64,000 bases of DNA, from the NCBI RefSeq assembly GCF_003703395.1, contig NZ_RDQN01000005.1, forward strand, positions 1 to 64,000. Reading direction: 5' to 3'. The DNA comes from Pseudoxanthomonas spadix. Its GTDB lineage: Bacteria > Pseudomonadota > Gammaproteobacteria > Xanthomonadales > Xanthomonadaceae. This document shows positions 1 through 64,000 of the stretch, piece after piece. Positions within the stretch are counted from its first letter, which is position 1, and every line of letters begins with the position of its first letter. A program made the translations under genes and the position numbers. Under the pieces are notes generated by a model. It saw nothing but the letters and a program-made list of their open reading frames with translations. It had not been told where the DNA came from and ran no database searches.

Positions 1-40
1 CCCCGGCCCTCTCCCCCGCGAGCGGGGGAGAGGGCCGGGG
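1..40. repeat. Long GC-rich palindrome
   Basis: Inverted repeat with 19-bp arms and a 2-nt loop, beginning CCCCGGCCCTCTCCCCCG and pairing to its mirror image up to base 40. It resembles the abundant palindromic repeats of Xanthomonadaceae. The window starts here, so its left context is unknown. There is no coding signal. It could act as a transcript-end hairpin for an upstream gene. Confidence 0.75.
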
Positions 41-162
41 TGAGGGGGCACCGAAGCCGACCCAAGCGAGGCTGCGGGGACGTTTTCGAAGCTGGAGCCG
101 CTGGCCGCGTTTTCGTCAGCCGCTTGCGTGAACAGCAAAGCCCCCCTCATCCGCCTTCGGCA

Positions 163-294
163 CCTTCTCCCCCGCTTGCGGGGGAGAAGGGGAGCAACAA
201 GCCCGCCTTCGCTCCTTCTCCCCCCGCGCGCGGGGGGAGAAGGAATCGACAGCCCGGCTGTCCGCGCCTTCTCCACGCGCAGGTGGGGAGAAGG
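163..294. repeat. Three consecutive CCTTCTCCCC palindromes
   Basis: Three palindromes of one family follow each other: 163-190 (13-bp arms, TT loop), 214-243 (a perfect 30-bp palindrome) and 267-294 (imperfect). Each starts CCTTCTCC and ends GGAGAAGG, and they are separated by about 23 bp of non-repetitive DNA. With the 1-40 element they fill most of the gene-free stretch before the first gene. The spacing suggests repeated insertion or local amplification of a REP-like unit. Confidence 0.75.
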
Positions 295-442
295 GGCTTG
301 GGAACCACCGCCCCATCCGCCCCGCCCAGGCCCGGGTCATTCATGCCCCGTATGCGAGAATCCGCCACCAAGCCCCGTCGCGGGGCCCCGTGCCGACATG
401 CCGCGCACATCCCGGCAGCCGCCTTCGAAACAGGAATCCCCG

Positions 443-1276
443 ATGCGCCGTTTCCTGCCCTTCTTCCTGCTGGCCGGCCTGAGCCTGGGGGCCTGCGCCC
501 AGCAGCCGCAGAACGCCGCCGCCCGGCCCGCGCCGGCCAGGCCTGCCGCCGCGCCCACCGCGCCCGCTGCCGTCGCCAGCAACGATCCGGCCGATGCCAA
601 GGTGCGCGCCGCGCTCAGGCAGCTCAATCCGCAAGTCGAGGTGGACTACATCGGCAAGGCGCCGCTGCCGGGCTTCCGCGAGGTCATCGCCGCCGGCCAG
701 CTGGTGTACGTCAGCGAGGACGGCAAGTACCTGCTGCAGGGCAGCCTGGTCGATATCGGCCAGCGCAAGGACCTGATGCAGGGCAGCCCGGCGCTGGCCG
801 GGTACCGCCAGAATCTGCTCAAGTCGGTCAAGGACAGCGACAAGATCGTGTTTGCCCCGGCCAACCCCAGGTACACCGTCAATGTCTTCACCGACATCCA
901 GTGCGGCTACTGCCGCAAGCTGCACAGCCAGATCGCCGACTACAACAAGCTGGGCATTGCGGTGGAATACCTGGCCTGGCCGCGCATGGGCCTGGGCAGC
1001 CAGGACCACAAGGACATGATCTCGGTCTGGTGCGCCGCCGACCGCAAGAAGGCCTTGACCGAGGCCAAGCAGAGTGGCCGGGTTGCCGCGCGCGACTGCA
1101 CCAACCCGGTGAACATGGAATACGACATCGGCCAGCGCCTGGGCATCAGCGGGACCCCGGCGGTGTTCGCTCCGGACGGCAGCCAGATCGGCGGTTACCT
1201 GCCGCCGGCCGAGATGCGCGCGGCCCTGGACAAGCTGGCCGCGGCCGGTGCCGGCAAGCCGTCGGGCATGCCCTGA
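443..1276 (+). CDS. DsbC-like thiol:disulfide isomerase lipoprotein
   Basis: A 277-aa periplasmic thioredoxin-fold protein, predicted to reshuffle or reduce disulfides in exported proteins. The start is the ATG at 443 after AGGAA; longer open frames upstream run through palindromic repeats. Residues 1-18 form a lipoprotein signal ending L-G-A-C18, then a Pro/Ala-rich linker to about residue 45. The DsbC/DsbG-type N-terminal dimerisation part follows, then the thioredoxin part with active site C154-G-Y-C157, a second cysteine pair C197/C219 as in DsbC, and the cis-proline motif GTPAVF. Lipid anchoring differs from soluble E. coli DsbC. Neighbouring secretion genes make exported disulfide-bonded substrates plausible. 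The family call is firm; isomerase versus reductase is inferred. Confidence 0.88.
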
Positions 1277-1333
1277 CCGGCTTTTGCCCCTGCAGCCGCC
1301 CGCATCGCGAAGCCGGCCCAGCGCCGGCTTCGC

Positions 1334-1339
1334 TACAAT
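1334..1339 (+). promoter_or_regulatory. Possible -10 box for purL (TACAAT)
   Basis: TACAAT lies 44 nt before the purL ATG. No convincing -35 box is visible at the right distance, so this is only a -10-like hexamer. The same hexamer precedes glyA and secA in this window. Confidence 0.35.
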
Positions 1340-1382
1340 CGCCGGCCCCGTTCCCACGGCATCCTCGCCACGGTTCCCGGAC

Positions 1383-4300
1383 ATGATCGTCCTCGAAGGC
1401 CAGCCGGCCTTGTCGCAGTTCCGCCGCGCGCGGCTTGAATCCCGTCTGAAGTCCCTCGCACCGATGGTGCGCATCGTGGACACCTGGCAGGTCTTCTTCA
1501 TCGATCCACGGGGCGATGCCGCCCCGGACCTGGACGCGCTGCGGCGCATCCTCCAGGCCGAAGGCGCGCCGTCGGCGCCGGCCGATGGCGCGGTTTCGCG
1601 CTTTGTGGTGCCGCGCCTGGGCACCCGTTCGCCCTGGTCGAGCAAGGCCACCGAACTGGTCCGCGGCGCCGGCCTGGCCATCGCCCGGGTCGAGCACGGC
1701 ACGCGCATCGACCTGGCCGGGCTGCCGGCCGATGCCGGTGCCCAGGCTGCGCTTGCCAAGCTGCTGTACGACCCGATGACCCAGTCGCTGCTGGACTCCA
1801 GCCAGGCGGCCCAGGCGCTGTTCAGCGCGCCGGCGCGCGGCCAGCTGCAGCGGGTGGCGCTGGCCGAGCTGGAAAGCGCCAACACCCGCCTGGGGCTGGC
1901 CCTGGCCCAGGACGAGATCGACTACCTGCGCAGCCGCTATGCCGAACTGGGCCGCGACCCGTCGGATGTGGAACTGATGATGTTCGCGCAGGCCAATTCC
2001 GAGCACTGCCGGCACAAGATCTTCAACGCCAGCTGGACCCTGGATGGCCGCGAGCAGGAGCGCTCGCTGTTCCAGATGATCAAGCACACCCACCAGCAGA
2101 CCCCGCAGCACACGCTGAGCGCTTATAGCGACAACGCCGCGGTGGTGGCAGGGCCGCTGGCCTGCCGCTATCGCCCGGACCCGGCCAGCGGCCAGTACCG
2201 CAGCGAGCCTGCGGTCGCGTCGGCCTTCGCCATCAAGGTGGAAACCCACAACCATCCGACCGCGATCGCGCCGTTCCCCGGCGCGGCCACCGGCGCCGGC
2301 GGCGAGATCCGCGACGAAGGCGCCACCGGCCGCGGCGGCAAGCCCAAGGCCGGCCTGACCGGCTTCTCCGTCTCGCACCTGCGCATCCCGACCCTGCCGC
2401 AGCCCTGGGAAGCCCCGCGCGTGCTGAACCCGCGCATGGCCCCGGCCCTGGACATCATGCTGGACGGCCCGCTGGGCAGCGCCGCGTTCAACAACGAGTT
2501 CGGCCGGCCCAACCTGCTGGGCTATTTCCGCAGCTTCGAGCTGGCCCAAGGCCACGCGCCCGATGGAAGCGTGCTGACCCGCGCCTACGACAAGCCGATC
2601 ATGCTGGCCGGTGGGCTGGGCGCGATCGACCGCAATCAGGTCCAGAAGAAGACCCTGCAGCCGGGCGATGCGGTGATCGTGCTCGGTGGCCCGGCGATGC
2701 TGATCGGGCTGGGCGGCGGCGCGGCCAGTTCGGTGGCCTCCGGCGACAGTGCCGAGGACCTGGATTTTGCCAGCGTCCAGCGCGCCAACCCGGAGATGGA
2801 GCGGCGCTGCCAGGAGGTCATCGACCGCTGCGTGGCGCTGGGCGCGGACAACCCGATCCGCTGGTTCCATGACGTCGGTGCCGGTGGCCTGTCCAACGCC
2901 ATTCCCGAACTGCTGCACGACTCGGGCGTGGGCGGGGTGATCGACCTGGACCGGGTGCCCAGCGACGACCCCTCGCTCTCGCCGCTGCAGTTGTGGTGCA
3001 ACGAATCGCAGGAGCGCTACGTGCTGGGCGTGCCGCAGGCGCGCCTGGCTGAATTTGCCGAGCTGTGCGCGCGCGAGCGCTGCCCGTTCGCCGCAGTCGG
3101 CGTGGTCACCGCCGAGGAGCGGCTGGTGGTGGGGTATGGCGTGCTGGGTGAGGCCGGGACTCGGGATCTGGGAGCCGGGACCCGGGACCTGGGAGCCGGG
3201 ACCCGGGAAAAGCAAGAGTCCGCCGATTCTGGGGGGTCGGTCGGTCCTTTGTCTGTCGTGGCCTCTGCTTTTCCGGGTCCCGGGTCCGGCGAGCTGCCCA
3301 TCGACCTGCCCATGGACGTGCTGTTCGGCAAGGCGCCCAGGATGCACCGGGACACCGCGCATCCGGCCGCGCCGCGCTGGCCCGAGCTGAAGACCGCCGC
3401 GCTGGACCTGCACCAGGCCGGCCTGCGCGTGCTGGCCCATCCGGCGGTGGCATCGAAAAGCTTCCTGGTCACCATCGGCGATCGCAGCGTCGGTGGCCTG
3501 ACCGCGCGCGAGCAGATGGTCGGCCCCTGGCAGCTGCCATTGGCTGACTGCGCGATCACCCTGGCCGGGTTCGAGACCTTCGCTGGCGAGGCGATGTCCA
3601 TCGGCGAACGCACGCCGCTGGCGCTGCTCGATGCCGCCGCCTCGGCGCGCATGGCCGTGGGCGAGGCGATCACCAACCTGTGCGCCGCGCCGGTGCCATC
3701 GCTGGACCGCGTCAAGCTTTCCGCCAACTGGATGGCCGCGGCCAACCACCCTGGCGAGGACGCGCTGCTGTTCGATGCGGTCCGCGCAGTGGCCATGGAC
3801 CTGTGCCCGCAGCTGGAGCTGAGCATCCCGGTGGGCAAGGACTCGCTGTCGATGCAGGCGGCGTGGGGCGAGGAGGCCGGGACTCGGGACGTTGAAGCCG
3901 GGACCCGGGACCCGGGACCCGGGACCCGGGAAGAGCAAGCGCAAGCGCAAGAGCCCGTCGGCTCCGGATCGTCGGTCGCTCCCGTGTCTGCCGTTGCCTC
4001 TGCTTCTCCGGGTCCCGGGTCCCGGGTCCCGAGTCCCGGCACCCGGCAAGCGCAAGAGTTCGCCAGTCCCGATTCGTCGGTCGCTCCCGTGTCTGCCGTT
4101 GCCTCTGCTTCTCCGGGTCCCGGGTCCCGGGTCCCGGGTCCCGGCACCCGGCAAGCGCAAGAGTTCGCCAGTCCCGAGGGCTCAGTCGGTCCTTTGTCTG
4201 CCGTTGCCTCTGCTTCTCCGGGTCCCGGGTCCCGGGTCCCGGGTCCCGGCTTCAACGTCCCGAGTCCCGGCTTCAACGTCCCGGGTCCCGGCTTCAAAAG

Positions 4301-5816
4301 CGTCTCCCCCGTTTCCCTGGTGATCACCGCGTTCGCCCCGGTCGATGACGCGCGCACCCAGCTGACCCCGCTGCTCTCGCGCGAGCCGGACACCGAGCTG
4401 TGGCTGATCGGCCTAGGGGGCGGCAAGCAGCGCCTGGGCGGTTCGGTCCTGGCCCAGGTCCATGCCGGCGGCGAAGCGCTGCCGGCCTTCGGCGGCGACG
4501 CGCCCGACCTGGACGATCCGCAGCTGCTGCGCAATTTCTTCGAACTCATGCGCGATGCGCGTGCCTTCGGCCTGCTGCTGGCCTACCACGACCGCAGCGA
4601 CGGCGGCGCCTTTGCCACGCTGTGCGAGATGGCCTTCGCCGCGCACCTGGGCCTGGACATCGCGCTCGATGCCTGGGGCGATGACGCCTTCCGCGCGCTG
4701 TTCAACGAGGAGCTCGGCGCGGTCGTGCAGATCGCCTCGGAAGACCGCGCCGCCTTCGCCGACCTGGTCGAGCGCCATGCCCTGACGCAATGCGCCCAGC
4801 GCATCGCCAGGACCAGCACCGCGCCGATGGTGCGCGTCACCCGGCAGGGCCACACCCTGGCCGAATGGCGCTGGGAACAGCTGTTCGATGCCTGGTGGTC
4901 GGTGACCCATGCCATGCAGCGCCTGCGCGACAACCCGGAAAGTGCCGACGACGAACGCCACACCGCGCGCACCTTCGCCGAGCCTGGCCTGCGGCCCAGG
5001 CTGACCTTCGACCCGGCCGAGGACGTGGCCGCGCCGTTCATCGCCACCGGCGCCCGGCCGAAGGTGGCGATCCTGCGCGAGCAGGGCGTCAACGGCCAGA
5101 TCGAGATGGCCCACGCGTTCGAACGGGCCGGCTTCGATGCCTTCGACGTGCACATGAGCGACCTGGTCCAAGGCCGCATCACCCTGGACCGGTTCACCGG
5201 CCTGGTCGCCTGCGGCGGCTTCAGCTACGGCGACGTGCTCGGCGCAGGTCGCGGCTGGGCCACCTCGATCCTGGAGCGCAGCGCGCTGCGCGCGCAGTTC
5301 GCCGCGTTCTTCGCCCGCACCGACACCTTCAGCCTGGGCGTGTGCAACGGCTGCCAGATGCTGAGCCAGCTCAAGGACATCATCCCCGGCGCCGAATCCT
5401 GGCCGCGCTTCCTGCGCAATCGCAGCGAGCAGTTCGAAGCGCGCACCAGCCTGCTGGAAGTGGTCCAATCGCCCTCGGTGTTCTTGCGCGGCATGGCCGG
5501 CTCGCGCATTCCGGTCGCCGTTGCCCATGGCGAAGGCCGCGCGCAATTCGATTCACCGGTGGACCAGGCCGCCGCCCGCGTCGCGCTGCGTTTCGTCGAT
5601 GGCGATGGCCAGCCGGCCTTGCGCTATCCGGCCAATCCAAACGGCTCGCCCGAGGGCATCACCGGCCTGACCAGCAGTGATGGCCGGGTCACCATCCTGA
5701 TGCCGCACCCAGAGCGCAGCGCGCGCACCATCAACCTGAGCTGGTCGCCGCAAGGCTGGCCCGAGGACTCGCCGTGGCTGCGCATGTTCCGCAACGCAAG
5801 GGTGTGGTGCGGCTGA
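1383..5816 (+). CDS. purL: Phosphoribosylformylglycinamidine synthase, with two repeat-encoded inserts
   Basis: Single-chain FGAM synthase: glutamine amidotransferase fused to the ATP-dependent synthase, fourth step of purine synthesis, cytosolic. The start at 1383 gives the family N-terminus ([14 protein letters not shown]). Visible motifs are [22 protein letters not shown] and, in the C-terminal glutaminase, nucleophile C1321 in GVCNGCQ with H1442/E1444 in MPHPERS. The protein has 1477 residues against about 1295 in E. coli. The excess is two in-frame inserts of Gly/Pro/Arg-rich heptapeptide repeats, residues about 591-636 and 832-970, encoded by heptamer-armed inverted elements. The sequence resumes the family pattern directly after each ([23 protein letters not shown]), so the enzyme is probably functional with disordered loops. 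Confidence 0.97.
3153..3290. repeat. Heptamer-armed inverted element A (in purL)
   Basis: 138 bp (46 codons) inside purL. The left arm starts GCCGGGAC and holds eight in-phase heptamers (GCCGGGA, CTCGGGA, TCTGGGA, GCCGGGA, CCCGGGA, CCTGGGA, GCCGGGA, CCCGGGA). A core beginning AAAAGCAAGAG follows, mirrored by CTCTGCTTTTC, then a short right arm of GGGTCCC units ending TCCGGC. It encodes GTRDLGA-type repeats and then PGPGSG. The length is a multiple of three, so the frame is kept. Confidence 0.9.
3876..4292. repeat. Heptamer-armed inverted element B (in purL), with a 105-bp triplication
   Basis: 417 bp (139 codons). The left arm has eight heptamers; the right arm mirrors it even in irregular units. 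Reading outward, both arms have TCCCGGG repeats, then TCCCGGC, TTCAACG, TCCCGAG, TCCCGGC. The core is repeated with an exact 105-bp period (GTCTGCCG at 3986, 4091, 4196), giving a 35-residue protein repeat ([14 protein letters not shown]...). The right arm carries an extra 21-bp triad. Element ends are GCCGGGAC and GTCCCGGC. Confidence 0.92.
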
Positions 5817-5975
5817 TTCGACCGGACAGATCCGCAAGCCGGCGATGAGGCGGCGCGGTTCATCGCCCCGGCCCCTGCGCCACCGGCATGGGTGCCGGCT
5901 GTCTGCGCCTGGAGCGTTCCGCGGCGCCGCAGTCCGGCTGCTAAAGTGCCGGCACATGCCGACTTGGGTTTCCAC

Positions 5976-7709
5976 GTGAACGCGGTGTCCTCATCGATCG
6001 ATCGTCCGGCGCCGGAGCGCGCCGACGAACGCGTGGTCGCGGCCCTGCTGGCCAAGGGCCGGCTCAAGGACGTGGATCTGGTGCGCGCCCGGCGGCTGCA
6101 GGAGGAAACCGGCGGCAGCGTGCTGGCCCTGCTGCTGCGCCTTGGGCTGGTGTCCGAACGCGACCATGCCGAGACCAGCGCCGAGGTGCTGGGGCTGACC
6201 CTGCTGGCGGCCAGGCAGTTGCCCGACGTTGCCCCGGAACTGCCCGAGGACGTGGCGCTGTCGTTGCGCTTCCTCAAGCAGTTCCATGTCTGCCCACTGG
6301 GCGATGCCGACGGTGCGCTGAACCTGTGGGTCGCCGATCCCTGCGATGGCTATGCGGTCGATGCGGTGCGCATGGCGATCGGCCGCCCGGTGCGGGCGAT
6401 GGTCGGGCTGCGCTCGGAAATCGACGACACCATCGAGCGCTGGCATGGACAGGGCCGCAGTGCGATGGGCGCGATCGTGGAGAACGCCGACGGTGACAGC
6501 AGCGGTGACCTGGACGATGTCGAACACCTGCGCGACCTGGCCTCCGAAGCACCGGTGATCCGGCTGGTCAACCTGGTGATCCAGCGCGCGGTGGAACTGC
6601 GCGCCTCGGACATCCACATCGAGCCGTTCGAAAGCCGCCTGAAGGTACGTTATCGGGTCGACGGCGTGCTGGAGGAAGGCGAAAGCCCGCCGGCCAACCT
6701 CACCGCCGCGGTGATCAGCCGCGTCAAGATCATGGCCCGGCTGAACATCGCCGAGCGGCGGCTGCCGCAGGACGGGCGCATCCAGCTGCGGGTGCAGGGC
6801 AAGGAGCTGGACCTGCGCGTGAGCACGGTGCCCACCGCCCATGGCGAGAGCGTGGTGATGCGCCTGCTGGACCGCGAGACGGTGGTGTTCGACTTCCAGC
6901 GGCTGGGCTTCACCGATGAGTTCCTGCCGCAGTTCCTGCACGTGCTGCAGCAGCCGCACGGCATCCTGCTGGTGACCGGGCCGACCGGCTCGGGCAAGAC
7001 CACCACGCTGTACACCGCGCTGAGCCAGCTCAACACGTCCGACGTCAAGATCATCACCGTCGAGGATCCGGTCGAATACCAGATCGAAGGGCTCAACCAG
7101 ATCCATGTGAAGCCGCAGATCGGCCTGGATTTTGCCAGCGCGCTGCGCAGCATCGTGCGCCAGGATCCGGACATCATCATGATCGGCGAAATGCGCGACC
7201 TGGAGACCGCGCGCATCGCCATCCAGTCCGCGCTCACCGGCCACCTGGTGCTGTCCACGCTGCATACCAACAACGCCGCCGGCGGCATCACCCGGCTGCT
7301 GGACATGGGCGTGGAGGACTACCTGCTGACCTCCACCATCAACGGCATCCTGGCCCAGCGCCTGGTGCGTCGGCTGGAGCCCACCCACGCCGAACGCTAT
7401 CCGGCCACGCCGGAGGAAATCGCCAGGTTCGAGCTGCGCCGGTTCCAGCCCGAAGGCCAGATCACGCTGTATCGCCCGCGCGCTTCGGCGCTGGCCCCGA
7501 CCGGCTACCTGGGCCGCACCACCATCACCGAGTTCCTGGTGATGGACGATCAGCTGCGCCGGGCGATCATGCGCCACGCCGGCATGGGCCAGATCGAGGC
7601 GCTGGCCCGCAAGGCCGGCATGCGCACCATGTACGAGGACGGCATCGCCAAGGCCCTGGCCGGCATGACCACCATCGAGGAAGTGCTGCGGGTGACGGAG
7701 GATGGGTGA
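5976..7709 (+). CDS. gspE: Type II secretion ATPase GspE (XpsE)
   Basis: Cytoplasmic hexameric ATPase that drives pseudopilus assembly. The predicted start is GTG 5976 (577 aa), since the family N-terminus begins close to there; the upstream Shine-Dalgarno is weak, and GTG 5985 is possible. The N-terminal regulatory domain (to about residue 150) precedes the RecA-like domain with Walker A GPTGSGKTT at 335-343, Asp box (ITVEDPVEY), Walker B (DPDIIMIGEMRD) and His box (LVLSTLHTNNA). The Cys4 zinc-binding loop usual in GspE is absent: the segment between RLVRRL and GYLGR has no cysteine. First gene of the secretion operon, separated from gspF by a 388-bp cassette. Function is certain from motifs and context. 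Confidence 0.95.
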   Translation: MNAVSSSIDRPAPERADERVVAALLAKGRLKDVDLVRARRLQEETGGSVLALLLRLGLVSERDHAETSAEVLGLTLLAARQLPDVAPELPEDVALSLRFLKQFHVCPLGDADGALNLWVADPCDGYAVDAVRMAIGRPVRAMVGLRSEIDDTIERWHGQGRSAMGAIVENADGDSSGDLDDVEHLRDLASEAPVIRLVNLVIQRAVELRASDIHIEPFESRLKVRYRVDGVLEEGESPPANLTAAVISRVKIMARLNIAERRLPQDGRIQLRVQGKELDLRVSTVPTAHGESVVMRLLDRETVVFDFQRLGFTDEFLPQFLHVLQQPHGILLVTGPTGSGKTTTLYTALSQLNTSDVKIITVEDPVEYQIEGLNQIHVKPQIGLDFASALRSIVRQDPDIIMIGEMRDLETARIAIQSALTGHLVLSTLHTNNAAGGITRLLDMGVEDYLLTSTINGILAQRLVRRLEPTHAERYPATPEEIARFELRRFQPEGQITLYRPRASALAPTGYLGRTTITEFLVMDDQLRRAIMRHAGMGQIEALARKAGMRTMYEDGIAKALAGMTTIEEVLRVTEDG

Positions 7710-7748
7710 GCGGGTCCTGATCATCCCGGCGCACGCGATGCCCGGAAT

Positions 7749-7784
7749 CGTCATTCCCGCGAACGCGGGAATCCATGGACGTTC
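7749..7784. repeat. Left inverted repeat of the cassette
   Basis: 36 bp starting CGTCATTCCCGCGAAC and ending ATCCATGGACGTTC. The 8-bp stem TTCCCGCG / CGCGGGAA is its core. It lies 11 nt before the nuclease ATG and could influence its translation. Confidence 0.85.
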
Positions 7785-7795
7785 AAGGAAGAGCG

Positions 7796-8134
7796 ATGGC
7801 CAAACAGCCCTGTGTCTATCTGCTGGCCAGCAATCGCAATGGCACGCTCTATGTGGGCGTGACAAGCAACCTGGTCGGCCGCACTTGGCAGCACCGGGCA
7901 CATGCCGTCCAGGGGTTCACCGAGCGCCACGATATTACGCGGCTTGTCTGGTACCAGATGCACGACACGATGGAATCGGCGATTGTTCGGGAGAAGCGGA
8001 TCAAGAAATGGCGACGCGCCTGGAAGCTTCAACTGATCGACGTTTTCAATCCTTCCTGGCGGGATTTATGGCCGGATATCGTTGGAGAGGTGCCAAAGGC
8101 GAACGTCCATGGATTCCCGCATTCGCGGGAATGA
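7796..8134 (+). CDS. Single-domain GIY-YIG endonuclease
   Basis: A small (112 aa) stand-alone GIY-YIG nuclease of the UvrC/YhbQ-like group, predicted to cut DNA on one strand at a time. The start is ATG 7796, after AAGGAAG; an upstream ATG at 7775 lies in the left repeat and lacks a Shine-Dalgarno. Motifs: VYLL (GIY position, about residue 7), YVGVT (YIG), Arg and His in LVGRTWQHR, catalytic Glu in ESAIVREKRIKKW, and the conserved Asn in FNPSWRDLW. All catalytic positions look intact. The C-terminal HGFPHSRE is encoded by the flanking repeat. Insertion into the secretion operon suggests a selfish or repeat-maintaining role; a DNA repair role is possible. The family call is secure, the function unknown. 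Confidence 0.88.
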   Translation: MAKQPCVYLLASNRNGTLYVGVTSNLVGRTWQHRAHAVQGFTERHDITRLVWYQMHDTMESAIVREKRIKKWRRAWKLQLIDVFNPSWRDLWPDIVGEVPKANVHGFPHSRE

Positions 8135-8136
8135 CG
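8101..8136. repeat. Right inverted repeat of the cassette, followed by a T-run
   Basis: Inverted copy of 7749-7784 with one difference, in the loop. It supplies the TGA stop (8132-8134) of the nuclease gene. The hairpin is followed by TTTTTT at 8144-8149, 8 nt past the repeat, so the transcript could terminate partially just before gspF (ATG 8178). Confidence 0.8.
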
Positions 8137-8177
8137 GGTCGATTTTTTGCCAGACCCCGTCTGCCCAGGTCTCGCTG

Positions 8178-9395
8178 ATGCCTCTCTACCGCTACAAGGC
8201 CCTCAACGCGCGCGGCGATGTGCTGGAGGCGCAGATGGAAGCGGCCAGCGAGGCCGAGGTGGTCGCGCGCCTGCAGGAACAGGGCCACCTGCCGATGGAG
8301 GCGAAGCTGGCCTCCGAAGGTGGCGGGCTGGGCGCATTCAAGACGCTGCTGCAGCCCAACGCGTTTGCCGGGCAGCGGCTGGTGCTGTTCACCCAGCAGC
8401 TGGCCACGCTGCTCGGCGCCGGCCAGCCGCTGGACCGCGCGCTGACGATCCTGCTGGAGCTGCCCGACGAGGACAAGGCGCGCAATACGGTGGCCGACAT
8501 CCGCGAAGCGGTGCGCGGCGGTGCGCCGCTGTCCACGGCGCTGGAGCGCCAGCACGGCAGCTTCTCGCGGCTGTACATCAACATGGTCCGCGCGGGCGAG
8601 GCCGGCGGCAGCCTGCACGACACCCTGCAGCGGCTGGCCGATTACCTGGAGCGCAGCCGCGCGCTCAAGGGCCGGGTGGTCAACGCGCTGATCTATCCGG
8701 CGATCCTGCTGCTGGTGGTCGGGCTGGCGATGCTGTTCCTGCTGGGCTACGTGGTGCCGCAGTTCTCGCAGATGTACGAAAGCCTGGACGTAACGCTGCC
8801 GTGGTTCACCCGGATCGTGCTGGCGATCGGCCAGTTCGTGGCCGGCTGGTGGCTGGCGCTGGTCGTGATCCCGGCGGCGCTGGTGCTGTGGGCCGAGCGC
8901 AAGCGCCGCGACACGGCTTTCCGCGACCGCTTCGATGCGTGGATCCTGCAGCGCAGGCTGATCGGGCCGTTGCTCGCGCGGCTGGAAACCGCGCGCCTGG
9001 CCCGCACCCTGGGCACGCTGCTGCGCAACGGCGTGCCGTTGCTGGGGGCGCTGGGCATCGCCGGCAAGGTGCTGGGCAACCGGGCGCTGGCGGCCGATGT
9101 CCAGGGCGCGGCCGATGCGGTCAAGAACGGCCGCGCGCTGTCCGCCTCGCTGGGCGCCGGCAAGCGCTTTCCGCGCCTGGCGCTGCAGATGATCCAGGTC
9201 GGCGAGGAGTCCGGCGCGCTGGACACGATGCTGCTCAAGACCGCCGACACCTTCGAGGCGCAGACCGCACAGGCGCTGGACCGCATGCTGGCCGCGCTGG
9301 TGCCGGCGGTGACCCTGGTGCTGGCGGCGGTGGTGGGTGCGGTCATCATCGCCGTGTTGGTGCCGCTGTACGATCTGGCCGGCGCCATCAACTGA
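8178..9395 (+). CDS. gspF: Type II secretion inner-membrane platform protein GspF (XpsF)
   Basis: Polytopic platform protein that couples the GspE ATPase to pseudopilin extraction and assembly. The start at 8178 gives 405 aa, the usual XpsF length (MPLYRYKALNARGD). Two GspF repeats are seen: cytoplasmic domain, a membrane segment near residue 175 (ILLLVVGLAMLFLLGYVV), a second near 220 (ALVVIPAALVLW), a second cytoplasmic domain, and a C-terminal segment (LVPAVTLVLAAVVGAVIIAVLV). It is followed 50 bp later by gspG. The DNA just upstream carries the cassette repeat, so its expression may be polar on, or partly independent of, gspE. Confidence 0.95.
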   Translation: MPLYRYKALNARGDVLEAQMEAASEAEVVARLQEQGHLPMEAKLASEGGGLGAFKTLLQPNAFAGQRLVLFTQQLATLLGAGQPLDRALTILLELPDEDKARNTVADIREAVRGGAPLSTALERQHGSFSRLYINMVRAGEAGGSLHDTLQRLADYLERSRALKGRVVNALIYPAILLLVVGLAMLFLLGYVVPQFSQMYESLDVTLPWFTRIVLAIGQFVAGWWLALVVIPAALVLWAERKRRDTAFRDRFDAWILQRRLIGPLLARLETARLARTLGTLLRNGVPLLGALGIAGKVLGNRALAADVQGAADAVKNGRALSASLGAGKRFPRLALQMIQVGEESGALDTMLLKTADTFEAQTAQALDRMLAALVPAVTLVLAAVVGAVIIAVLVPLYDLAGAIN

Positions 9396-9445
9396 TTTGT
9401 CGAAACCTTTCCCCCGCACCCGCAACACGTAATGGAAGATCGCAC

Positions 9446-9883
9446 ATGCACGACCGACGTTCCTTCTCGCCACGGCCCGCACGCGCCGCCCAGGCCGGCT
9501 TCACCCTGATGGAAATCATCGTGGTGGTGATCCTGATCGGCGGCATCGTCGCCTTTGCCGCCAGCCGCATCCTGGGCAACGCCGACCGCGCCAAGGTCAA
9601 CCTGGCCCGCGCCCAGGTGCAGACCGTGGCCGAGAAGATCCAGCAGTTCGAGATGGACACTGGCCGTCTGCCCGGTGCGCTGGATGAACTGGTCAGCGCC
9701 CCGGGCGATGCCGGTGGCTGGCTGGGTCCGTATGCCAAGCAGACCGAGCTGAAGGATCCCTGGAACCACCCCTACCAGTACGCGGTGCCCGGCCAGGATG
9801 GCCCGTTCGACCTGATCAGCCTGGGCAAGGACGGACAGCCCGGCGGTGACAGCGTCAACGCCGATATCCGGTACCAGCACTGA
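9446..9883 (+). CDS. gspG: Major pseudopilin GspG (XpsG)
   Basis: Main subunit of the type II secretion pseudopilus. 145 aa from ATG 9446. A class III prepilin leader of 18 residues ends AAQAG18, followed by FTLMEII with the conserved Glu at +5 (E23) and the hydrophobic N-terminal helix. The C-terminal half has the GspG pattern (DTGRLPGALDELV, GGWLGPY, DPWNHPYQY, SLGKDGQPGG), including the calcium-site region. Cleaved and N-methylated by the prepilin peptidase PilD/GspO, whose gene is not in this window. The first of four pseudopilins in a row. Confidence 0.96.
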   Translation: MHDRRSFSPRPARAAQAGFTLMEIIVVVILIGGIVAFAASRILGNADRAKVNLARAQVQTVAEKIQQFEMDTGRLPGALDELVSAPGDAGGWLGPYAKQTELKDPWNHPYQYAVPGQDGPFDLISLGKDGQPGGDSVNADIRYQH

Positions 9884-9890
9884 GCACGGC

Positions 9891-10442
9891 ATGGCCCGCC
9901 GCGCGCCCTGGCCCGGCCCTCCCGCGGTGCGGGCTTTCAGTCCGGCGCTCGCGCACGGCCCGCGCGCGTCCAGCCGGCCGCGCGCAGGCGCCACCCGGCA
10001 TTCCGGCTTCACCCTGATCGAGGTGCTGGTGGTGGTCGCCCTGATCGCGCTGATCGGCACGATGACGGCGGTGGCCATGAGCGGCGGCCTGCAGGGCATG
10101 CGCCTGCGTTCTGCTGCCAAGGAGATCGCCACGCAGCTGCGCTTCACCCGCGCCCAGGCCATCGCCAGCGGCCAGCCGCAGCGCCTGGTGATCAATCCGT
10201 CCGGACACCTGTACGCCGCACCCGGCAGGCGCAACGGGCGGATTCCACAGGAGCTGGGCATCGCCTTCTACGGCGCGCGCCAGGCCAGCGCGCAGGCCGG
10301 CGAGGGCGCGATCGTGTTCTATCCAGACGGCGCTTCCACCGGTGGCCGCATCGAGCTGTCGGCCAGGCAGGCGGTGCGCCGGATCAGCGTGGCCTGGCTG
10401 ACCGGCGAGGTGCGGCTGGAGACGCCGGGGCCGGCGCCGTGA
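9891..10442 (+). CDS. gspH: Minor pseudopilin GspH (XpsH)
   Basis: Minor pseudopilin, 183 aa from ATG 9891, 7 nt after the gspG stop. The cleavage site is G39|FTLIEVLVVVALIALIG, so the leader has 39 residues, Arg/Pro/Ala-rich, far longer than the 6-18 seen in GspG or GspJ. A start nearer the cleavage site is not obvious. The rest fits GspH (AKEIATQLRFTRAQAIASGQP; IVFYPDGASTGGRIEL). It belongs to the tip complex with GspI/J/K. Its stop overlaps the start of gspI (TGATG). Confidence 0.88.
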   Translation: MARRAPWPGPPAVRAFSPALAHGPRASSRPRAGATRHSGFTLIEVLVVVALIALIGTMTAVAMSGGLQGMRLRSAAKEIATQLRFTRAQAIASGQPQRLVINPSGHLYAAPGRRNGRIPQELGIAFYGARQASAQAGEGAIVFYPDGASTGGRIELSARQAVRRISVAWLTGEVRLETPGPAP

Positions 10443-10948
10443 TGCGGCGCGACTTCGGCCGCGGACTCGTGAAGGCTTGCGGTGCAAAGGCCTGCGCCCC
10501 CGGGGGCCGTGCGCGTGCCCGTGCGTCATTGGCCCGGCAGCGCGGCTTCACCCTGATCGAAGTGGTGGTCGCCTTCGCCCTGCTGGCGCTGGCACTGACC
10601 CTGTTGCTGGGCTCGCTGTCCGGGGCGGCGCGGCAGATCCAGCGCGCCAACCTGTCCGGGCGCGCGGCCCTGCACGCGCAGACGCTGCTGGCCCAGGTCG
10701 GCGCCGGCAGCGCGCCGGTGCCGGGCCATGACGAAGGCGACCTGGAGCAGGGCCGCTACCACTGGACCCTGGACATCGAACCCTGGACCGACCCGCAGCG
10801 CGCGGACACCGCCCTGACCGGACCCGCCGCCACGCGCCTGCTGGAAGTGCAGCTGACCGTGGCCTGGGGCAGCGGCGCGGGCGAACGCCTGCAGTGGCGC
10901 AGCCTGCGCCTGGTCGCGCCGCAGGGCACGCCGGGGGCCGCGCCATGA
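10442..10948 (+). CDS. gspI: Minor pseudopilin GspI (XpsI)
   Basis: Minor pseudopilin, 168 aa from ATG 10442 (GTG 10439 is one codon earlier). Leader of 35 residues (Arg/Ala/Gly-rich, with two cysteines), then cleavage at G35|FTLIEVVVAFALLALALTLLL with E40 at +5. The remainder matches GspI (LHAQTLLAQVGAG; EGDLEQGRYHWTLDIEPW). GspI nucleates the I-J-K tip trimer. Overlaps gspH and gspJ by a few bases, indicating translational coupling. The long leader parallels that of GspH. Confidence 0.88.
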   Translation: MRRDFGRGLVKACGAKACAPGGRARARASLARQRGFTLIEVVVAFALLALALTLLLGSLSGAARQIQRANLSGRAALHAQTLLAQVGAGSAPVPGHDEGDLEQGRYHWTLDIEPWTDPQRADTALTGPAATRLLEVQLTVAWGSGAGERLQWRSLRLVAPQGTPGAAP

Positions 10949-11583
10949 GGCGCCACGCCCAGGGCTTCACCCTGATGGAAATCCTGCTGGCCACGCTGCT
11001 GCTGGCGGCAGGGCTGGCGGTGGGCTTTGCGACCCTGCGCGCGGCCACCGCGATGGTCCATCGCGGCGAACTCATTGCTGCGCGCAACGAGCGCCTGCGC
11101 GCGGTGCAGGGCTTCCTGCGCAGCCACCTGGCTTCGGCCCAGGCGATCGCCTATGAAATGGACGACGAACACGGCATTGCCAGCCGCTTCGCCGGCACGC
11201 CCACGACGATGCGCTTCGTGGCCGACCTGCCCGATTACCTGGGCCGCGGCGGGCCCTACCTGCACGATGTCCGGGCGGTCGAGGACGGCAGCCGCCTGCA
11301 GGTGGACCTGGCGATGGTGCAGGCCGGGCGCACCGTGGCCGAGCCCGGCTCGCCGCGGCCGCCGGAGCTGTTGGCCGATGGGCTGGAGTCGGTGCGCTTC
11401 CGCTACCGCGGGCTGGACCCGGACGCCGCCAGGCTGGGCCCGTGGCAGGACGGCTGGAGCCAGGTCGAGACCCTGCCGGTGCAGGTGTCCATCCAGATCG
11501 AAGCGGCCGATGGCACGCGCTGGCCGGACATGGTCGTGACCCTGGCCCAGGGCAACGGCAGCAGCCACCAGGTCGCCCCGTGA
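10945..11583 (+). CDS. gspJ: Minor pseudopilin GspJ (XpsJ)
   Basis: Minor pseudopilin, 212 aa. The start at 10945 (ATGAGG overlapping the gspI stop) leaves a short leader MRRHAQG7 before FTLMEILLATLLLAAGLAV; E12 is at +5. The C-terminal globular part fits GspJ (LAVGFATLRAATAMVHRGEL; VRFRYRGLDP; LPVQVSIQIE). It forms the tip complex with GspI and GspK. The stop overlaps the GTG start of gspK. Confidence 0.92.
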   Translation: MRRHAQGFTLMEILLATLLLAAGLAVGFATLRAATAMVHRGELIAARNERLRAVQGFLRSHLASAQAIAYEMDDEHGIASRFAGTPTTMRFVADLPDYLGRGGPYLHDVRAVEDGSRLQVDLAMVQAGRTVAEPGSPRPPELLADGLESVRFRYRGLDPDAARLGPWQDGWSQVETLPVQVSIQIEAADGTRWPDMVVTLAQGNGSSHQVAP

Positions 11584-12449
11584 GCCGGGCGGGCCTGGTC
11601 GCGCCGGGCGCCCAGCGCGGGGTGGCGCTGCTGCTGGTGGTGTGGCTGATCGCGCTGCTGACCGCGCTGATCGGCGCCTTTGCCATCTCCGCGCGGGTCG
11701 AGTCGCTGCAGGGCCGGGTGCTGGCCCAGGGCAGCGTGGTCCAGCAGATCGCCCGCGCCGGGCTGGAATATGCCCTGCAACGCGTGGCCGACCCCGACCC
11801 CGGCAGCCGCTGGACCCCCGATGGCCGGCCCTACGCCTGGCAGTACGCCGGCAGCCAGGTGCAGGTGCAGCTGGTGGACGAATCGGGCAAGGTCGATCTG
11901 AACCAGGCCGACGCCCAGATCCTGTCCAGCCTGCTGCGCGCGGTGGGCGTGGAGGCGGGCCAGGCCCAGCAGCTGGCTGGCGCCGCAGTGGACTGGCGCG
12001 ACAGCGACGCGCTGTCCCAGGTGGCCGGCGGTGCCGAGGACCCGGACTATGCCGCCGCCGGCCTGCCGTACGGGGCCAAGGATGCGCCGTACGAATCGGT
12101 GGCCGAGGTCGAACAGGTGCTGGGCTGGACGCCGCAGCTCTACGCCAGGGTCCGCGCCTACCTGACCATCTACGCAGGCCGCGGCCGGCCCGATCCCCGC
12201 TATGCACAAGCTCCGGTGCTGACCGCGCTGGGCCTGGACCCCGGCCTGGTGCTGGCCCAGCGCCAGGGCAGCATCGGCCAGCCGGCGCTCGTGGGCCAGG
12301 GCACCGGCACGTATAGTATCCAGAGCCGCGCACGCACCCCCGATGGCCGCCAGGCGGTGCTGCGGGCGGTGGTGCGGGCCGGGGGCGGGCCCACACCGGG
12401 TTCGATGTACACCACGCTGCGCTGGGAGGAAGGTTGGGAGCCCCGATGA
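11580..12449 (+). CDS. gspK: Pseudopilus tip protein GspK (XpsK)
   Basis: Largest minor pseudopilin, predicted tip cap. Start GTG 11580, overlapping the gspJ stop as GTGA; 289 aa. The N-terminus reads ...AQRG14|VALLLVVWLIALLTALIGAF: a prepilin-like cleavage site without Glu at +5, typical of GspK. The alpha-helical insertion domain follows with family motifs (VDESGKVDLNQAD; AAVDWRDSD; GLPYGAKDAPYESVAEVEQVLG), then YSIQSRARTPDGRQAVLRAVV. Ends overlapping the gspL ATG. Confidence 0.94.
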   Translation: MSRAGLVAPGAQRGVALLLVVWLIALLTALIGAFAISARVESLQGRVLAQGSVVQQIARAGLEYALQRVADPDPGSRWTPDGRPYAWQYAGSQVQVQLVDESGKVDLNQADAQILSSLLRAVGVEAGQAQQLAGAAVDWRDSDALSQVAGGAEDPDYAAAGLPYGAKDAPYESVAEVEQVLGWTPQLYARVRAYLTIYAGRGRPDPRYAQAPVLTALGLDPGLVLAQRQGSIGQPALVGQGTGTYSIQSRARTPDGRQAVLRAVVRAGGGPTPGSMYTTLRWEEGWEPR

Positions 12450-13591
12450 CGACACCGCGCGCCGGCACGGCTGTGCTGCCGGGCCTGGGGCGCTGGCTGG
12501 GCGCTGCCGGCCGCTTCCTTTCCTGGTGGCGCGATGCGCTGGCCAGCTGGCTGCCGTCGCGCTGGCGCGTGTTGTTCGGGCTGGCCGCCGAGCGCCTGCT
12601 GCTGGTCCCGCAGGACGACCAGGTGGCGCTGCTGCGGGCCGGCCAGGCCGGGCTGGAACCGCTGGCCACTGTGCCCCTGCCGTTGACCACCGCCGATCTG
12701 GACGCAGTGCTGTCACCGCGCCTGGCCGGCCTGCCGCGCTGGAGCCTGCTGCCGGCCGTGCAGGTGCTGCGCCGTCCGCTGCTGCTGCCCGCCGCCGCCG
12801 CCGAGCGCCTGCGCCAGGTCGTCGGCTTCGAGATCGACCGCCAGACCCCGTTTACCGCCGAGGCGGTGTACTTCGACGCCCGCCTCACCCGGCGCCGGCC
12901 CGATGGCCAGATCGAGGCCGAACTGGTGGTCGTGCGCCGCCAGGGCGTGGACCGCGCGCTGGAGGCCCTGGGCCCCCTCGCCGCGGGCCTGGCCGGACTG
13001 GATGTCGCCGATGCGCACGGCCAGCCGCTGGGGGTGAACCTGCTGCCGCCGGCCGGGCGCGTGCGTGGCGCCGGTCCGGCCCGTCGCTGGAACCTGGTTG
13101 CGGCCGTGGTGGCGGTGCTGGCGCTGGCCTTCGCCGGCTGGCAGGTGCTGGCCAACCGCCGCGCCGCCGCCGATGCCTTCGCCGCACAGGTCGAACGCAG
13201 CGCTGCCCGCGCCCGCGAGGTCGCCGCCAAGCGCCAGCAGCTGGTCGATCTGGTCGAAGGCGCGAAGTTCCTGCAGGCCCGGCGCGCCGCGCGCCCGACC
13301 ACCATCGAGGTGCTGGACGAACTGACCCGGCTGCTGCCCGACAGCACCTACCTGGAGAAAGTCTCGATCGAAGGCGATCGGCTGCTGCTGATCGGCCTGA
13401 GTCCGCAGGCGCCGGGCCTGGTCAAGGTGCTGGAAGGCTCCAGGCTGTGGACCTCGCCGGCGCTGACCGGCGCGTTGCAGATGGATCGCCGGACCCGCCT
13501 GGACCGGTTCAGCATGACCGCCCAGCTGGCCGGTCCCAAGCCGCCTTCCAACACTGCCCCGGCCGCGCGCAGGAATGCCAATGCCGGCTAG
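12446..13591 (+). CDS. gspL: Type II secretion assembly protein GspL (XpsL)
   Basis: Bitopic inner-membrane protein linking GspE to GspM. 381 aa from ATG 12446, overlapping the gspK stop (ATGA). The large cytoplasmic actin-like domain (residues about 30-205) is followed by one transmembrane helix at about 216-236 (WNLVAAVVAVLALAFAGW) and a periplasmic ferredoxin-like domain (RPTTIEVLDELTRLLPDSTYLEKVSIEGDRLLLIGLS). Known partners in the family are the GspE N-domain and GspM. The gspM start lies inside its last codons. Confidence 0.93.
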   Translation: MTTPRAGTAVLPGLGRWLGAAGRFLSWWRDALASWLPSRWRVLFGLAAERLLLVPQDDQVALLRAGQAGLEPLATVPLPLTTADLDAVLSPRLAGLPRWSLLPAVQVLRRPLLLPAAAAERLRQVVGFEIDRQTPFTAEAVYFDARLTRRRPDGQIEAELVVVRRQGVDRALEALGPLAAGLAGLDVADAHGQPLGVNLLPPAGRVRGAGPARRWNLVAAVVAVLALAFAGWQVLANRRAAADAFAAQVERSAARAREVAAKRQQLVDLVEGAKFLQARRAARPTTIEVLDELTRLLPDSTYLEKVSIEGDRLLLIGLSPQAPGLVKVLEGSRLWTSPALTGALQMDRRTRLDRFSMTAQLAGPKPPSNTAPAARRNANAG

Positions 13592-14216
13592 GCGCGCAGG
13601 CCGGGACCGCTGGCTGGCACTGGGCCTGCTGCTGGCCGCGCTGGCGCTGGCCTATCTGGTCCTGGTCCACCCGTGGTGGACCGTGCCGATGCGCGCGCTC
13701 GGCGCCCGCATCGAGGCCTTGCAGCAGCGTGAGCTGCGGGTGCGCACCCAGCTGCAGCAGCGCCCGCAGGTCGAACGCCAGCTCGCCGCCGCCCAGGCTG
13801 CACTGGGCAAGCAGCCGGGCTTTCTGTCCGAACCCTCGGCCGAGCTGGCCACCGCCGCGCTGACCCAGCGCCTGGAAACGGTGGTCGGCCAGGCCAGCCC
13901 CGGCAACCGCAGCTGCGCCATCACCAACCGCTCGCCGTTCCCGGCCGGCGGCGGCGAGCGTTTTCCGCGCGTGGTGGTCCAGGTGACCCTGCGCTGCGGC
14001 GTGCCGGAAACCGCCGCGGTCCTGCATGCGCTGGAATCGGGCAGCCCGCGCCTGTTCGTGGACAACCTCAACATCCTGGCGCAGAGCTTCAACTTCCGCA
14101 CGCCCAATGCCCCCGATTCCGCCGGAGGACTGAACGTGAGCTTCGACCTGTCCGGTTATCTGAACCCTTCCGCTGCCGCGCCCACGCCGGCCCGCGCAGG
14201 TGCGCATGCGCAGTGA
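13575..14216 (+). CDS. gspM: Type II secretion protein GspM (XpsM)
   Basis: Small bitopic platform protein that stabilises GspL. 213 aa; the ATG at 13575 lies 17 bp inside gspL (ATG 13581 is also possible). One N-terminal transmembrane helix at about 13-31 (LALGLLLAALALAYLVLVH), a coiled-coil-prone segment (IEALQQRELRVRTQLQQRPQVERQLAAAQ) and a periplasmic domain with VQVTLRCGVPETAAVLHALESG. Sequence conservation in this family is low, so identification leans on position L-M-N plus topology. Confidence 0.9.
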   Translation: MPMPARRAGRDRWLALGLLLAALALAYLVLVHPWWTVPMRALGARIEALQQRELRVRTQLQQRPQVERQLAAAQAALGKQPGFLSEPSAELATAALTQRLETVVGQASPGNRSCAITNRSPFPAGGGERFPRVVVQVTLRCGVPETAAVLHALESGSPRLFVDNLNILAQSFNFRTPNAPDSAGGLNVSFDLSGYLNPSAAAPTPARAGAHAQ

Positions 14217-15021
14217 ATCGCTCGGCCCGCGCACCTGGCTGCTGCTGGCGGTGGCGGGCTGGTCGGTGCTGACGGCCGTGCTGGCGCTGGCCGGCATGGG
14301 CAGCCGGATCGTGCCGCTGGCCGACGACCCGGCGCTGGTCCAGGCGCTGCCGGCCCTGCCCAGGCCGGCGCCGGAACGGCTGGGACCGCTGCAGCAATAT
14401 TCGGAGATCGTGCGCCGCCCGGTGTTTGCCGCTGACCGCCAGCCACACGATTTCTTCCTGGAAGGCCAGGGTGGCGAGCAGGCCGGCAAGGGCTTCGACT
14501 ACGTGCTGACCAGCGTGCTGATCACCCCGCGCGTGCGCCTGGCGATCCTGCAGTCGCCGGGTCAGGGCGGTCCGGCCTCGGCGGTACGGGTCAGGCTGGG
14601 CGATGCGCCGCCGGCTGCTCCGGCCTGGCACCTGACCGCACTGGAGCCACGCCGGGCGGTGTTCGAAGGCCCCGAAGGCCGGCGCACGCTGGAACTGCGG
14701 GTATTCGACGGCCAGGGCGGGCAGCCGCCGACCCGGCTGGCCGGGGCCCAGCCGCAGGGCCAACGGCCAGCGCAGAGCGGGCCGGGTGCGGCCACCCCGG
14801 CCGCTGGCGCGGGCAGCGCGCAGACGCCGCCGCGCGAGCGGCCCTCGCCCTCGGACACCCAGGTGCGTGGCGCGCCGCCGGCGGCCAATCCCGATGCCGC
14901 CGAGCCAGCGCCGGCGCTGACCACCGAGCAGCAGATGCAGGCCATCCGCGAACGCATCCAGGCCCGCCGCCGGCAGATGCGCGAACAACAGAACTCCGGT
15001 GCGCCGGAAACGACCAAGTAG
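14206..15021 (+). CDS. gspN: Type II secretion protein N (XpsN, takes the GspC role)
   Basis: Bitopic protein between XpsM and XpsD. In Xanthomonas, XpsN connects the inner-membrane platform to the secretin, a role played by GspC elsewhere; no gspC is present in this operon. 271 aa from ATG 14206 (GTG 14200 possible). A transmembrane helix at about residues 10-30 (TWLLLAVAGWSVLTAVLALAG), a homology-region-like part (LQQYSEIVRRPVFAADRQP, FDYVLTSVLITPRVRLAIL) and a Pro/Ala/Gln-rich low-complexity region (about 178-235) before a charged C-terminus. The product name follows the xps operon. Confidence 0.85.
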   Translation: MRSESLGPRTWLLLAVAGWSVLTAVLALAGMGSRIVPLADDPALVQALPALPRPAPERLGPLQQYSEIVRRPVFAADRQPHDFFLEGQGGEQAGKGFDYVLTSVLITPRVRLAILQSPGQGGPASAVRVRLGDAPPAAPAWHLTALEPRRAVFEGPEGRRTLELRVFDGQGGQPPTRLAGAQPQGQRPAQSGPGAATPAAGAGSAQTPPRERPSPSDTQVRGAPPAANPDAAEPAPALTTEQQMQAIRERIQARRRQMREQQNSGAPETTK

Positions 15022-15030
15022 AGTGAGGAC

Positions 15031-17307
15031 ATGACGTCACGCCCCACCATCCTCATCGGCCTCCTGCTGGCCCTGTTGGCCGGCTGCGCCAGCGCGCCGG
15101 TGCCCACCGTGCAGCGCCAGGGCAATGTCGCCAATCCCGAGGCCCGTGCAGGCGCCGCGCAGACCGCGCCGCTTGAATCGGCCGAACCGCCGGTGACCGG
15201 GCCGCAGGCGCAGATCCGCCGCGGCAGCGGCCAGGTGATCAACCGCAGCGCCGCCGCGTCCGCGCCGCCGGCACCGGCCGCTGCCAGCAACGGCAGCGCC
15301 ACCTTCAATTTCGAAGGCGAATCGCTGCAGGCGGTGGTCAAGGCGATCCTGGGCGACATGCTGGGCCAGAACTACGTCATCGCGCCCGGCGTGCAGGGCA
15401 CGGTGACCCTGGCCACGCCGCGTCCGGTGTCGCCGGCGCAGGCGCTGTCGCTGCTGGAGCAGGTGCTGGGCTGGAACAACGCGCGCCTGGTCTATGCCGA
15501 GGGCCGCTACAACATCGTCCCGGCCGACCAGGCCCTGGCCGGTACCGTGGCGCCGCGTTCGGGCGGTGCCGGCAACGCGCGCGGCTACGAGGTGCGGGTG
15601 GTGCCGCTGCGGTTCATCGCGGCCAACGAGATGAAGAAGATCCTGGAGCCGTACGCGCGGCCCGACGCAGTCATCGCCACCGATCCCACCCGCAACATCA
15701 TCACCCTGGGCGGTTCGCGCAGCGAGCTGGAAAACTACCTGCGCACCGTGCAGATCTTCGACGTGGACTGGCTGGCGGGCATGTCGGTGGGCGTGTTCCC
15801 GCTGGAGACCGGGCAGGCCACCAAGGTGGTGTCCGACCTTGAAAAGGTCTTCGGCGAGGCCAGCAAGACGCCCAGCGCCGGCATGTTCCGGTTCATGCCG
15901 CTGGAAGGGGCCAACGCGGTGATGGTGATCACCCCGCAGGCGGCCTACCTGGACCAGATCCGCGACTGGCTGGAGCGCATCGACAATGCCGGCGACAGCC
16001 CGCGGCTGTTTTCGTATGAGCTCAAATACATCAAGGCGCGCGACCTGGCGCAAAGGCTGGCCGAGGTGTTCGGCAGTGGCGGTGGTCGCAACGACGGCAA
16101 TGCCGGCACGACCCTGGCGCCGGGTGCGATCGGCGCTTCGCTGACTTCCAGCGGCATCGGCGAAAGCGGCAGCACGCTGCAGTTCGGCAGCCGTTCGGGC
16201 GCGTCCGGCCTGGACAATGCTGGCCCGGACAGCGGGCTTGGCAATGCAATGTCGACCGGAGCGGGTTCGGGCATCGGGGGCAGTGGCGGCGATCTGGCGC
16301 TGAGCCAGCGCCAGGAAGGCAACGGCGCGGTCACCCTGGAAGTGGAAGGCAACAAGGTGGGGGTGGCCGCGGTGGAGGAAACCAACTCCCTGCTGGTGCG
16401 TGCCAGCGGCACCGCCTGGCGCTCGATCCGCGAGGTGATCGACAAGCTCGATGTCATGCCGATGCAGGTCCACATCGAGGCGCAGGTGGCCGAGGTCAAC
16501 CTGACTGGCGATCTGCGGTACGGGGTGAACTGGTATTTCGAGCAGGCGGTCAACGCGCCGCTCACCGGCGATGCCAGCAGTGTGATCGGCAACGGCGCCG
16601 GCCTGCCCAGCGCCGCCGGCCGCGATATCTGGGGCGATCTGGCCGGCACGGTGGGCAGCGGCGGTCTGGGCTGGACCTTCCTGGGCAAGAATGCCGCCGC
16701 GGTGATCCAGGCCCTGGACGAGGTGACCGACCTGCGCATCCTGCAGACCCCGTCGGTGTTCGTGCGCAACAATGCCGAGGCCGAGTTGAAGGTCGGTACC
16801 CAGATTCCGGTGAACTCCTATTCGGTCAGCGCCGGCATCGGCGTGGACACCTACAGCCAGGTCCAGTACCTGGACACCGGCGTGATCCTCAAGGTGCGCC
16901 CGCGGGTGACCAGGGACGGCACGGTGTTCATGGAGATCGCGCAGGAAGTCAGTTCCCCCGGTGCTGCGCCGGCCAACTGCAACGCCGCCGTCTCCGCCTG
17001 CAACGTCCCGATCAACACCCGCTTTGTCAGGACCGAGGCAGCCGTGCAGAGCGGCGACACCATCATGCTGGCCGGCCTGATCAGCGATTCCACCGAAGAC
17101 GGCTCCTCCGGCGTGCCCTATCTGAGCAAACTTCCGGTCATCGGCGGCCTGTTCGGTTCCAGGACCCAGAGCACGGACCGGCAGGAAGTCATCGTCCTGC
17201 TCACGCCCACCATCGTGCGCAACCCGCAGGAAGCACGCAACCTCACCGACGAATACAGCCAGCAGTTCCGCGCGATGGAACCGTTGAATCCGCCGAAGGA
17301 CAAGTGA
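15031..17307 (+). CDS. gspD: Type II secretion secretin GspD (XpsD)
   Basis: Outer-membrane secretin, the exit channel for folded exoproteins. 758 aa from ATG 15031 with GAGG in front. A lipoprotein signal ends LLAGC18, so the secretin is itself lipidated, as known for XpsD. N-terminal domains N0-N3 run to about residue 480, with a Gly/Ser-rich loop of about 80 residues (345-425) in the N3 region. The secretin core contains VEAQVAEVNLTGDLRYGVNW, LRILQTPSVFVRNNAEAELKVGTQIPV and VPYLSKLPVIGGLFGS. Last gene of the operon. Its stop overlaps the GTG of the next gene, so the glycosyltransferase-like genes may be cotranscribed. Confidence 0.96.
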   Translation: MTSRPTILIGLLLALLAGCASAPVPTVQRQGNVANPEARAGAAQTAPLESAEPPVTGPQAQIRRGSGQVINRSAAASAPPAPAAASNGSATFNFEGESLQAVVKAILGDMLGQNYVIAPGVQGTVTLATPRPVSPAQALSLLEQVLGWNNARLVYAEGRYNIVPADQALAGTVAPRSGGAGNARGYEVRVVPLRFIAANEMKKILEPYARPDAVIATDPTRNIITLGGSRSELENYLRTVQIFDVDWLAGMSVGVFPLETGQATKVVSDLEKVFGEASKTPSAGMFRFMPLEGANAVMVITPQAAYLDQIRDWLERIDNAGDSPRLFSYELKYIKARDLAQRLAEVFGSGGGRNDGNAGTTLAPGAIGASLTSSGIGESGSTLQFGSRSGASGLDNAGPDSGLGNAMSTGAGSGIGGSGGDLALSQRQEGNGAVTLEVEGNKVGVAAVEETNSLLVRASGTAWRSIREVIDKLDVMPMQVHIEAQVAEVNLTGDLRYGVNWYFEQAVNAPLTGDASSVIGNGAGLPSAAGRDIWGDLAGTVGSGGLGWTFLGKNAAAVIQALDEVTDLRILQTPSVFVRNNAEAELKVGTQIPVNSYSVSAGIGVDTYSQVQYLDTGVILKVRPRVTRDGTVFMEIAQEVSSPGAAPANCNAAVSACNVPINTRFVRTEAAVQSGDTIMLAGLISDSTEDGSSGVPYLSKLPVIGGLFGSRTQSTDRQEVIVLLTPTIVRNPQEARNLTDEYSQQFRAMEPLNPPKDK

Positions 17308-18149
17308 GCCCGGTTCCTGCCGACGCGCTGCCCGTGGTGCTGCTGCCGGTCGGGGTGGACGAGGCCGCGCTCGATGCGTGCCTGGCCGCGCTCGACGCCG
17401 CCACGCCGGCCGGCACCCAGGTGTGGCTGGCCGACGATGCGCAGAGCGGGCCGCGCGGCCGCGCACTGATCGAGCGCTGGCTGGGCCGGACCCGGCTCAA
17501 GGCCGACTACACGCGCCGGCCCGCGCCGCTGGGCGAAGTGGCGCACCTGGATGAAATGCTCGCCGCCTGTGCCGGCCTGGATGTGGTGGTGCTGGCGCCC
17601 GATGCGCAGCCGCTGCCGGGTTGGCTGGTGCAGCTGGCCGGCTGCCTGGCCAGCGATGCGTCCATCGCCACCGCCACCCCCTGGTGCAATGCCGGCGAAA
17701 CGGCTGCCTGGCCGCGCCTGGGCGAAGTGGACCAGCCGCCGGCCGACCGGCAGCGCACCGCGCAGGCCTGCGCGGCGATGCCGGCCACCTATCCCGAGTT
17801 GCCCGCCGCGGTCAGCCATGCCGTGGCCCTGCGTGGCCGCGCGCGTGCGCGTGCCGGCGGCCTGGACCAGCACAGTTACCGCAGCGGGTATGCGGCACTG
17901 ATCGACCTGTCACTGCGTCTGTCCGGGCTGGGCTGGCGCAACGTGCTGTGCCAGACCGCCTTCGTCGCCCGCGCCGGCGAAGGCGGCCCGGCCGATGGCG
18001 ACCTGGACGCGCTGGCCGCGCGCTGGCCGGACTGGAACGCGCGCCTGGCGCGCTTCCTGATGGAGGACCCCTTGCAACAGGCCCGCGTCCGCCTGCAGGC
18101 ATGCCACGCCCGGCTTGTGATGGAACCGCAGCGTGAACTGTTCGGCTGA
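17304..18149 (+). CDS. GT2-like glycosyltransferase fold protein, probably degenerate
   Basis: 281-aa soluble protein, start GTG 17304 overlapping the gspD stop (GTGA). The overall pattern follows family-2 glycosyltransferases: an N-terminal PVGVDEAALDACLAAL, a DDAQ where the nucleotide-binding Asp motif would be, LDVVVLAPDAQPLPGWLVQLAGCL where the DxD-type motif would be, and a C-terminal RSGYAALIDLSLRLSGLGWRN. The canonical NGSxDGT and DxD residues are not obvious, so activity is doubtful. It overlaps the next, intact-looking glycosyltransferase gene by 17 bp, so the two probably act together. The sugar and acceptor cannot be told. Confidence 0.6.
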   Translation: MSPVPADALPVVLLPVGVDEAALDACLAALDAATPAGTQVWLADDAQSGPRGRALIERWLGRTRLKADYTRRPAPLGEVAHLDEMLAACAGLDVVVLAPDAQPLPGWLVQLAGCLASDASIATATPWCNAGETAAWPRLGEVDQPPADRQRTAQACAAMPATYPELPAAVSHAVALRGRARARAGGLDQHSYRSGYAALIDLSLRLSGLGWRNVLCQTAFVARAGEGGPADGDLDALAARWPDWNARLARFLMEDPLQQARVRLQACHARLVMEPQRELFG

Positions 18150-18978
18150 GGGCGGCATCGCCGCGGTGGTGGTGACCCACCAGAGCGCTTCGACCATCGA
18201 GGCCTGCCTCACCCGGCTGCGCGCCGCCCAGGGCGTGGTCCAGATCCGGGTGGTCGACAACGGCTCCGATGACGGCACCCTGGCGCTGGTCCAGCGCCAC
18301 GCCGCACGCGATCGGCGCGTGCGTTTCATCGCCAATCCGGACAACCCCGGCTTTTCGGTGGGCTGCAACCAGGGCGCGGCCGATGCGTCGGCGCCGTGGC
18401 TGGCCTTTGTCAATCCCGACCTGATGGTCGAAGCCGACACCCTGGCGCGCCTGCGCGCGCACGCCCAGGCCCTGCATCCGGTGCTGCTGGGCGTGGACCT
18501 GATCGACGCGGACGGCCAGCGCGACAGCGCCGCGCGCCGCCGCGACCCGGACTTCGGCGCGATGCTGCGCAGCCCCGGCCAGGGCGGCCAGCTGGGCGTG
18601 CCGGTGGACGACTCCCGGGCGGTGCAGGACGTGCAGGCAGCCTCCGGCGCGCTGATGTTCATCGCCCGCGGCTTGTTCGATGCGCTGGGCGGCTTCGACC
18701 CCGGCTACCGGCTGCATGCCGAGGACCTGGACCTGTGCCGGCGCGCGCGCCTGGCCGGGGCCCGGGTGGCGGTGGCCAACGACGTGTCCGTGCTGCACCT
18801 GCGCGGGGTGTCCAGCGCTGCGCGGCCGCTGTTCGTGGAATGGCACAAGCATCGTGGCCTGTGGCGTTACTTTTGCAGGTTCGAAGCCGCGCAGCGCGCG
18901 CTGCCGGTCCGCATCGGCGTGTGGGCCGCGATCTGGGCGCATTTCGTCCTGGCTGCGATGCAGCGTCTGCTGCGCTGA
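18133..18978 (+). CDS. Family 2 glycosyltransferase
   Basis: 281-aa GT2 enzyme related to rhamnosyltransferases. Start GTG 18133, inside the previous gene. Motifs: [16 protein letters not shown] at the N-terminus, [14 protein letters not shown] (nucleotide-binding), [24 protein letters not shown] (DxD-like), [37 protein letters not shown] (acceptor and catalytic ED motif), and a hydrophobic C-terminal segment. Probably adds a sugar to a surface glycan or lipid carrier. The overlap with the preceding degenerate member suggests a translationally coupled pair downstream of gspD; a link with secretion is positional only. Confidence 0.85.
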
Positions 18979-19015
18979 CCTAAGCCCGTGTGGCTCGGGC
19001 AGGCCAGGCCGCGCG

Positions 19016-19021
19016 CATAAT
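19016..19021 (+). promoter_or_regulatory. Possible -10 box for pncB (CATAAT), implying a leaderless mRNA
   Basis: CATAAT ends 6 nt before the pncB ATG, which would put the transcription start at or next to the start codon. There is no Shine-Dalgarno before that ATG, which fits a leaderless message. The -35 region is not recognisable. Confidence 0.35.
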
Positions 19022-19027
19022 GCCGTC

Positions 19028-20215
19028 ATGATCATTCGCTCGCTGCTCGACACCGATCTGTACAAGTTCACGATGATGCAGGCGGTGCTGCATCAATACC
19101 CGGCCGCACAGGTGCAGTACCGCTTCAAGTGCCGCACCCCGAACATCGACCTGGCTTCGCACCTGCCGCGCATCCGTGCTGAAATCGACGCACTGTGCAC
19201 GCTGTACCTGGCTGACGACGAGCTGGATTACCTGCGCGGCCTGCGCTTCATCAAGTCCGATTTCGTCGACTTTCTCGGCCTGTTCCACTTTGACCGCAAG
19301 TATGTCTCGCTCAAGGCATCGGCCGAGGTGCCCGGCGAGATCGAGCTGGTGATCGAGGGCCCGTGGCTGCACACGATCCTGTTCGAGGTGCCGCTGCTGG
19401 CGATCATCAACGAGGTCTATTTCGATGCGCTGGGCCAGGGCGACGCCGAGGAAGGCTTGCGTCGGCTGCAGGCCAAGCTCCAGCGCCTGCGCGCGATCCC
19501 CGATGCGGCCGCTTGCGCGATCGCCGACTACGGCACCCGCCGGCGCTATTCGCGCAGCTGGCATGGGCGGATGCTGCCGCTGCTGCGCGATGGCCTGGGG
19601 GCGCAGTTCGTGGGCACCAGCAACGTGTATTTCGCCCGCCAGTACGGGATGACGCCAATGGGCACGATGGCCCACGAGTGGCTGCAGGCCTTCCAGGCGC
19701 TGGGGCCGCGTCTGCGCGATTCGCAGGGCGCCGCGCTGGAAGCCTGGGCGCGCGAGTACCGTGGCGACCTGGGCATCGCGCTGAGCGACGTGGTCGGCAT
19801 CGATGCCTTCCTGCGCGACTACGACATGTATTTCTGCAAGCTCTTCGACGGCATGCGCCATGATTCGGGCGATCCGTTCGTGTGGGGCGAGCGCATGCTG
19901 GCGCACCTGGCGGCCAACCGCGCCGACCCGCGGACCAAGTCGCTGGTGTTCAGCGACGGGCTGGACGTGGACAAGGTCGAACGCCTGTCGGCGCACTTCC
20001 GCGGCCGCTGCCGGCTGGCCTTCGGCATCGGCACCAACCTGACCAACGACCTGGGCCCGCAGGCGCTGAACATCGTCATCAAGATGACCCGCTGCAATGG
20101 CCAGCCGGTGGCCAAGCTGTCCGATTCGCCCGGCAAGAGCATGTGCGACGATCCGGACTACGTGCGCTATCTGCGCCAGGTGTTCGGTCTTCCCCCAGAG
20201 GAGGAAATCTCATGA
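19028..20215 (+). CDS. pncB: Nicotinate phosphoribosyltransferase
   Basis: Cytosolic enzyme of NAD salvage: nicotinate + PRPP + ATP to nicotinate mononucleotide. 395 aa, the usual proteobacterial length, starting [21 protein letters not shown]. Visible motifs include [56 protein letters not shown] (histidine loop region) and [12 protein letters not shown]. No Shine-Dalgarno is visible, and a -10-like hexamer lies directly upstream. Its stop overlaps the def ATG (ATGA). Confidence 0.96.
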
Positions 20216-20742
20216 TCCGCGACATCATCCGCATGGGCGAACCGATGCTGCTGCAGCGGGCCGAACCGGTCGAGCACTTTGCCACCGGCGAACTGCGCGA
20301 CCTGGTCGAGGACATGTTCCAGACCATGGAACTTGCCAATGGCGTGGGCCTGGCCGCGCCGCAGGTGGCGGTGGGCAAGCGGGTGATCGTGTTTGGTTTC
20401 GACCACAACGCGCGCTACCCGCACGCCCCGGCGGTGCCGCGCACGGCACTGTTCAACCCGGTGGTCGAACCGCTGTCGGATGAACTGGAAGACGGCTGGG
20501 AAGGCTGCCTGTCCATCCCCGGCCTGCGCGCGGTGATCCCGCGCTTCAGGCACATCCGCTACAGCGGCTGGAATGCCCAGGGCCAGCGCGTGGAGCGGGT
20601 CGCCGAAGGCTTCCACGCGCGCGTGGTCCAGCACGAGGTCGATCACCTGGATGGGATCCTGTACCCGTCGCGGATCCGCGATTTCTCCACCTTCGGGTTC
20701 ACCGACGTGCTGTTTGCAGAGGGTCGGTCACCGGCGATCTGA
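20212..20742 (+). CDS. def: Peptide deformylase
   Basis: Metalloenzyme removing the N-formyl group from nascent proteins. 176 aa from ATG 20212, preceded by a strong GAGGAGGAAA and overlapping the pncB stop. The three deformylase motifs are present: GVGLAAPQ (about 44-51), EGCLSIPG with the metal Cys (about 100), and [11 protein letters not shown] with the two metal His (about 142-146). The pairing with pncB is not the usual def-fmt arrangement, so this is likely a second or alternative deformylase gene; that part is inference. Confidence 0.94.
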
Positions 20743-20889
20743 AGGTTGAGGCTGGCGACCAGGTGCCGGACCGTGCGCCGCAGCTGATTTGAGGTGCCGT
20801 TGGACACCTTGGGTCGCACGAAGAAAAGCCCGGCAGTTCAGGCCCCAAAGCAACGTCCCTGGATGACCAGCCATACGGCTGTTGAAAAG

Positions 20890-20931
20890 CATTTCCCGCC
20901 TGCGCGGGGATGGCAGAGGCATGCCTCTGCC
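20890..20931. repeat. Two adjacent palindromes between def and ettA
   Basis: A small GC palindrome around 20896-20909 (CCCGCCTGCGCGGGG) is followed by the perfect 20-bp palindrome GGCAGAGGCATGCCTCTGCC at 20912-20931. They sit in the 234-bp gap between the convergent genes def and ettA, a position suitable for a bidirectional transcript-end hairpin. There is no strong T-run on either side. Confidence 0.6.
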
Positions 20932-20976
20932 GGGCTTGGCACAGGCACCCGCGCGTTGCGCCGGTGCGCCAAGGCA

Positions 20977-22641
<1,665 letters not shown>

Positions 22642-22879
22642 GCGATCTCCGACATTGGACGCAGCCGGCCAACCGCGCCACACGGAACAGGCGAGGAGGT
22701 CGGTGGAAAGGGATGGCCCAGTATAGGCGCTGGGGAGCGGCGTCCCAACCGGAAGGCCGAAACTGAACAGGGGGATTCCGGAGTATTAACCGAAGTTTTG
22801 TGAACCGTTTCCAGCAAGTTTCCGTTCACCCCGACGGCGCATCATCGGCAGCGTGACACCACGTTACGGAGTAGACGCC

Positions 22880-23344
22880 ATGAAACGCACGATCCTGTCC
22901 CTGCTGAGCATTCCGGTCCTTGCCATGTCGCTGGCGGCAGCGCCGGTCATGGCAGGCGAACGTGACCACGGCCGTGGCCGCGGCCACCACGGCTGGGACA
23001 AAGGCCACGACAAGCACCACGACCGCCGAGCCGACCATTACGACCGTTACGACCGCCGCGATGCCTATCGCGACGGGTACCGCGACGGCTACCGCCGCCC
23101 GGTGGTGGTACACAACCATTACCGCCCGGGCCCGCCGCCGCGCGTCTACCGTCCGTATGCCTACGAGCGCGGTCATCGTTACGACAACTATTACAGTGGC
23201 CGGACCTACGTGATCAACGACTACGACCGTTACTACGTGCGTCGTCCGCCTCACGGGCACCACTGGGTCCGCGACGACCGCGGCAACCTGATCCTGGTGG
23301 CCATCGCCACCGGCGTCATTACCGATCTGCTGCTGAACCACTGA
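22880..23344 (+). CDS. RcnB-like periplasmic protein
   Basis: 154-aa exported protein, start ATG 22880 after ACGGAG. The signal peptide is about 1-25 (LLSIPVLAMSLAAAPVMA). A His/Asp/Arg-rich low-complexity segment follows (DHGRGRGHHGWDKGHDKHH, then repeats of YDRYDRRD and YRDGYRDGY), and the C-terminal RcnB fold motif (TYVINDYDRYYVRRPPHGHHWVRDDRGNLILVAIATGVI). RcnB in E. coli helps nickel/cobalt homeostasis; the histidine richness fits metal binding, but this is not shown. Followed by a good terminator, so monocistronic. Confidence 0.85.
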   Translation: MKRTILSLLSIPVLAMSLAAAPVMAGERDHGRGRGHHGWDKGHDKHHDRRADHYDRYDRRDAYRDGYRDGYRRPVVVHNHYRPGPPPRVYRPYAYERGHRYDNYYSGRTYVINDYDRYYVRRPPHGHHWVRDDRGNLILVAIATGVITDLLLNH

Positions 23345-23367
23345 TTGCCTCGGGTTGCTGAAAGGCC

Positions 23368-23398
23368 AAGGGCGCATCCTCGCCGATGCGCCCTTTTT
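23368..23398 (+). terminator. Rho-independent terminator after the RcnB-like gene
   Basis: Stem AAGGGCGCAT / ATGCGCCCTT with an 8-nt loop followed by TTTTT, 24 nt after the stop codon. Confidence 0.9.
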
Positions 23399-23476
23399 CG
23401 TGGACGCGCCGATGCGCCCCGTGGCGTGGAATCGGCACTCCGGCGCTGGCATTGGTGGCCCCATGCCCGGAAGGCT

Positions 23477-23482
23477 TACAAT
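23477..23482 (+). promoter_or_regulatory. Possible -10 box for glyA (TACAAT)
   Basis: TACAAT is 73 nt before the glyA ATG. TTGGTG at 23452-23457 is a candidate -35 with a 19-bp spacer, longer than ideal. Confidence 0.4.
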
Positions 23483-23554
23483 TCGCTGCCCTGCAGGCCC
23501 GCGCGGCGACCCCGCGATGGCGGCAGCCGACCCGTCCTGAATCCCGGAGCCCAG

Positions 23555-24823
<1,269 letters not shown>

Positions 24824-24825
24824 AG

Positions 24826-24958
24826 GCGAGGCGTGAGAAACGAGTAACACCCGCCCCTGGCTTTTTCCTCACTCCTCACTCCTCACTCTTCACTCCTCAC
24901 TTCTCACTTCTCACTTCTCATTACTTCTCGTTCCTCACTTCTCGTTTCTCATCCTCCG
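24826..24958. repeat. Heptamer-armed inverted element G (TCACTCC family)
   Basis: Between glyA and nrdR. The right arm (about 24867-24954) is a tandem array of some twelve imperfect 7-bp units: TCACTCC, TCACTCC, TCACTCT, TCACTCC, TCACTTC (x3), TCATTAC, TTCTCGT, TCCTCAC, TTCTCGT, TTCTCAT. A short left arm (GTGAGAA, ACGAGTA) is complementary to the outer units of the right arm, with a core of about 25 nt. The architecture and 7-bp period match elements A-F, but the heptamer sequence is different. The array is open in the frame of nrdR. Confidence 0.85.
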
Positions 24959-24972
24959 CCCCTGAGCAGCCC

Positions 24973-25506
24973 ATGCACTGCCCCTTCTGCCAGAACACCG
25001 ACACCCGCGTGATCGACTCGCGCGTGTCCGAGGACGGGGCCACCATCCGCCGGCGCCGCGAGTGCGAGGCCTGCGGCGAGCGCTTCAGCACCCTGGAAAC
25101 CATCGAGCTGAAGCTGCCGGCGGTGATCAAGTCAGACGGTCGTCGCGACGTCTTCGACGCGCGCAAGCTGCGCCAGAGCTTCGACCGCGCCCTGCACAAG
25201 CGCGCGGTGTCCGAGGAGCAGATCGAGGCGGCGGTGCGCGCGGTGATCCAGCAGCTGCGCCGCACCACCGAGCGCGAACTGTCCTCGCGCCGGATCGGCG
25301 AATTCGTCATGGCCGAGCTGCGCAGGCTCGACCACGTGGCCTTCGTGCGCTACGCCTCGGTGTATCGCAGCTTCGAGGACGTGGCCGATTTCCGCGAGGA
25401 ACTCGATCGCCTGGAGCGCGACCTGCCCGGCGAGGGCCAGCTGCCGCTGCTGGGTGGTGAGGTGCTGCCGTTTGGCACGCCGGACGCCAAGCACAAGAAA
25501 CGTTGA
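24973..25506 (+). CDS. nrdR: Transcriptional repressor NrdR
   Basis: Zinc-finger/ATP-cone repressor of ribonucleotide reductase genes; it senses ATP/dATP. 177 aa from ATG 24973 ([17 protein letters not shown]). Zinc cysteines C3, C6, C31 and C34; then the ATP-cone ([27 protein letters not shown]) and [26 protein letters not shown]. The 140 bp upstream carry the TCACTCC heptamer array, through which an open frame continues without stop; the ATG at 24973 is chosen by family length. The stop overlaps the TTG of the next gene. Confidence 0.95.
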
Positions 25507-25994
25507 GCCGCGCAGCCTTGCAGATCGCACCGCTCTGGGATTACCCGCAGCACCTGGCCGAGGTGGCGCAGGCGCACCTGCAGGCCTTCGGTGGCCTGTC
25601 CCCGGACTGGCGGCTGGACCAGGCGCAGGCCGAACTGGCCAGCCATGGCCGCGGCGACCGGATCCCCACGACCTGGCTGGCGCTGGAGGGCGAGCAGTGG
25701 CTGGGGTCGGTGAGCCTGCTGGCCAACGATGACGAACGCATCGACCAGTACAGGCCGTGGCTGGCCTCGCTGTACGTGCGCCCGCAGGCGCGCGCGGCCG
25801 GCATCGGCGCGGCGCTGGTGCGGCACGGCGTGCAGGCCGCCGCTGCGCTCAAGGTGCCGCGCCTGCATCTGTACTGCCAGGATGCGCTGGTGCCGTACTA
25901 CGCGCGGCTGGGCTGGCAGCCGCTGGACCGGCTGGCGCTGGGACCGTTGCAGGTGGTGGTCATGGCCATCGCCCCTGGAGTCGTGGATGTCTGA
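25503..25994 (+). CDS. GNAT-family N-acetyltransferase
   Basis: 163-aa acetyl-CoA-dependent acyltransferase. Start TTG 25503, overlapping the nrdR stop, which suggests coupling. GNAT motifs: [29 protein letters not shown] (motif A with the pyrophosphate-binding R/Q-x-x-G-x-A pattern) and [21 protein letters not shown] (motif B). The substrate is unknown. It overlaps ribD by 8 bp; association with nrdR/ribD is positional. Confidence 0.85.
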
Positions 25995-27081
25995 ATTTTC
26001 CGCCACCGACCACGCCCACATGGCCCGTGCCCTGCGCCTGGCCGAACGCGGCGCCTGGACCACCAAGCCCAACCCGATGGTCGGCTGCGTGATCGCCCAC
26101 GGCCAGACGGTGGTGGGCGAAGGCTTCCATCAATATGCCGGGCAGCCGCACGCAGAAGTGTTCGCGCTGGGCCAGGCCGGCGCGCGCGCGCGCGGCGCCA
26201 CCGTGTACGTGACCCTGGAGCCATGCGCGCACACCGGACGCACCGGGCCATGCGCCGATGCGCTGGTGGCTGCCGGGGTAAGCCGCGTGGTGGCCGCCAT
26301 GCGCGACCCGTTTCCGCAGGTGGACGGGGCGGGCTTCGAGAAGCTGCGGGCCGCTGGCATCGCCGTGCAGGTCGGGCTGCTGGAAGCGCAGGTGCGCGAG
26401 CTCAACCGCGGCTTCCTCTCGCAGGTGGTGCGCGGGCGCCCGTGGCTGCGGGTCAAGCTGGGCGCCAGCGTCGATGGCCGCACCGCCATGGCCAGCGGGG
26501 AGTCCAAGTGGATCACCGGCGCGGCCGCGCGGGCCGATGTGCAGCGCTGGCGCGCGCGCTCCGGCGCGATCCTGACCGGGGCGCGCACGGTGATCGCCGA
26601 TGATCCTTCGCTCACCGCACGGCCTGAAGAGGACCAGCCGGTCGTGCCACCGCTGCGGGTGGTGCTCGATGCCACGCTGGCCAGCCTGGACCAGGTCCGG
26701 GTGCAGGCCGGCGATGCGCCCACCCTGTACCTGCACGGCCCGCTGCCCGCGCGCGTGGCCGACCACGACCAGGTGCACTTCGAACAGATCCCGCTGCACG
26801 AAGGCCGCCTGGACCTGCGTGCGGTGCTGGCCGCGCTGGCCCGGCACCGGGTCTGCGAAGTCCAGGTCGAGGCCGGCGCCACCCTGTCCGGGGCGCTGAT
26901 GGCCGCCGGGCTGGTCGACGAGCTGCTGCTCTACCTGGCCCCGACCCTGCTCGGCGACGGCGCCCGTCCGCTGCTCTCGCACCTGGGCATTGCCGCGCTG
27001 GCCGAGCAGCAGCGCCTGCGCGTGGTCGACGAGCGCAGGGTCGGTGCGGACCTGCGCCTGCTGCTGCGGCCGGCCGGCTGA
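25987..27081 (+). CDS. ribD: Bifunctional riboflavin deaminase/reductase RibD
   Basis: Second and third steps of riboflavin synthesis: deamination of the pyrimidine, then NADPH reduction of the ribose. 364 aa from ATG 25987. The deaminase domain binds zinc through H55 (HAE, E57 catalytic), C80 and C89 (PCAHTGRTGPC). The reductase domain begins near residue 150 (RPWLRVKLGASVDGRTAMASGESKWITG) and ends with VDELLLYLAPTLLG. It lies upstream of the FMN riboswitch, so it is not itself under that switch, unlike ribE-ribBA-ribH. Confidence 0.95.
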   Translation: MSEFSATDHAHMARALRLAERGAWTTKPNPMVGCVIAHGQTVVGEGFHQYAGQPHAEVFALGQAGARARGATVYVTLEPCAHTGRTGPCADALVAAGVSRVVAAMRDPFPQVDGAGFEKLRAAGIAVQVGLLEAQVRELNRGFLSQVVRGRPWLRVKLGASVDGRTAMASGESKWITGAAARADVQRWRARSGAILTGARTVIADDPSLTARPEEDQPVVPPLRVVLDATLASLDQVRVQAGDAPTLYLHGPLPARVADHDQVHFEQIPLHEGRLDLRAVLAALARHRVCEVQVEAGATLSGALMAAGLVDELLLYLAPTLLGDGARPLLSHLGIAALAEQQRLRVVDERRVGADLRLLLRPAG

Positions 27082-27129
27082 GGCCACCCCTGCAACGCTG
27101 CGTGCGCGATCGGTCGCGGCCGGCACTGG

Positions 27130-27135
27130 TAGAAT
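27130..27135 (+). promoter_or_regulatory. Possible -10 box of the rib operon (TAGAAT)
   Basis: TAGAAT lies 31 nt before the first base of the FMN aptamer, a fitting position for the promoter of the riboswitch-controlled transcript. No clear -35 is seen. Confidence 0.4.
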
Positions 27136-27165
27136 GTGCATCGCCGGTTCGCCGGCATCCATGAA

Positions 27166-27338
27166 CGTCTTCAGGGCGGGGTGCGATTCCCCACCGGCGG
27201 TAGGTGCGCCTGGCGCGCACGAGCCCGCGAGCGCTGCGAGGGGGGTGACGCCCACGCAGGTCAGCAGATCCGGTCCGATGCCGGAGCCGACGGTTGGTGC
27301 CGCATCCCGGCGCCAGAAAGTCCGGATGAAAGAAGACG
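27166..27338 (+). promoter_or_regulatory. FMN riboswitch (RFN element)
   Basis: All RFN landmarks are present: closing helix CGTCTTC (27166) / GAAGACG (27332), AGGGCGGGGTGCGATTCCCC, ACCGGCGGTA, GAGCCCGCGAGCG, GGTCAGCAGATCCGGT, GCCGGAGCCGACGGTT and AGTCCGGATGAAAGAAG. Binding FMN should reduce expression of the downstream ribE-ribBA-ribH-nusB-thiL genes. The expression platform is not simple: a GACCCGC / GCGGGTC hairpin follows at once, and a second hairpin lies at 27455. Confidence 0.95.
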
Positions 27339-27378
27339 ACCCGCCGCGCGGCCTTGATCGTCGTGCGCGGGTCCTTTG
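27338..27378 (+). terminator. Putative expression-platform hairpin of the FMN riboswitch
   Basis: GACCCGC (27338-27344) pairs with GCGGGTC (27367-27373), followed by a weak CTTTGCCTT tract. It shares its first base with the last base of the aptamer closing helix, so the two may compete. The T-run is poor, so control by anti-termination is plausible but unproven. Confidence 0.45.
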
Positions 27379-27421
27379 CCTTGTGGCGTTTTTCGCTTCT
27401 GCCCCTTTGCGAGAAACGTTG

Positions 27422-27541
27422 ATGAGTAAGTATTCGCAGATCCCTCTGCAAAAGCCCGCACATCCCTGTGCGGGGATTCAAGGAACAGCCGAGCCGGGCC
27501 GGGTTTGCCTTCGCCTGATTAAAGCAGCGGAGGCGCGCTGA
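27422..27541 (+). CDS. Possible small leader ORF before ribE
   Basis: 39-codon frame from ATG 27422 (MSKYSQIPLQKPAHPCAG...) ending in a stop that overlaps the ribE ATG. It contains the perfect hairpin CCCGCACA-TCCC-TGTGCGGG at 27455-27474. GAGAAACG before the ATG is a weak Shine-Dalgarno. It might be a translated leader, or just the open spacer between riboswitch and ribE. No homologue is recognised. Confidence 0.2.
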   Translation: MSKYSQIPLQKPAHPCAGIQGTAEPGRVCLRLIKAAEAR

Positions 27542-28161
27542 TGTTCACCGGGATCATCGAAGGCCTTGGCCGCCTGGCCGCCGCCACGCCGCTGGGCGGC
27601 GATACCCGCTTCACCTTCGAGGTCGGCTCGCTGCCGTTCGAGGCGGTGCAGCTGGGCGAGAGCATCGCGGTCAACGGCGTGTGCCTGACCGTGGTCGCCT
27701 TCGACGCGGACAGCTTCCAGGCCGATGCCTCGAGCGAAACCCTCTCGCTCACCACTCTGGGCGCGCTGCAGGTGGGCGCCACGCTCAACCTGGAACGGGC
27801 GATGCGCCCGACCGATCGCCTCGGCGGGCATCTGGTCAGCGGCCACGTCGATGGCCTGGGCCGGGTGCTGTCGGTGCACGCCGATGCGCGCGCCCAGCGC
27901 TGGCGTTTCGCCGCGCCGGCCGGCCTGCTCAGGTACATCGCCAGGAAGGGCTCGATCTGCGTCGATGGCGTGAGCCTGACGGTCAACGCGGTCGACGGCG
28001 ATGGCTTCGAGGTCGCACTGATTCCGCACACCGTCGCCCACACACGCTTTGCCCAGATCGGTGTGGGCGATGCGGTGAACCTGGAAATCGACCTGGTCGC
28101 GCGCTATGTCGAGCGCCTGCTCGGCGCGCGCGCGGCCAACGCGCCGGGAGCGCAGGCATGA
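27541..28161 (+). CDS. ribE: Riboflavin synthase, alpha subunit
   Basis: Final step of riboflavin formation: dismutation of two dimethyl-ribityllumazine molecules. 206 aa from ATG 27541 with GGAGG in front. The two internal homologous halves are visible: MFTGIIEGLGRL with SIAVNGVCLTVV, and HLVSGHVDGLGRV with GSICVDGVSLTVNAV. The C-terminus VARYVERLL is typical. First gene after the FMN riboswitch. The ribBA ATG overlaps its stop. Confidence 0.96.
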   Translation: MFTGIIEGLGRLAAATPLGGDTRFTFEVGSLPFEAVQLGESIAVNGVCLTVVAFDADSFQADASSETLSLTTLGALQVGATLNLERAMRPTDRLGGHLVSGHVDGLGRVLSVHADARAQRWRFAAPAGLLRYIARKGSICVDGVSLTVNAVDGDGFEVALIPHTVAHTRFAQIGVGDAVNLEIDLVARYVERLLGARAANAPGAQA

Positions 28162-29279
28162 ACTTCGCCACCGTCCCCGAACTGCTGGAAGACATCCGCG
28201 CAGGCCGCATGGTCGTGATCGTCGACGATGAGGACCGCGAGAACGAAGGCGACCTGATCATGGCCGCCGAGCTGGTCAGGCCGTCGGACATCAACTTCAT
28301 GGTCACCCACGGCCGCGGCCTGGTGTGCCTGCCGCTGACCCGCGAACGCGCCGGCCAGCTCGGCCTGGCGCCGATGGTCCAGGCCAACACCGCGCAGTTC
28401 CAGACCAACTTCACCGTCAGCATCGAGGCGGCCGAGGGCGTGACCACCGGCATCTCCGCCTACGACCGCGCCCACACCATCCGCACCGCGGTCAAGCCCG
28501 ACACCAGGCCGGCCGACCTGCACCAGCCGGGCCACATCTTCCCGCTGATCGCCCAGCCCGGCGGGGTCTTGACCCGCGCCGGGCATACCGAGGCCGGGGT
28601 GGACCTGGCGATGCTGGCCGGGCTGGAACCGGCGGCGGTGCTGGTGGAAATCCTCAATCCCGACGGCTCGATGGCGCGCCGCCCCGAGCTGGAAGGGTTC
28701 GCCCGCGCCCATGGCCTGAAGATCGGCTCGATCGCCGACCTGATCGCCCATCGCCTGGCCACCGAGCACACCGTCGAGCGCGTGGATGAGCGCGAGATCG
28801 ACACCGAATTCGGCCCGTTCAACCTGGTCACCTACCGCGACCGGATCGCCAACGACCTGCACTTCGCCCTGGTCAGGGGCACGCCGGATGCTGCAACGCC
28901 GACCCTGGTGCGGGTCCAGGTCGAAAATCCGCTGGCCGACCTGCTGCACTGGCGGCGCGACGATTTCGGCGTGGCCGCCACCGATGCGCTGCGCGCGATC
29001 GCCGCCGAGGGCCAGGGCGTGATGGTGGTGCTGTCCGCCCCGCGCGACACCCAGGCGCTGCTGGCGCGGCTGCGCCGGCAGACCCCGCTGCCCGCGCCCG
29101 GCAAGGACAAGGACGTGGGCCAGTGGCGGCGCAACGGCGCCGGCGCGCAGATCCTGTCGGACCTGGGCCTGGGCAAGCTGCGGGTGCTGGGCACGCCGCG
29201 TCGGCAGGTGGGCCTGGCCGGATTCGGGCTGGAGGTGGTGGAAACCCTCACCGCGGCCGATCTGGCCACCACGCGCTAA
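28158..29279 (+). CDS. ribBA: 3,4-dihydroxy-2-butanone 4-phosphate synthase with degenerate GTP cyclohydrolase II domain
   Basis: 373-aa RibB-RibA fusion, ATG 28158. The RibB part (1-200) has DDEDRENEGDLI (acidic metal loop), GRGLVCLPL and TRAGHTEAGVDL and should convert ribulose 5-phosphate. The RibA-like part (about 205-373: FNLVTYRDRIANDLHFALVRG...) has none of the three zinc cysteines or the GSxRCDC motif of GTP cyclohydrolase II, so it is probably not a cyclohydrolase. Similar fusions with a decayed RibA half are known in other gammaproteobacteria; an active RibA is then encoded elsewhere. FMN-controlled operon. Confidence 0.92.
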   Translation: MNFATVPELLEDIRAGRMVVIVDDEDRENEGDLIMAAELVRPSDINFMVTHGRGLVCLPLTRERAGQLGLAPMVQANTAQFQTNFTVSIEAAEGVTTGISAYDRAHTIRTAVKPDTRPADLHQPGHIFPLIAQPGGVLTRAGHTEAGVDLAMLAGLEPAAVLVEILNPDGSMARRPELEGFARAHGLKIGSIADLIAHRLATEHTVERVDEREIDTEFGPFNLVTYRDRIANDLHFALVRGTPDAATPTLVRVQVENPLADLLHWRRDDFGVAATDALRAIAAEGQGVMVVLSAPRDTQALLARLRRQTPLPAPGKDKDVGQWRRNGAGAQILSDLGLGKLRVLGTPRRQVGLAGFGLEVVETLTAADLATTR

Positions 29280-29311
29280 ACTGACCGACCCTTTTTTGGC
29301 TGCAGCGACCG

Positions 29312-29779
29312 ATGACCCACTACGAAGGCGACCTGCGCGCGATCGAAGGCACGCGCTACGCGATCATCGCCAGCCGCTGGAACGCGCGCATCGTCGATGC
29401 GCTGGTGGCTGGCGCACGCAGGGAACTGGCCGGCAACGGCGTGGCCGAGCACCAGGTGGACGTGATCCGGGTCCCCGGTGCCTGGGAGATCCCGCTGGTG
29501 GCCGCGCGCCTGGCCCAGGCCGGCAAGCATGCCGCGCTGCTGGCGCTGGGCTGCGTGATCCGCGGCGATACCCGCCACTACCGGCAGGTGGCCGACGGCT
29601 GTGCCGAGGGCCTGATGCGGGTGCAGCTGGACTACCGCATCCCGGTGCTCAACGGGGTGCTGGCCGTGGAGGACGCGGCCGATGCCGAAGCCCGCGCCGG
29701 CGGCAGCCACGGCAACAAGGGTGAGGAAGTCGCACTGGCCGCGGTCGAGCTGGTCAACCTGCTGGAGGCGCTGCCATGA
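29312..29779 (+). CDS. ribH: 6,7-dimethyl-8-ribityllumazine synthase
   Basis: Penultimate step of riboflavin synthesis, condensing the butanone phosphate with the pyrimidine; usually a 60-mer or pentamer. 155 aa from ATG 29312. Motifs: [22 protein letters not shown] (substrate pocket), [40 protein letters not shown] (catalytic His in DTRHY) and PVLNGVL. TAAACT at 29277-29282 could be a secondary -10. The stop overlaps the nusB ATG. Confidence 0.95.
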
Positions 29780-30243
29780 GCCGTCCCGGCCCGCGTCGCG
29801 GTGACGGCGTCGATCCGGTCCTGCGCGCCCGCGCGCGGCGGCGCGCGCTGCAGGCGATCTACGCCTGGCAGATGGCCGGCGGCACCACCCAGGGCGTGAT
29901 CGCCCAGTTCGCCCATGAACAGGCGCACGAGCTCGCCGACCTGGAATATTTCGAGGACCTGGTGCGTGGGGTGATGGCGCACAGCAACGCGCTGGATCAG
30001 GCGCTGCTGCCGCACCTGGACCGGACCGTGGCCGAGGTCGACCAGATCGAACGCGCGGTGCTGCGCATCGCCGCCTACGAACTGCGCCATCGCCCCGACG
30101 TGCCCTATCGGGTGGTGATCAACGAGGCCATCGAAACCGCCAAGCGCTTTGGCGCCGAGCATGGCCACACCTACGTCAACGGCGTGCTGGACCGCGCCGC
30201 GCTGGAATGGCGCGCAGCCGAAGCCAACGCGCGCAGCCGCTGA
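29776..30243 (+). CDS. nusB: Transcription antitermination factor NusB
   Basis: RNA-binding antitermination factor acting with NusE/S10 on rRNA operons. 155 aa from ATG 29776 (ATGA overlap with ribH). All-helical NusB pattern: [84 protein letters not shown]. The ribH-nusB-thiL order is the common gammaproteobacterial one. Confidence 0.96.
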
Positions 30244-30252
30244 CGCTGCGCG

Positions 30253-31233
30253 ATGGTTCCAGCTGACCTGGCCAACGGCGCGTCCGCCCCTGGCGAATTC
30301 GACCTGATCGCGCGCATCGCTGCGCGCGTGGCGCTGCGCGCGGACGTCGCGCTGGGCATCGGCGACGACGCCGCGCTGCTGGCGGTGCCATCCGGGATGC
30401 AGCTGGTGGTCACCGCCGACACGCTCAATGCCGGCGTGCATTTTCCCGATGACACCGCGCCGGCCGATATCGGCTGGAAGGCGCTGGCGGTCAATCTTTC
30501 CGACCTGGCGGCGATGGGCGCCCGCCCGGCGTGGTGCACGCTGTCGCTGTCCTTGCCGCAGCCCGACCCACGCTGGCTGGATGGCTTCATCGACGGCTTC
30601 CTGGCGCTGGCCGCGCTGCATGACGTCAGCCTGGTGGGCGGCGACACCACGCGCGGGCCACTGTCGATCGCGGTCACCGCGCTGGGCCATGTCGAAGCCG
30701 GCCACGCCCTGCGCCGCGATGGCGCGCGCATCGGCGACGAGGTCTGGGTGACCGGCACGCTGGGCGATGCCGCCGCGGCGCTGCAGTCGATGTGTTCCGG
30801 CGCGGCGGTGGAGCCTTCGCTGCGTGCGCGCCTGGACCGACCCACCCCAAGGGTGGAAGCCGGGCGTGCGCTGCTCGGCCTGGCCTCGGCCTGCATCGAT
30901 CTTTCCGATGGCCTGCTCGCCGACCTGGGTCACCTGTGCGCGCGCAGCGGCGTCGGCGCGCAGGTCGATCTGGCCCGGCTGCCGGTCTCGCGCGCGCTGG
31001 CACGGTTCAAGCCGCAGGTGCGCTGGCCGTGGCAGGCCGGCGGCGGCGACGACTACGAACTGTGTTTCACCGCGCCGCCGCAGCGCGCCGAGCAGGTGCA
31101 GCAGGCGCTGGATTTGGCCGGCGTGCCCGGCGTGCGCGTGGGCCGGATCGTGGCCGGGCAGGGCGTGCAGGCGCGCGACGCGCAGGGCGCGGTGTGGACG
31201 CCGCCGCGTGCCGGCTATGCCCACTTCGGCTGA
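30253..31233 (+). CDS. thiL: Thiamine-monophosphate kinase
   Basis: Phosphorylates thiamine phosphate to thiamine diphosphate. 326 aa from ATG 30253, 9 nt after nusB. PurM/ThiL-fold motifs: LGIGDDAALL (metal and ATP), LVVTADTLNAGVHF, VNLSDLAAMGARP, VGGDTTRG, CIDLSDGLLADLGHL and GGGDDYELCF. Last gene of the riboflavin operon; 169 bp of non-coding DNA follow before the convergent yraN, with no clear terminator. Confidence 0.95.
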   Translation: MVPADLANGASAPGEFDLIARIAARVALRADVALGIGDDAALLAVPSGMQLVVTADTLNAGVHFPDDTAPADIGWKALAVNLSDLAAMGARPAWCTLSLSLPQPDPRWLDGFIDGFLALAALHDVSLVGGDTTRGPLSIAVTALGHVEAGHALRRDGARIGDEVWVTGTLGDAAAALQSMCSGAAVEPSLRARLDRPTPRVEAGRALLGLASACIDLSDGLLADLGHLCARSGVGAQVDLARLPVSRALARFKPQVRWPWQAGGGDDYELCFTAPPQRAEQVQQALDLAGVPGVRVGRIVAGQGVQARDAQGAVWTPPRAGYAHFG

Positions 31234-31402
31234 TCCGTCGCTGCGACCACGGCGTCGGCAACCGACCCGCACTGAAGTGGCCGGCGCCGATCGGCCAGAC
31301 GCCGACCGTCGTCGCCCACGACCCGTGGCTGATGCGCCTGCGGCCCAGCACCGCTCGCGCAGCCCGCATCATCCTGGCGTGGTTGAAGCTGTCGGGCAGC
31401 AC

Positions 31403-31789
31403 TCAGGCCTCGTCTGCGCGGAACGCATCGCGCAGCCAGGTGATCGCGGGCCTGGCCGGATCGCCGTGGGCGTCCACCACGTCGAAACGGCAGGGATGGT
31501 TGGCCCACTGCGGCTGCTGGACCAAAAACAGCTGTGCGGCGTGGACCAGCTTGCGGCGCTTGGCCTGGTCGACCGAAGCGGCGCCGCCGCCGAAGGCGTC
31601 GGTCGCGCGATAGCGCACTTCCACGAACACCAGGCAGGCGCCGCCGCGCGCGCCCCGGTCCAGCATGACCAGGTCCAGTTCGCCGCCGCGGAAGCGGACG
31701 TTGCCGGCGACGAAGGTCAGGCCGCCGCGTTCGAGCGTGGCCCGGGCTGCGGCTTCGGCCGTGTCGCCACGTGCCCGGCGCTCAGCCAC
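31403..31789 (-). CDS. yraN: UPF0102 family protein YraN
   Basis: 128-aa endonuclease-fold protein of unknown function. Start GTG 31789 overlapping the lpoA stop by 8 bp; GTG 31816 would add nine residues. The family pattern is clear: [38 protein letters not shown] and [16 protein letters not shown], with Glu, Asp, Glu-x-Arg residues as in Holliday-resolvase-like folds, and [14 protein letters not shown]. Encoded with lpoA and diverging from rsmI, as in many gammaproteobacteria. Confidence 0.9.
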
Positions 31790-33164
31790 CGCCGCTGATC
31801 GGCACCGGCATGCCACCGCTGAAGGTCGCCCAGGCTGGCGCGCGCAGGACCGTGCCGAAACCGTCCACGGTCAGGGTGCCGGTGGCGCCGCGCAGGTTGG
31901 CGCCGGTGCCTTCGGCCAGCTTCTGCATGTAGGCGCTCAGCAGCCAGGCGTCGTAGCCGAAGGCGAACAGCCGCGCCGCGCCGCCGCGGGCGGTGGGCAG
32001 GGTCGCGGCCACGGTGGCCGGCGAAGGCAGGCCGGCCACGCCGCTGGCCGACCACGCCTCGGTGGGATAGATCACTCCGTCCAGCACGTTGTCTTCTTCC
32101 GGCTTGCCGGTGCCCTGGATCAGCAGCGAGGTGCCCACCCGGGTCTTGCCGCCCAGGCCGGCCAGGGCCAGCTGCGGGGTCAGCGCGCGCGCGGTCGGGC
32201 CGCGCACCGCCAGGAAGATCGCATCGACGTCCTTGGCCGCCGCCGCAACCAGCGGCGCAGACAGGTCGGCCGGCGCCTCGCCCACGATGATGATGTCGGC
32301 CACCGCGCCGCCGCCTTCGGTGAAGCGCTTGCGGAAGGCGTCGGAGGCGCGCCGGCCGTTGTCGTCGTTGCCGCCGATCACCAGCACGCGCTTGCGCTCC
32401 AGCTTGAGCAGGTAGTCGGCGACGCTGACCCCCTCGGCCTCCGGCGCCAGCGAAAAGCTGGCCGCGCCGTCGGGCACTTCGGACTCGCCCCTGTTCAGGG
32501 CCAGCACCGGTACGGTCAGGGTGGGCTGGCGGAAGATCGCATCGACCTGCTCGCGGCCCAGCGGCCCGACCACCATCTCCGCGCCCTCGCTCACCGCGCG
32601 CGCATAGGCGTTGGTGGCGTCTGCCGGGCTGCTGGCGGTGTCGTAGAAGCGGATTTCCGGGCGGCGGCGGGTTTCGCCGTAGTAGCCGGCCAGCAGGCCG
32701 TCGCGCACCGGGCCGGCGGCGGTGGCCATCGGCCCGGACAGCGGCAGCAGCACCGCCAGCTTCAGCGGCGGCCGGTAGCCGTCGCGATCGGCCGGCGGGC
32801 GGCCGTTGGCGTCGAAGTTCCACCTGCTGCCTCGGTCGAACGGGCGCGGCAGCTCCAGCCCGCGTTCGAGCATGAGGTTGCCGGCCAGCGGATACAGCGG
32901 GTCGCCGACGGCCAGGCCAGCGGTCTCGCGGGTCAGGGTGGGATTGTCCAGGCCCGCCAGCAGCGCCTGGATCTGGCGGGTGTTCTCGCTCAGGGCCTGG
33001 CCCTTGAGCCCGGAGCGCTGCGCGGCCAGGGCGCTGGCCTGGGCGAAGGCGGCGTTCTGCTCGGCACGGCTGGCCGCACTGCCGGTGCCGACCCGGGTGG
33101 CGCAGCCGGCCAGGAACAGGGCCAGCAGGGCCGAGGCGAGCAGGGTGGCGGAGCGCTTTTCCAT
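31782..33164 (-). CDS. lpoA: LppC/LpoA-type outer-membrane lipoprotein, penicillin-binding protein activator
   Basis: Outer-membrane lipoprotein predicted to activate the bifunctional peptidoglycan synthase PBP1A. 460 aa; signal with lipobox LFLAGC21. Only a short helical N-terminal region precedes the periplasmic-binding-protein-like domain ([98 protein letters not shown]). E. coli LpoA has about 678 aa with a larger N-terminal TPR domain, so this is a short form. Divergent from rsmI, sharing a 68-bp promoter region. Confidence 0.88.
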
Positions 33165-33196
33165 GGGCGTTCGAAGGCGGCGTGGGAGGAACGGGC

Positions 33197-33206
33197 TAGG
33201 ATTCTA
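33197..33206. promoter_or_regulatory. Overlapping divergent -10 boxes for rsmI and lpoA
   Basis: On the plus strand TAGGAT (33197-33202) could serve rsmI; on the minus strand TAGAAT (33206-33201) could serve lpoA. They overlap in a 68-bp intergenic region, so transcription of the two genes would be mutually exclusive. No clear -35 boxes. Confidence 0.35.
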
Positions 33207-33232
33207 CCCTTTGCCGCACGAGTGCCTTTCCC

Positions 33233-34051
33233 ATGGCCGTCCCCACGCTCCACGTCGTCGCCACGCCGATCGGCAACCTGTCCGATCTCACCCCGCGGGC
33301 CCTGGAGACGCTGCGCACGGTCGATGCGATCTGCGCCGAGGACACCCGGCGCACCGGCCAGTTGCTCTCGCACTTCGGCCTGTCCACCCCGCTGCTGGCG
33401 CTGCACGAGCACAACGAGGAGGCCATCGCCGCGCGGATCGTGGCCCGGCTGCAGCAGGGCCAGTCGCTGGCGCTGGTCTGCGACGCCGGCACGCCGCTGG
33501 TCTCCGATCCCGGCTACCGGCTGGTGCGCGCGGCGCGGGCGGCCGGGATCCGGGTCAGCCCGGTGCCCGGTGCGTGCGCGGCGATCGCCGCGCTCAGCGT
33601 GGCCGGCCTGCCGAGCGATCGGTTCGTGTTCGAAGGCTTCCTGCCGGCCAGGCCTTCGGCCCGGCGCGAGCACCTGCGCACGCTGGTCAGCGAGCCGCGC
33701 ACCCTGGTGTTCTACGAATCCTCGCACCGCATCGCCGAGTCGCTGGCCGACCTGGTCGCCGTGTTCGGCGCGCAGCGCCCGGCGGCGATCGCGCGCGAAC
33801 TCACCAAGCTCTTTGAAACCGTGCTCGATGGCGAGCTGGCCGCGCTGCTGGCCCAGGTGGAAGCCGACGAGAACCAGCGCAAGGGCGAGTTCGTGGTGAT
33901 GGTCCAGGGCGCCGCCGCCGATGCCGACGCCCGGCTGGCCGAAGGCCGCCGCGTCCACGCCCTGCTCAAGGACCACCTGCCGCCGTCCACCGCCGCCCGG
34001 CTCGCCGCCGAGATCACCGGCGCGCCGCGCAAGGCGCTGTACGGCGGCTAA
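33233..34051 (+). CDS. rsmI: 16S rRNA C1402 ribose 2'-O-methyltransferase RsmI
   Basis: SAM-dependent tetrapyrrole-methylase-fold enzyme that methylates the ribose of C1402 in 16S rRNA, the same nucleotide whose base is methylated by RsmH, also encoded in this window. 272 aa from ATG 33233. Motifs: LHVVATPIGNLSDLTPRALETL, ICAEDTRRTGQLLSHFG, LALVCDAGTPLVSDPGYRLVR, SPVPGACAAIAALSVAGLPSDRFVFEGFLP and FYESSHRIAESL. Full length. Confidence 0.96.
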   Translation: MAVPTLHVVATPIGNLSDLTPRALETLRTVDAICAEDTRRTGQLLSHFGLSTPLLALHEHNEEAIAARIVARLQQGQSLALVCDAGTPLVSDPGYRLVRAARAAGIRVSPVPGACAAIAALSVAGLPSDRFVFEGFLPARPSARREHLRTLVSEPRTLVFYESSHRIAESLADLVAVFGAQRPAAIARELTKLFETVLDGELAALLAQVEADENQRKGEFVVMVQGAAADADARLAEGRRVHALLKDHLPPSTAARLAAEITGAPRKALYGG

Positions 34052-34053
34052 GG

Positions 34054-34170
34054 GCCGCGCCGGCGACGCCGCAAGGCAGCAAGGGACAGGCCTGGGTAGC
34101 GGGGGTGCGGGGCAGGCCGGATCGGGTCTCGGCAGAAGGCGTGCTGCCGGCGTCGCAGCCGCGCGCGGCC
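34054..34170. repeat. Long imperfect inverted repeat between convergent genes
   Basis: The 131-bp gap between rsmI and the minus-strand alcohol dehydrogenase is largely one inverted repeat. The left arm includes GCGACGCCGCAAGGCAGCA (about 34060); the right arm includes TGCTGCCGGCGTCGC (about 34142) and continues as a GGCCGCGC-type stem. The central 60 nt are G-rich. A bidirectional transcription-end structure is the simplest reading. It does not match the SRP RNA or tmRNA signatures. Confidence 0.45.
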
Positions 34171-34182
34171 AATGTCAGCGTT

Positions 34183-35166
34183 TCACGGCACCAGCACCGC
34201 CGCGCCGCTCAGCCGGCCTTCGCGCAGGTCCGACAGTGCCTGATTGGCCTGTGCCAGCGGGTAGCGCACCACGCTGGCGTGCAGGCCGACCTTGGGCACC
34301 AGCGCCAGGAACTGGTGCGCGTCACGGCGGGTCAGGTTGGCCACCGACACCAGTTGCCGCTCTTCCCACAGCAGTTCATACGGAAAGGACGGGATGTCGC
34401 TCATGTAGATGCCCGCACACACCACCCGGCCGCCCTTGCGCACCGAGGCCAGGGCGGTGGGGACCAGGCTTCCGACCGGCGCGAAGATGATCGCCGCGTC
34501 CAGCAGCTGCGGCGAGGGCCGGTCCGACGGCCCGGCCGAGCTGGCCCCCAGCGACAGGGCGAAGGCCTGCGCGGCCTGGTCGCCCGGGCGGGTGAAGGCA
34601 TGCACCTGGCGGCCCTGCCAGCGCGCCACCTGCACGATCAGGTGCGCGGCGGCGCCGAAGCCGTACAGGCCCAGGCGCTGGCCTTGGCCGGCGATCACCA
34701 GCGCGCGCCAGCCGATCAGCCCGGCGCACAGCAGCGGTGCCATCTGCGCGTCGTCGCCGGCCTCGGGCAGCGGATAGGTGAAGCGGGCCTCGGCCAGCGT
34801 CAGTTCGGCGAAACCGCCGTTGCGGGTGTAGCCGGTGAAGCCGGGATGGTCGCAGAGGTTTTCGCGGTCGTCCTGGCAGTATTGGCAGTGCTGGCAGGTA
34901 TGGCTGAGCCAGCCGACCCCGACGCGCTGGCCGATCGCCAGGGATTGCACGCCCGGGCCGCGCGCCACGATCCGGCCGACGATCTCGTGCCCGGGGATCA
35001 GCGGCAGGGCGGGCTGTCGCAAGTCACCGTCGACCACATGCAGGTCGGTGCGGCAGACACCACAGGCGCCGACCCGGATCAGGACCTCGCCCGGCCCAGG
35101 GACCGGATCGGGCAGTTCGGCCCATTCCAGCGGTTGCCCGGGATGGCGAAGCAGCATGGCGCGCAT
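34183..35166 (-). CDS. Zinc-dependent alcohol dehydrogenase family protein
   Basis: 327-aa medium-chain dehydrogenase. Start ATG 35166 (MRAMLLRHPGQPLEWAELP); a longer frame upstream runs towards the RNase P gene and is not used. Catalytic zinc ligands lie in GACGVCRTDLHVVDGD and PGHEIVGRI; structural zinc cysteines in HTCQHCQYCQDDRENLC; Rossmann glycines in LYGFGAAAHLIVQVA. Closest to the AdhA-like single-domain group acting on primary alcohols. The physiological substrate is not predictable. It converges on rsmI and diverges from rnpB. Confidence 0.88.
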   Translation of the reverse strand: MRAMLLRHPGQPLEWAELPDPVPGPGEVLIRVGACGVCRTDLHVVDGDLRQPALPLIPGHEIVGRIVARGPGVQSLAIGQRVGVGWLSHTCQHCQYCQDDRENLCDHPGFTGYTRNGGFAELTLAEARFTYPLPEAGDDAQMAPLLCAGLIGWRALVIAGQGQRLGLYGFGAAAHLIVQVARWQGRQVHAFTRPGDQAAQAFALSLGASSAGPSDRPSPQLLDAAIIFAPVGSLVPTALASVRKGGRVVCAGIYMSDIPSFPYELLWEERQLVSVANLTRRDAHQFLALVPKVGLHASVVRYPLAQANQALSDLREGRLSGAAVLVP

Positions 35167-35210
35167 GGCCCGAGTATAGGCGTGCGTGGCCAGGGCCGGA
35201 TCGAAAGGGC

Positions 35211-35237
35211 ATGACAATGACGCATCTATGGGACAAT
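35211..35237 (+). promoter_or_regulatory. Possible promoter of the RNase P RNA gene
   Basis: ATGACA (35211-35216) and GACAAT (35232-35237) with a 15-bp spacer stand just before the 5' end of the RNA. The spacing is short of optimal, so confidence is low. Confidence 0.35.
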
Positions 35238-35241
35238 GCGC

Positions 35242-35606
35242 GTGGCGGAGCTGGCTGGACAGTCGCGTCATTCGCAAGAATGCCGAGGAAAGTCCGGGCT
35301 CCACAGGGCACGGTGCCAGGTAACGCCTGGGCGGCGCGAGCCGACGGCCAGTGCAACAGAAAGCAAACCGCCGATGGCCACACCTTTCGGGTGCGGATCA
35401 GGCAAGGGTGAAATGGTGCGGTAAGAGCGCACCGCGAGTCTGGCAACAGACCGGCACGGTAAACCCCACCGGGAGCAAGACCGAATAGGGACCTCATGAC
35501 GCTGCCCGCGTCGGGTCCGGGTAGGTTGCTTGAGCGTATCGGTGACGATGCGCCTAGAGGAATGACTGTCCACGACAGAACCCGGCTTACAGGCCGGCTC
35601 CGCCAC
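35242..35606 (+). ncRNA. rnpB: RNase P RNA (bacterial type A)
   Basis: Catalytic RNA of RNase P, which matures tRNA 5' ends. The hallmark CR-I block GAGGAAAGTCCGGGCTCC is at 35285-35302 and the 3' conserved block ACAGAACCCGGCTTACAG near 35575-35592. The 5' GTGGCGGAGC pairs with GCTCCGCCAC at the 3' end to close helix P1. About 365 nt. Followed by a strong terminator. Confidence 0.96.
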
Positions 35607-35616
35607 TGTCTTCAGG

Positions 35617-35655
35617 CAACGCCCCGCTTCTTGCCAGCGCGGGGCGTTGTGTTTT
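35617..35655 (+). terminator. Rho-independent terminator of rnpB
   Basis: 11-bp stem CAACGCCCCGC / GCGGGGCGTTG (35617-35627 and 35639-35649) followed by TGTTTTC. It abuts the stop codon of the convergent NRDE gene at 35655 and might serve both. Confidence 0.85.
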
Positions 35656-36425
35656 CAGGCCGCCGGCAAGGCGATGCGGGTCTGGCCGTCGAACCGGCCT
35701 TCGGGACCGAAGCGGCGTTCGGCGATCCAGCCGGTGCCATCGTGGGCGATGGCGATCAGCGTGCTGGCGCGGGTGCCGTAGCGCTCGCCGCGGATGAAGG
35801 TGGCCGAGAGCCGACGTTCCAGGTCCAGCGGCACGCCGGTATTGGGCAAGTCCGCATCGGCGGCCAGGTGCTCGTCGGCCAGCGCCTCCCACAGGGCGGC
35901 CGGATCTTCGGCCGGGCCCTGCAGCCAGGCCTGCAGGACCCGGCACAGCCGGCGGGTCTTGGGCCAGGGGTCGTCCAGCGGCCCGTTGGACATGCCATGC
36001 ACGCCCGCGGCCACCACGCGCTGGACCGGTGTCGGCCAGTTGCCGACGTAGTGACACTGCGCGGCGTCGGCCAGCAGCAGGTTGAACGGGGCGAAGCGGC
36101 CGGCCTGGTCGTGCAGTGCGGCGGCGGCGTCGGCCGCGCCCGCGTTGGATTTCAGAAAGTCGGCCACCAGCGCGCCGCGTGACGGAGCACCGGGTGGTGC
36201 GGCCACGCCCGGGTCGCGCACGTTGGTGACCACCGCCACCCGGCCCCGGGGCCCCACGCCGGCCCAACTGCCGCCGGACTGCAGGTCGCGCCCGGCGACC
36301 AGACCGGGCGCCTCGGGCCAGGGCGCCAGCGCGGCGGCGGGGCGGGCGTGGAATTCGTCGCGGTTGCCGGCCAGGACCAGGCGCCAACGCGGGTGGGTTT
36401 TCCAGGCAAGGGCGAGCAGACACAT
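35655..36425 (-). CDS. NRDE (TANGO2) family protein
   Basis: 256-aa protein of the Ntn-hydrolase-like TANGO2 family. Start ATG 36425 (MCLLALAWKTHPRWRLVLAGNRDEF). The conserved Cys at position 2 and the NRDE motif at 21-24 are present, then SGGSWAGVGPRGRVAVVTNVRDP, GMSNGPLDDPWPK, and a C-terminal RASTLIAIAHDGTGWIAERRFGPEG. The bacterial function is unknown; animal TANGO2 is linked to lipid or haem handling. Divergent from mraZ across a 328-bp regulatory region. Confidence 0.88.
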   Translation of the reverse strand: MCLLALAWKTHPRWRLVLAGNRDEFHARPAAALAPWPEAPGLVAGRDLQSGGSWAGVGPRGRVAVVTNVRDPGVAAPPGAPSRGALVADFLKSNAGAADAAAALHDQAGRFAPFNLLLADAAQCHYVGNWPTPVQRVVAAGVHGMSNGPLDDPWPKTRRLCRVLQAWLQGPAEDPAALWEALADEHLAADADLPNTGVPLDLERRLSATFIRGERYGTRASTLIAIAHDGTGWIAERRFGPEGRFDGQTRIALPAA

Positions 36426-36535
36426 GGCGCCATTGTTGGTGGCTTTTTGCGCAATGGCCAGCGGTGGCGCGGGCCCGAGGTGTCCCGTGACAGCGGTCAC
36501 TTCACATCCCCGGCACCCGGCTGAATTCCGGATCA

Positions 36536-36573
36536 GTCTCAAAATTTGAGACGAAACAGCAACTTGTGGATAA
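36536..36573. promoter_or_regulatory. Perfect 17-bp palindrome and consensus DnaA box upstream of mraZ
   Basis: GTCTCAAAATTTGAGAC (36536-36552) is a perfect dyad and a candidate operator. TGTGGATAA (36565-36573) is the exact complement of the consensus DnaA box TTATCCACA. Both lie in the NRDE-mraZ intergenic region, about 70-110 bp before the putative mraZ promoter. Binding is inferred from sequence only. Confidence 0.5.
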
Positions 36574-36643
36574 GGTTTGAACAAGTCTGTGAAGTTTTGC
36601 GCAAGCCATTGATCCGGCAGGTGATTTCCTTCGCCGTGAGTTG

Positions 36644-36671
36644 TTGACAACCCGATCGCCAGTGCTAGTGT
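36644..36671 (+). promoter_or_regulatory. Putative dcw promoter before mraZ
   Basis: A perfect -35 TTGACA (36644-36649), 16-bp spacer and -10 TAGTGT (36666-36671). It is the best promoter in the window and drives the mraZ-to-ftsZ cluster. The MraZ-type repeats start within its -10. Confidence 0.65.
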
Positions 36672-36695
36672 GGGGACTAGTGGAAAAACCGGGGG
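36671..36695. promoter_or_regulatory. MraZ-type operator repeats
   Basis: Direct repeats TGGGG (36671), TGGAA (36681) and GGGGG (36691) recur exactly every 10 bp. MraZ in other bacteria autoregulates by binding TGGG-type repeats with 10-bp periodicity just downstream of its promoter, so this is a likely operator for the dcw cluster. Confidence 0.6.
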
Positions 36696-36753
36696 TTCAG
36701 CGGTTTTTCGTGGTTCAATGACGGCCGGCAATGCAGTTGAAGGGCGAGGGGAC

Positions 36754-37200
36754 GTGTTCCAGGGCGAAACCGCCATCACCGTGGATGACAAGGGCAGGCT
36801 GGCGGTTCCCACCGTCTACCGCGACCTGGTCGCGCGTGCGTGTGGCAATCGCCTGGTGCTGACCTACAACCCGTTCGAGGCCGGTGCCCTGTGGCTGTAT
36901 CCGCAGGCCGCCTGGGAGCGGGTCCGTGACGAGGTCATGGCCATGCCCAACGTCAGGAAGACCGTGCGCACCCTGCAGCAGAAGCTGGTCGGTTCGGCTG
37001 CCTTCCTGGAGCCGGACGGCAACGGCCGGATCACCATCCCGCCCAGCCATCGGGCCGCGGTCGGGATCGAGAAGAAGGCCGTGCTGCTGGGCATGGGCGA
37101 GAAGTTCGAACTCTGGAGCGAGCAGGCGCACCGCGCGCAGATCCAGCAGACGTTGTCTGACGAGGATCTGGGCGAGGAACTGCTCGGACTCAGGCTGTGA
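36754..37200 (+). CDS. mraZ: Transcriptional regulator MraZ
   Basis: Ring-forming DNA-binding protein (two AbrB/MraZ swapped hairpins) that represses its own dcw promoter. 148 aa, start GTG 36754 after GAGGGGA; a longer frame reaches into the promoter and is rejected. Halves: [24 protein letters not shown] (first) and [33 protein letters not shown] (second). Followed by rsmH within 15 bp. Confidence 0.95.
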
Positions 37201-37214
37201 CGGTGGGGGCCCGG

Positions 37215-38342
37215 ATGCGCTCCGACGCGCAGCCCGGCCACCTTCCGGTGTTGTTTGCGCAGGTCATGGACGCGCTGCAGGTGAAGGCGGACGGCATCTA
37301 TCTGGACGGCACGTTCGGTCGCGGCGGCCATGCGCGCGGCGTGCTGGAACAACTCGGCCCGGGAGGCCGGCTGCTGCTGATGGACAAGGACCCCGAAGCG
37401 ATCGCCCATGCGCATGCCGTGTTCGATGGCGATGCGCGGGTGTCGGTGCAGCGCGGCAGCTTTGCCGAACTGGCGCAGTGGGACGCCACCGCCGGCGGCC
37501 TGGACGGGGTGCTGCTGGACCTGGGCGTGTCTTCGCCGCAGCTGGACGTGGCCGAGCGCGGATTCTCCTTCGGCAAGGACGGTCCGCTGGACATGCGCAT
37601 GGATCCGGAGTCGGGCCAGAGCGCCGCGCAGTGGCTGGCGCGCGCCGATGAGGGCGAGATCGCCGATGTGCTGTTCAATTACGGCCAGGAGCGCATGAGC
37701 CGGCGCATCGCCCGCACCATCGTCGCCCGCCGCGCCGAAACCCCGCTCACCCGCACCGCGCAGCTGGCCGAGTTGATCGCCAGCGTGATGCCGCGCGCCA
37801 GGCCCGGAACCGACAAGAGCCGGATCCACCCGGCCACGCGCAGCTTCCAGGCCATCCGCATCCACATCAACCGCGAGCTGGCCGACCTGGAAACGGGCCT
37901 GGACGCGGCGCTGGCGCGGCTCAAGGTCGGCGGACGCCTGGCGGTGATCAGCTTCCATTCGCTGGAAGACCGCATCGTCAAGCGCTTCATCGCCGGCCAT
38001 GCCAAGGCGCCGGCCGGCAACCGCCGCCTGCCGGTGGCGCAGGACTTCATCCCGGCCCTGAAGATCGTCGGCGAGGCGGTGCGCGCCGGGCCGGAAGAAA
38101 CCGCCGCCAACCCGCGCGCCCGCAGCGCGGTGCTGCGCGTGGCCGAGAAGCTGGGAGAGCCGGGGCCCGGGACCCGGGACCCGGGTCCCGGTCACGGCAA
38201 GAGCAAGACGGCTGTGGACCGGCCAGGAACCGGCTCCGGCTTTTCCCGGGTCCCGGGTCCCGGGTCCCGGGTCCCGGCTTTCCACCCCCGAGTCCCGGCT
38301 TTCCACCCCCGAGTCCCGGCTTTTGAGCGAGGCGCGGCATGA
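37215..38342 (+). CDS. rsmH: 16S rRNA N4-cytidine-1402 methyltransferase RsmH with repeat-encoded tail
   Basis: SAM-dependent methyltransferase modifying the base of C1402 (partner of RsmI). Start ATG 37215 preceded by a G-rich stretch; GTG 37197, overlapping the mraZ stop, is an alternative. Motifs: [86 protein letters not shown] and [16 protein letters not shown], where homologues end. The last 60 residues ([11 protein letters not shown]..., FHPRVPA twice) come from heptamer element C. The stop still overlaps the ftsL ATG (ATGA). Enzymatic core complete. Confidence 0.95.
38159..38320. repeat. Heptamer-armed inverted element C (3' end of rsmH)
   Basis: 162 bp starting GCCGGGGCCCGGGACC and ending GTCCCGGC. 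The left arm is four CCCGGGA-type heptamers; the right arm is four GGGTCCC units, then two 21-bp triads (TTTCCAC, CCCCGAG, TCCCGGC). The core, about 60 bp, starts CACGGCAAGAGCAAG. It extends RsmH by a disordered tail and stops before the ftsL start. Confidence 0.9.
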
Positions 38343-38602
38343 CCCGGGTCCTGCTGTTCATCGTGATCGTGGCCAACATCGCCACCGCCATCGGCGTGGT
38401 GTATGCGCGCCACCAGCACCGGGTGCTGTTCGTGCAGCTCAACAAGCTGGACCGCGAGCGCGATGAGCTCAACATCGAGTTCGGCCGCCTGCAGCTGGAG
38501 CAGGCCACCGTGGGCGAAAGCACCCGGGTCGAGCAGATCGCCCGCGACCGGCTGGGCATGAAGTCGCCCGAGTCGGCCGATATCGTGGTGATCCGCCCAT
38601 GA
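38339..38602 (+). CDS. ftsL: Cell division protein FtsL
   Basis: Bitopic divisome protein forming the FtsQ-FtsB-FtsL complex and activating FtsWI. 87 aa, ATG 38339 overlapping the rsmH stop. Short N-terminus, transmembrane helix 3-22 ([20 protein letters not shown]), then a coiled coil ([26 protein letters not shown]) and [15 protein letters not shown], typical of the family. Overlaps ftsI by ATGA. Confidence 0.93.
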
Positions 38603-40494
38603 GCCTGCGCCAGGCCATCGGCCGGCGGCTGAACCGCAACGGCGAGCGCCGCGGCGCGCTGCCGCGCAACCGCAACCGCGCACGCTTCAGCCTGCGCAAC
38701 CGGCTGATGCTGGTCGGCTGCACGATGGCCCTGTGCTCGGTCAGCCTGATCGGCCGGGCCGCCTACGTGCAGCTGGTCAACAGCGACTTCTATCAGAAGG
38801 AGGGCGATGCGCGCTTCATGCGCGAGATCGCCATCCCGACCTCGCGCGGCATGATCACCGACCGCAATGGCGAGCCGGTGGCGGTGTCCTCGCCGGTCGA
38901 ATCGGTGTGGTGCGATCCCAAGGAGCTGATGAAGAACCCGGACCGCTTCCCCGAGCTGGCCCAGGCGCTGGGCGAGCCGCTGGACAGCCTGACCCGCCGG
39001 GTCAGCCAGAAGGCCGACCGCGAGTTCATGTACCTCAAGCGCCGGATCAACCCCGACGCGGCCAGGGCGATCGTCGCCCGCCACGTGCCGGGGGTGTATG
39101 CGCAGCGCGAGTACAAGCGCTTCTACCCGCAGGGCGAGGCGATGGCCCACATCCTGGGCTTCACCAACATCGACGACCGTGGCCAGGAAGGCCTGGAGCT
39201 GGCGTTCGACGACTGGTTGCGCGGCAAGCCGGGCCTGAAGAAGGTCATCCGCGACCAGGCCGGGCATATCGTCGAGAACATCGACCTGGTGCGCGCCGCG
39301 CAGCCAGGCAATGACCTGACCCTGAGCATCGACCGTCGCATCCAGTACCTGGCCACCCGCGAGCTGCGCAACGCGGTGGAGGAAAACCAGGCGGCCGGCG
39401 GTTCGGTGGTGATCCTGGACGTGGCCACCGGCGAGGTCATCGCCATGGCCAACCTGCCGACCTTCAACCCCAACGCCGCTGACCTTGGCAGGCCGGACGC
39501 GCACCGCAACCGGGCGGTGACCGACCTGGTCGAGCCCGGCTCGACGATGAAGCCGCTGACCGTGTCCACCGCGCTGGCCGCCGGGGTGGTGACGGCCAAC
39601 ACCCTGATCGATACCAATCCCGGCTACATGGCGCTCAGGGGTGGCTTCACCATCCGCGATGTGCCGCGCAACAACGGCGTGCTGACCGTGGGCGGGGTGA
39701 TCACCCGCAGCTCCAACATCGGCGCGGCCAAGATCGTGGAGAAGGTGCCGGACCAGACCTTCTACGACACGGTCCGGGCCTTCGGCTACGGCAGCAAGCC
39801 GCACAGCGGTTTCCCCGGGGAAGCCACCGGCACGGTGCCCTCGCCCGGAAGCCCGGGCTGGTACGGCACCACCAAGACCACCATGTCCTACGGCTACGGC
39901 CTGAACGTGTCGCCGCTGCAGATTGCACGCGCCTACGCCACCATCGGCAACGGCGGCCAGCTGGTGACGCCGACCTTCGTCAAGGGCATGCGCAACGAGA
40001 ATGCCGTGCAGGTGGTCCCGGCTGAAGTGGCCCGCCAGGTCATCGCGATGATGGAGACCGTGGTCACCCAGGGCGGCGCGAAAGACGCGGCGATCCCCGG
40101 CTACCACGTGGCCGGCAAGACCGGGACCGCGCGCATCGCCGCCGGCGGCAGCTATGCCTCGGGCCACTACACCGCGCTGTTCGCCGGGCTGGTGCCGGCC
40201 ACCCATCCGCGCTACGTGATGGTCACGGTGATCCGCGATCCGCAGGCCGGCAAGTATTACGGCGGCCTGGTCTCGGCGCCGGTGTTCCACAACGTCATGG
40301 AAGGCACCCTGCGCCTGATGGACGTGCCGCCGGACGATATCGACAGCTGGCTGGCGATGCAGGCCAGGGACGAAGCCAGGCGCGCCGCACAGGCACCCAG
40401 GCGTGCGCCAGCCACGGTCGCCGCGCTGCCCAGGCCGTTGCCCGCACCGATCCAGGCCGAGACCGAACCGGCCCTGCCCAGGAGCCTGGAATGA
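38599..40494 (+). CDS. ftsI: Septal peptidoglycan transpeptidase FtsI (PBP3)
   Basis: Class B penicillin-binding protein that crosslinks septal murein with FtsW. 631 aa from ATG 38599. Cytoplasmic Arg-rich tail, transmembrane anchor about 34-55, PBP dimer domain ([22 protein letters not shown]) and transpeptidase with nucleophile S315 in STMK, SSN at 371-373 and KTGT at 507-510. A Pro/Ala-rich tail of about 45 residues ends the protein. Overlaps murE by 4 bp. Confidence 0.97.
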
Positions 40495-42002
40495 GCCGCG
40501 CCATGGCCCTGTCCGCGCTGCTGCCCGACGTGCCCGCCATCCCGGCAGGGGTGGTCGTGCACGGCCTGACCCAGGACAGCCGCAGCGTGCGCGCCGGTGA
40601 TGCCTTCGTGGCGATCGGCCCGGTCGACAACAGCGCCTCCAGCTGGCACGGACTGGGCTTTGTCGAGCAGGCGCGTGCGCGCGGCGCAGTGGCGATCCTG
40701 TTCGAACCGCCGGCCCCGGAGTCGCTGCCCGCACCAGCCGATGCGATCGCCGTGCCCGGCCTGCGGGCGCGCCTGGGGGCGCTGGCCGACACCTTCTACG
40801 GCCACCCCTCGCAGCAGATGACGATGGTCGGTGTCACCGGCACCAACGGCAAGACCTCCACCGTGCAGCTGCTGAGCCAGGCCTGGCACCTGCGCGGCAC
40901 CGTGAGCGCCAGCATCGGCACGTTGGGCGCGGGCCTGTACGGCCAGCTGCGGCCGACCGGCTTCACCACACCGCTGGTGCTCGAGCTGCATGCGCTGCTG
41001 GCCCAGCTGCACGATGCCGGCGCACAGGCGATCGCGATGGAAGTCAGCTCGCACGCGCTGGCCCAGACCCGCGTGGACGGCGTGCATTTCGACGTGGCGG
41101 TGTTCACCAACCTCAGCCGCGATCACCTGGACTACCACGGCGACATGCAGCGCTACGGCGCGGCCAAGGCGCGGCTGTTCCAGCGCCCGGGGCTGAAGGC
41201 GGCGGTGATCAACCTGGACGATGGCTTCGGCGCGACCCTGGCGGGCACGCTGGCCGGGGACGTGCAGCTGGTCGGGGTCAGCGCCCATGGCGCGACCGCT
41301 GCCCGCGTGCAGGCGCGCGAGGTGGTGCTGGACAACGCCGGGATCGGTTTCGACCTGGTGATCGGCGCCACCACCCATCCGGTGCGCTCGCCACTGCTGG
41401 GCCGTTTCAACGTCGACAACCTGCTGGCGGTGGCCGGCGTGCTGCTGGCCACCGGCGATGCGCCGGCGCAGATCGCGCGCACGCTTACGCAGCTGCAGCC
41501 GATCCACGGCCGCATGAACCGCCTCGGCGGCGTCGATGGCCAGCCGCTGGTGGTGATCGACTACGCGCATACACCCGACGCGCTGGCGCAGGCCCTGACC
41601 AGCCTGCGCGCGCACGTGGCCGGCCGGCTGATCTGCGTGTTCGGCTGCGGTGGCCAGCGCGATGCCGGCAAGCGTCCGCAGATGGCCAGGATCGCGCAGG
41701 ACCATGCCGATGTGGTGATCGTCACCGACGACAATCCGCGCCACGAAGACGGCGAGGCGATCGTGGCCGACATCCTCGCCGGCTTCTCCGACGATGCGGT
41801 CTACGCCGTGCAGCGCGATCGCGCCGCGGCCATCGCCCGCGCCATCGGCCAAGCCAGGGCCGGCGACATCGTCCTGATCGCCGGCAAGGGCCACGAGCCC
41901 TATCAGGACATCGGCGGGGTCAAGCAGGCCTTCGATGACACCGTGCAGGCCCGCATCGCCCTGCAGGCGCGCGCGCCGGACCCTGCGCAGGTGCGGCGAT
42001 GA
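40491..42002 (+). CDS. murE: UDP-MurNAc-tripeptide ligase MurE (meso-DAP type)
   Basis: Adds meso-diaminopimelate to UDP-MurNAc-dipeptide. 503 aa from ATG 40491 (ATGA overlap). Motifs: [20 protein letters not shown] loop [31 protein letters not shown], and DNPR at 414-417, the signature of DAP (not lysine) specificity. A gammaproteobacterial Gram-negative wall is thus expected. Its product feeds MurF, the next gene. Confidence 0.96.
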
Positions 42003-43486
42003 ACCGGCTTGCGCTCTCGCTCATCGCCCACCTGGCCGGCGGCCACCTGCACGGCGAGGACACCACAGTGGACGCAGTGTCCAACGACACCCGCGCGCTG
42101 CGCAGCGGCAGTCTGTACGTGGCCCTGCGTGGCGAGCGCTTTGATGGGCACGACTTTGTCGCCGCGGCCGCACAGGCTGGCGCGGCGGCGCTGCTGGTCG
42201 AGCACGCGGTCCAATCCGAGCTGCCGCAGGTGATCGTGGCCGACGCCCAGCTGGCCCTGGCCCGGCTTGCCGCCGGCCTGCAGCGCGACCGCAGCGGCAA
42301 GGTCGTGGCGATCACCGGCAGCAACGGCAAGACCAGCGTCAAGATGCTGGTGAGCGCCATCCTGCAGCGCGCCGGCCAGACCTATTCCAGTCCCGGCAAT
42401 CGCAACAACGAGATCGGCCTGCCGCTGGCGGTGATCGAGGCGCCGGACCAGGCCGAGTTCGCCGTCTACGAAATGGGCGCCGGCAAGCCGGGCGACATCG
42501 CCTACCTGACCCGGATCGCGCGCCCGGACGTGGCCCTGGTCAACAACGTCGCCGCCGCGCACCTGGAACGCCTGGGCAGCCTGCTGGGCGTGGCCCAAAC
42601 CAAGGGCGCGATCTACAGCGCGCTGCCGGCCGATGGGGTGGCGGTGATCAACGCCGACGACGCCTTCGGCGAATACTTCGCCGCCCTGGTCCCGGGCCGG
42701 CGGGTGCTGCGCTTCGGCCTGGAATCCAGCGCCGAGGTCAGCGCCCGCGCGGTCATGACCGATGCCCAGGGCTCGCGCTTCACCCTGGTCAGCCCGGACG
42801 GTGAAGCCCCGGTCGCGCTGGCCCTGCCGGGCCGCCACAACGTGCGCAACGCGCTGGCCGCGGCGGCCATCGCGCTGGGCTGCGGGGTGCCGCTGGCGGT
42901 GATCGCCGAAGGCCTGGCCGCGGCCCGACCGGTCGCCGGCCGGCTCCTGGCCCATCGGCTGGACCGTGGCGCGATGCTGATCGATGACAGCTACAACGCC
43001 AATCCCGCCTCGCTCGATGCCGCCATCGCCACCCTGGCTGCCGCGACCAGACAGGGCTGGCTGGTGCTGGGCGACATGCGCGAACTGGGCCCGGAAGCCG
43101 CCACGCTGCACGCTGCCGCCGGCGCCCGTGCCCGGCAGGCCGGCATCGCCCGGCTGTATGCGCTGGGGCCGCTCAGTGCCCATGCCGCCCACGCCTTCGG
43201 CGAAGGGGCGCGCGTGTTCGACAGTCATGCCGCGCTGGCCCAGGCCCTGCAGCACGATCTGCAACAGATCGCAGACCCGGACCCGGGACCCGGAACCCGC
43301 GAGAAGCAGGCGCAAACGCTGTCCGTCGCGCCTGCGCAAGCTGCTGTTCCGGGTCCCGGGTCCCGGGTCCCGGGTCCCGTGCTTCTGATCAAGGGCTCCC
43401 GTGGCAGTGCCATGGACCGCATCGTGTCGGCGCTGCTTCCGGCCGCACCCACGCACTCTTCGGGAGGCACCGCGCATGCTGCTTGA
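41999..43486 (+). CDS. murF: UDP-MurNAc-tripeptide-D-Ala-D-Ala ligase MurF with repeat-encoded insert
   Basis: Adds D-Ala-D-Ala to complete the UDP-MurNAc-pentapeptide. 495 aa from ATG 41999. Motifs: [22 protein letters not shown] loop [60 protein letters not shown] and VLGDMREL. Residues about 426-461 ([11 protein letters not shown]...[11 protein letters not shown]) are a heptamer-element insert between LQQIA and the conserved final motif [15 protein letters not shown]. So the insertion is internal and in frame in the C-terminal Rossmann-like domain. Overlaps mraY by 11 bp. Confidence 0.95.
43274..43380. repeat. Heptamer-armed inverted element D (in murF)
   Basis: About 107 bp inside the murF reading frame. 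Left arm GACCCGGACCCGGGACCCGG (short); right arm four GGGTCCC units ending at 43380. The core starts GAGAAGCAGGCG and is partly mirrored by AAGCTGCTGTTCC. Both arms are shorter than in A-C. Outer ends are less perfect than GCCGGGAC/GTCCCGGC. Frame is preserved with murF resuming at LLIKGSRG. Confidence 0.85.
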
Positions 43487-44561
43487 ACTGACCCGCTGGC
43501 TGACCCAGTTGGAGAGCCTGTTCGCGCTGTTCAACTACATCACCCTGCGCGGCATCCTGGCGGCGCTGACCTCGTTGTTCCTGTCACTGTGGCTGGGCCC
43601 GGCGGTGATCCGCCGGCTGGCCCAGTTCAAGGGGGGGCAGCCGATCCGCAGCGACGGCCCGCAATCGCACTTCTCCAAGGCCGGCACCCCGACCATGGGC
43701 GGCTCGCTGATCCTGGTGACGGTGTTCCTGTCGGTGATGCTGTGGGGCGACCTGCGCAACCGCTACGTGTGGCTGGTGCTGGTGGTGATGCTCGGCTTCG
43801 GTGCAATCGGCTGGTATGACGACTGGATCAAGATCGTCAGGCGCGATCCCAATGGCTTGAAGTCGCGCTGGAAGTACCTGCTGCAGTCGATCTTCGGCCT
43901 GGCCGCAGGCCTCTTCCTGTGGCACACCGCCGATGTCGCCGCCGCGACCACCTTCTACATCCCGCTGTTCAAGGCCGTGGCCCTGCCGCTGGCCGGGGTG
44001 GGCTTCATCGCCATCGCCTACTTCTGGATCGTCGGTTTCTCCAACGCGGTCAACCTGACCGACGGCCTGGATGGCCTGGCGATCATGCCCACGGTGATGG
44101 TGGCCTGCGCGCTGGGCGTGTTCGCCTATGCCTCGGGCAATGCGGTGTTTTCTAGCTACCTGCAGATCCCGCAGGTGCCCGGCGCCGGCGAGCTGGTGAT
44201 CATCTGCACGGCCATCGCCGGTGCCGGCCTGGGCTTTTTGTGGTTCAACACCTATCCGGCCATGGTGTTCATGGGCGACATCGGCGCGCTGGCCCTGGGC
44301 GCGGTCCTGGGCACCATCGCGGTGATCGTGCGCCAGGAGCTGGTGCTGGTGATCATGGGCGGGATCTTTGTCATCGAGACGCTGTCGGTGATGATCCAGG
44401 TCGCCTCGTTCAAGCTGACCGGCAAGCGGGTCTTCCGCATGGCGCCGATCCACCACCATTTCGAGCTCAAGGGCTGGCCGGAACCGCGCGTGATCGTGCG
44501 CTTCTGGATCATCACGGTGATCCTGGTGCTCGTCGGTCTGGCCACATTGAAGGTGCGCTGA
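43476..44561 (+). CDS. mraY: Phospho-MurNAc-pentapeptide translocase MraY
   Basis: Polytopic enzyme making lipid I from UDP-MurNAc-pentapeptide and undecaprenyl phosphate. 361 aa from ATG 43476 after GGGAGG. About ten membrane segments; cytoplasmic motifs [30 protein letters not shown] (Mg/Asp pair), [15 protein letters not shown] and [15 protein letters not shown]. The third Asp motif reads [11 protein letters not shown] where most homologues have a Ser (GDVGSLALG). The next gene is ftsW directly; murD, which usually sits between, is missing. Confidence 0.96.
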
Positions 44562-45859
44562 TGAACGACCATCGCAGGCAGGCCACGCGCCTGGAATCCA
44601 TCGTCGGCCAGTACGATTTCTGGCTGGCCAGCGCTGTTGCCGCGCTGATCTCGGTGGGCGTGGTGATGGTGGCCTCCAGTTCCATCGCCATGGCCAGTAC
44701 GCCGTTCTACTACCTGACCCGCCACGTCCTGTTCGTGGGCCTGGGCCTGGGGCTGGCCTGGGCGGCCATGCGCATGGAGCTGAAGACCATCGAGAAGTAC
44801 AACCGGCTGCTGCTGATCGGCTGCGTGCTGCTGCTGTTGCTGGTGTTCGTCCCGGGGCTGGGGGTGAAGGTCAACGGCGCGCGGCGCTGGATCAACCTGC
44901 TGGTCACCCGCTTCCAGACGGTCGAAGCGGTCAAGGTGCTCTACATCGTCTGGCTGGCCAGCTACCTGGTGCGCTTTCGCGATGAGGTCAACGCCACCTG
45001 GCCGGCGATGCTCAAGCCGCTGGGCGTGGCGGTGCTGCTGATCGCGCTGCTGCTGGCGCAGCCGGACTTCGGTTCGTCCACCCTGCTGCTGGGCATCACC
45101 GCCGGCATGCTGGTGCTGGGCGGGGTCAACCTGCCGCGCATGTCGATGCCGGTGCTGGTTGCGCTGCCGGGGCTGGTGGCGCTGGTGGTGTTCGAACCCT
45201 ACCGCATGCGCCGGGTGACCTCGTTCCTGGATCCGTGGGCCGACCAGCTGGGCTCGGGCTACCAGCTGTCCAACGCGCTGATGGCCATCGGCCGCGGCCA
45301 GTGGACCGGGGTCGGGCTGGGCAGTTCGGTGCAGAAGCTCAACTACCTGCCCGAGGCGCACACCGACTTCATCTTCTCGGTGATCGGCGAGGAGCTTGGC
45401 TTTGCCGGGGTGTGCGCGGTGATCGGCCTGTACGCGCTGCTGGTCGGTCGCGCCTGCTACATCGGCTATCGCTGCGTGGAGATGCGCCGCCACTTCGCCG
45501 GCTACATCGCCTTCGGCATCGCCCTGTGGATCGGCATGCAGGCCTTCGTCTCGGTCGGCGTGAACCTGGGCATGCTGCCGACCAAGGGCCTGACCCTGCC
45601 GCTGATCTCCTCCGGCGGTTCCTCGGTGCTGATGACCTGCGCGGCGATGGGCCTGCTGCTGCGCGTGTCGTATGAGTTGAGCCGGGCCGAGAGGCAGGTC
45701 GCCCTGCTGCGTGGGGAAGCGGCGCCGCCGCCGGCCGATGGCAGCAAGCCTTCGCCTTCGCCCGCCCCTGCGGCCCCTGTCGCAGCGGCGGCCGCGACCA
45801 CCCGCGGCAGCAGTCGCCTGACCTCGCGCATCGAGCCCACCTTCGAGAGGATCGGATGA
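44561..45859 (+). CDS. ftsW: Septal peptidoglycan polymerase FtsW (SEDS)
   Basis: SEDS-family lipid II polymerase working with FtsI. 432 aa; the ATG at 44561 overlaps the mraY stop (TGATG). Ten predicted membrane segments; signature parts [21 protein letters not shown] (catalytic Asp region), [60 protein letters not shown] and [12 protein letters not shown]. The cytoplasmic C-terminal tail of about 50 residues is Pro/Ala/Ser rich. Overlaps murG by 4 bp. Confidence 0.96.
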
Positions 45860-46977
45860 GTGTTCACGCCACTGCCTCGCAAAGGCCCGCACCTGTCGGT
45901 GCGCAGATGCAAGAGGAGCATCCGGTGATGATCCTGGCCGGCGGCACCGGTGGCCACATCTTCCCCGCGCTGGCCGTGGCCAAGGTGCTGCGCGCGCGCA
46001 ACGTGCCGGTGGTGTGGCTGGGCGCGGACGGGCAGATGGAAACGCGGCTGGTGCCGCAGCACGACATCGCCCTGGACACCATCGCGGTCAGGGGCCTGCG
46101 CGGCAAGGGCACCCTGGCCCTGCTGGGCGCGCCACTGCGCGTGCTGGGCGCGGTCAAGGCCGCCGCTGCGGTGCTGCGCCGGCGCGATCCGCGCGCGGTG
46201 ATCAGCTTCGGTGGCTACGCCGCCGGCCCCGGTGGCCTGGCCGCACGCCTGCAAGGCCGTCCGCTGCTGGTGCACGAACAGAACCGCGCGCCGGGGATGA
46301 CCAACAAGGTCCTGTCCAGGTTCGCCCGGCGGGTGTTGACCGGCTTCCCGGGCAGCTTCGCCGCGCGCGAGGAAGTGGTCGGCAACCCGGTGCGAGCGGA
46401 GATCGCGGCCATCGCCGCGCCCGACCAGCGCCTGGCCGATCGCAACGGCCCGCTGCGCCTGCTGGTGCTGGGCGGCAGCCAGGGCGCGCGCGTCTTGAAC
46501 AGCGCCGTGCCGCAGGCCCTGGCCGCGTTGAAGCTGCCGGCGCAGGTGCGCCACCAGTGCGGCGAAAAACTGCGCGCCGAGGCCGATGCGGCCTACGCCC
46601 AGGCCGGCGTCCAGGCCAGCGTGGAAAGCTTCATCGCCGACATGGCCGGCGCCTATGCATGGGCCGATCTGGTGGTGTGCCGGGCCGGTGCCTCGACCCT
46701 GGCCGAGCTGTGCGCGGCCGGGGTCGGCAGCGTGCTGGTGCCCTTCGCCGCCGCGGTCGACGACCACCAGACCCGCAACGCCCGCTACCTGGTCGAACAT
46801 GGCGCCGCGGTCCTGCTCAAGCAGGACGACAGCTTGGGCGTGCAGCTGCAGCGGGTGCTGGCGGTGTTGTCGGCCGATGCACCGCGCCGCCTGGACATGG
46901 CCACCGCCGCGCGCCGCCTGGCGCGTCCCGATGCCGCAGAGCGCATCGCAGACATCATTCTGGAGGAGGCCGCATGA
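45856..46977 (+). CDS. murG: UDP-GlcNAc:lipid I GlcNAc transferase MurG
   Basis: Peripheral membrane GT28 enzyme producing lipid II. 373 aa from ATG 45856 with AGAGGA upstream; the first 23 residues ([17 protein letters not shown]...) precede the conserved core [18 protein letters not shown]. Other motifs: [60 protein letters not shown] and [20 protein letters not shown] 45907 would give a shorter form but lacks a Shine-Dalgarno. ATGA overlap with murC. Confidence 0.96.
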
Positions 46978-48425
46978 TTGCCGCGGCGCGTGAACGCCGG
47001 CTGCAGAACACCGGCGACCTGGCCCAGGTCTTCCGCCGCGTGCACTTTGTCGGCATCGGCGGCTCGGGCATGAGCGGGATCGCCGAAGTGCTGTGCACGC
47101 TGGGCTATGAGGTGTCTGGTTCCGATGCCGCGGAAAATGCCGCGACCAGGCGGCTGGCCTCGCTGGGCGCGCGGGTGATGCGCGGCCACAATGCCGCCAA
47201 CGTGCTGGGCACCGATTGCGTGGTGGTCTCCAGCGCGATCAGGGCCGACAACCCCGAGCTGATGGAGGCGCGCAGCCAGCGCATCCCGATCGTGCCACGG
47301 GCGATGATGCTGGCCGAGCTGATGCGCTTTCGCCGCGGCATCGCCGTGGCCGGCACCCACGGCAAGACCACCACCACCAGCCTGACCGCGGCGGTGCTGA
47401 GCGAAGGTGGCCTGGATCCGACCTACGTGATCGGCGGCCAGCTGCTCTCGGCCGGCGCCAATGCCAAGCTCGGCGATGGCCAGTGGCTGGTGGCCGAGGC
47501 CGACGAGAGCGACGGCAGCTTCCTGCGCCTGAGCCCGCTGATCGCGGTCATCACCAATATCGACGCCGATCACCTGGAGAACTACGGCAACGACTTTGCC
47601 CGGGTCCAGGCCGCCTTCGCCGAATTCCTGCAGCGCCTGCCGTTCTACGGCCTGGCGGTGCTGTGCATCGACGATCCGGAAGTGGCCGCGCTGGCCGCCG
47701 AAACCCCGCGCCACGTGATGACCTACGGCCTGTCCGACAACGCCGACATCCGCGCCGAAAACGTGGTCCAGCAAGCGGGCCGGATGCGCTTCACCCTGCG
47801 CCTGCCCGAGGATGTGTCGGTCAACGTCACCCTGGCCCTGCCGGGCAGGCACAACGTGCTCAACGCGCTGGCCGCGGCCGCGGTCGGCTGGCAGCTGGGC
47901 GTGCAGCCGGGCACGATCGCCCGCGCGCTGGCCAACTTCTCCGGCATCGGCCGCCGCTTCAACGACCTGGGTGCGATCGACACCGGCCGCGGCGCCACGG
48001 TGCAGCTGATCGACGACTACGGCCACCACCCCAACGAGCTGGCCGCGGTGTTCGCCGCCGCCCGCGGCGGCTGGCCGGACAAGCGCCTGGTGGTGGCCTT
48101 CCAGCCGCATCGCTACAGCCGCACCCGCGACCAGTTCGACGCCTTCGCCGCGGTCCTGAGCGAAGTCGATGCGCTGGTGCTGAGCGAGGTCTATCCGGCC
48201 GGCGAAGCACCCATCGCCGGCGCCGATGCCAAGTCGCTGGCGCGCGCGATCCGGGCGCGCGGCCGCAACGAACCGGTCGTGGTCAGCCAGGTCGGCGAGC
48301 TGCCGGCGGTGCTGCCCGACCTGCTGCAGGACGGCGACCTGCTGCTGATGATGGGTGCCGGCGACATTGGCCATGTGGCCCAGCAGATCGCCGCGCACGG
48401 CTTTTCGAAGGGCACCGACGCATGA
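46974..48425 (+). CDS. murC: UDP-MurNAc-L-alanine ligase MurC
   Basis: First amino-acid-adding ligase of the peptidoglycan precursor pathway. 483 aa from ATG 46974. Motifs: [22 protein letters not shown] loop [75 protein letters not shown] and [17 protein letters not shown]. Full-length typical enzyme; coupled to ddlB. Confidence 0.96.
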
Positions 48426-49378
48426 GCGCGCCGTCCTTCCCGCCGCCGCGCAACACCGATCCGGCCGCGTTCGGTCGGGTTGCCGTGTTGATGGGCGGGA
48501 CCTCCAGCGAGCGCGAGGTGTCCCTGAACTCGGGGCGCAACGTGCTCGAGGCCTTGCAGGCGCGGGGCGTGCAGGCCCATGCGGTCGATGGCCTGCCGGC
48601 CCTGCTGGAACAGATCCGGGCCGGTGCCATCGATCGGGTGTTCAACATCCTGCACGGCGGCGACGGTGAAAATGGCGTGCTGCAGGGCCTGCTGACGGCG
48701 CTGAAGGTGCCCTTCACCGGGCCGGGCGTGCTGGGCTGCGCCCTGACCCTGGACAAGATCCGCACCAAGCAGGTGTGGATCGCCTCGGGCCTGCCGACTC
48801 CGGCCTTCCGCCGCATCCGGCGCGGGGACGACCTGCGCGCGGCGGCGGCCGAGCTGGGTCTGCCGGTGTTCGTCAAGCCCTCGACCGAAGGCTCCAGCGT
48901 GGGCGTGTTCCGGGTCCTGGCCGAGCAGGACCTGCAGCCGGCCATCGACTTTGCCGCCGGTTATGACGGCGAGCTGCTGATCGAGCAGATGGTGCAGGGC
49001 GAGGAATACACCGTCGGCATCCTGGACGGGGTCGCGCTGCCCTCGATCAGGATCGTGCCGGCCGGGGCCTGGTACGACTACCACGCCAAGTACATCGCCG
49101 AGGACACCCAGTATCTGTGCCCGGGCCTGTCCGGCCAGGAGGAAATCCAGATCCGCCGGTTGTCACTGGCTGCCTTCGAAAGTGCCGCCTGCAGCGGCTG
49201 GGGCCGGGTGGATGTGATGCGCGATGTGTCACGCGGCCTGCAGTTGATCGAAGTGAACACCGCGCCGGGCATGACCAGCCATTCGCTGGTGCCCAAGGCG
49301 GCGCGCCAGGCCGGTATCGGTTTCGAGGAACTGTGCTGGCGCATCCTGGAATCGACCCTTCAGGCGCGCCCGGCATGA
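48422..49378 (+). CDS. ddlB: D-alanine-D-alanine ligase
   Basis: ATP-grasp ligase making the D-Ala-D-Ala dipeptide used by MurF. 318 aa from ATG 48422 (ATGA). Motifs: [70 protein letters not shown] (ATP), WGRVDVMRD and [24 protein letters not shown] (metal ligands). Position murC-ddlB-ftsQ is the classic dcw order. Confidence 0.96.
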
Positions 49379-50268
49379 GCAACGTGCTGCGCGTGCTGAC
49401 CTGGATCCTGGCCCTGGCGCTGGTCGCGCTGCCGGTGGTGGCCGTGTTCAACGGCTGGATCGGCGCCGAGCGCTGGCCGCTGACCCGCCTGCGTGTCAGT
49501 GGCGCGCTGCATCGGGTGGATCCGGCGCAACTGCGCGCGGTGGTGATGCCGTACGCACAGCGCGGGTTCTTTGCCGTGCAGCTGGGCCAGGCCCAGGATG
49601 CGGTCGAACGCCTGCCGTGGGTCGAACGCGCGCAGGTGCGCAAGCGCTGGCCCGACACGCTGGAAGTGATCGTGGTCGAGCACAAGCCGTTTGCGCGCTG
49701 GGGCAGCGATCGCCTGCTGTCGGTCGAAGGCGCGTTGTTCCCGGTGCCGCGCAACGTCGATGCCAGCGCGCTGCCGCAGCTGGGCGGCCCCGACGCGCAG
49801 GTGGGCGAAGTGGTGGCGCTGTACAACGAGGCCAGCGCGCTGTTCGCGCCGATGGGCCTGAAGGTCGATGCGCTGGTGATGGATGCGCGCGGCAGCTGGT
49901 CGCTGAAGCTGGGCAGCGGCCTGGACGTGGTGATCGGCCGGGCCGATGCGCGCCCGCGCCTGCAGCGCTTCGCGCGTCTGCTGCCGCGTCTGCTGGGCGA
50001 CCCGCGCACGCTGCAACGGGCGGACCTGCGCTACACCAACGGCTTCTCCCTGACCTGGGCCGAGCAAAGCCGGGACCCGGGACTCAAAAGCGGGGACTCG
50101 GGACCCGGGACTCCGGACTCGGTAAGCGCGCGCGCAACAGCGACACCGGCGACGGCGAGAGAAGCGGCATCGGTATGGAACGCGCGGGCACCGCTCTTGC
50201 GAGTCCCGCGTCCTGCGTCCCGCGTCCCGGCTTTCTCCTCATCCGCCATTTCCAGCAGGACGACATGA
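49375..50268 (+). CDS. ftsQ: Cell division protein FtsQ with repeat-encoded tail
   Basis: Bitopic divisome hub that binds FtsB/FtsL in the periplasm. 297 aa from ATG 49375. Transmembrane helix about 8-27 ([20 protein letters not shown]), POTRA domain ([35 protein letters not shown]), then the beta domain ending with [16 protein letters not shown] at residue 232, where family members end or nearly end. The remaining 65 residues ([17 protein letters not shown]...[11 protein letters not shown]...) come from heptamer element E. The stop overlaps the ftsA ATG. The beta domain end is where FtsB binds, so the tail is noteworthy. Confidence 0.93.
50069..50231. repeat. Heptamer-armed inverted element E (3' end of ftsQ)
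   Basis: 163 bp starting GCCGGGAC and ending GTCCCGGC. The left arm keeps strict 7-bp phase over about eight units (GGGACCC, GGGACTC, AAAAGCG, GGGACTC, GGGACCC, GGGACTC, CGGACTC). The right arm is CGAGTCC, CGCGTCC, TGCGTCC, CGCGTCC, CGG. The core is different from A-D (GGTAAGCGCG...). The odd unit AAAAGCG sits in phase with the others. Confidence 0.88.
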
Positions 50269-51500
50269 ACCGCAAAGGCGACAAATCCCTGATCGTCGGA
50301 CTGGACATCGGCACCTCCAAGGTGACGGCGCTGGTCGGTGAATATTCGCCCGGCAACCCGATCGAGGTGATCGGCATCGGCAGCCATGAATCGCGCGGGC
50401 TCAAGCGCGGGGTGGTGGTGGATATCGAATCGACCGTGCAGTCGATCCAGCGCGCGGTGGAGGAAGCCGAGCTGATGGCCGGCTGCGAGATCCGCTCGGT
50501 CTATGCCTCGATCTCCGGCGCCCACGTGCAGTGCAGGAACTCGCCGGGCATCGTCCCGATCCGCGACGGCGAGGTGACCTGGTCGGACCTGGATCGGGTG
50601 CTGGATGCGGCCAGGGCCGTGGCCATCCCCGCCGACCAGAAGATCCTGCACGCGATCCCGCGCGAATACGTGCTGGACAATTCCCAGGAAGGCATCCGCA
50701 ATCCGGTCGGCATGACCGGCGTGCGCCTGGAAGTCCATGCACACCTGGTGGTCTGCGCGCAGTCGGCCGCGGCCAACATCTCCAAGTGCGTGCAGCGCTG
50801 CGGCCTGCAGATCGACGACCTGATCCTGTCCTCGCTGGCCTCCTCGGTGGCGGTGCTGACTGCCGACGAACGCGAGCTGGGCGTGGTCCTGGTCGACATG
50901 GGCGCCGGCACCACCGACCTGGCCGTGTTCGTGCAGGGCGCGATCTGCCACACCGCGTCGCTGCCGATCGCCGGCGACCACGTCACCAACGACATCGCCC
51001 ACATGCTGCGCACGCCCACCCCGGAAGCCGAGCAGATCAAGGTTCGCTACGCCTGCGCGCTGGCCCAGTTGGCCACCGCCGAGGAAAGCATCCAGGTGCC
51101 ATCGGTCGGCGACCGCCCGCCACGGCGGATGCCGCGCCATGCGCTGGCCCAGGCGGTGCAGGGACGCTACGAGGAGATCTTCGAGATGGTCCAGGCCGAG
51201 CTGCGCCGCTCGGGTTTCGAAGAGCTGGTCCGCGCCGGCATGGTCCTGACCGGCGGTGCCTCGAAGATGGAAGGGGTGGTCGAGCTGGCCGAGGAAATGC
51301 TGCAGATGCCGGTGCGCATCGGCATCCCGCAGCACGTCACCGGGCTGGGCGAAGTGGTCGGCAACCCGGTCCACGCCACCGGCGTGGGCCTGCTGCTGAT
51401 GGGCAGCCAGATCGAACATCCGCGCCGCCCGTCGCTGCCCACCGGCAAGGCCGGCAGCTTGTTCAAGAAACTGCAGAACTGGTATCGCGGCGAGTTTTGA
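50265..51500 (+). CDS. ftsA: Cell division protein FtsA
   Basis: Actin-like ATPase that tethers FtsZ to the membrane. 411 aa from ATG 50265, preceded by AGCAGGA inside the sequence after element E, with ATGA overlap to ftsQ. Motifs: [18 protein letters not shown] (phosphate 1), [38 protein letters not shown] (phosphate 2), [21 protein letters not shown] (adenosine), and a C-terminal amphipathic helix [15 protein letters not shown] that anchors to the membrane. Confidence 0.97.
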
Positions 51501-51505
51501 ATCAG

Positions 51506-51785
51506 GCCGGGACTTGGGGCTCGGGACCCGGGACCCGGGACCCGGGACTCGGAAAAGCGGAGAGCGGAGAGCGGAACGGAGGGCGGAAAGAACGAGCAAA
51601 AATCGCCGGCGCGAAGGCCGGGCAGGGTACGGGAAAGCAGCTTTCCCGAGTCCCCAGTCCCGAAACCCGAGTCCCGGCTCCAGGCAACAAGCGACATCCA
51701 CCAGAAAAATCGCCGGCGCGAAGGCCGGGCAGGGTACGGGAAAGCGGCTTTCCCCAGTCCCCAGTCCCGAGTCCCGAGTCCCGGC
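51506..51785. repeat. Heptamer-armed inverted element F (ftsA-ftsZ gap), with internal duplication
   Basis: Fills almost the whole 304-bp gap. Starts GCCGGGAC, ends GTCCCGGC. The left arm runs 14 heptamers in one phase while drifting in sequence: GCCGGGA, CTTGGGG, CTCGGGA, CCCGGGA (x3), CTCGGAA, AAGCGGA, GAGCGGA (x2), ACGGAGG and so on. A core starting AATCGCCGGCGCGAAGG occurs at 51601 and 51708 (period 107 bp). Right arms of CGAGTCC-type units follow each core. No separate ftsZ promoter is evident inside. Confidence 0.9.
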
Positions 51786-51804
51786 CTCAATGAGGACAAC
51801 GGAC

Positions 51805-53061
51805 ATGGCACATTTCGAACTGGTTGAAACGATGACCCCCAACGCGGTCATCAAGGTCATCGGCGTGGGCGGCGGCGGCGGCAACGCCGTGGCGCACATG
51901 GTCAACAGCAGCGTGGACGGGGTGGAATTCATCACCGCCAACACCGACTCCCAGGCCATCAAGAACTGCGGCGCCAAGCTGCAGCTGCAGCTGGGCGGCA
52001 ATGTCACCAAGGGCCTGGGCGCCGGCGCCAACCCGGAAGTGGGCCGCCAGGCCGCACTGGAAGACCGCGACCGCATCATCGAGGCGCTGACCGGCGCGGA
52101 CATGGTGTTCATCACCGCCGGCATGGGCGGCGGCACCGGCACCGGCGCGGCGCCGGTGGTGGCCCAGCTGGCCAAGGAAATGGGCATCCTGACCGTGGCG
52201 GTGGTCACCAAGCCGTTCCCGTTCGAGGGTCGCCGCCGCATGCAGGTCGCGCTCAAGGGCATCGAGGAACTGTCCACGCACTGCGACTCGCTGATCACCA
52301 TCCCCAACGAGAAGCTGATCACCGTGCTGGGCCGCAACGCCACCATGATCCAGGCCTTCCGCGCCGCCAACGACGTGCTGCTGGGCGCGGTGCAGGGCAT
52401 CGCCGACCTGATCGTGCGTCCGGGCCTGATCAACGTCGACTTCGCCGACGTGCGCACGGTGATGAGCGAGATGGGCCTGGCCATGATGGGCACCGGCGTG
52501 GCCCGTGGCGACGACCGCGCCCAGGCCGCGGCCGAAGCGGCGATCCAGAACCCGCTGCTGGACGATGTGAACCTGGCCGGCGCCAACGGCATCCTGGTCA
52601 ACATCACCGCAGGTCCGGACTTCACCATGGCCGAGTTCGACGAAGTCGGCCGCACCGTGGAAGGCTTCGCTTCGGAGGACGCCACCGTGGTGGTGGGCAC
52701 CGTGCTCGATCCGAACATGCAGGACGAAGTGCGGGTGACCGTGGTCGCCACCGGCCTGAACCGCGCCGCCGTGCGCCAGCCGGTCCGCACCGGCGCCGAC
52801 CTGGGCGGCAGCTTCCAGCGCGAGCCGGTGCGCGCACCGATCAAGCTGGTCCGTGACGCCACCACCGGCATGCCGATCGATGCGGTGGCCATGCCCAACA
52901 CCACCACCAGCAAGTCCGATCCGGTGGTCGGTGCGACCCAGGGCCTGGGCCTGCGCCGCAATGCGGGCGAAGCCACTGCGTCCAGTGCCCCGGCCGGGGC
53001 GGCGGAGCTGCCGGACAACTACCTGGATATCCCGGCGTTTCTGCGTCGCCAAGCGGACTGA
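51805..53061 (+). CDS. ftsZ: Cell division GTPase FtsZ
   Basis: Tubulin homologue forming the Z ring. 418 aa from ATG 51805 ([29 protein letters not shown]), Shine-Dalgarno GAGGACA. GTP-binding tubulin signature [19 protein letters not shown] (about 106-124), T7 loop [11 protein letters not shown], disordered linker 320-400, and the conserved C-terminal peptide [15 protein letters not shown] that contacts FtsA/ZipA. Separated from ftsA by repeat element F, so its leader RNA will be strongly structured. Confidence 0.97.
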
Positions 53062-53284
53062 TGCCGTCCATGGCGGAACAGATGCGACTCCGGATAGGCC
53101 TGCCCGGCCATCCATGGCCGGGCGTTCGCCGGCACGCGAGGCCGTGCCTGGCGTGTGTGCCGCTCACCCAGGCCGACTGATTCACCCGTCCGCAGCGCCT
53201 GCGTGCCGCCAGTGGGACCGGCGGCGGCTGCGCAAGGGCGGCAGCGTTACCGTGTCACCGTGTCATGTCCCTTGGTTTTCCGTC

Positions 53285-53315
53285 GGGCCGGCGTAGCCGG
53301 TCCGGCGGGTTTTTT
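53285..53315 (+). terminator. Rho-independent terminator downstream of ftsZ
   Basis: GGGCCGGC-GTA-GCCGGTCC stem followed by GGCGGG and TTTTTT at 53310-53315, 224 nt past the ftsZ stop. It separates the dcw cluster from lpxC. Confidence 0.65.
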
Positions 53316-53413
53316 CCTGCAGCGGCACCCGGGCACCCTTTCGGCGTCGAGGGGATTACTGTCCTGCCCCGTACAGGTTCACCGCCGGCATGGTATTCTC
53401 ACGAAATCTTGAC

Positions 53414-53429
53414 GTTGGAGTCCTCCAAC
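53414..53429 (+). promoter_or_regulatory. Leader hairpin enclosing the only GGAG before lpxC
   Basis: GTTGGAG-TC-CTCCAAC forms a perfect 7-bp stem ending 8 nt before the lpxC ATG (53438). The only Shine-Dalgarno-like GGAG is inside it and would be masked. This suggests translational control of lpxC, but the GGAG lies 17 nt from the ATG, farther than normal. Confidence 0.4.
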
Positions 53430-53437
53430 TGCAATCC

Positions 53438-54355
53438 ATGATTCCCCAGCGCACCCTCAAAAACGTGATCCGCGCCACCGGCGTGGGCCTGCACAGCGGC
53501 GAAAAGGTGTTCATGACCCTGCGCCCGGCCGCGCCCAATACCGGGGTGGTGTTCCGGCGCGTCGATCTTGAGCCGGTGGTGGAGATTCCCGCCGATGCCA
53601 CGCTGGTCACCGAGACCACCCTGTGCACCGGCCTGAGCTGCGGCGCGGCCAAGGTGCAGACCGTCGAGCACCTGCTGTCGGCCCTGGCTGGCCTGGGCGT
53701 GGACAACGTGTATGTCGAGCTGTCCTCGGCCGAGCTGCCGATCATGGACGGGTCGGCCGGTCCGTTCGTGTTCCTGCTGCAGTCGGCCGGCATCGTCGAG
53801 CAGAACGTGCCCAAGCGGTTCATCCGCATCCTCAAGCACGTGGAAGTGCGCGATGGCGACAAGATCGCCAGCTTCGATCCTTATGAAGGCTTCAAGCTGG
53901 GCTTCACGGTCCAGTTCGACCATCCGATGATCCCGGCCTCGCAGTCGCGCGCCGAGGTGGACTTCTCCACCGGCGGCTACATCAAGGAGGTGGCGCGTGC
54001 GCGCACCTTCGGCTTCATGCGTGATCTGGAATACATGCGCGAACGCAACCTGGGCCTGGGCGGCTCGATGGACAACGCGATCGTGCTGGACGAGTTCCGC
54101 GTGCTCAACGACGACGGCCTGCGCTACGCCGACGAGTTCGTGCGCCACAAGATCCTGGACGCGATCGGCGACCTGTACCTGGCCGGACATCCGATCCTGG
54201 GCAGGTACGAGGGCTTCAAGTCAGGCCACGCGCTCAACAACGCCCTGGTCCGCGCGCTGTTGGCCCAGACCGATGCCTGGGAAGAAGTCTCCTTCGGCCC
54301 CGAGGTCCGGGAAACGGCCCCGGCCCTGTACGGCGCGCCGCTCCTGGCGCACTGA
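53438..54355 (+). CDS. lpxC: UDP-3-O-acyl-GlcNAc deacetylase LpxC
   Basis: Zinc enzyme of the committed step in lipid A synthesis. 305 aa from ATG 53438 ([24 protein letters not shown]), the same length as E. coli. Zinc ligands: His in [14 protein letters not shown], His and Asp in [17 protein letters not shown]; catalytic His in [15 protein letters not shown]. Separated from ftsZ by a terminator and preceded by a leader hairpin. Followed by a terminator. Confidence 0.97.
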
Positions 54356-54391
54356 ACTGCGGCGGCGATCTGGCCATTCTGTGAATCCTGT

Positions 54392-54420
54392 CGCCTGAAC
54401 AGGCGCCGGATAACTTTTTT
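54392..54420 (+). terminator. Rho-independent terminator of lpxC
   Basis: CGCCTG-AA-CAGGCG (54392-54405) then, after CCGGATAAC, a TTTTTT run (54415-54420). The short stem and 9-nt gap make it moderate. A second hairpin, CACTGGCGC / GCGCCAGTG (54476-54503), overlaps the stop of the convergent dciA-like gene and could end that transcript. Confidence 0.6.
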
Positions 54421-54484
54421 ATAACCTCGATCTAACGACTCGCATCCCTCGGGCCGGTAGGATGCCCCGTCCTTGCACTGGCGC

Positions 54485-54958
54485 TTAACTTTTCGCGCCA
54501 GTGTGCGGGCCCTGTTTCACGATAGATGACTCGGCGGCCACGGATTCCTCGAGCATGGCCAGTGCCACCCGCAGCGCCTGGCGTGCGGTCGGCGAAGGCC
54601 CCTGGGTCGGCGGACCGGCTTGCGCGGTCGGAAACAGGGGGTGCACGGACGTTCGGGCGGTCACGGAGTTGACCCCTAAACCGAGGGATCGGGCCATTTC
54701 GACCAGTTCGGCCGACGCCAGGCGCAGCCTGGCGTTCCACACCGGCGAGTCGACCACGAAAACAAGACGGTCGCCCGCGATGTTGGCAAGCCGGCAGTGC
54801 TCCGAAAGGGGAAACGGCAGGCAAGGGCGAAGTTGCTGTTCCAGCGCGTCCAGCCGCAGGGCATGACGCAATGGGTCGGCGGCAGACGACGCCATCGCGG
54901 CCTCCAGGGCCGGGAGCGGACTCGCCGGACGACGCGGCTGGGACTTTGGATGGGGCAT
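54485..54958 (-). CDS. dciA: DUF721 protein, probable DciA replicative helicase loader/operator
   Basis: 157-aa DUF721 protein. DciA recruits DnaB helicase in bacteria that lack the phage-derived DnaC loader. Start ATG 54958. The conserved domain spans about residues 20-110 (DPLRHALRLDALEQQLRPCLPFPLSEHCRLANIAGDRLVFVVDSPVWNARLRLASAELV): a KH-like fold with the DUF721 motif LVFVVDSPVWNARLR. The C-terminal half is low complexity. The first bases of this gene and of the M23 gene are separated by 9 bp. The family call is solid; the DciA function is inferred from family. Confidence 0.85.
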   Translation of the reverse strand: MPHPKSQPRRPASPLPALEAAMASSAADPLRHALRLDALEQQLRPCLPFPLSEHCRLANIAGDRLVFVVDSPVWNARLRLASAELVEMARSLGLGVNSVTARTSVHPLFPTAQAGPPTQGPSPTARQALRVALAMLEESVAAESSIVKQGPHTGAKS

Positions 54959-54967
54959 CACAGATCC

Positions 54968-55921
54968 ATGAGTTTCAACAACATTGTTCACAATACGCGC
55001 TCCTGGGTGAGCCATCACCTGCGCCTGCGCACTGCGCAGATGCGGCGCTTCAGCCACACCCGGCCACTGCTGAGCGCGGGGATCCTGGTGGCCGGTGGAA
55101 TGATGCTGGGGCTGGTCGGGCGCAGTGCCTTCGGCATGGCCCAGGTGTCCTGGCTGCAGGCCAGGACCGAGCGCCAGCAGGCCGAACTGGACCAGGTCAA
55201 GCGTGGCGCCCAGCAGGAAATCAACGCCATGTCCGCGCGCCTGGGCGAGCTGCAGGCCCAGGCCAACCGGCTCAACGCACTGGGCGAGCGCCTGACCCGG
55301 ATCGGCAAGCTGCAGGACGGCGAGTTCAACTTCGACGAGCCGGTCGGCGTCGGCGGTCCGGAAGGTGCCACCAGCGACATGCCGCCGGCTGCGCTGGCCG
55401 ACGGCCTGGACCAGTTGCAGGGCAGGTTTGACGCCTCCGGCCAGCAGCTGTCGGTGCTCGAATCGCTGCTGTTCAACCGCCAGCTGGACCGCAATGCCAC
55501 GCCTTCGCGCATGCCGCTGGCCAACACCTACATCACCTCCGGTTTCGGCGGTCGGGCCGATCCGTTCGGTGGCGGCGGCGAGCGCCACAAGGGCATCGAC
55601 TTCAAGGCCAGCGTGGGCGATCCGGTGCTGTCGGTGGCCGACGGCGTGGTCAGCTTCGCCGGCGCGCGCAGCGGCTACGGCAACGTGGTGGAAGTGGACC
55701 ACGGCAACGGCTACGTCACCCGCTACGCCCACAACTCGCGCCTGGTGGTCAAGCCGGGCGACCTGGTCCGCGCCGGACAGACCGTGGCCAGGGCCGGTTC
55801 GACCGGGCGCTCGACCGGGGCGCACGTGCATTTTGAAGTGTGGGAAGACGGGCGCGTGGTCAATCCGCGCAAGTTCCTGGGTGAGAACACCACACCCCTG
55901 GGCGGGCGCGGCCGCGGGTAG
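54968..55921 (+). CDS. M23 (LytM) family metallopeptidase
   Basis: 317-aa membrane-anchored murein hydrolase or activator. Start ATG 54968 (MSFNNIVHNTRSW); ATG 54950 is a less likely alternative. N-terminal transmembrane helix about 36-54, coiled coil about 60-120 (ERQQAELDQVKRGAQQEINAMSARLGELQAQANRLNALGERL), then the M23 domain (about 180-300): H/D in RHKGIDFKASVGDPV, GYGNVVEVDHGNGYVTRYAHN and HVHFEVWEDG with zinc His. Zinc ligands H..D and HxH are intact, so active cleavage is likely. Placed between lpxC/dciA and secA, as in related genomes. Confidence 0.9.
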   Translation: MSFNNIVHNTRSWVSHHLRLRTAQMRRFSHTRPLLSAGILVAGGMMLGLVGRSAFGMAQVSWLQARTERQQAELDQVKRGAQQEINAMSARLGELQAQANRLNALGERLTRIGKLQDGEFNFDEPVGVGGPEGATSDMPPAALADGLDQLQGRFDASGQQLSVLESLLFNRQLDRNATPSRMPLANTYITSGFGGRADPFGGGGERHKGIDFKASVGDPVLSVADGVVSFAGARSGYGNVVEVDHGNGYVTRYAHNSRLVVKPGDLVRAGQTVARAGSTGRSTGAHVHFEVWEDGRVVNPRKFLGENTTPLGGRGRG

Positions 55922-55936
55922 GAGCAATTGTCTCGC

Positions 55937-56002
55937 GTGGGAGCCGCCATGGCGGCGAGGGATGTACCGGGAAAGCTTCATCGCCGCCATGGCCGCTCCC
56001 AC
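55937..56002. repeat. Inverted palindromic repeat before secA
   Basis: Arms 55937-55958 (GTGGGAGCCGCCATGGCGGCGA) and 55981-56002 match as inverted copies at 21 of 22 bases, with a 22-bp loop. Each arm itself contains the palindrome GCCGCCATGGCGGC. It resembles REP-type repeats of pseudomonads and xanthomonads and lies in the gap between the M23 gene and secA. Confidence 0.85.
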
Positions 56003-56046
56003 CCAGCGAGCAGCCTGCAGCCTGGGCTGCTTCCGTGCCGGGCGCC

Positions 56047-56078
56047 TTGATTCGTCCGGTGGCGCCCCAAGCTACAAT
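56047..56078 (+). promoter_or_regulatory. Possible secA promoter
   Basis: TTGATT (56047-56052) and TACAAT (56073-56078) with a 20-bp spacer, giving an mRNA leader of about 110 nt before the secA ATG. The spacer is long. No SecM-like upstream gene is present. Confidence 0.4.
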
Positions 56079-56194
56079 GCCGTGTTGCCGGAACCGGGCC
56101 CCGTGCGCCCTGTTTCGCTTTTCGGCGCCTGGCCTTGGGGATCGAACGAGGCCTGCCGGCGCCGACGCTCCTTCCCATTCCGGTTCCTTCTTTC

Positions 56195-58975
<2,781 letters not shown>

Positions 58976-59326
58976 CCAAAGCGCGGCTTTCAGGTCGCGG
59001 CGATGTGCGTGTCATCGATCCAGCCAACGTCTGCACCTGCGCGACAAACACGCGGGTGACGGCCGCTGCACGAAGAAACAACCTCAGCGCTTGCGCGCCT
59101 TCTTCGCCGCCGCAAAAGTGGGGCACGTGGGCGATGGCATGCAGGCGTCCATGAAGCGCGATCGATGGGCGGGGTGGCGTCGTCGGTCGGCATGATGGGC
59201 GAGGTTCCACAGGCGGCAAGCCAGGCATGCAAGCGTCAACAAGGCGTGCCCGGGGGCGTCGATGTCGCAGCCGGTGAGAAGCCCATCGCGCAGCCTGCGT
59301 GGCCAGCCCCGACAGGACCCACCGCC
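58976..59326. other. Gene-free stretch after secA
   Basis: 351 bp with no credible coding frame on either strand. A small AAAGC-GCG-GCTTT hairpin follows the secA stop without a T-run, so terminator function is doubtful. A minus-strand frame ending AAAKKARKR was looked at but lacks support. Confidence 0.5.
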
Positions 59327-59659
59327 ATGGCCCACCGACCCAGAGATGTCCACGCTGCTTGCCCGGCCGATCCGTGCCTGGAGCTGGTGCTGCGGACGCT
59401 TGCGCTGACCGGATTGAGCCTGGTGCTGCTGCTGCCGGGCGGGCGCGGCAGCACCGAACTGCTGGGCTGGACCCCGCTGTGGCTGGCCGGCCTGCCGCTG
59501 GTGGCGTGGTGGTCGCTGCACCGCTTCCGCCTGCCAGCCTGGCCGAAGACCCGCCCCGCCGCCCGGGCTGCACTCGCCGTCTCGGTACCGTCTGCCCGGG
59601 TTGCCGTGCAGGCCCGTCGACGCCGGCCGCGGCCAGCCAGGATGCCACGCGCGGCCTGA
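59327..59659 (+). CDS. Small predicted membrane protein
   Basis: 110 aa from ATG 59327. Two hydrophobic segments, about residues 23-38 (LVLRTLALTGLSLVLLL) and 46-60 (LGWTPLWLAGLPLVAWW), then a basic Pro/Arg-rich tail. A short AGGA lies 13 nt upstream, so the start is uncertain. No family is recognised. The LGWTPLWLAGLPLVAWWSLHRFRLP pattern looks like a conserved hypothetical protein of xanthomonads, but this is only an impression. Confidence 0.5.
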   Translation: MAHRPRDVHAACPADPCLELVLRTLALTGLSLVLLLPGGRGSTELLGWTPLWLAGLPLVAWWSLHRFRLPAWPKTRPAARAALAVSVPSARVAVQARRRRPRPARMPRAA

Positions 59660-59733
59660 CCTTCGGCACGGGATGTCGGGCGCAAGGCCTGTGCTAGCGT
59701 GCGGCGGCCATCTGCCTTGCACGGAGACCCGCC

Positions 59734-61839
59734 TTGAACCCACTCGCCCTTGCCCTGCTTGCCGGCCTGGCCGCCGCCAGTGCCACTGCCAATGCCCAGG
59801 AGACCGCCATGACCGACGACCCGTACCAGTGGCTGGAAGAGGTCGAAGGCGCCAGGCCGCTGGCCTGGGTCAAGGAACGCAACGCCAGAACCGAAGCCGA
59901 ATTGGCCGCCACCCCGCAGTTCAAGCAGCTGGAAGCCGACATCCGCACCATCCTGGATTCGGACGCCAAGATTCCCTACGTGGAGAAGATCGGCGACTTC
60001 TACTACAACCTGTGGAAGGACAAGGACCACGCACGCGGCGTCTGGCGCCGGACCACGCTGGCCGAATACCGCAAGCCCAATCCCACCTGGGAGACGGTGC
60101 TGGACATCGACGCACTCAACGCCGCCGAGCAGGAAACCTGGGTCTGGCACGGCGCGCAATGTCGCAAGCCGGACAACACCCGCTGCCTGATCGCGCTCTC
60201 GCGCGGTGGCTCCGATGCCGACGTCAGCCGCGAGTTCGACCTGATCACCAAGACCTGGGTCGAAGGCGGCTTCTACCGTCCGGCGGCCAAGGGCGGGCTG
60301 GGCTGGATCGATGCGGACACCGTGTACGTCTACTCCGATTTCGGCGAAGGCAGCCTGACCCATTCGGGCTATCCGCGCATGGTCAAGGAATGGAAGCGCG
60401 GCACGCCGCTGGCAGCGGCCAAGGTCGTCTACGAAGGCAAGGCCGACGACATGTACATCGCCGCAGGCCACGATCCCACCCCGGGCTTCGAGCGCGATTT
60501 CGTCACCCGCACCATCGCCTTCTACAACGATGAGCTGTACCTGCGGGACAAGGGCGGAGCGCTGATCAAGGTCGATGCGCCCAACTCGGCGCACAAGTCG
60601 GTGCACCGCCAATGGCTGGGCCTGGAGCTGCGTGAGCCGTGGACGGTGGGCGGCAGGACCTATCAGGCCGGATCGTTCCTGGTCACGCGCTTCGACGCGT
60701 TCATGGCCGGTGAGCGTCAGTTCGACGTGCTGTTCGAGCCCACCGACACGACCTCGCTGGCTGGCGCCACCTTCACCGCTGACCACATCGTGCTCAACGT
60801 CATGCACGACGTGAAGAACCGCCTGAGCGTGCTGACCCACCGCGATGGCACGTGGATCTCCAGGCCGCTGCAAGTGGGCGATGTGCCGTTCGGCGCGATC
60901 AGCGCCAGCGCCGTGGACAGCCAGGAATCCGACGCGCTGTGGCTGACCGTCACCGACTACCTGACCCCGACCACCCTGCTGCTGACCGATGTCGGGCAGC
61001 AGCAGGCCAGGATCGAGCCGCTCAAGGCCATGCCGGCGTTCTTCGACGCCTCGGGCGATGTGATCGAACAGCACTTTGCCACCTCCAGGGATGGCACCCG
61101 GGTGCCGTACTTCCTGGTGCGGCCGAAGGACCTGAGCTTCGACGGGACCGCGCCGACCCTGCTGTATGGCTACGGTGGCTTCGAGATCTCGTTGACACCG
61201 GGCTATTCCGGCGGCATCGGCAAGGGCTGGCTGGAAAAGGGCGGCGTGTACGCGGTGGCCAACATCCGTGGCGGCGGCGAGTACGGCCCGCGCTGGCACC
61301 AGGCCGCGCTCAAGGCCAACCGCCACAAGGCCTACGAGGACTTCGCCGCGGTGGCCCAGGACCTGGTCGCGCGCAAGGTCACCTCGCCGGAGCATCTTGG
61401 CGCCCAGGGCGGCAGCAACGGCGGCCTGTTGATGGGCAACATGCTGACCCGGTATCCGCAGCTGTTCGGCGCGATCGTGGTGCAGGTGCCGCTGCTGGAC
61501 ATGAAGCGCTACAGCCACCTGCTGGCCGGGGCTTCATGGATGGCCGAGTACGGCGATCCCGATACCGGCGACTGGGATTACATCAGGACCTTTTCGCCGT
61601 ACCACCTGTTCGACCCGGGCAAGACCTACCCGCCAACGCTGTTCATGACCTCCACGCGCGATGACCGGGTCCACCCGGGCCACGCGCGCAAGATGGCGGC
61701 CAAGATGCTCGACGCCGGCAAGGACGTGCGCTATTACGAGAACATCGAAGGCGGCCACGGCGGTGCAGCCGACAACGCGCAGGCCGCGCACATGAGCGCG
61801 CTGGCCTACACCTTCCTGTGGGATCAGCTGAGCAAGTAA
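59734..61839 (+). CDS. Prolyl oligopeptidase family serine peptidase (S9A), exported
   Basis: 701-aa S9 peptidase. Start TTG 59734 after GGAG; signal peptide about 1-22 (LALALLAGLAAASATANA). An N-terminal beta-propeller (about 30-430, starting DDPYQWLEEVEG as in prolyl oligopeptidase) closes over the C-terminal alpha/beta-hydrolase domain. Catalytic triad visible: S561 in GGSNGG, Asp in TRDDRVHP (643/644) and H675 in EGGHGG. Should cleave proline-containing peptides after export. It precedes another S9 gene, with which it may be duplicated. Confidence 0.9.
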   Translation: MNPLALALLAGLAAASATANAQETAMTDDPYQWLEEVEGARPLAWVKERNARTEAELAATPQFKQLEADIRTILDSDAKIPYVEKIGDFYYNLWKDKDHARGVWRRTTLAEYRKPNPTWETVLDIDALNAAEQETWVWHGAQCRKPDNTRCLIALSRGGSDADVSREFDLITKTWVEGGFYRPAAKGGLGWIDADTVYVYSDFGEGSLTHSGYPRMVKEWKRGTPLAAAKVVYEGKADDMYIAAGHDPTPGFERDFVTRTIAFYNDELYLRDKGGALIKVDAPNSAHKSVHRQWLGLELREPWTVGGRTYQAGSFLVTRFDAFMAGERQFDVLFEPTDTTSLAGATFTADHIVLNVMHDVKNRLSVLTHRDGTWISRPLQVGDVPFGAISASAVDSQESDALWLTVTDYLTPTTLLLTDVGQQQARIEPLKAMPAFFDASGDVIEQHFATSRDGTRVPYFLVRPKDLSFDGTAPTLLYGYGGFEISLTPGYSGGIGKGWLEKGGVYAVANIRGGGEYGPRWHQAALKANRHKAYEDFAAVAQDLVARKVTSPEHLGAQGGSNGGLLMGNMLTRYPQLFGAIVVQVPLLDMKRYSHLLAGASWMAEYGDPDTGDWDYIRTFSPYHLFDPGKTYPPTLFMTSTRDDRVHPGHARKMAAKMLDAGKDVRYYENIEGGHGGAADNAQAAHMSALAYTFLWDQLSK

Positions 61840-61927
61840 GGCGCCGGCATCACCCCGCGCGTGCATTGCATGCCGCACCGACGATCGGCCGTGCGGCCCT
61901 TGCAACCCGATCCGGACAGACCTATCC

Positions 61928-64000
61928 ATGAAGCCCCTCCCTGCCCTGCTGGCTGTGACCTTGCTGATGAGTACGCCGCTTTCCTCCACCGCCGCCACCA
62001 CTGCCACCCCGCCGGATGCGGCCCGCAAGCCGCATGTGGTCACCGCCCCGTTCGGCGCCCAGCGCCAGGACGAGTACTACTGGCTGCGCGACGACGAGCG
62101 CAGCAATCCGCAGGTACTGGATTACCTGAGGGCCGAGAACGCCTACGCCGATACGGTGATGGCACCGCTCAAGCCGCTGCAGGACACGCTGTACGAAGAG
62201 ATCGTCGCGCGCATCAAGCAGGACGATGCCACGGTGCCGTACCGCCAGCGCGGTTACTGGTATTACACCCGCTACGAGGCCGGCAAGGACTATCCGGTGC
62301 ATGCGCGGCGCAAGGGCGGCATGCAGGCGCCCGAAGAAGTGCTGCTGGATGTCAACGTCCTGGCCCAGGGCAAGAGCTACTACAGCGTCGGCGCATGGGA
62401 GCTCAGCCAGGACAACCAGCTGCTGGCCTACGCCGACGATGCGGTCGGCCGGCGCCAGTACACGATCCGCTTCAAGGACCTGGCCAGCGGCAAGGTGCTG
62501 CCCGACGAGATCCCCGGGGTGTCGCCCAACGTGGTCTGGGCCGATGACAACAGGACCCTGTTCTATGTCGAGAACGATCCGGAGACCCTGCTGACCGTGC
62601 GGGTGAAGAAGCACGTGCTGGGCACGCCGGTGGCGCAGGACGTGCTGGTCTACGAAGAGCACGATGACAGCTTCTACATGGGCCTGGGCAGGACCCGCGA
62701 CGAGAAGTACATCACCATTGGCGTGCACAGCACCGTCTCCAGCGAGGAGCGCTACGCACTGGCGGCCGATCCGGAAACCTTCACCGTGCTGGCCCCGCGC
62801 GCGCGCGATGTGGAATACCAGGCCGAGCACTTCGACGGGCGCTGGGTGATCCGCACCAACGCCGATGGCGCCACCAACTTCAAGCTGGTCACCGCGCCGG
62901 ACGGCAGTTCCTCGCGCAAGGACTGGAAGGACTGGGTCGCGCACAGCGACAGCGTCTACATCGAGGATTTCGAGCTGTTCGACGGTTTCACCGCGATCGG
63001 CGAGCGTTCGCAGGGCCTGCAGCGCATCCGCCTGCTGGGCAAGGACGGGAACAAACTGCAGAGCCCGGACATGGAGGCGCGGGATTTTGCGCAGGATGCG
63101 CAGGCAACCTATGTCAGGGCCGACGAGCCGGCCTATTCGATGGGCCTGGACATCAACTCCGAACACGACACGCCGTGGCTGCGCTACAGCTACACCTCGC
63201 TGACCACCCCTGTCACCACCTACGAGCTCAACACCGTCACCGGCGAGCGCCGTCTGATGAAGCAGCAGCCGGTGCCCGGTTATGACGCCTCCCGCTACAC
63301 CACCGAGCGGCTGTGGGTGAGCGCCGGTGACGGCACCCAAGTGCCGGTCTCGCTGGTCTACAGGAACGGCTTCAGCAAGGACGGCACCGCTGCACTGCTG
63401 CAGTACGGCTACGGCAGCTATGGCGCGTCGATGGACCCGGGTTTCTCCGGCCCGGTGGTGAGCCTTTTGGATCGCGGCATGGTCTATGCCATCGCCCACA
63501 TCCGCGGCGGCGAGGAAATGGGCCGGGCCTGGTATGACAACGGCAAGCTGCTCAACAAGAAGAACACCTTCACCGACTTCATCGACGTGACCCGGGCACT
63601 GGTTGCGCAGGGCTACGCCGCCAGGGACCGGGTGGCGGCCATGGGTGGCAGTGCCGGCGGCCTGCTGATGGGCGCCATCACCAACATGGCCCCGGACGAC
63701 TATCGGGTGATCATCTCGCAGGTGCCGTTCGTCGATGTGGTCACCACCATGCTCGACCCGAGCATCCCGCTGACCACCAACGAGTACGACGAGTGGGGCA
63801 ATCCCGAGAACAAGCAGTTCTACGACTACATGGTCACTTACTCGCCCTACGACAACCTCAAGCCACGCGCCTATCCGGCGATGTTCGTCGGCACCGGCCT
63901 GTGGGACTCGCAGGTGCAGTACTGGGAGCCAGCCAAGTACGTGGCCCGCCTGCGCGACCTCAACACCGGCAGCCAGCCGGTCGTGTTCCGCACCAACATG
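61928..64000 (+). CDS. Protease II (oligopeptidase B-like) S9A serine peptidase, cut by the window
   Basis: 691 codons visible; the open frame runs off the right edge. Start ATG 61928; signal peptide about 1-22 (LLAVTLLMSTPLSSTAA). The propeller is followed by the hydrolase domain with nucleophile S575 in GGSAGG and D660 in GLWDSQVQ; the catalytic His lies beyond the window. The stretch IRGGEEMGRAWYDNGKL resembles oligopeptidase B, which cleaves after basic residues. About 88 bp separate it from the previous S9 gene, and both carry signal peptides, suggesting a pair. No acidic specificity residues can be confirmed here. Confidence 0.88.
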   Translation, partial: MKPLPALLAVTLLMSTPLSSTAATTATPPDAARKPHVVTAPFGAQRQDEYYWLRDDERSNPQVLDYLRAENAYADTVMAPLKPLQDTLYEEIVARIKQDDATVPYRQRGYWYYTRYEAGKDYPVHARRKGGMQAPEEVLLDVNVLAQGKSYYSVGAWELSQDNQLLAYADDAVGRRQYTIRFKDLASGKVLPDEIPGVSPNVVWADDNRTLFYVENDPETLLTVRVKKHVLGTPVAQDVLVYEEHDDSFYMGLGRTRDEKYITIGVHSTVSSEERYALAADPETFTVLAPRARDVEYQAEHFDGRWVIRTNADGATNFKLVTAPDGSSSRKDWKDWVAHSDSVYIEDFELFDGFTAIGERSQGLQRIRLLGKDGNKLQSPDMEARDFAQDAQATYVRADEPAYSMGLDINSEHDTPWLRYSYTSLTTPVTTYELNTVTGERRLMKQQPVPGYDASRYTTERLWVSAGDGTQVPVSLVYRNGFSKDGTAALLQYGYGSYGASMDPGFSGPVVSLLDRGMVYAIAHIRGGEEMGRAWYDNGKLLNKKNTFTDFIDVTRALVAQGYAARDRVAAMGGSAGGLLMGAITNMAPDDYRVIISQVPFVDVVTTMLDPSIPLTTNEYDEWGNPENKQFYDYMVTYSPYDNLKPRAYPAMFVGTGLWDSQVQYWEPAKYVARLRDLNTGSQPVVFRTNM

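Follow-up and report, generated by a model that had tools for sequence, protein, structure and literature searches.

Palindromic DNA inserted into protein-coding genes at tolerant positions is known from the Rickettsia palindromic elements. A precedent for arms made of tandem heptamers is given by the G-rich repeats GGGAATC/(GGGANTN)n of Xanthomonas, which were reported in 2015 by Rehm et al. to be spread over the chromosome near the ends of open reading frames, with four units preferred, inverted pairs in convergent orientation (70 in Xcc and 75 in Xac), 7–11% of repeats intragenic, and dnaE and ruvA among the repeat-associated genes (PMC4692102, the article being drawn on here in part). REPINs, which occur with RAYT transposases, are non-autonomous, dispersed, hairpin-forming sequences composed of two inverted terminal motifs and a spacer (PMC3116915, also in part), and the excerpted account of Nematomorpha mitochondria describes inverted repeats within coding genes, the arms of which apparently are kept matched (PMC6649704).

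The window analysed here is a stretch of 64,000 nucleotides of Pseudoxanthomonas spadix (genome G000), which was compared with other genomes of the genus that, together with G000, form a set of 38. The six elements that the initial annotation had placed at 3153, 3876, 38159, 43274, 50069 and 51506 are all present, and all have the plan proposed for them, a core flanked by convergent heptamer arms (left GGGAC-type units on the plus strand, right arms with the same units on the minus strand). The clean ends described for four of them, GCCGGG(A/G)C and GTCCCGGC, were recognised by eye at 3876, 38159, 50069 and 51506; the element at 3153 has a near match on the right and that at 43274 is without them. 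The features concerned are as follows.

1248..5816, plus strand: purL open frame, likely start at about 1383, with Pfam FGAR-AT domains; host of two elements
3142..3297, plus strand: element at purL site 1; GGGAC units at 3153-3208 form the left arm, the core spans roughly 3207-3273, and the right arm is short and reaches about 3290
3871..4301, plus strand: element at purL site 2; after the left arm (3876-3931) and the core (3932-4008) comes a right arm, followed by tandem core and right arm
37197..38342, plus strand: rsmH open frame (Methyltransf_5)
38154..38325, plus strand: rsmH 3'-end element, in frame, a C-terminal extension of the reading frame directly before ftsL
41999..43486, plus strand: murF open frame (Mur ligase domains)
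43267..43384, plus strand: murF element, in frame, directly upstream of a C-terminal KGSR segment that we take to be conserved in MurF
49117..50268, plus strand: ftsQ open frame (POTRA_1, FtsQ_DivIB_C)
50063..50263, plus strand: ftsQ 3'-end element, in frame, a C-terminal extension of the reading frame
51506..51785, plus strand: ftsA-ftsZ intergenic element, with core and right arm in two copies

An open frame is kept through both purL elements and those of murF, rsmH and ftsQ, as had been claimed, and the expected Pfam domains were found. The purL site-1 element adds 126 nt in frame at a position taken up by a 30-nt loop in most relatives. The site-2 element is composite, one left arm being followed by core and right arm three times over in tandem with a 105-bp period (3941-4250) and by a tail of 21-bp units to 4297, and adds 408 nt, again in frame, over the native 23 nt. 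The inverted pair and spacer give the elements hairpin potential: hairpins of -58 to -122 kcal/mol (z -5 to -12) are predicted in all seven of the short elements chosen. A search of Rfam with the elements gave no match at gathering thresholds. The G000 arrays are tandem period-7 GGGA-N3 repeats, many of them in convergent pairs.

The family extends far beyond the window. A genome-wide pattern count gave 118 matches to CCGGGACCCGGGA in G000 and none to the reversed-pattern control, and 43 heptamer-array clusters, a lower bound, were listed; nine of these lie within a gene or at its end, among them dnaE and an ispD-ispF fusion. Across the bacterial family, CCGGGACCCGGGA is present in 97 of 395 genomes, many with one match, which is about background, since the reversed control itself gives 1 or 2 in some of these genomes. 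The initial annotation had suggested an independent new class, and this is not borne out, since convergent heptamer arrays had been published for Xanthomonas (PMC4692102). Period, GGGA core, four-unit preference, convergent pairs and chromosomal spread agree with the part of that report used here, and dnaE and ruvA have an element in or beside the gene in G000 too (L165, L196). The differences from that published portion are that GGGACCC (156 of 259 units) predominates here, ahead of GGGACTC (60 of 259), whereas the published repeat is GGGAATC/(GGGANTN)n, and that 9/43 clusters lie in genes or at their ends, against 7–11% intragenic there. GGGAATC is absent from the twelve commonest G000 units, and GGGANTN, which GGGACCC does not fit, accounts for 78 of the 259, as counted from those twelve. 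Beyond what the excerpted report describes, sites are empty here in congeners, insertion in frame recurs, the elements have inner edges, units are set by the genome and a GTGA variant exists.

Presence of the family within the genus is sharply divided. Four-unit arrays occur in 26 of the 38 genomes, with 1 to 407 matches each (overlapping matches counted), and are absent from the other 12, including G364, G388 and G372, close relatives of G000. All 18 sampled G000 sites are empty even of two-unit arrays in the aligned relative (17 in G364, one in G388). Alignment of orthologous loci thus confirmed relatives without the elements, and the sequences cannot be ordinary coding DNA common to all relatives, because the G364 and G388 sites are empty. 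On the purL tree, G000 has G376 and G368 as its nearest neighbours; these two contain 180 and 179 array matches (against 9 control matches in G376) and fill both purL sites, so that loss in G364, G388 and G372 is possible. Certain positions are filled across genera: the Xanthomonas dcw cluster has elements at the same positions as here, the rsmH end is filled in Xanthomonas and in other relatives, and ftsA-ftsZ and murG-murC are likewise occupied in different genera; moreover, 83% of the repeats of Xcc keep their context in Xac, according to the section of the 2015 report consulted (PMC4692102). These observations, together with the state of G376 and G368, would accord with ancestral elements whose arms were homogenised by gene conversion and which were lost entirely from some lineages. 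We consider such old vertical inheritance improbable, the least favoured of the readings discussed here, because the alike unfilled purL loops across the tree would demand repeated near-exact excision, and because certain tree-crossing core pairs (below) may point to allele exchange.

Insertion into genes has recurred at the same codons. Heptamer elements occupy purL site 1 in 6/38 genomes and site 2 in 11/38, and the tree of purL flanks requires at least three changes at site 1 and at least seven at site 2. In all 23 purL insertions (12 at site 1, that of G302 being of the CCTTCTCCC type, and 11 at site 2), the change in length relative to the native site is divisible by 3. Unfilled, site 1 measures 30 nt in 23 of 26 genomes (33, 33 and 36 in the others) and site 2 measures 23 nt in 27 of 27. 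Among the site-2 cores, 4 of 55 pairs score higher than any shuffled pair; G330/G117 and G206/G353, two of the four, cross the tree. In DnaE the same codon is filled in G000, G218, G359 and G380 (22 genomes read), all in frame; here, and likewise at site 1 of purL, the element takes the place of the native loop and does not simply interrupt it. The literature searched contained no prior in-frame insertion at the same purL and dnaE codons in several species. Repeat-element insertions, some as long as about 200 residues, are carried by the replicative polymerase, by a purine enzyme and by proteins of cell division, and relatives with other elements or none at the same codons offer natural experiments on loop tolerance; dispersed DNA may also build linkers and fusions, as in IspD-IspF. 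Compared by description, and as far as the accounts of the Rickettsia elements used here extend, in-frame insertion into coding genes is common to both, but the present family has tandem-heptamer arms and mostly unshared cores, lies mostly outside genes and belongs to a gammaproteobacterium. It differs also from the coding palindromes of Nematomorpha, as partly surveyed, in that those are perfect mitochondrial repeats and these a chromosome-dispersed bacterial heptamer family.

Because seven is not a multiple of three, a long array runs through every reading phase, and since GGGA units are nearly always stop-free, an insertion more easily stays open. Of the 64 GGGANNN units, 56 are stop-free on both strands, and GTGA units never are; a special adaptation of the units is doubtful, as a random heptamer of 70% GC would be stop-free with a probability of 0.78. 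Selection alone would account for the retained frame.

The unit sequence is set more by the genome than by the site. For 73 elements at 20 loci, unit similarity within a genome was 0.523, compared with 0.281 (maximum 0.397) in 2000 within-site permutations. The likeness within one genome of short arrays at unlinked loci is a puzzle that has become testable. Two arms of the same element are somewhat more alike (0.635 over 45 pairs) than arms taken from different elements of one genome (0.549 over 286 pairs). At the left inner edge AAGAGC occurs in 16 of 72 named pairs against 1.2 expected, and in 7 of 31 of G000's own pairs against 0.5, with the qualification that these k-mers were picked after reading the elements and that related species contribute named pairs which are not independent; some others tried, for example CAAGAG in named loci, were not enriched. 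The G000 cores are mostly unrelated: for the 24 of 31 long enough after trimming, 3 of 276 pairs exceeded the best shuffled pair and one tied. The family resembles MITEs in its terminal inverted repeats, seen at the window elements and across the listed clusters, but its copies are not alike along their whole length. Capture of cores from elsewhere in the chromosome was rejected, no clear donor being found among 40 scored of 132 candidates; the strongest off-locus matches were weak, and two fell at another array locus (C12:274.5 kb). Neither a unit set by the genome nor uniform arms around mostly unrelated cores had an earlier description in the literature searched.

The mostly site-specific cores, the somewhat greater likeness of arms within one element, the tandem amplification of core plus right arm at several loci (with periods of, for example, 72, 90 and 105 bp) and small GC-rich inverted repeats noticed by eye in the native purL site-1 and dnaE loops of some relatives might all be taken to mean that the elements arise locally and do not move, short GC-rich native inverted repeats seeding slippage and template switching that assemble the heptamer arms on the spot, with strand-switching keeping the arms matched. 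This is a minority possibility, though the strongest of the competing ones, since local birth alone cannot give one unit at dozens of unlinked loci and other units in relatives, and it leaves unaccounted for both the common inner edges and the sharp presence and absence within one genus.

The explanation that we favour, with a probability of roughly 0.55, is that these are REPIN-like, non-autonomous hairpin elements copied between loci by a putative activity, and that those surviving in genes sit in tolerant loops, linkers or C-termini and have kept the frame. The plan of an element runs from 5' GCC through about four tandem heptamers, each of GGGA followed by three bases, to an inner edge rich in purines (AAGAGC/AAAGC type) and a variable core, and on through a pyrimidine-rich mirror edge and about four complementary heptamers to 3' GGC. 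The three free bases of the heptamer would change fast and tend to shift together, giving each genome its own main unit or units; insertion would recur both between and in genes, the in-gene survivors having a length of 3n. A recent burst should leave alike cores, so their dissimilarity implies either that arms and edges alone are copied or that cores decay fast. It is tempting to go further, and to imagine a dedicated activity that writes a genome-specific heptamer on both arms at many loci and, in passing, equips essential proteins with new loops, linkers and gene fusions; we regard this as a long shot. Were it true, there would be a chromosomal analogue of templated repeat addition, with arms uniform genome-wide and cores not.

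Copying between loci would presumably need an enzyme, and a co-occurring transposase or reverse transcriptase had been suggested as one to look for; neither proved necessary across the 38 genomes searched. A Y1_Tnp match is present in 35/38, with seven in G000, and Y1/RAYT transposases may possibly act in some genomes, G000 among them, but G376 combines its 180 array matches with no Y1_Tnp match. RVT_1 matches occur in 13/38 genomes and in none of G000, G016, G376, G158 and G091. The literature searched held no earlier report of high array counts without a Y1/RAYT match (here in one genome) or without a reverse-transcriptase match (here in several). The family thus shares with REPINs, as partly described, inverted pair, spacer, hairpin and dispersal, and differs in lacking a genus-wide dependence on Y1_Tnp genes and a GTAG tag at its ends (2/68 against 4.5 expected, GTAG/CTAC being scored and not CGTC). 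No target-site duplication was clear by eye at aligned sites, where intergenic alignments are ambiguous, and no autonomous copy with a gene between the arms occurred among the stretches read. With one element as query, plasmid records gave partial matches in nine, seven of them Streptomyces, none covering 80%, and phage records gave no match; in viral contigs, 50 stretches with arrays, seven with a convergent pair, revealed no clear vehicle.

It could also be argued that selection keeps the elements as regulatory RNA or DNA structures (a G-quadruplex or intergenic hairpin), the in-gene copies being by-products. The upstream gene's stop lies at most 40 bp from the element in 27/42 rows, with gene frames assigned from base composition; at L182, L185 and L186 solo four-unit arms lie directly 5' of a GGAGA ribosome-site-like sequence, and oligonucleotides of the published repeats form G-quadruplexes in vitro, according to the portion of the 2015 paper used (PMC4692102). 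At seven Xanthomonas loci (three sites) GGGA positions vary by 0.014-0.060 against 0.078-0.094 in the flanks, a figure biased downwards because arm positions in one of the seven were defined by GGGA. This reading nevertheless appears unlikely: the 2015 authors, in that same portion, report no identified regulatory role (PMC4692102), 12/38 genomes have no four-unit array, and the GGG tracts of the G000 arms are absent from the GTGANNS arms of some congeners, a variant without earlier description in the literature searched, which speaks against G-quadruplexes as the conserved feature. GTGANNS arrays make up 45/81 matches in G206, 26/31 in G353 and 13/17 in G253, a long array being counted many times because overlapping matches were counted, and they are arranged partly as convergent pairs.

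All six elements claimed by the initial annotation (two in purL and one each in rsmH, murF, ftsQ and the ftsA-ftsZ intergenic region) are present as described, in the window sequence and in a tandem-repeat search of it, and the finding is larger than was stated there. The dispersed family that it implied extends beyond the window: in a genome-wide pattern search of the window's own genome (G000, a draft of 3.37 Mb in 26 contigs, window included), CCGGGACCCGGGA gave 118 matches and its reversed control none, and GGGACTCGGGA gave 68 against 0. In the wider family, 97 of 395 genomes contain CCGGGACCCGGGA, in many cases as a single match, and the control likewise gives single matches; a few of these genomes reach 57 to 108. 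At least 43 element clusters were found in G000 (34 stretches and the window were read), a lower bound, as the list was drawn from the places of three exact patterns and, for CCGGGACCCGGGA, from the first places listed. Their common plan, 5' to 3', is GCC, GGGACYC units, an AAAGC- or AAGAGC-type edge, the core, the mirror of the edge, GGGTCCC-type units and GGC. Some clusters are solo arms, and at several loci the core and right arm are tandemly amplified (for example 72, 90 and 105 bp). Three fetched stretches of G000 (L182 596-620, L185 639-663 and L186 629-653) carry solo right arms of four heptamers running straight into GGAGA, which resembles a ribosome site 5' of a start codon. Other features of the window are:

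24866-24951: a further array of about 8 heptamers reading TCCTCAC (opposite strand GTGAGGA)
27163-27341: FMN riboswitch
35247-35605: bacterial RNase P RNA

Nine clusters out of the 43 fall in a gene or at a gene end, to judge from Pfam domains, open frames and base composition by frame; a few further clusters, beside nadD-like and ruvA genes, are ambiguously placed.

Element clusters of G000 in genes or at gene ends
Within genes: purL (site 1, window 3142..3297)
Within genes: purL (site 2, window 3871..4301)
Within genes: dnaE
Within genes: ispD-ispF junction
Within genes: gene with a Helicase_C_2 domain
Within genes: murF
As C-terminal extensions: rsmH
As C-terminal extensions: ftsQ
As C-terminal extensions: mreC

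The stop codon of the upstream gene lies within 40 bp of the element in 27 of 42 cluster rows. On structure 1t3t, the PurL insertions are flanked by residues 594 and 604 at one site and by 798 and 803 at the other. In DnaE the stretch from anchor to anchor measures 627 nt in G000, against 30 nt in 18 of the 21 congeners read, and the G000 protein aligns with E. coli DnaE on both sides of the insertion, with the gap between residues 577 and 580 of 2hnh. A single open frame of G000 (L167 17-1375) holds ispD and ispF, with both Pfam domains and an element-coded joint, although it may contain an internal start; in the relative G364 these are separate genes, with a stop codon and a new ATG where G000 has the element.

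Empty sites were found in close relatives. Four-unit arrays (broad pattern) occur in 26 of 38 genomes, including G000 (82 matches), G376 (180) and G368 (179), and are absent from G364, G388 and G372, which on the purL-flank tree, read by topology alone, form a group adjoining G000, G376 and G368. G364 (89%) and G388 (88%) are nearest to G000 in identity over purL. When the flanks of 18 G000 element sites outside the window were located in the array-free relatives, and the stretches fetched and aligned, none of the 18 held a two-unit array. By MurG, Pseudoxanthomonas sp. GM95 stands nearest among the named relatives, with 91% identity (80 of 394 MurG relatives were kept, a set from which records very near the window's own were possibly left out); it lacks arrays at the four sites of the dcw cell-division cluster and has one chance-like GTGA/GGGA pair at L031:15574. 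The MurG set also includes JAHREJ010000004.1 (L076), titled Bacillus subtilis SK7B5, whose MurG shares 76% identity with the query, as in Stenotrophomonas records; this assembly is probably mislabelled or contaminated. Alignment with empty loci had been proposed as a way to define exact ends and target-site duplications: the ends could be placed more clearly within coding genes than in intergenic stretches, and by eye no duplication stood out.

The same codons are occupied repeatedly. At purL site 1, heptamer elements occur in 6 of 38 genomes and other inserts in a further 6, five of the latter being of the CCTTCTCCC/GGGAGAGGG type, while site 2 holds heptamer elements in 11 of 38; the purL-flank tree requires at least 3, 4 and 7 changes, respectively, and frame is kept in all 23 insertions at the two sites. 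That the same purL codons serve different repeat families suggests a tolerant place rather than a specific target. Tandem 52-bp units with CTTCTCCC...GGGAGAAGG palindromes occupy window 151-295, and inserts similar in appearance lie in frame at purL site 1 in several congeners. The DnaE codon filled in G000 is common to three of the 21 congeners read (with G000, this comparison covers 22 of the 38 genomes); a stretch of 108 nt there is nearly alike in G218 and G359, and the G380 insertion is a left arm alone. At purL site 2, near-identical cores (G330/G117, 0.89; G206/G353, 0.88) sit in genomes that are apart on the tree, which suggests that purL alleles were exchanged between species.

Unit sequence follows the genome. 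Among named dcw loci, 20 of 80 have arrays at defined shared sites. Elements within one genome have a unit similarity of 0.523, against a mean of 0.281 and a maximum of 0.397 in 2000 label permutations that treat genomes as if unrelated; elements at the same site in different genomes (0.318) do not stand out. Nine of 123 arrays, lying outside the named sites, were set aside from the array-level comparison. Exceptions are G347, with two unit types, and some Xanthomonas in which one or two sites have GGGACC units and the others GGGAAT or GGGATT. In one congener a GGGAATC array spans 683 bp or more (G016:C1:326875-327557).

In G000, GGGACCC and GGGACTC together make up 216 of the 259 units; the cores are mostly unlike one another. 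Among 276 core pairs, from 24 of the 31 cores, no more than 3 exceed the best shuffled pair, namely L183a/L194, purL 1/purL 2 and L180/W5. Searched against the genome, a core finds essentially its own locus, with the tandem copies there, plus weak matches (40 of 132 candidates scored); BLAST between cores also lists short matches at core edges. Purines prevail in left halves and pyrimidines in right halves (purine fraction 0.605 against 0.403 in the 31 own cores, and 0.627 against 0.444 in 72 named cores), a skew that after trimming persists in named loci and is not significant in G000 (12 nt per side, p 0.24). Over three sites in seven Xanthomonas loci, variation is 0.014-0.060 at GGGA positions, a figure biased downwards because arms were defined by GGGA in one reference, 0.083-0.250 at the three free heptamer positions, 0.173-0.249 in the core and 0.078-0.094 in the flanks.

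RNA folding placed the hairpins far below shuffles in all seven of the short elements folded. That G-quadruplex formation is what the family conserves is argued against by GTGANNS arrays, which keep period 7 and convergent pairing with no GGG tract; quadruplexes where GGG is present are unaffected by this argument. Such arrays are common in G206, G353 and G253, and a few further genomes, G117 and G330 included, also have some (matches in 9 of 16 genomes surveyed, both G347 matches being a GTGAGGG unit).

The most likely reading, with a probability of roughly 0.55, is a REPIN-like dispersed hairpin family with a putative copying activity. To the initial annotation this looked like an independent class: the family is real, but it adjoins a known Xanthomonas repeat (PMC4692102) and is not independent. 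That paper describes heptamer repeats with convergent pairs, 89-93% intergenic, with 83% of contexts common to two Xanthomonas species, and its authors report no identified role for them. Among open-licence PMC listings, no description of in-frame insertion of such repeats was found beyond PMC4692102, and the G000 elements add features for which no earlier description was found in these sources. Several heptamer arrays also lie on viral contigs (L245, L247, which is UViG_3300025000_000174, and L279).
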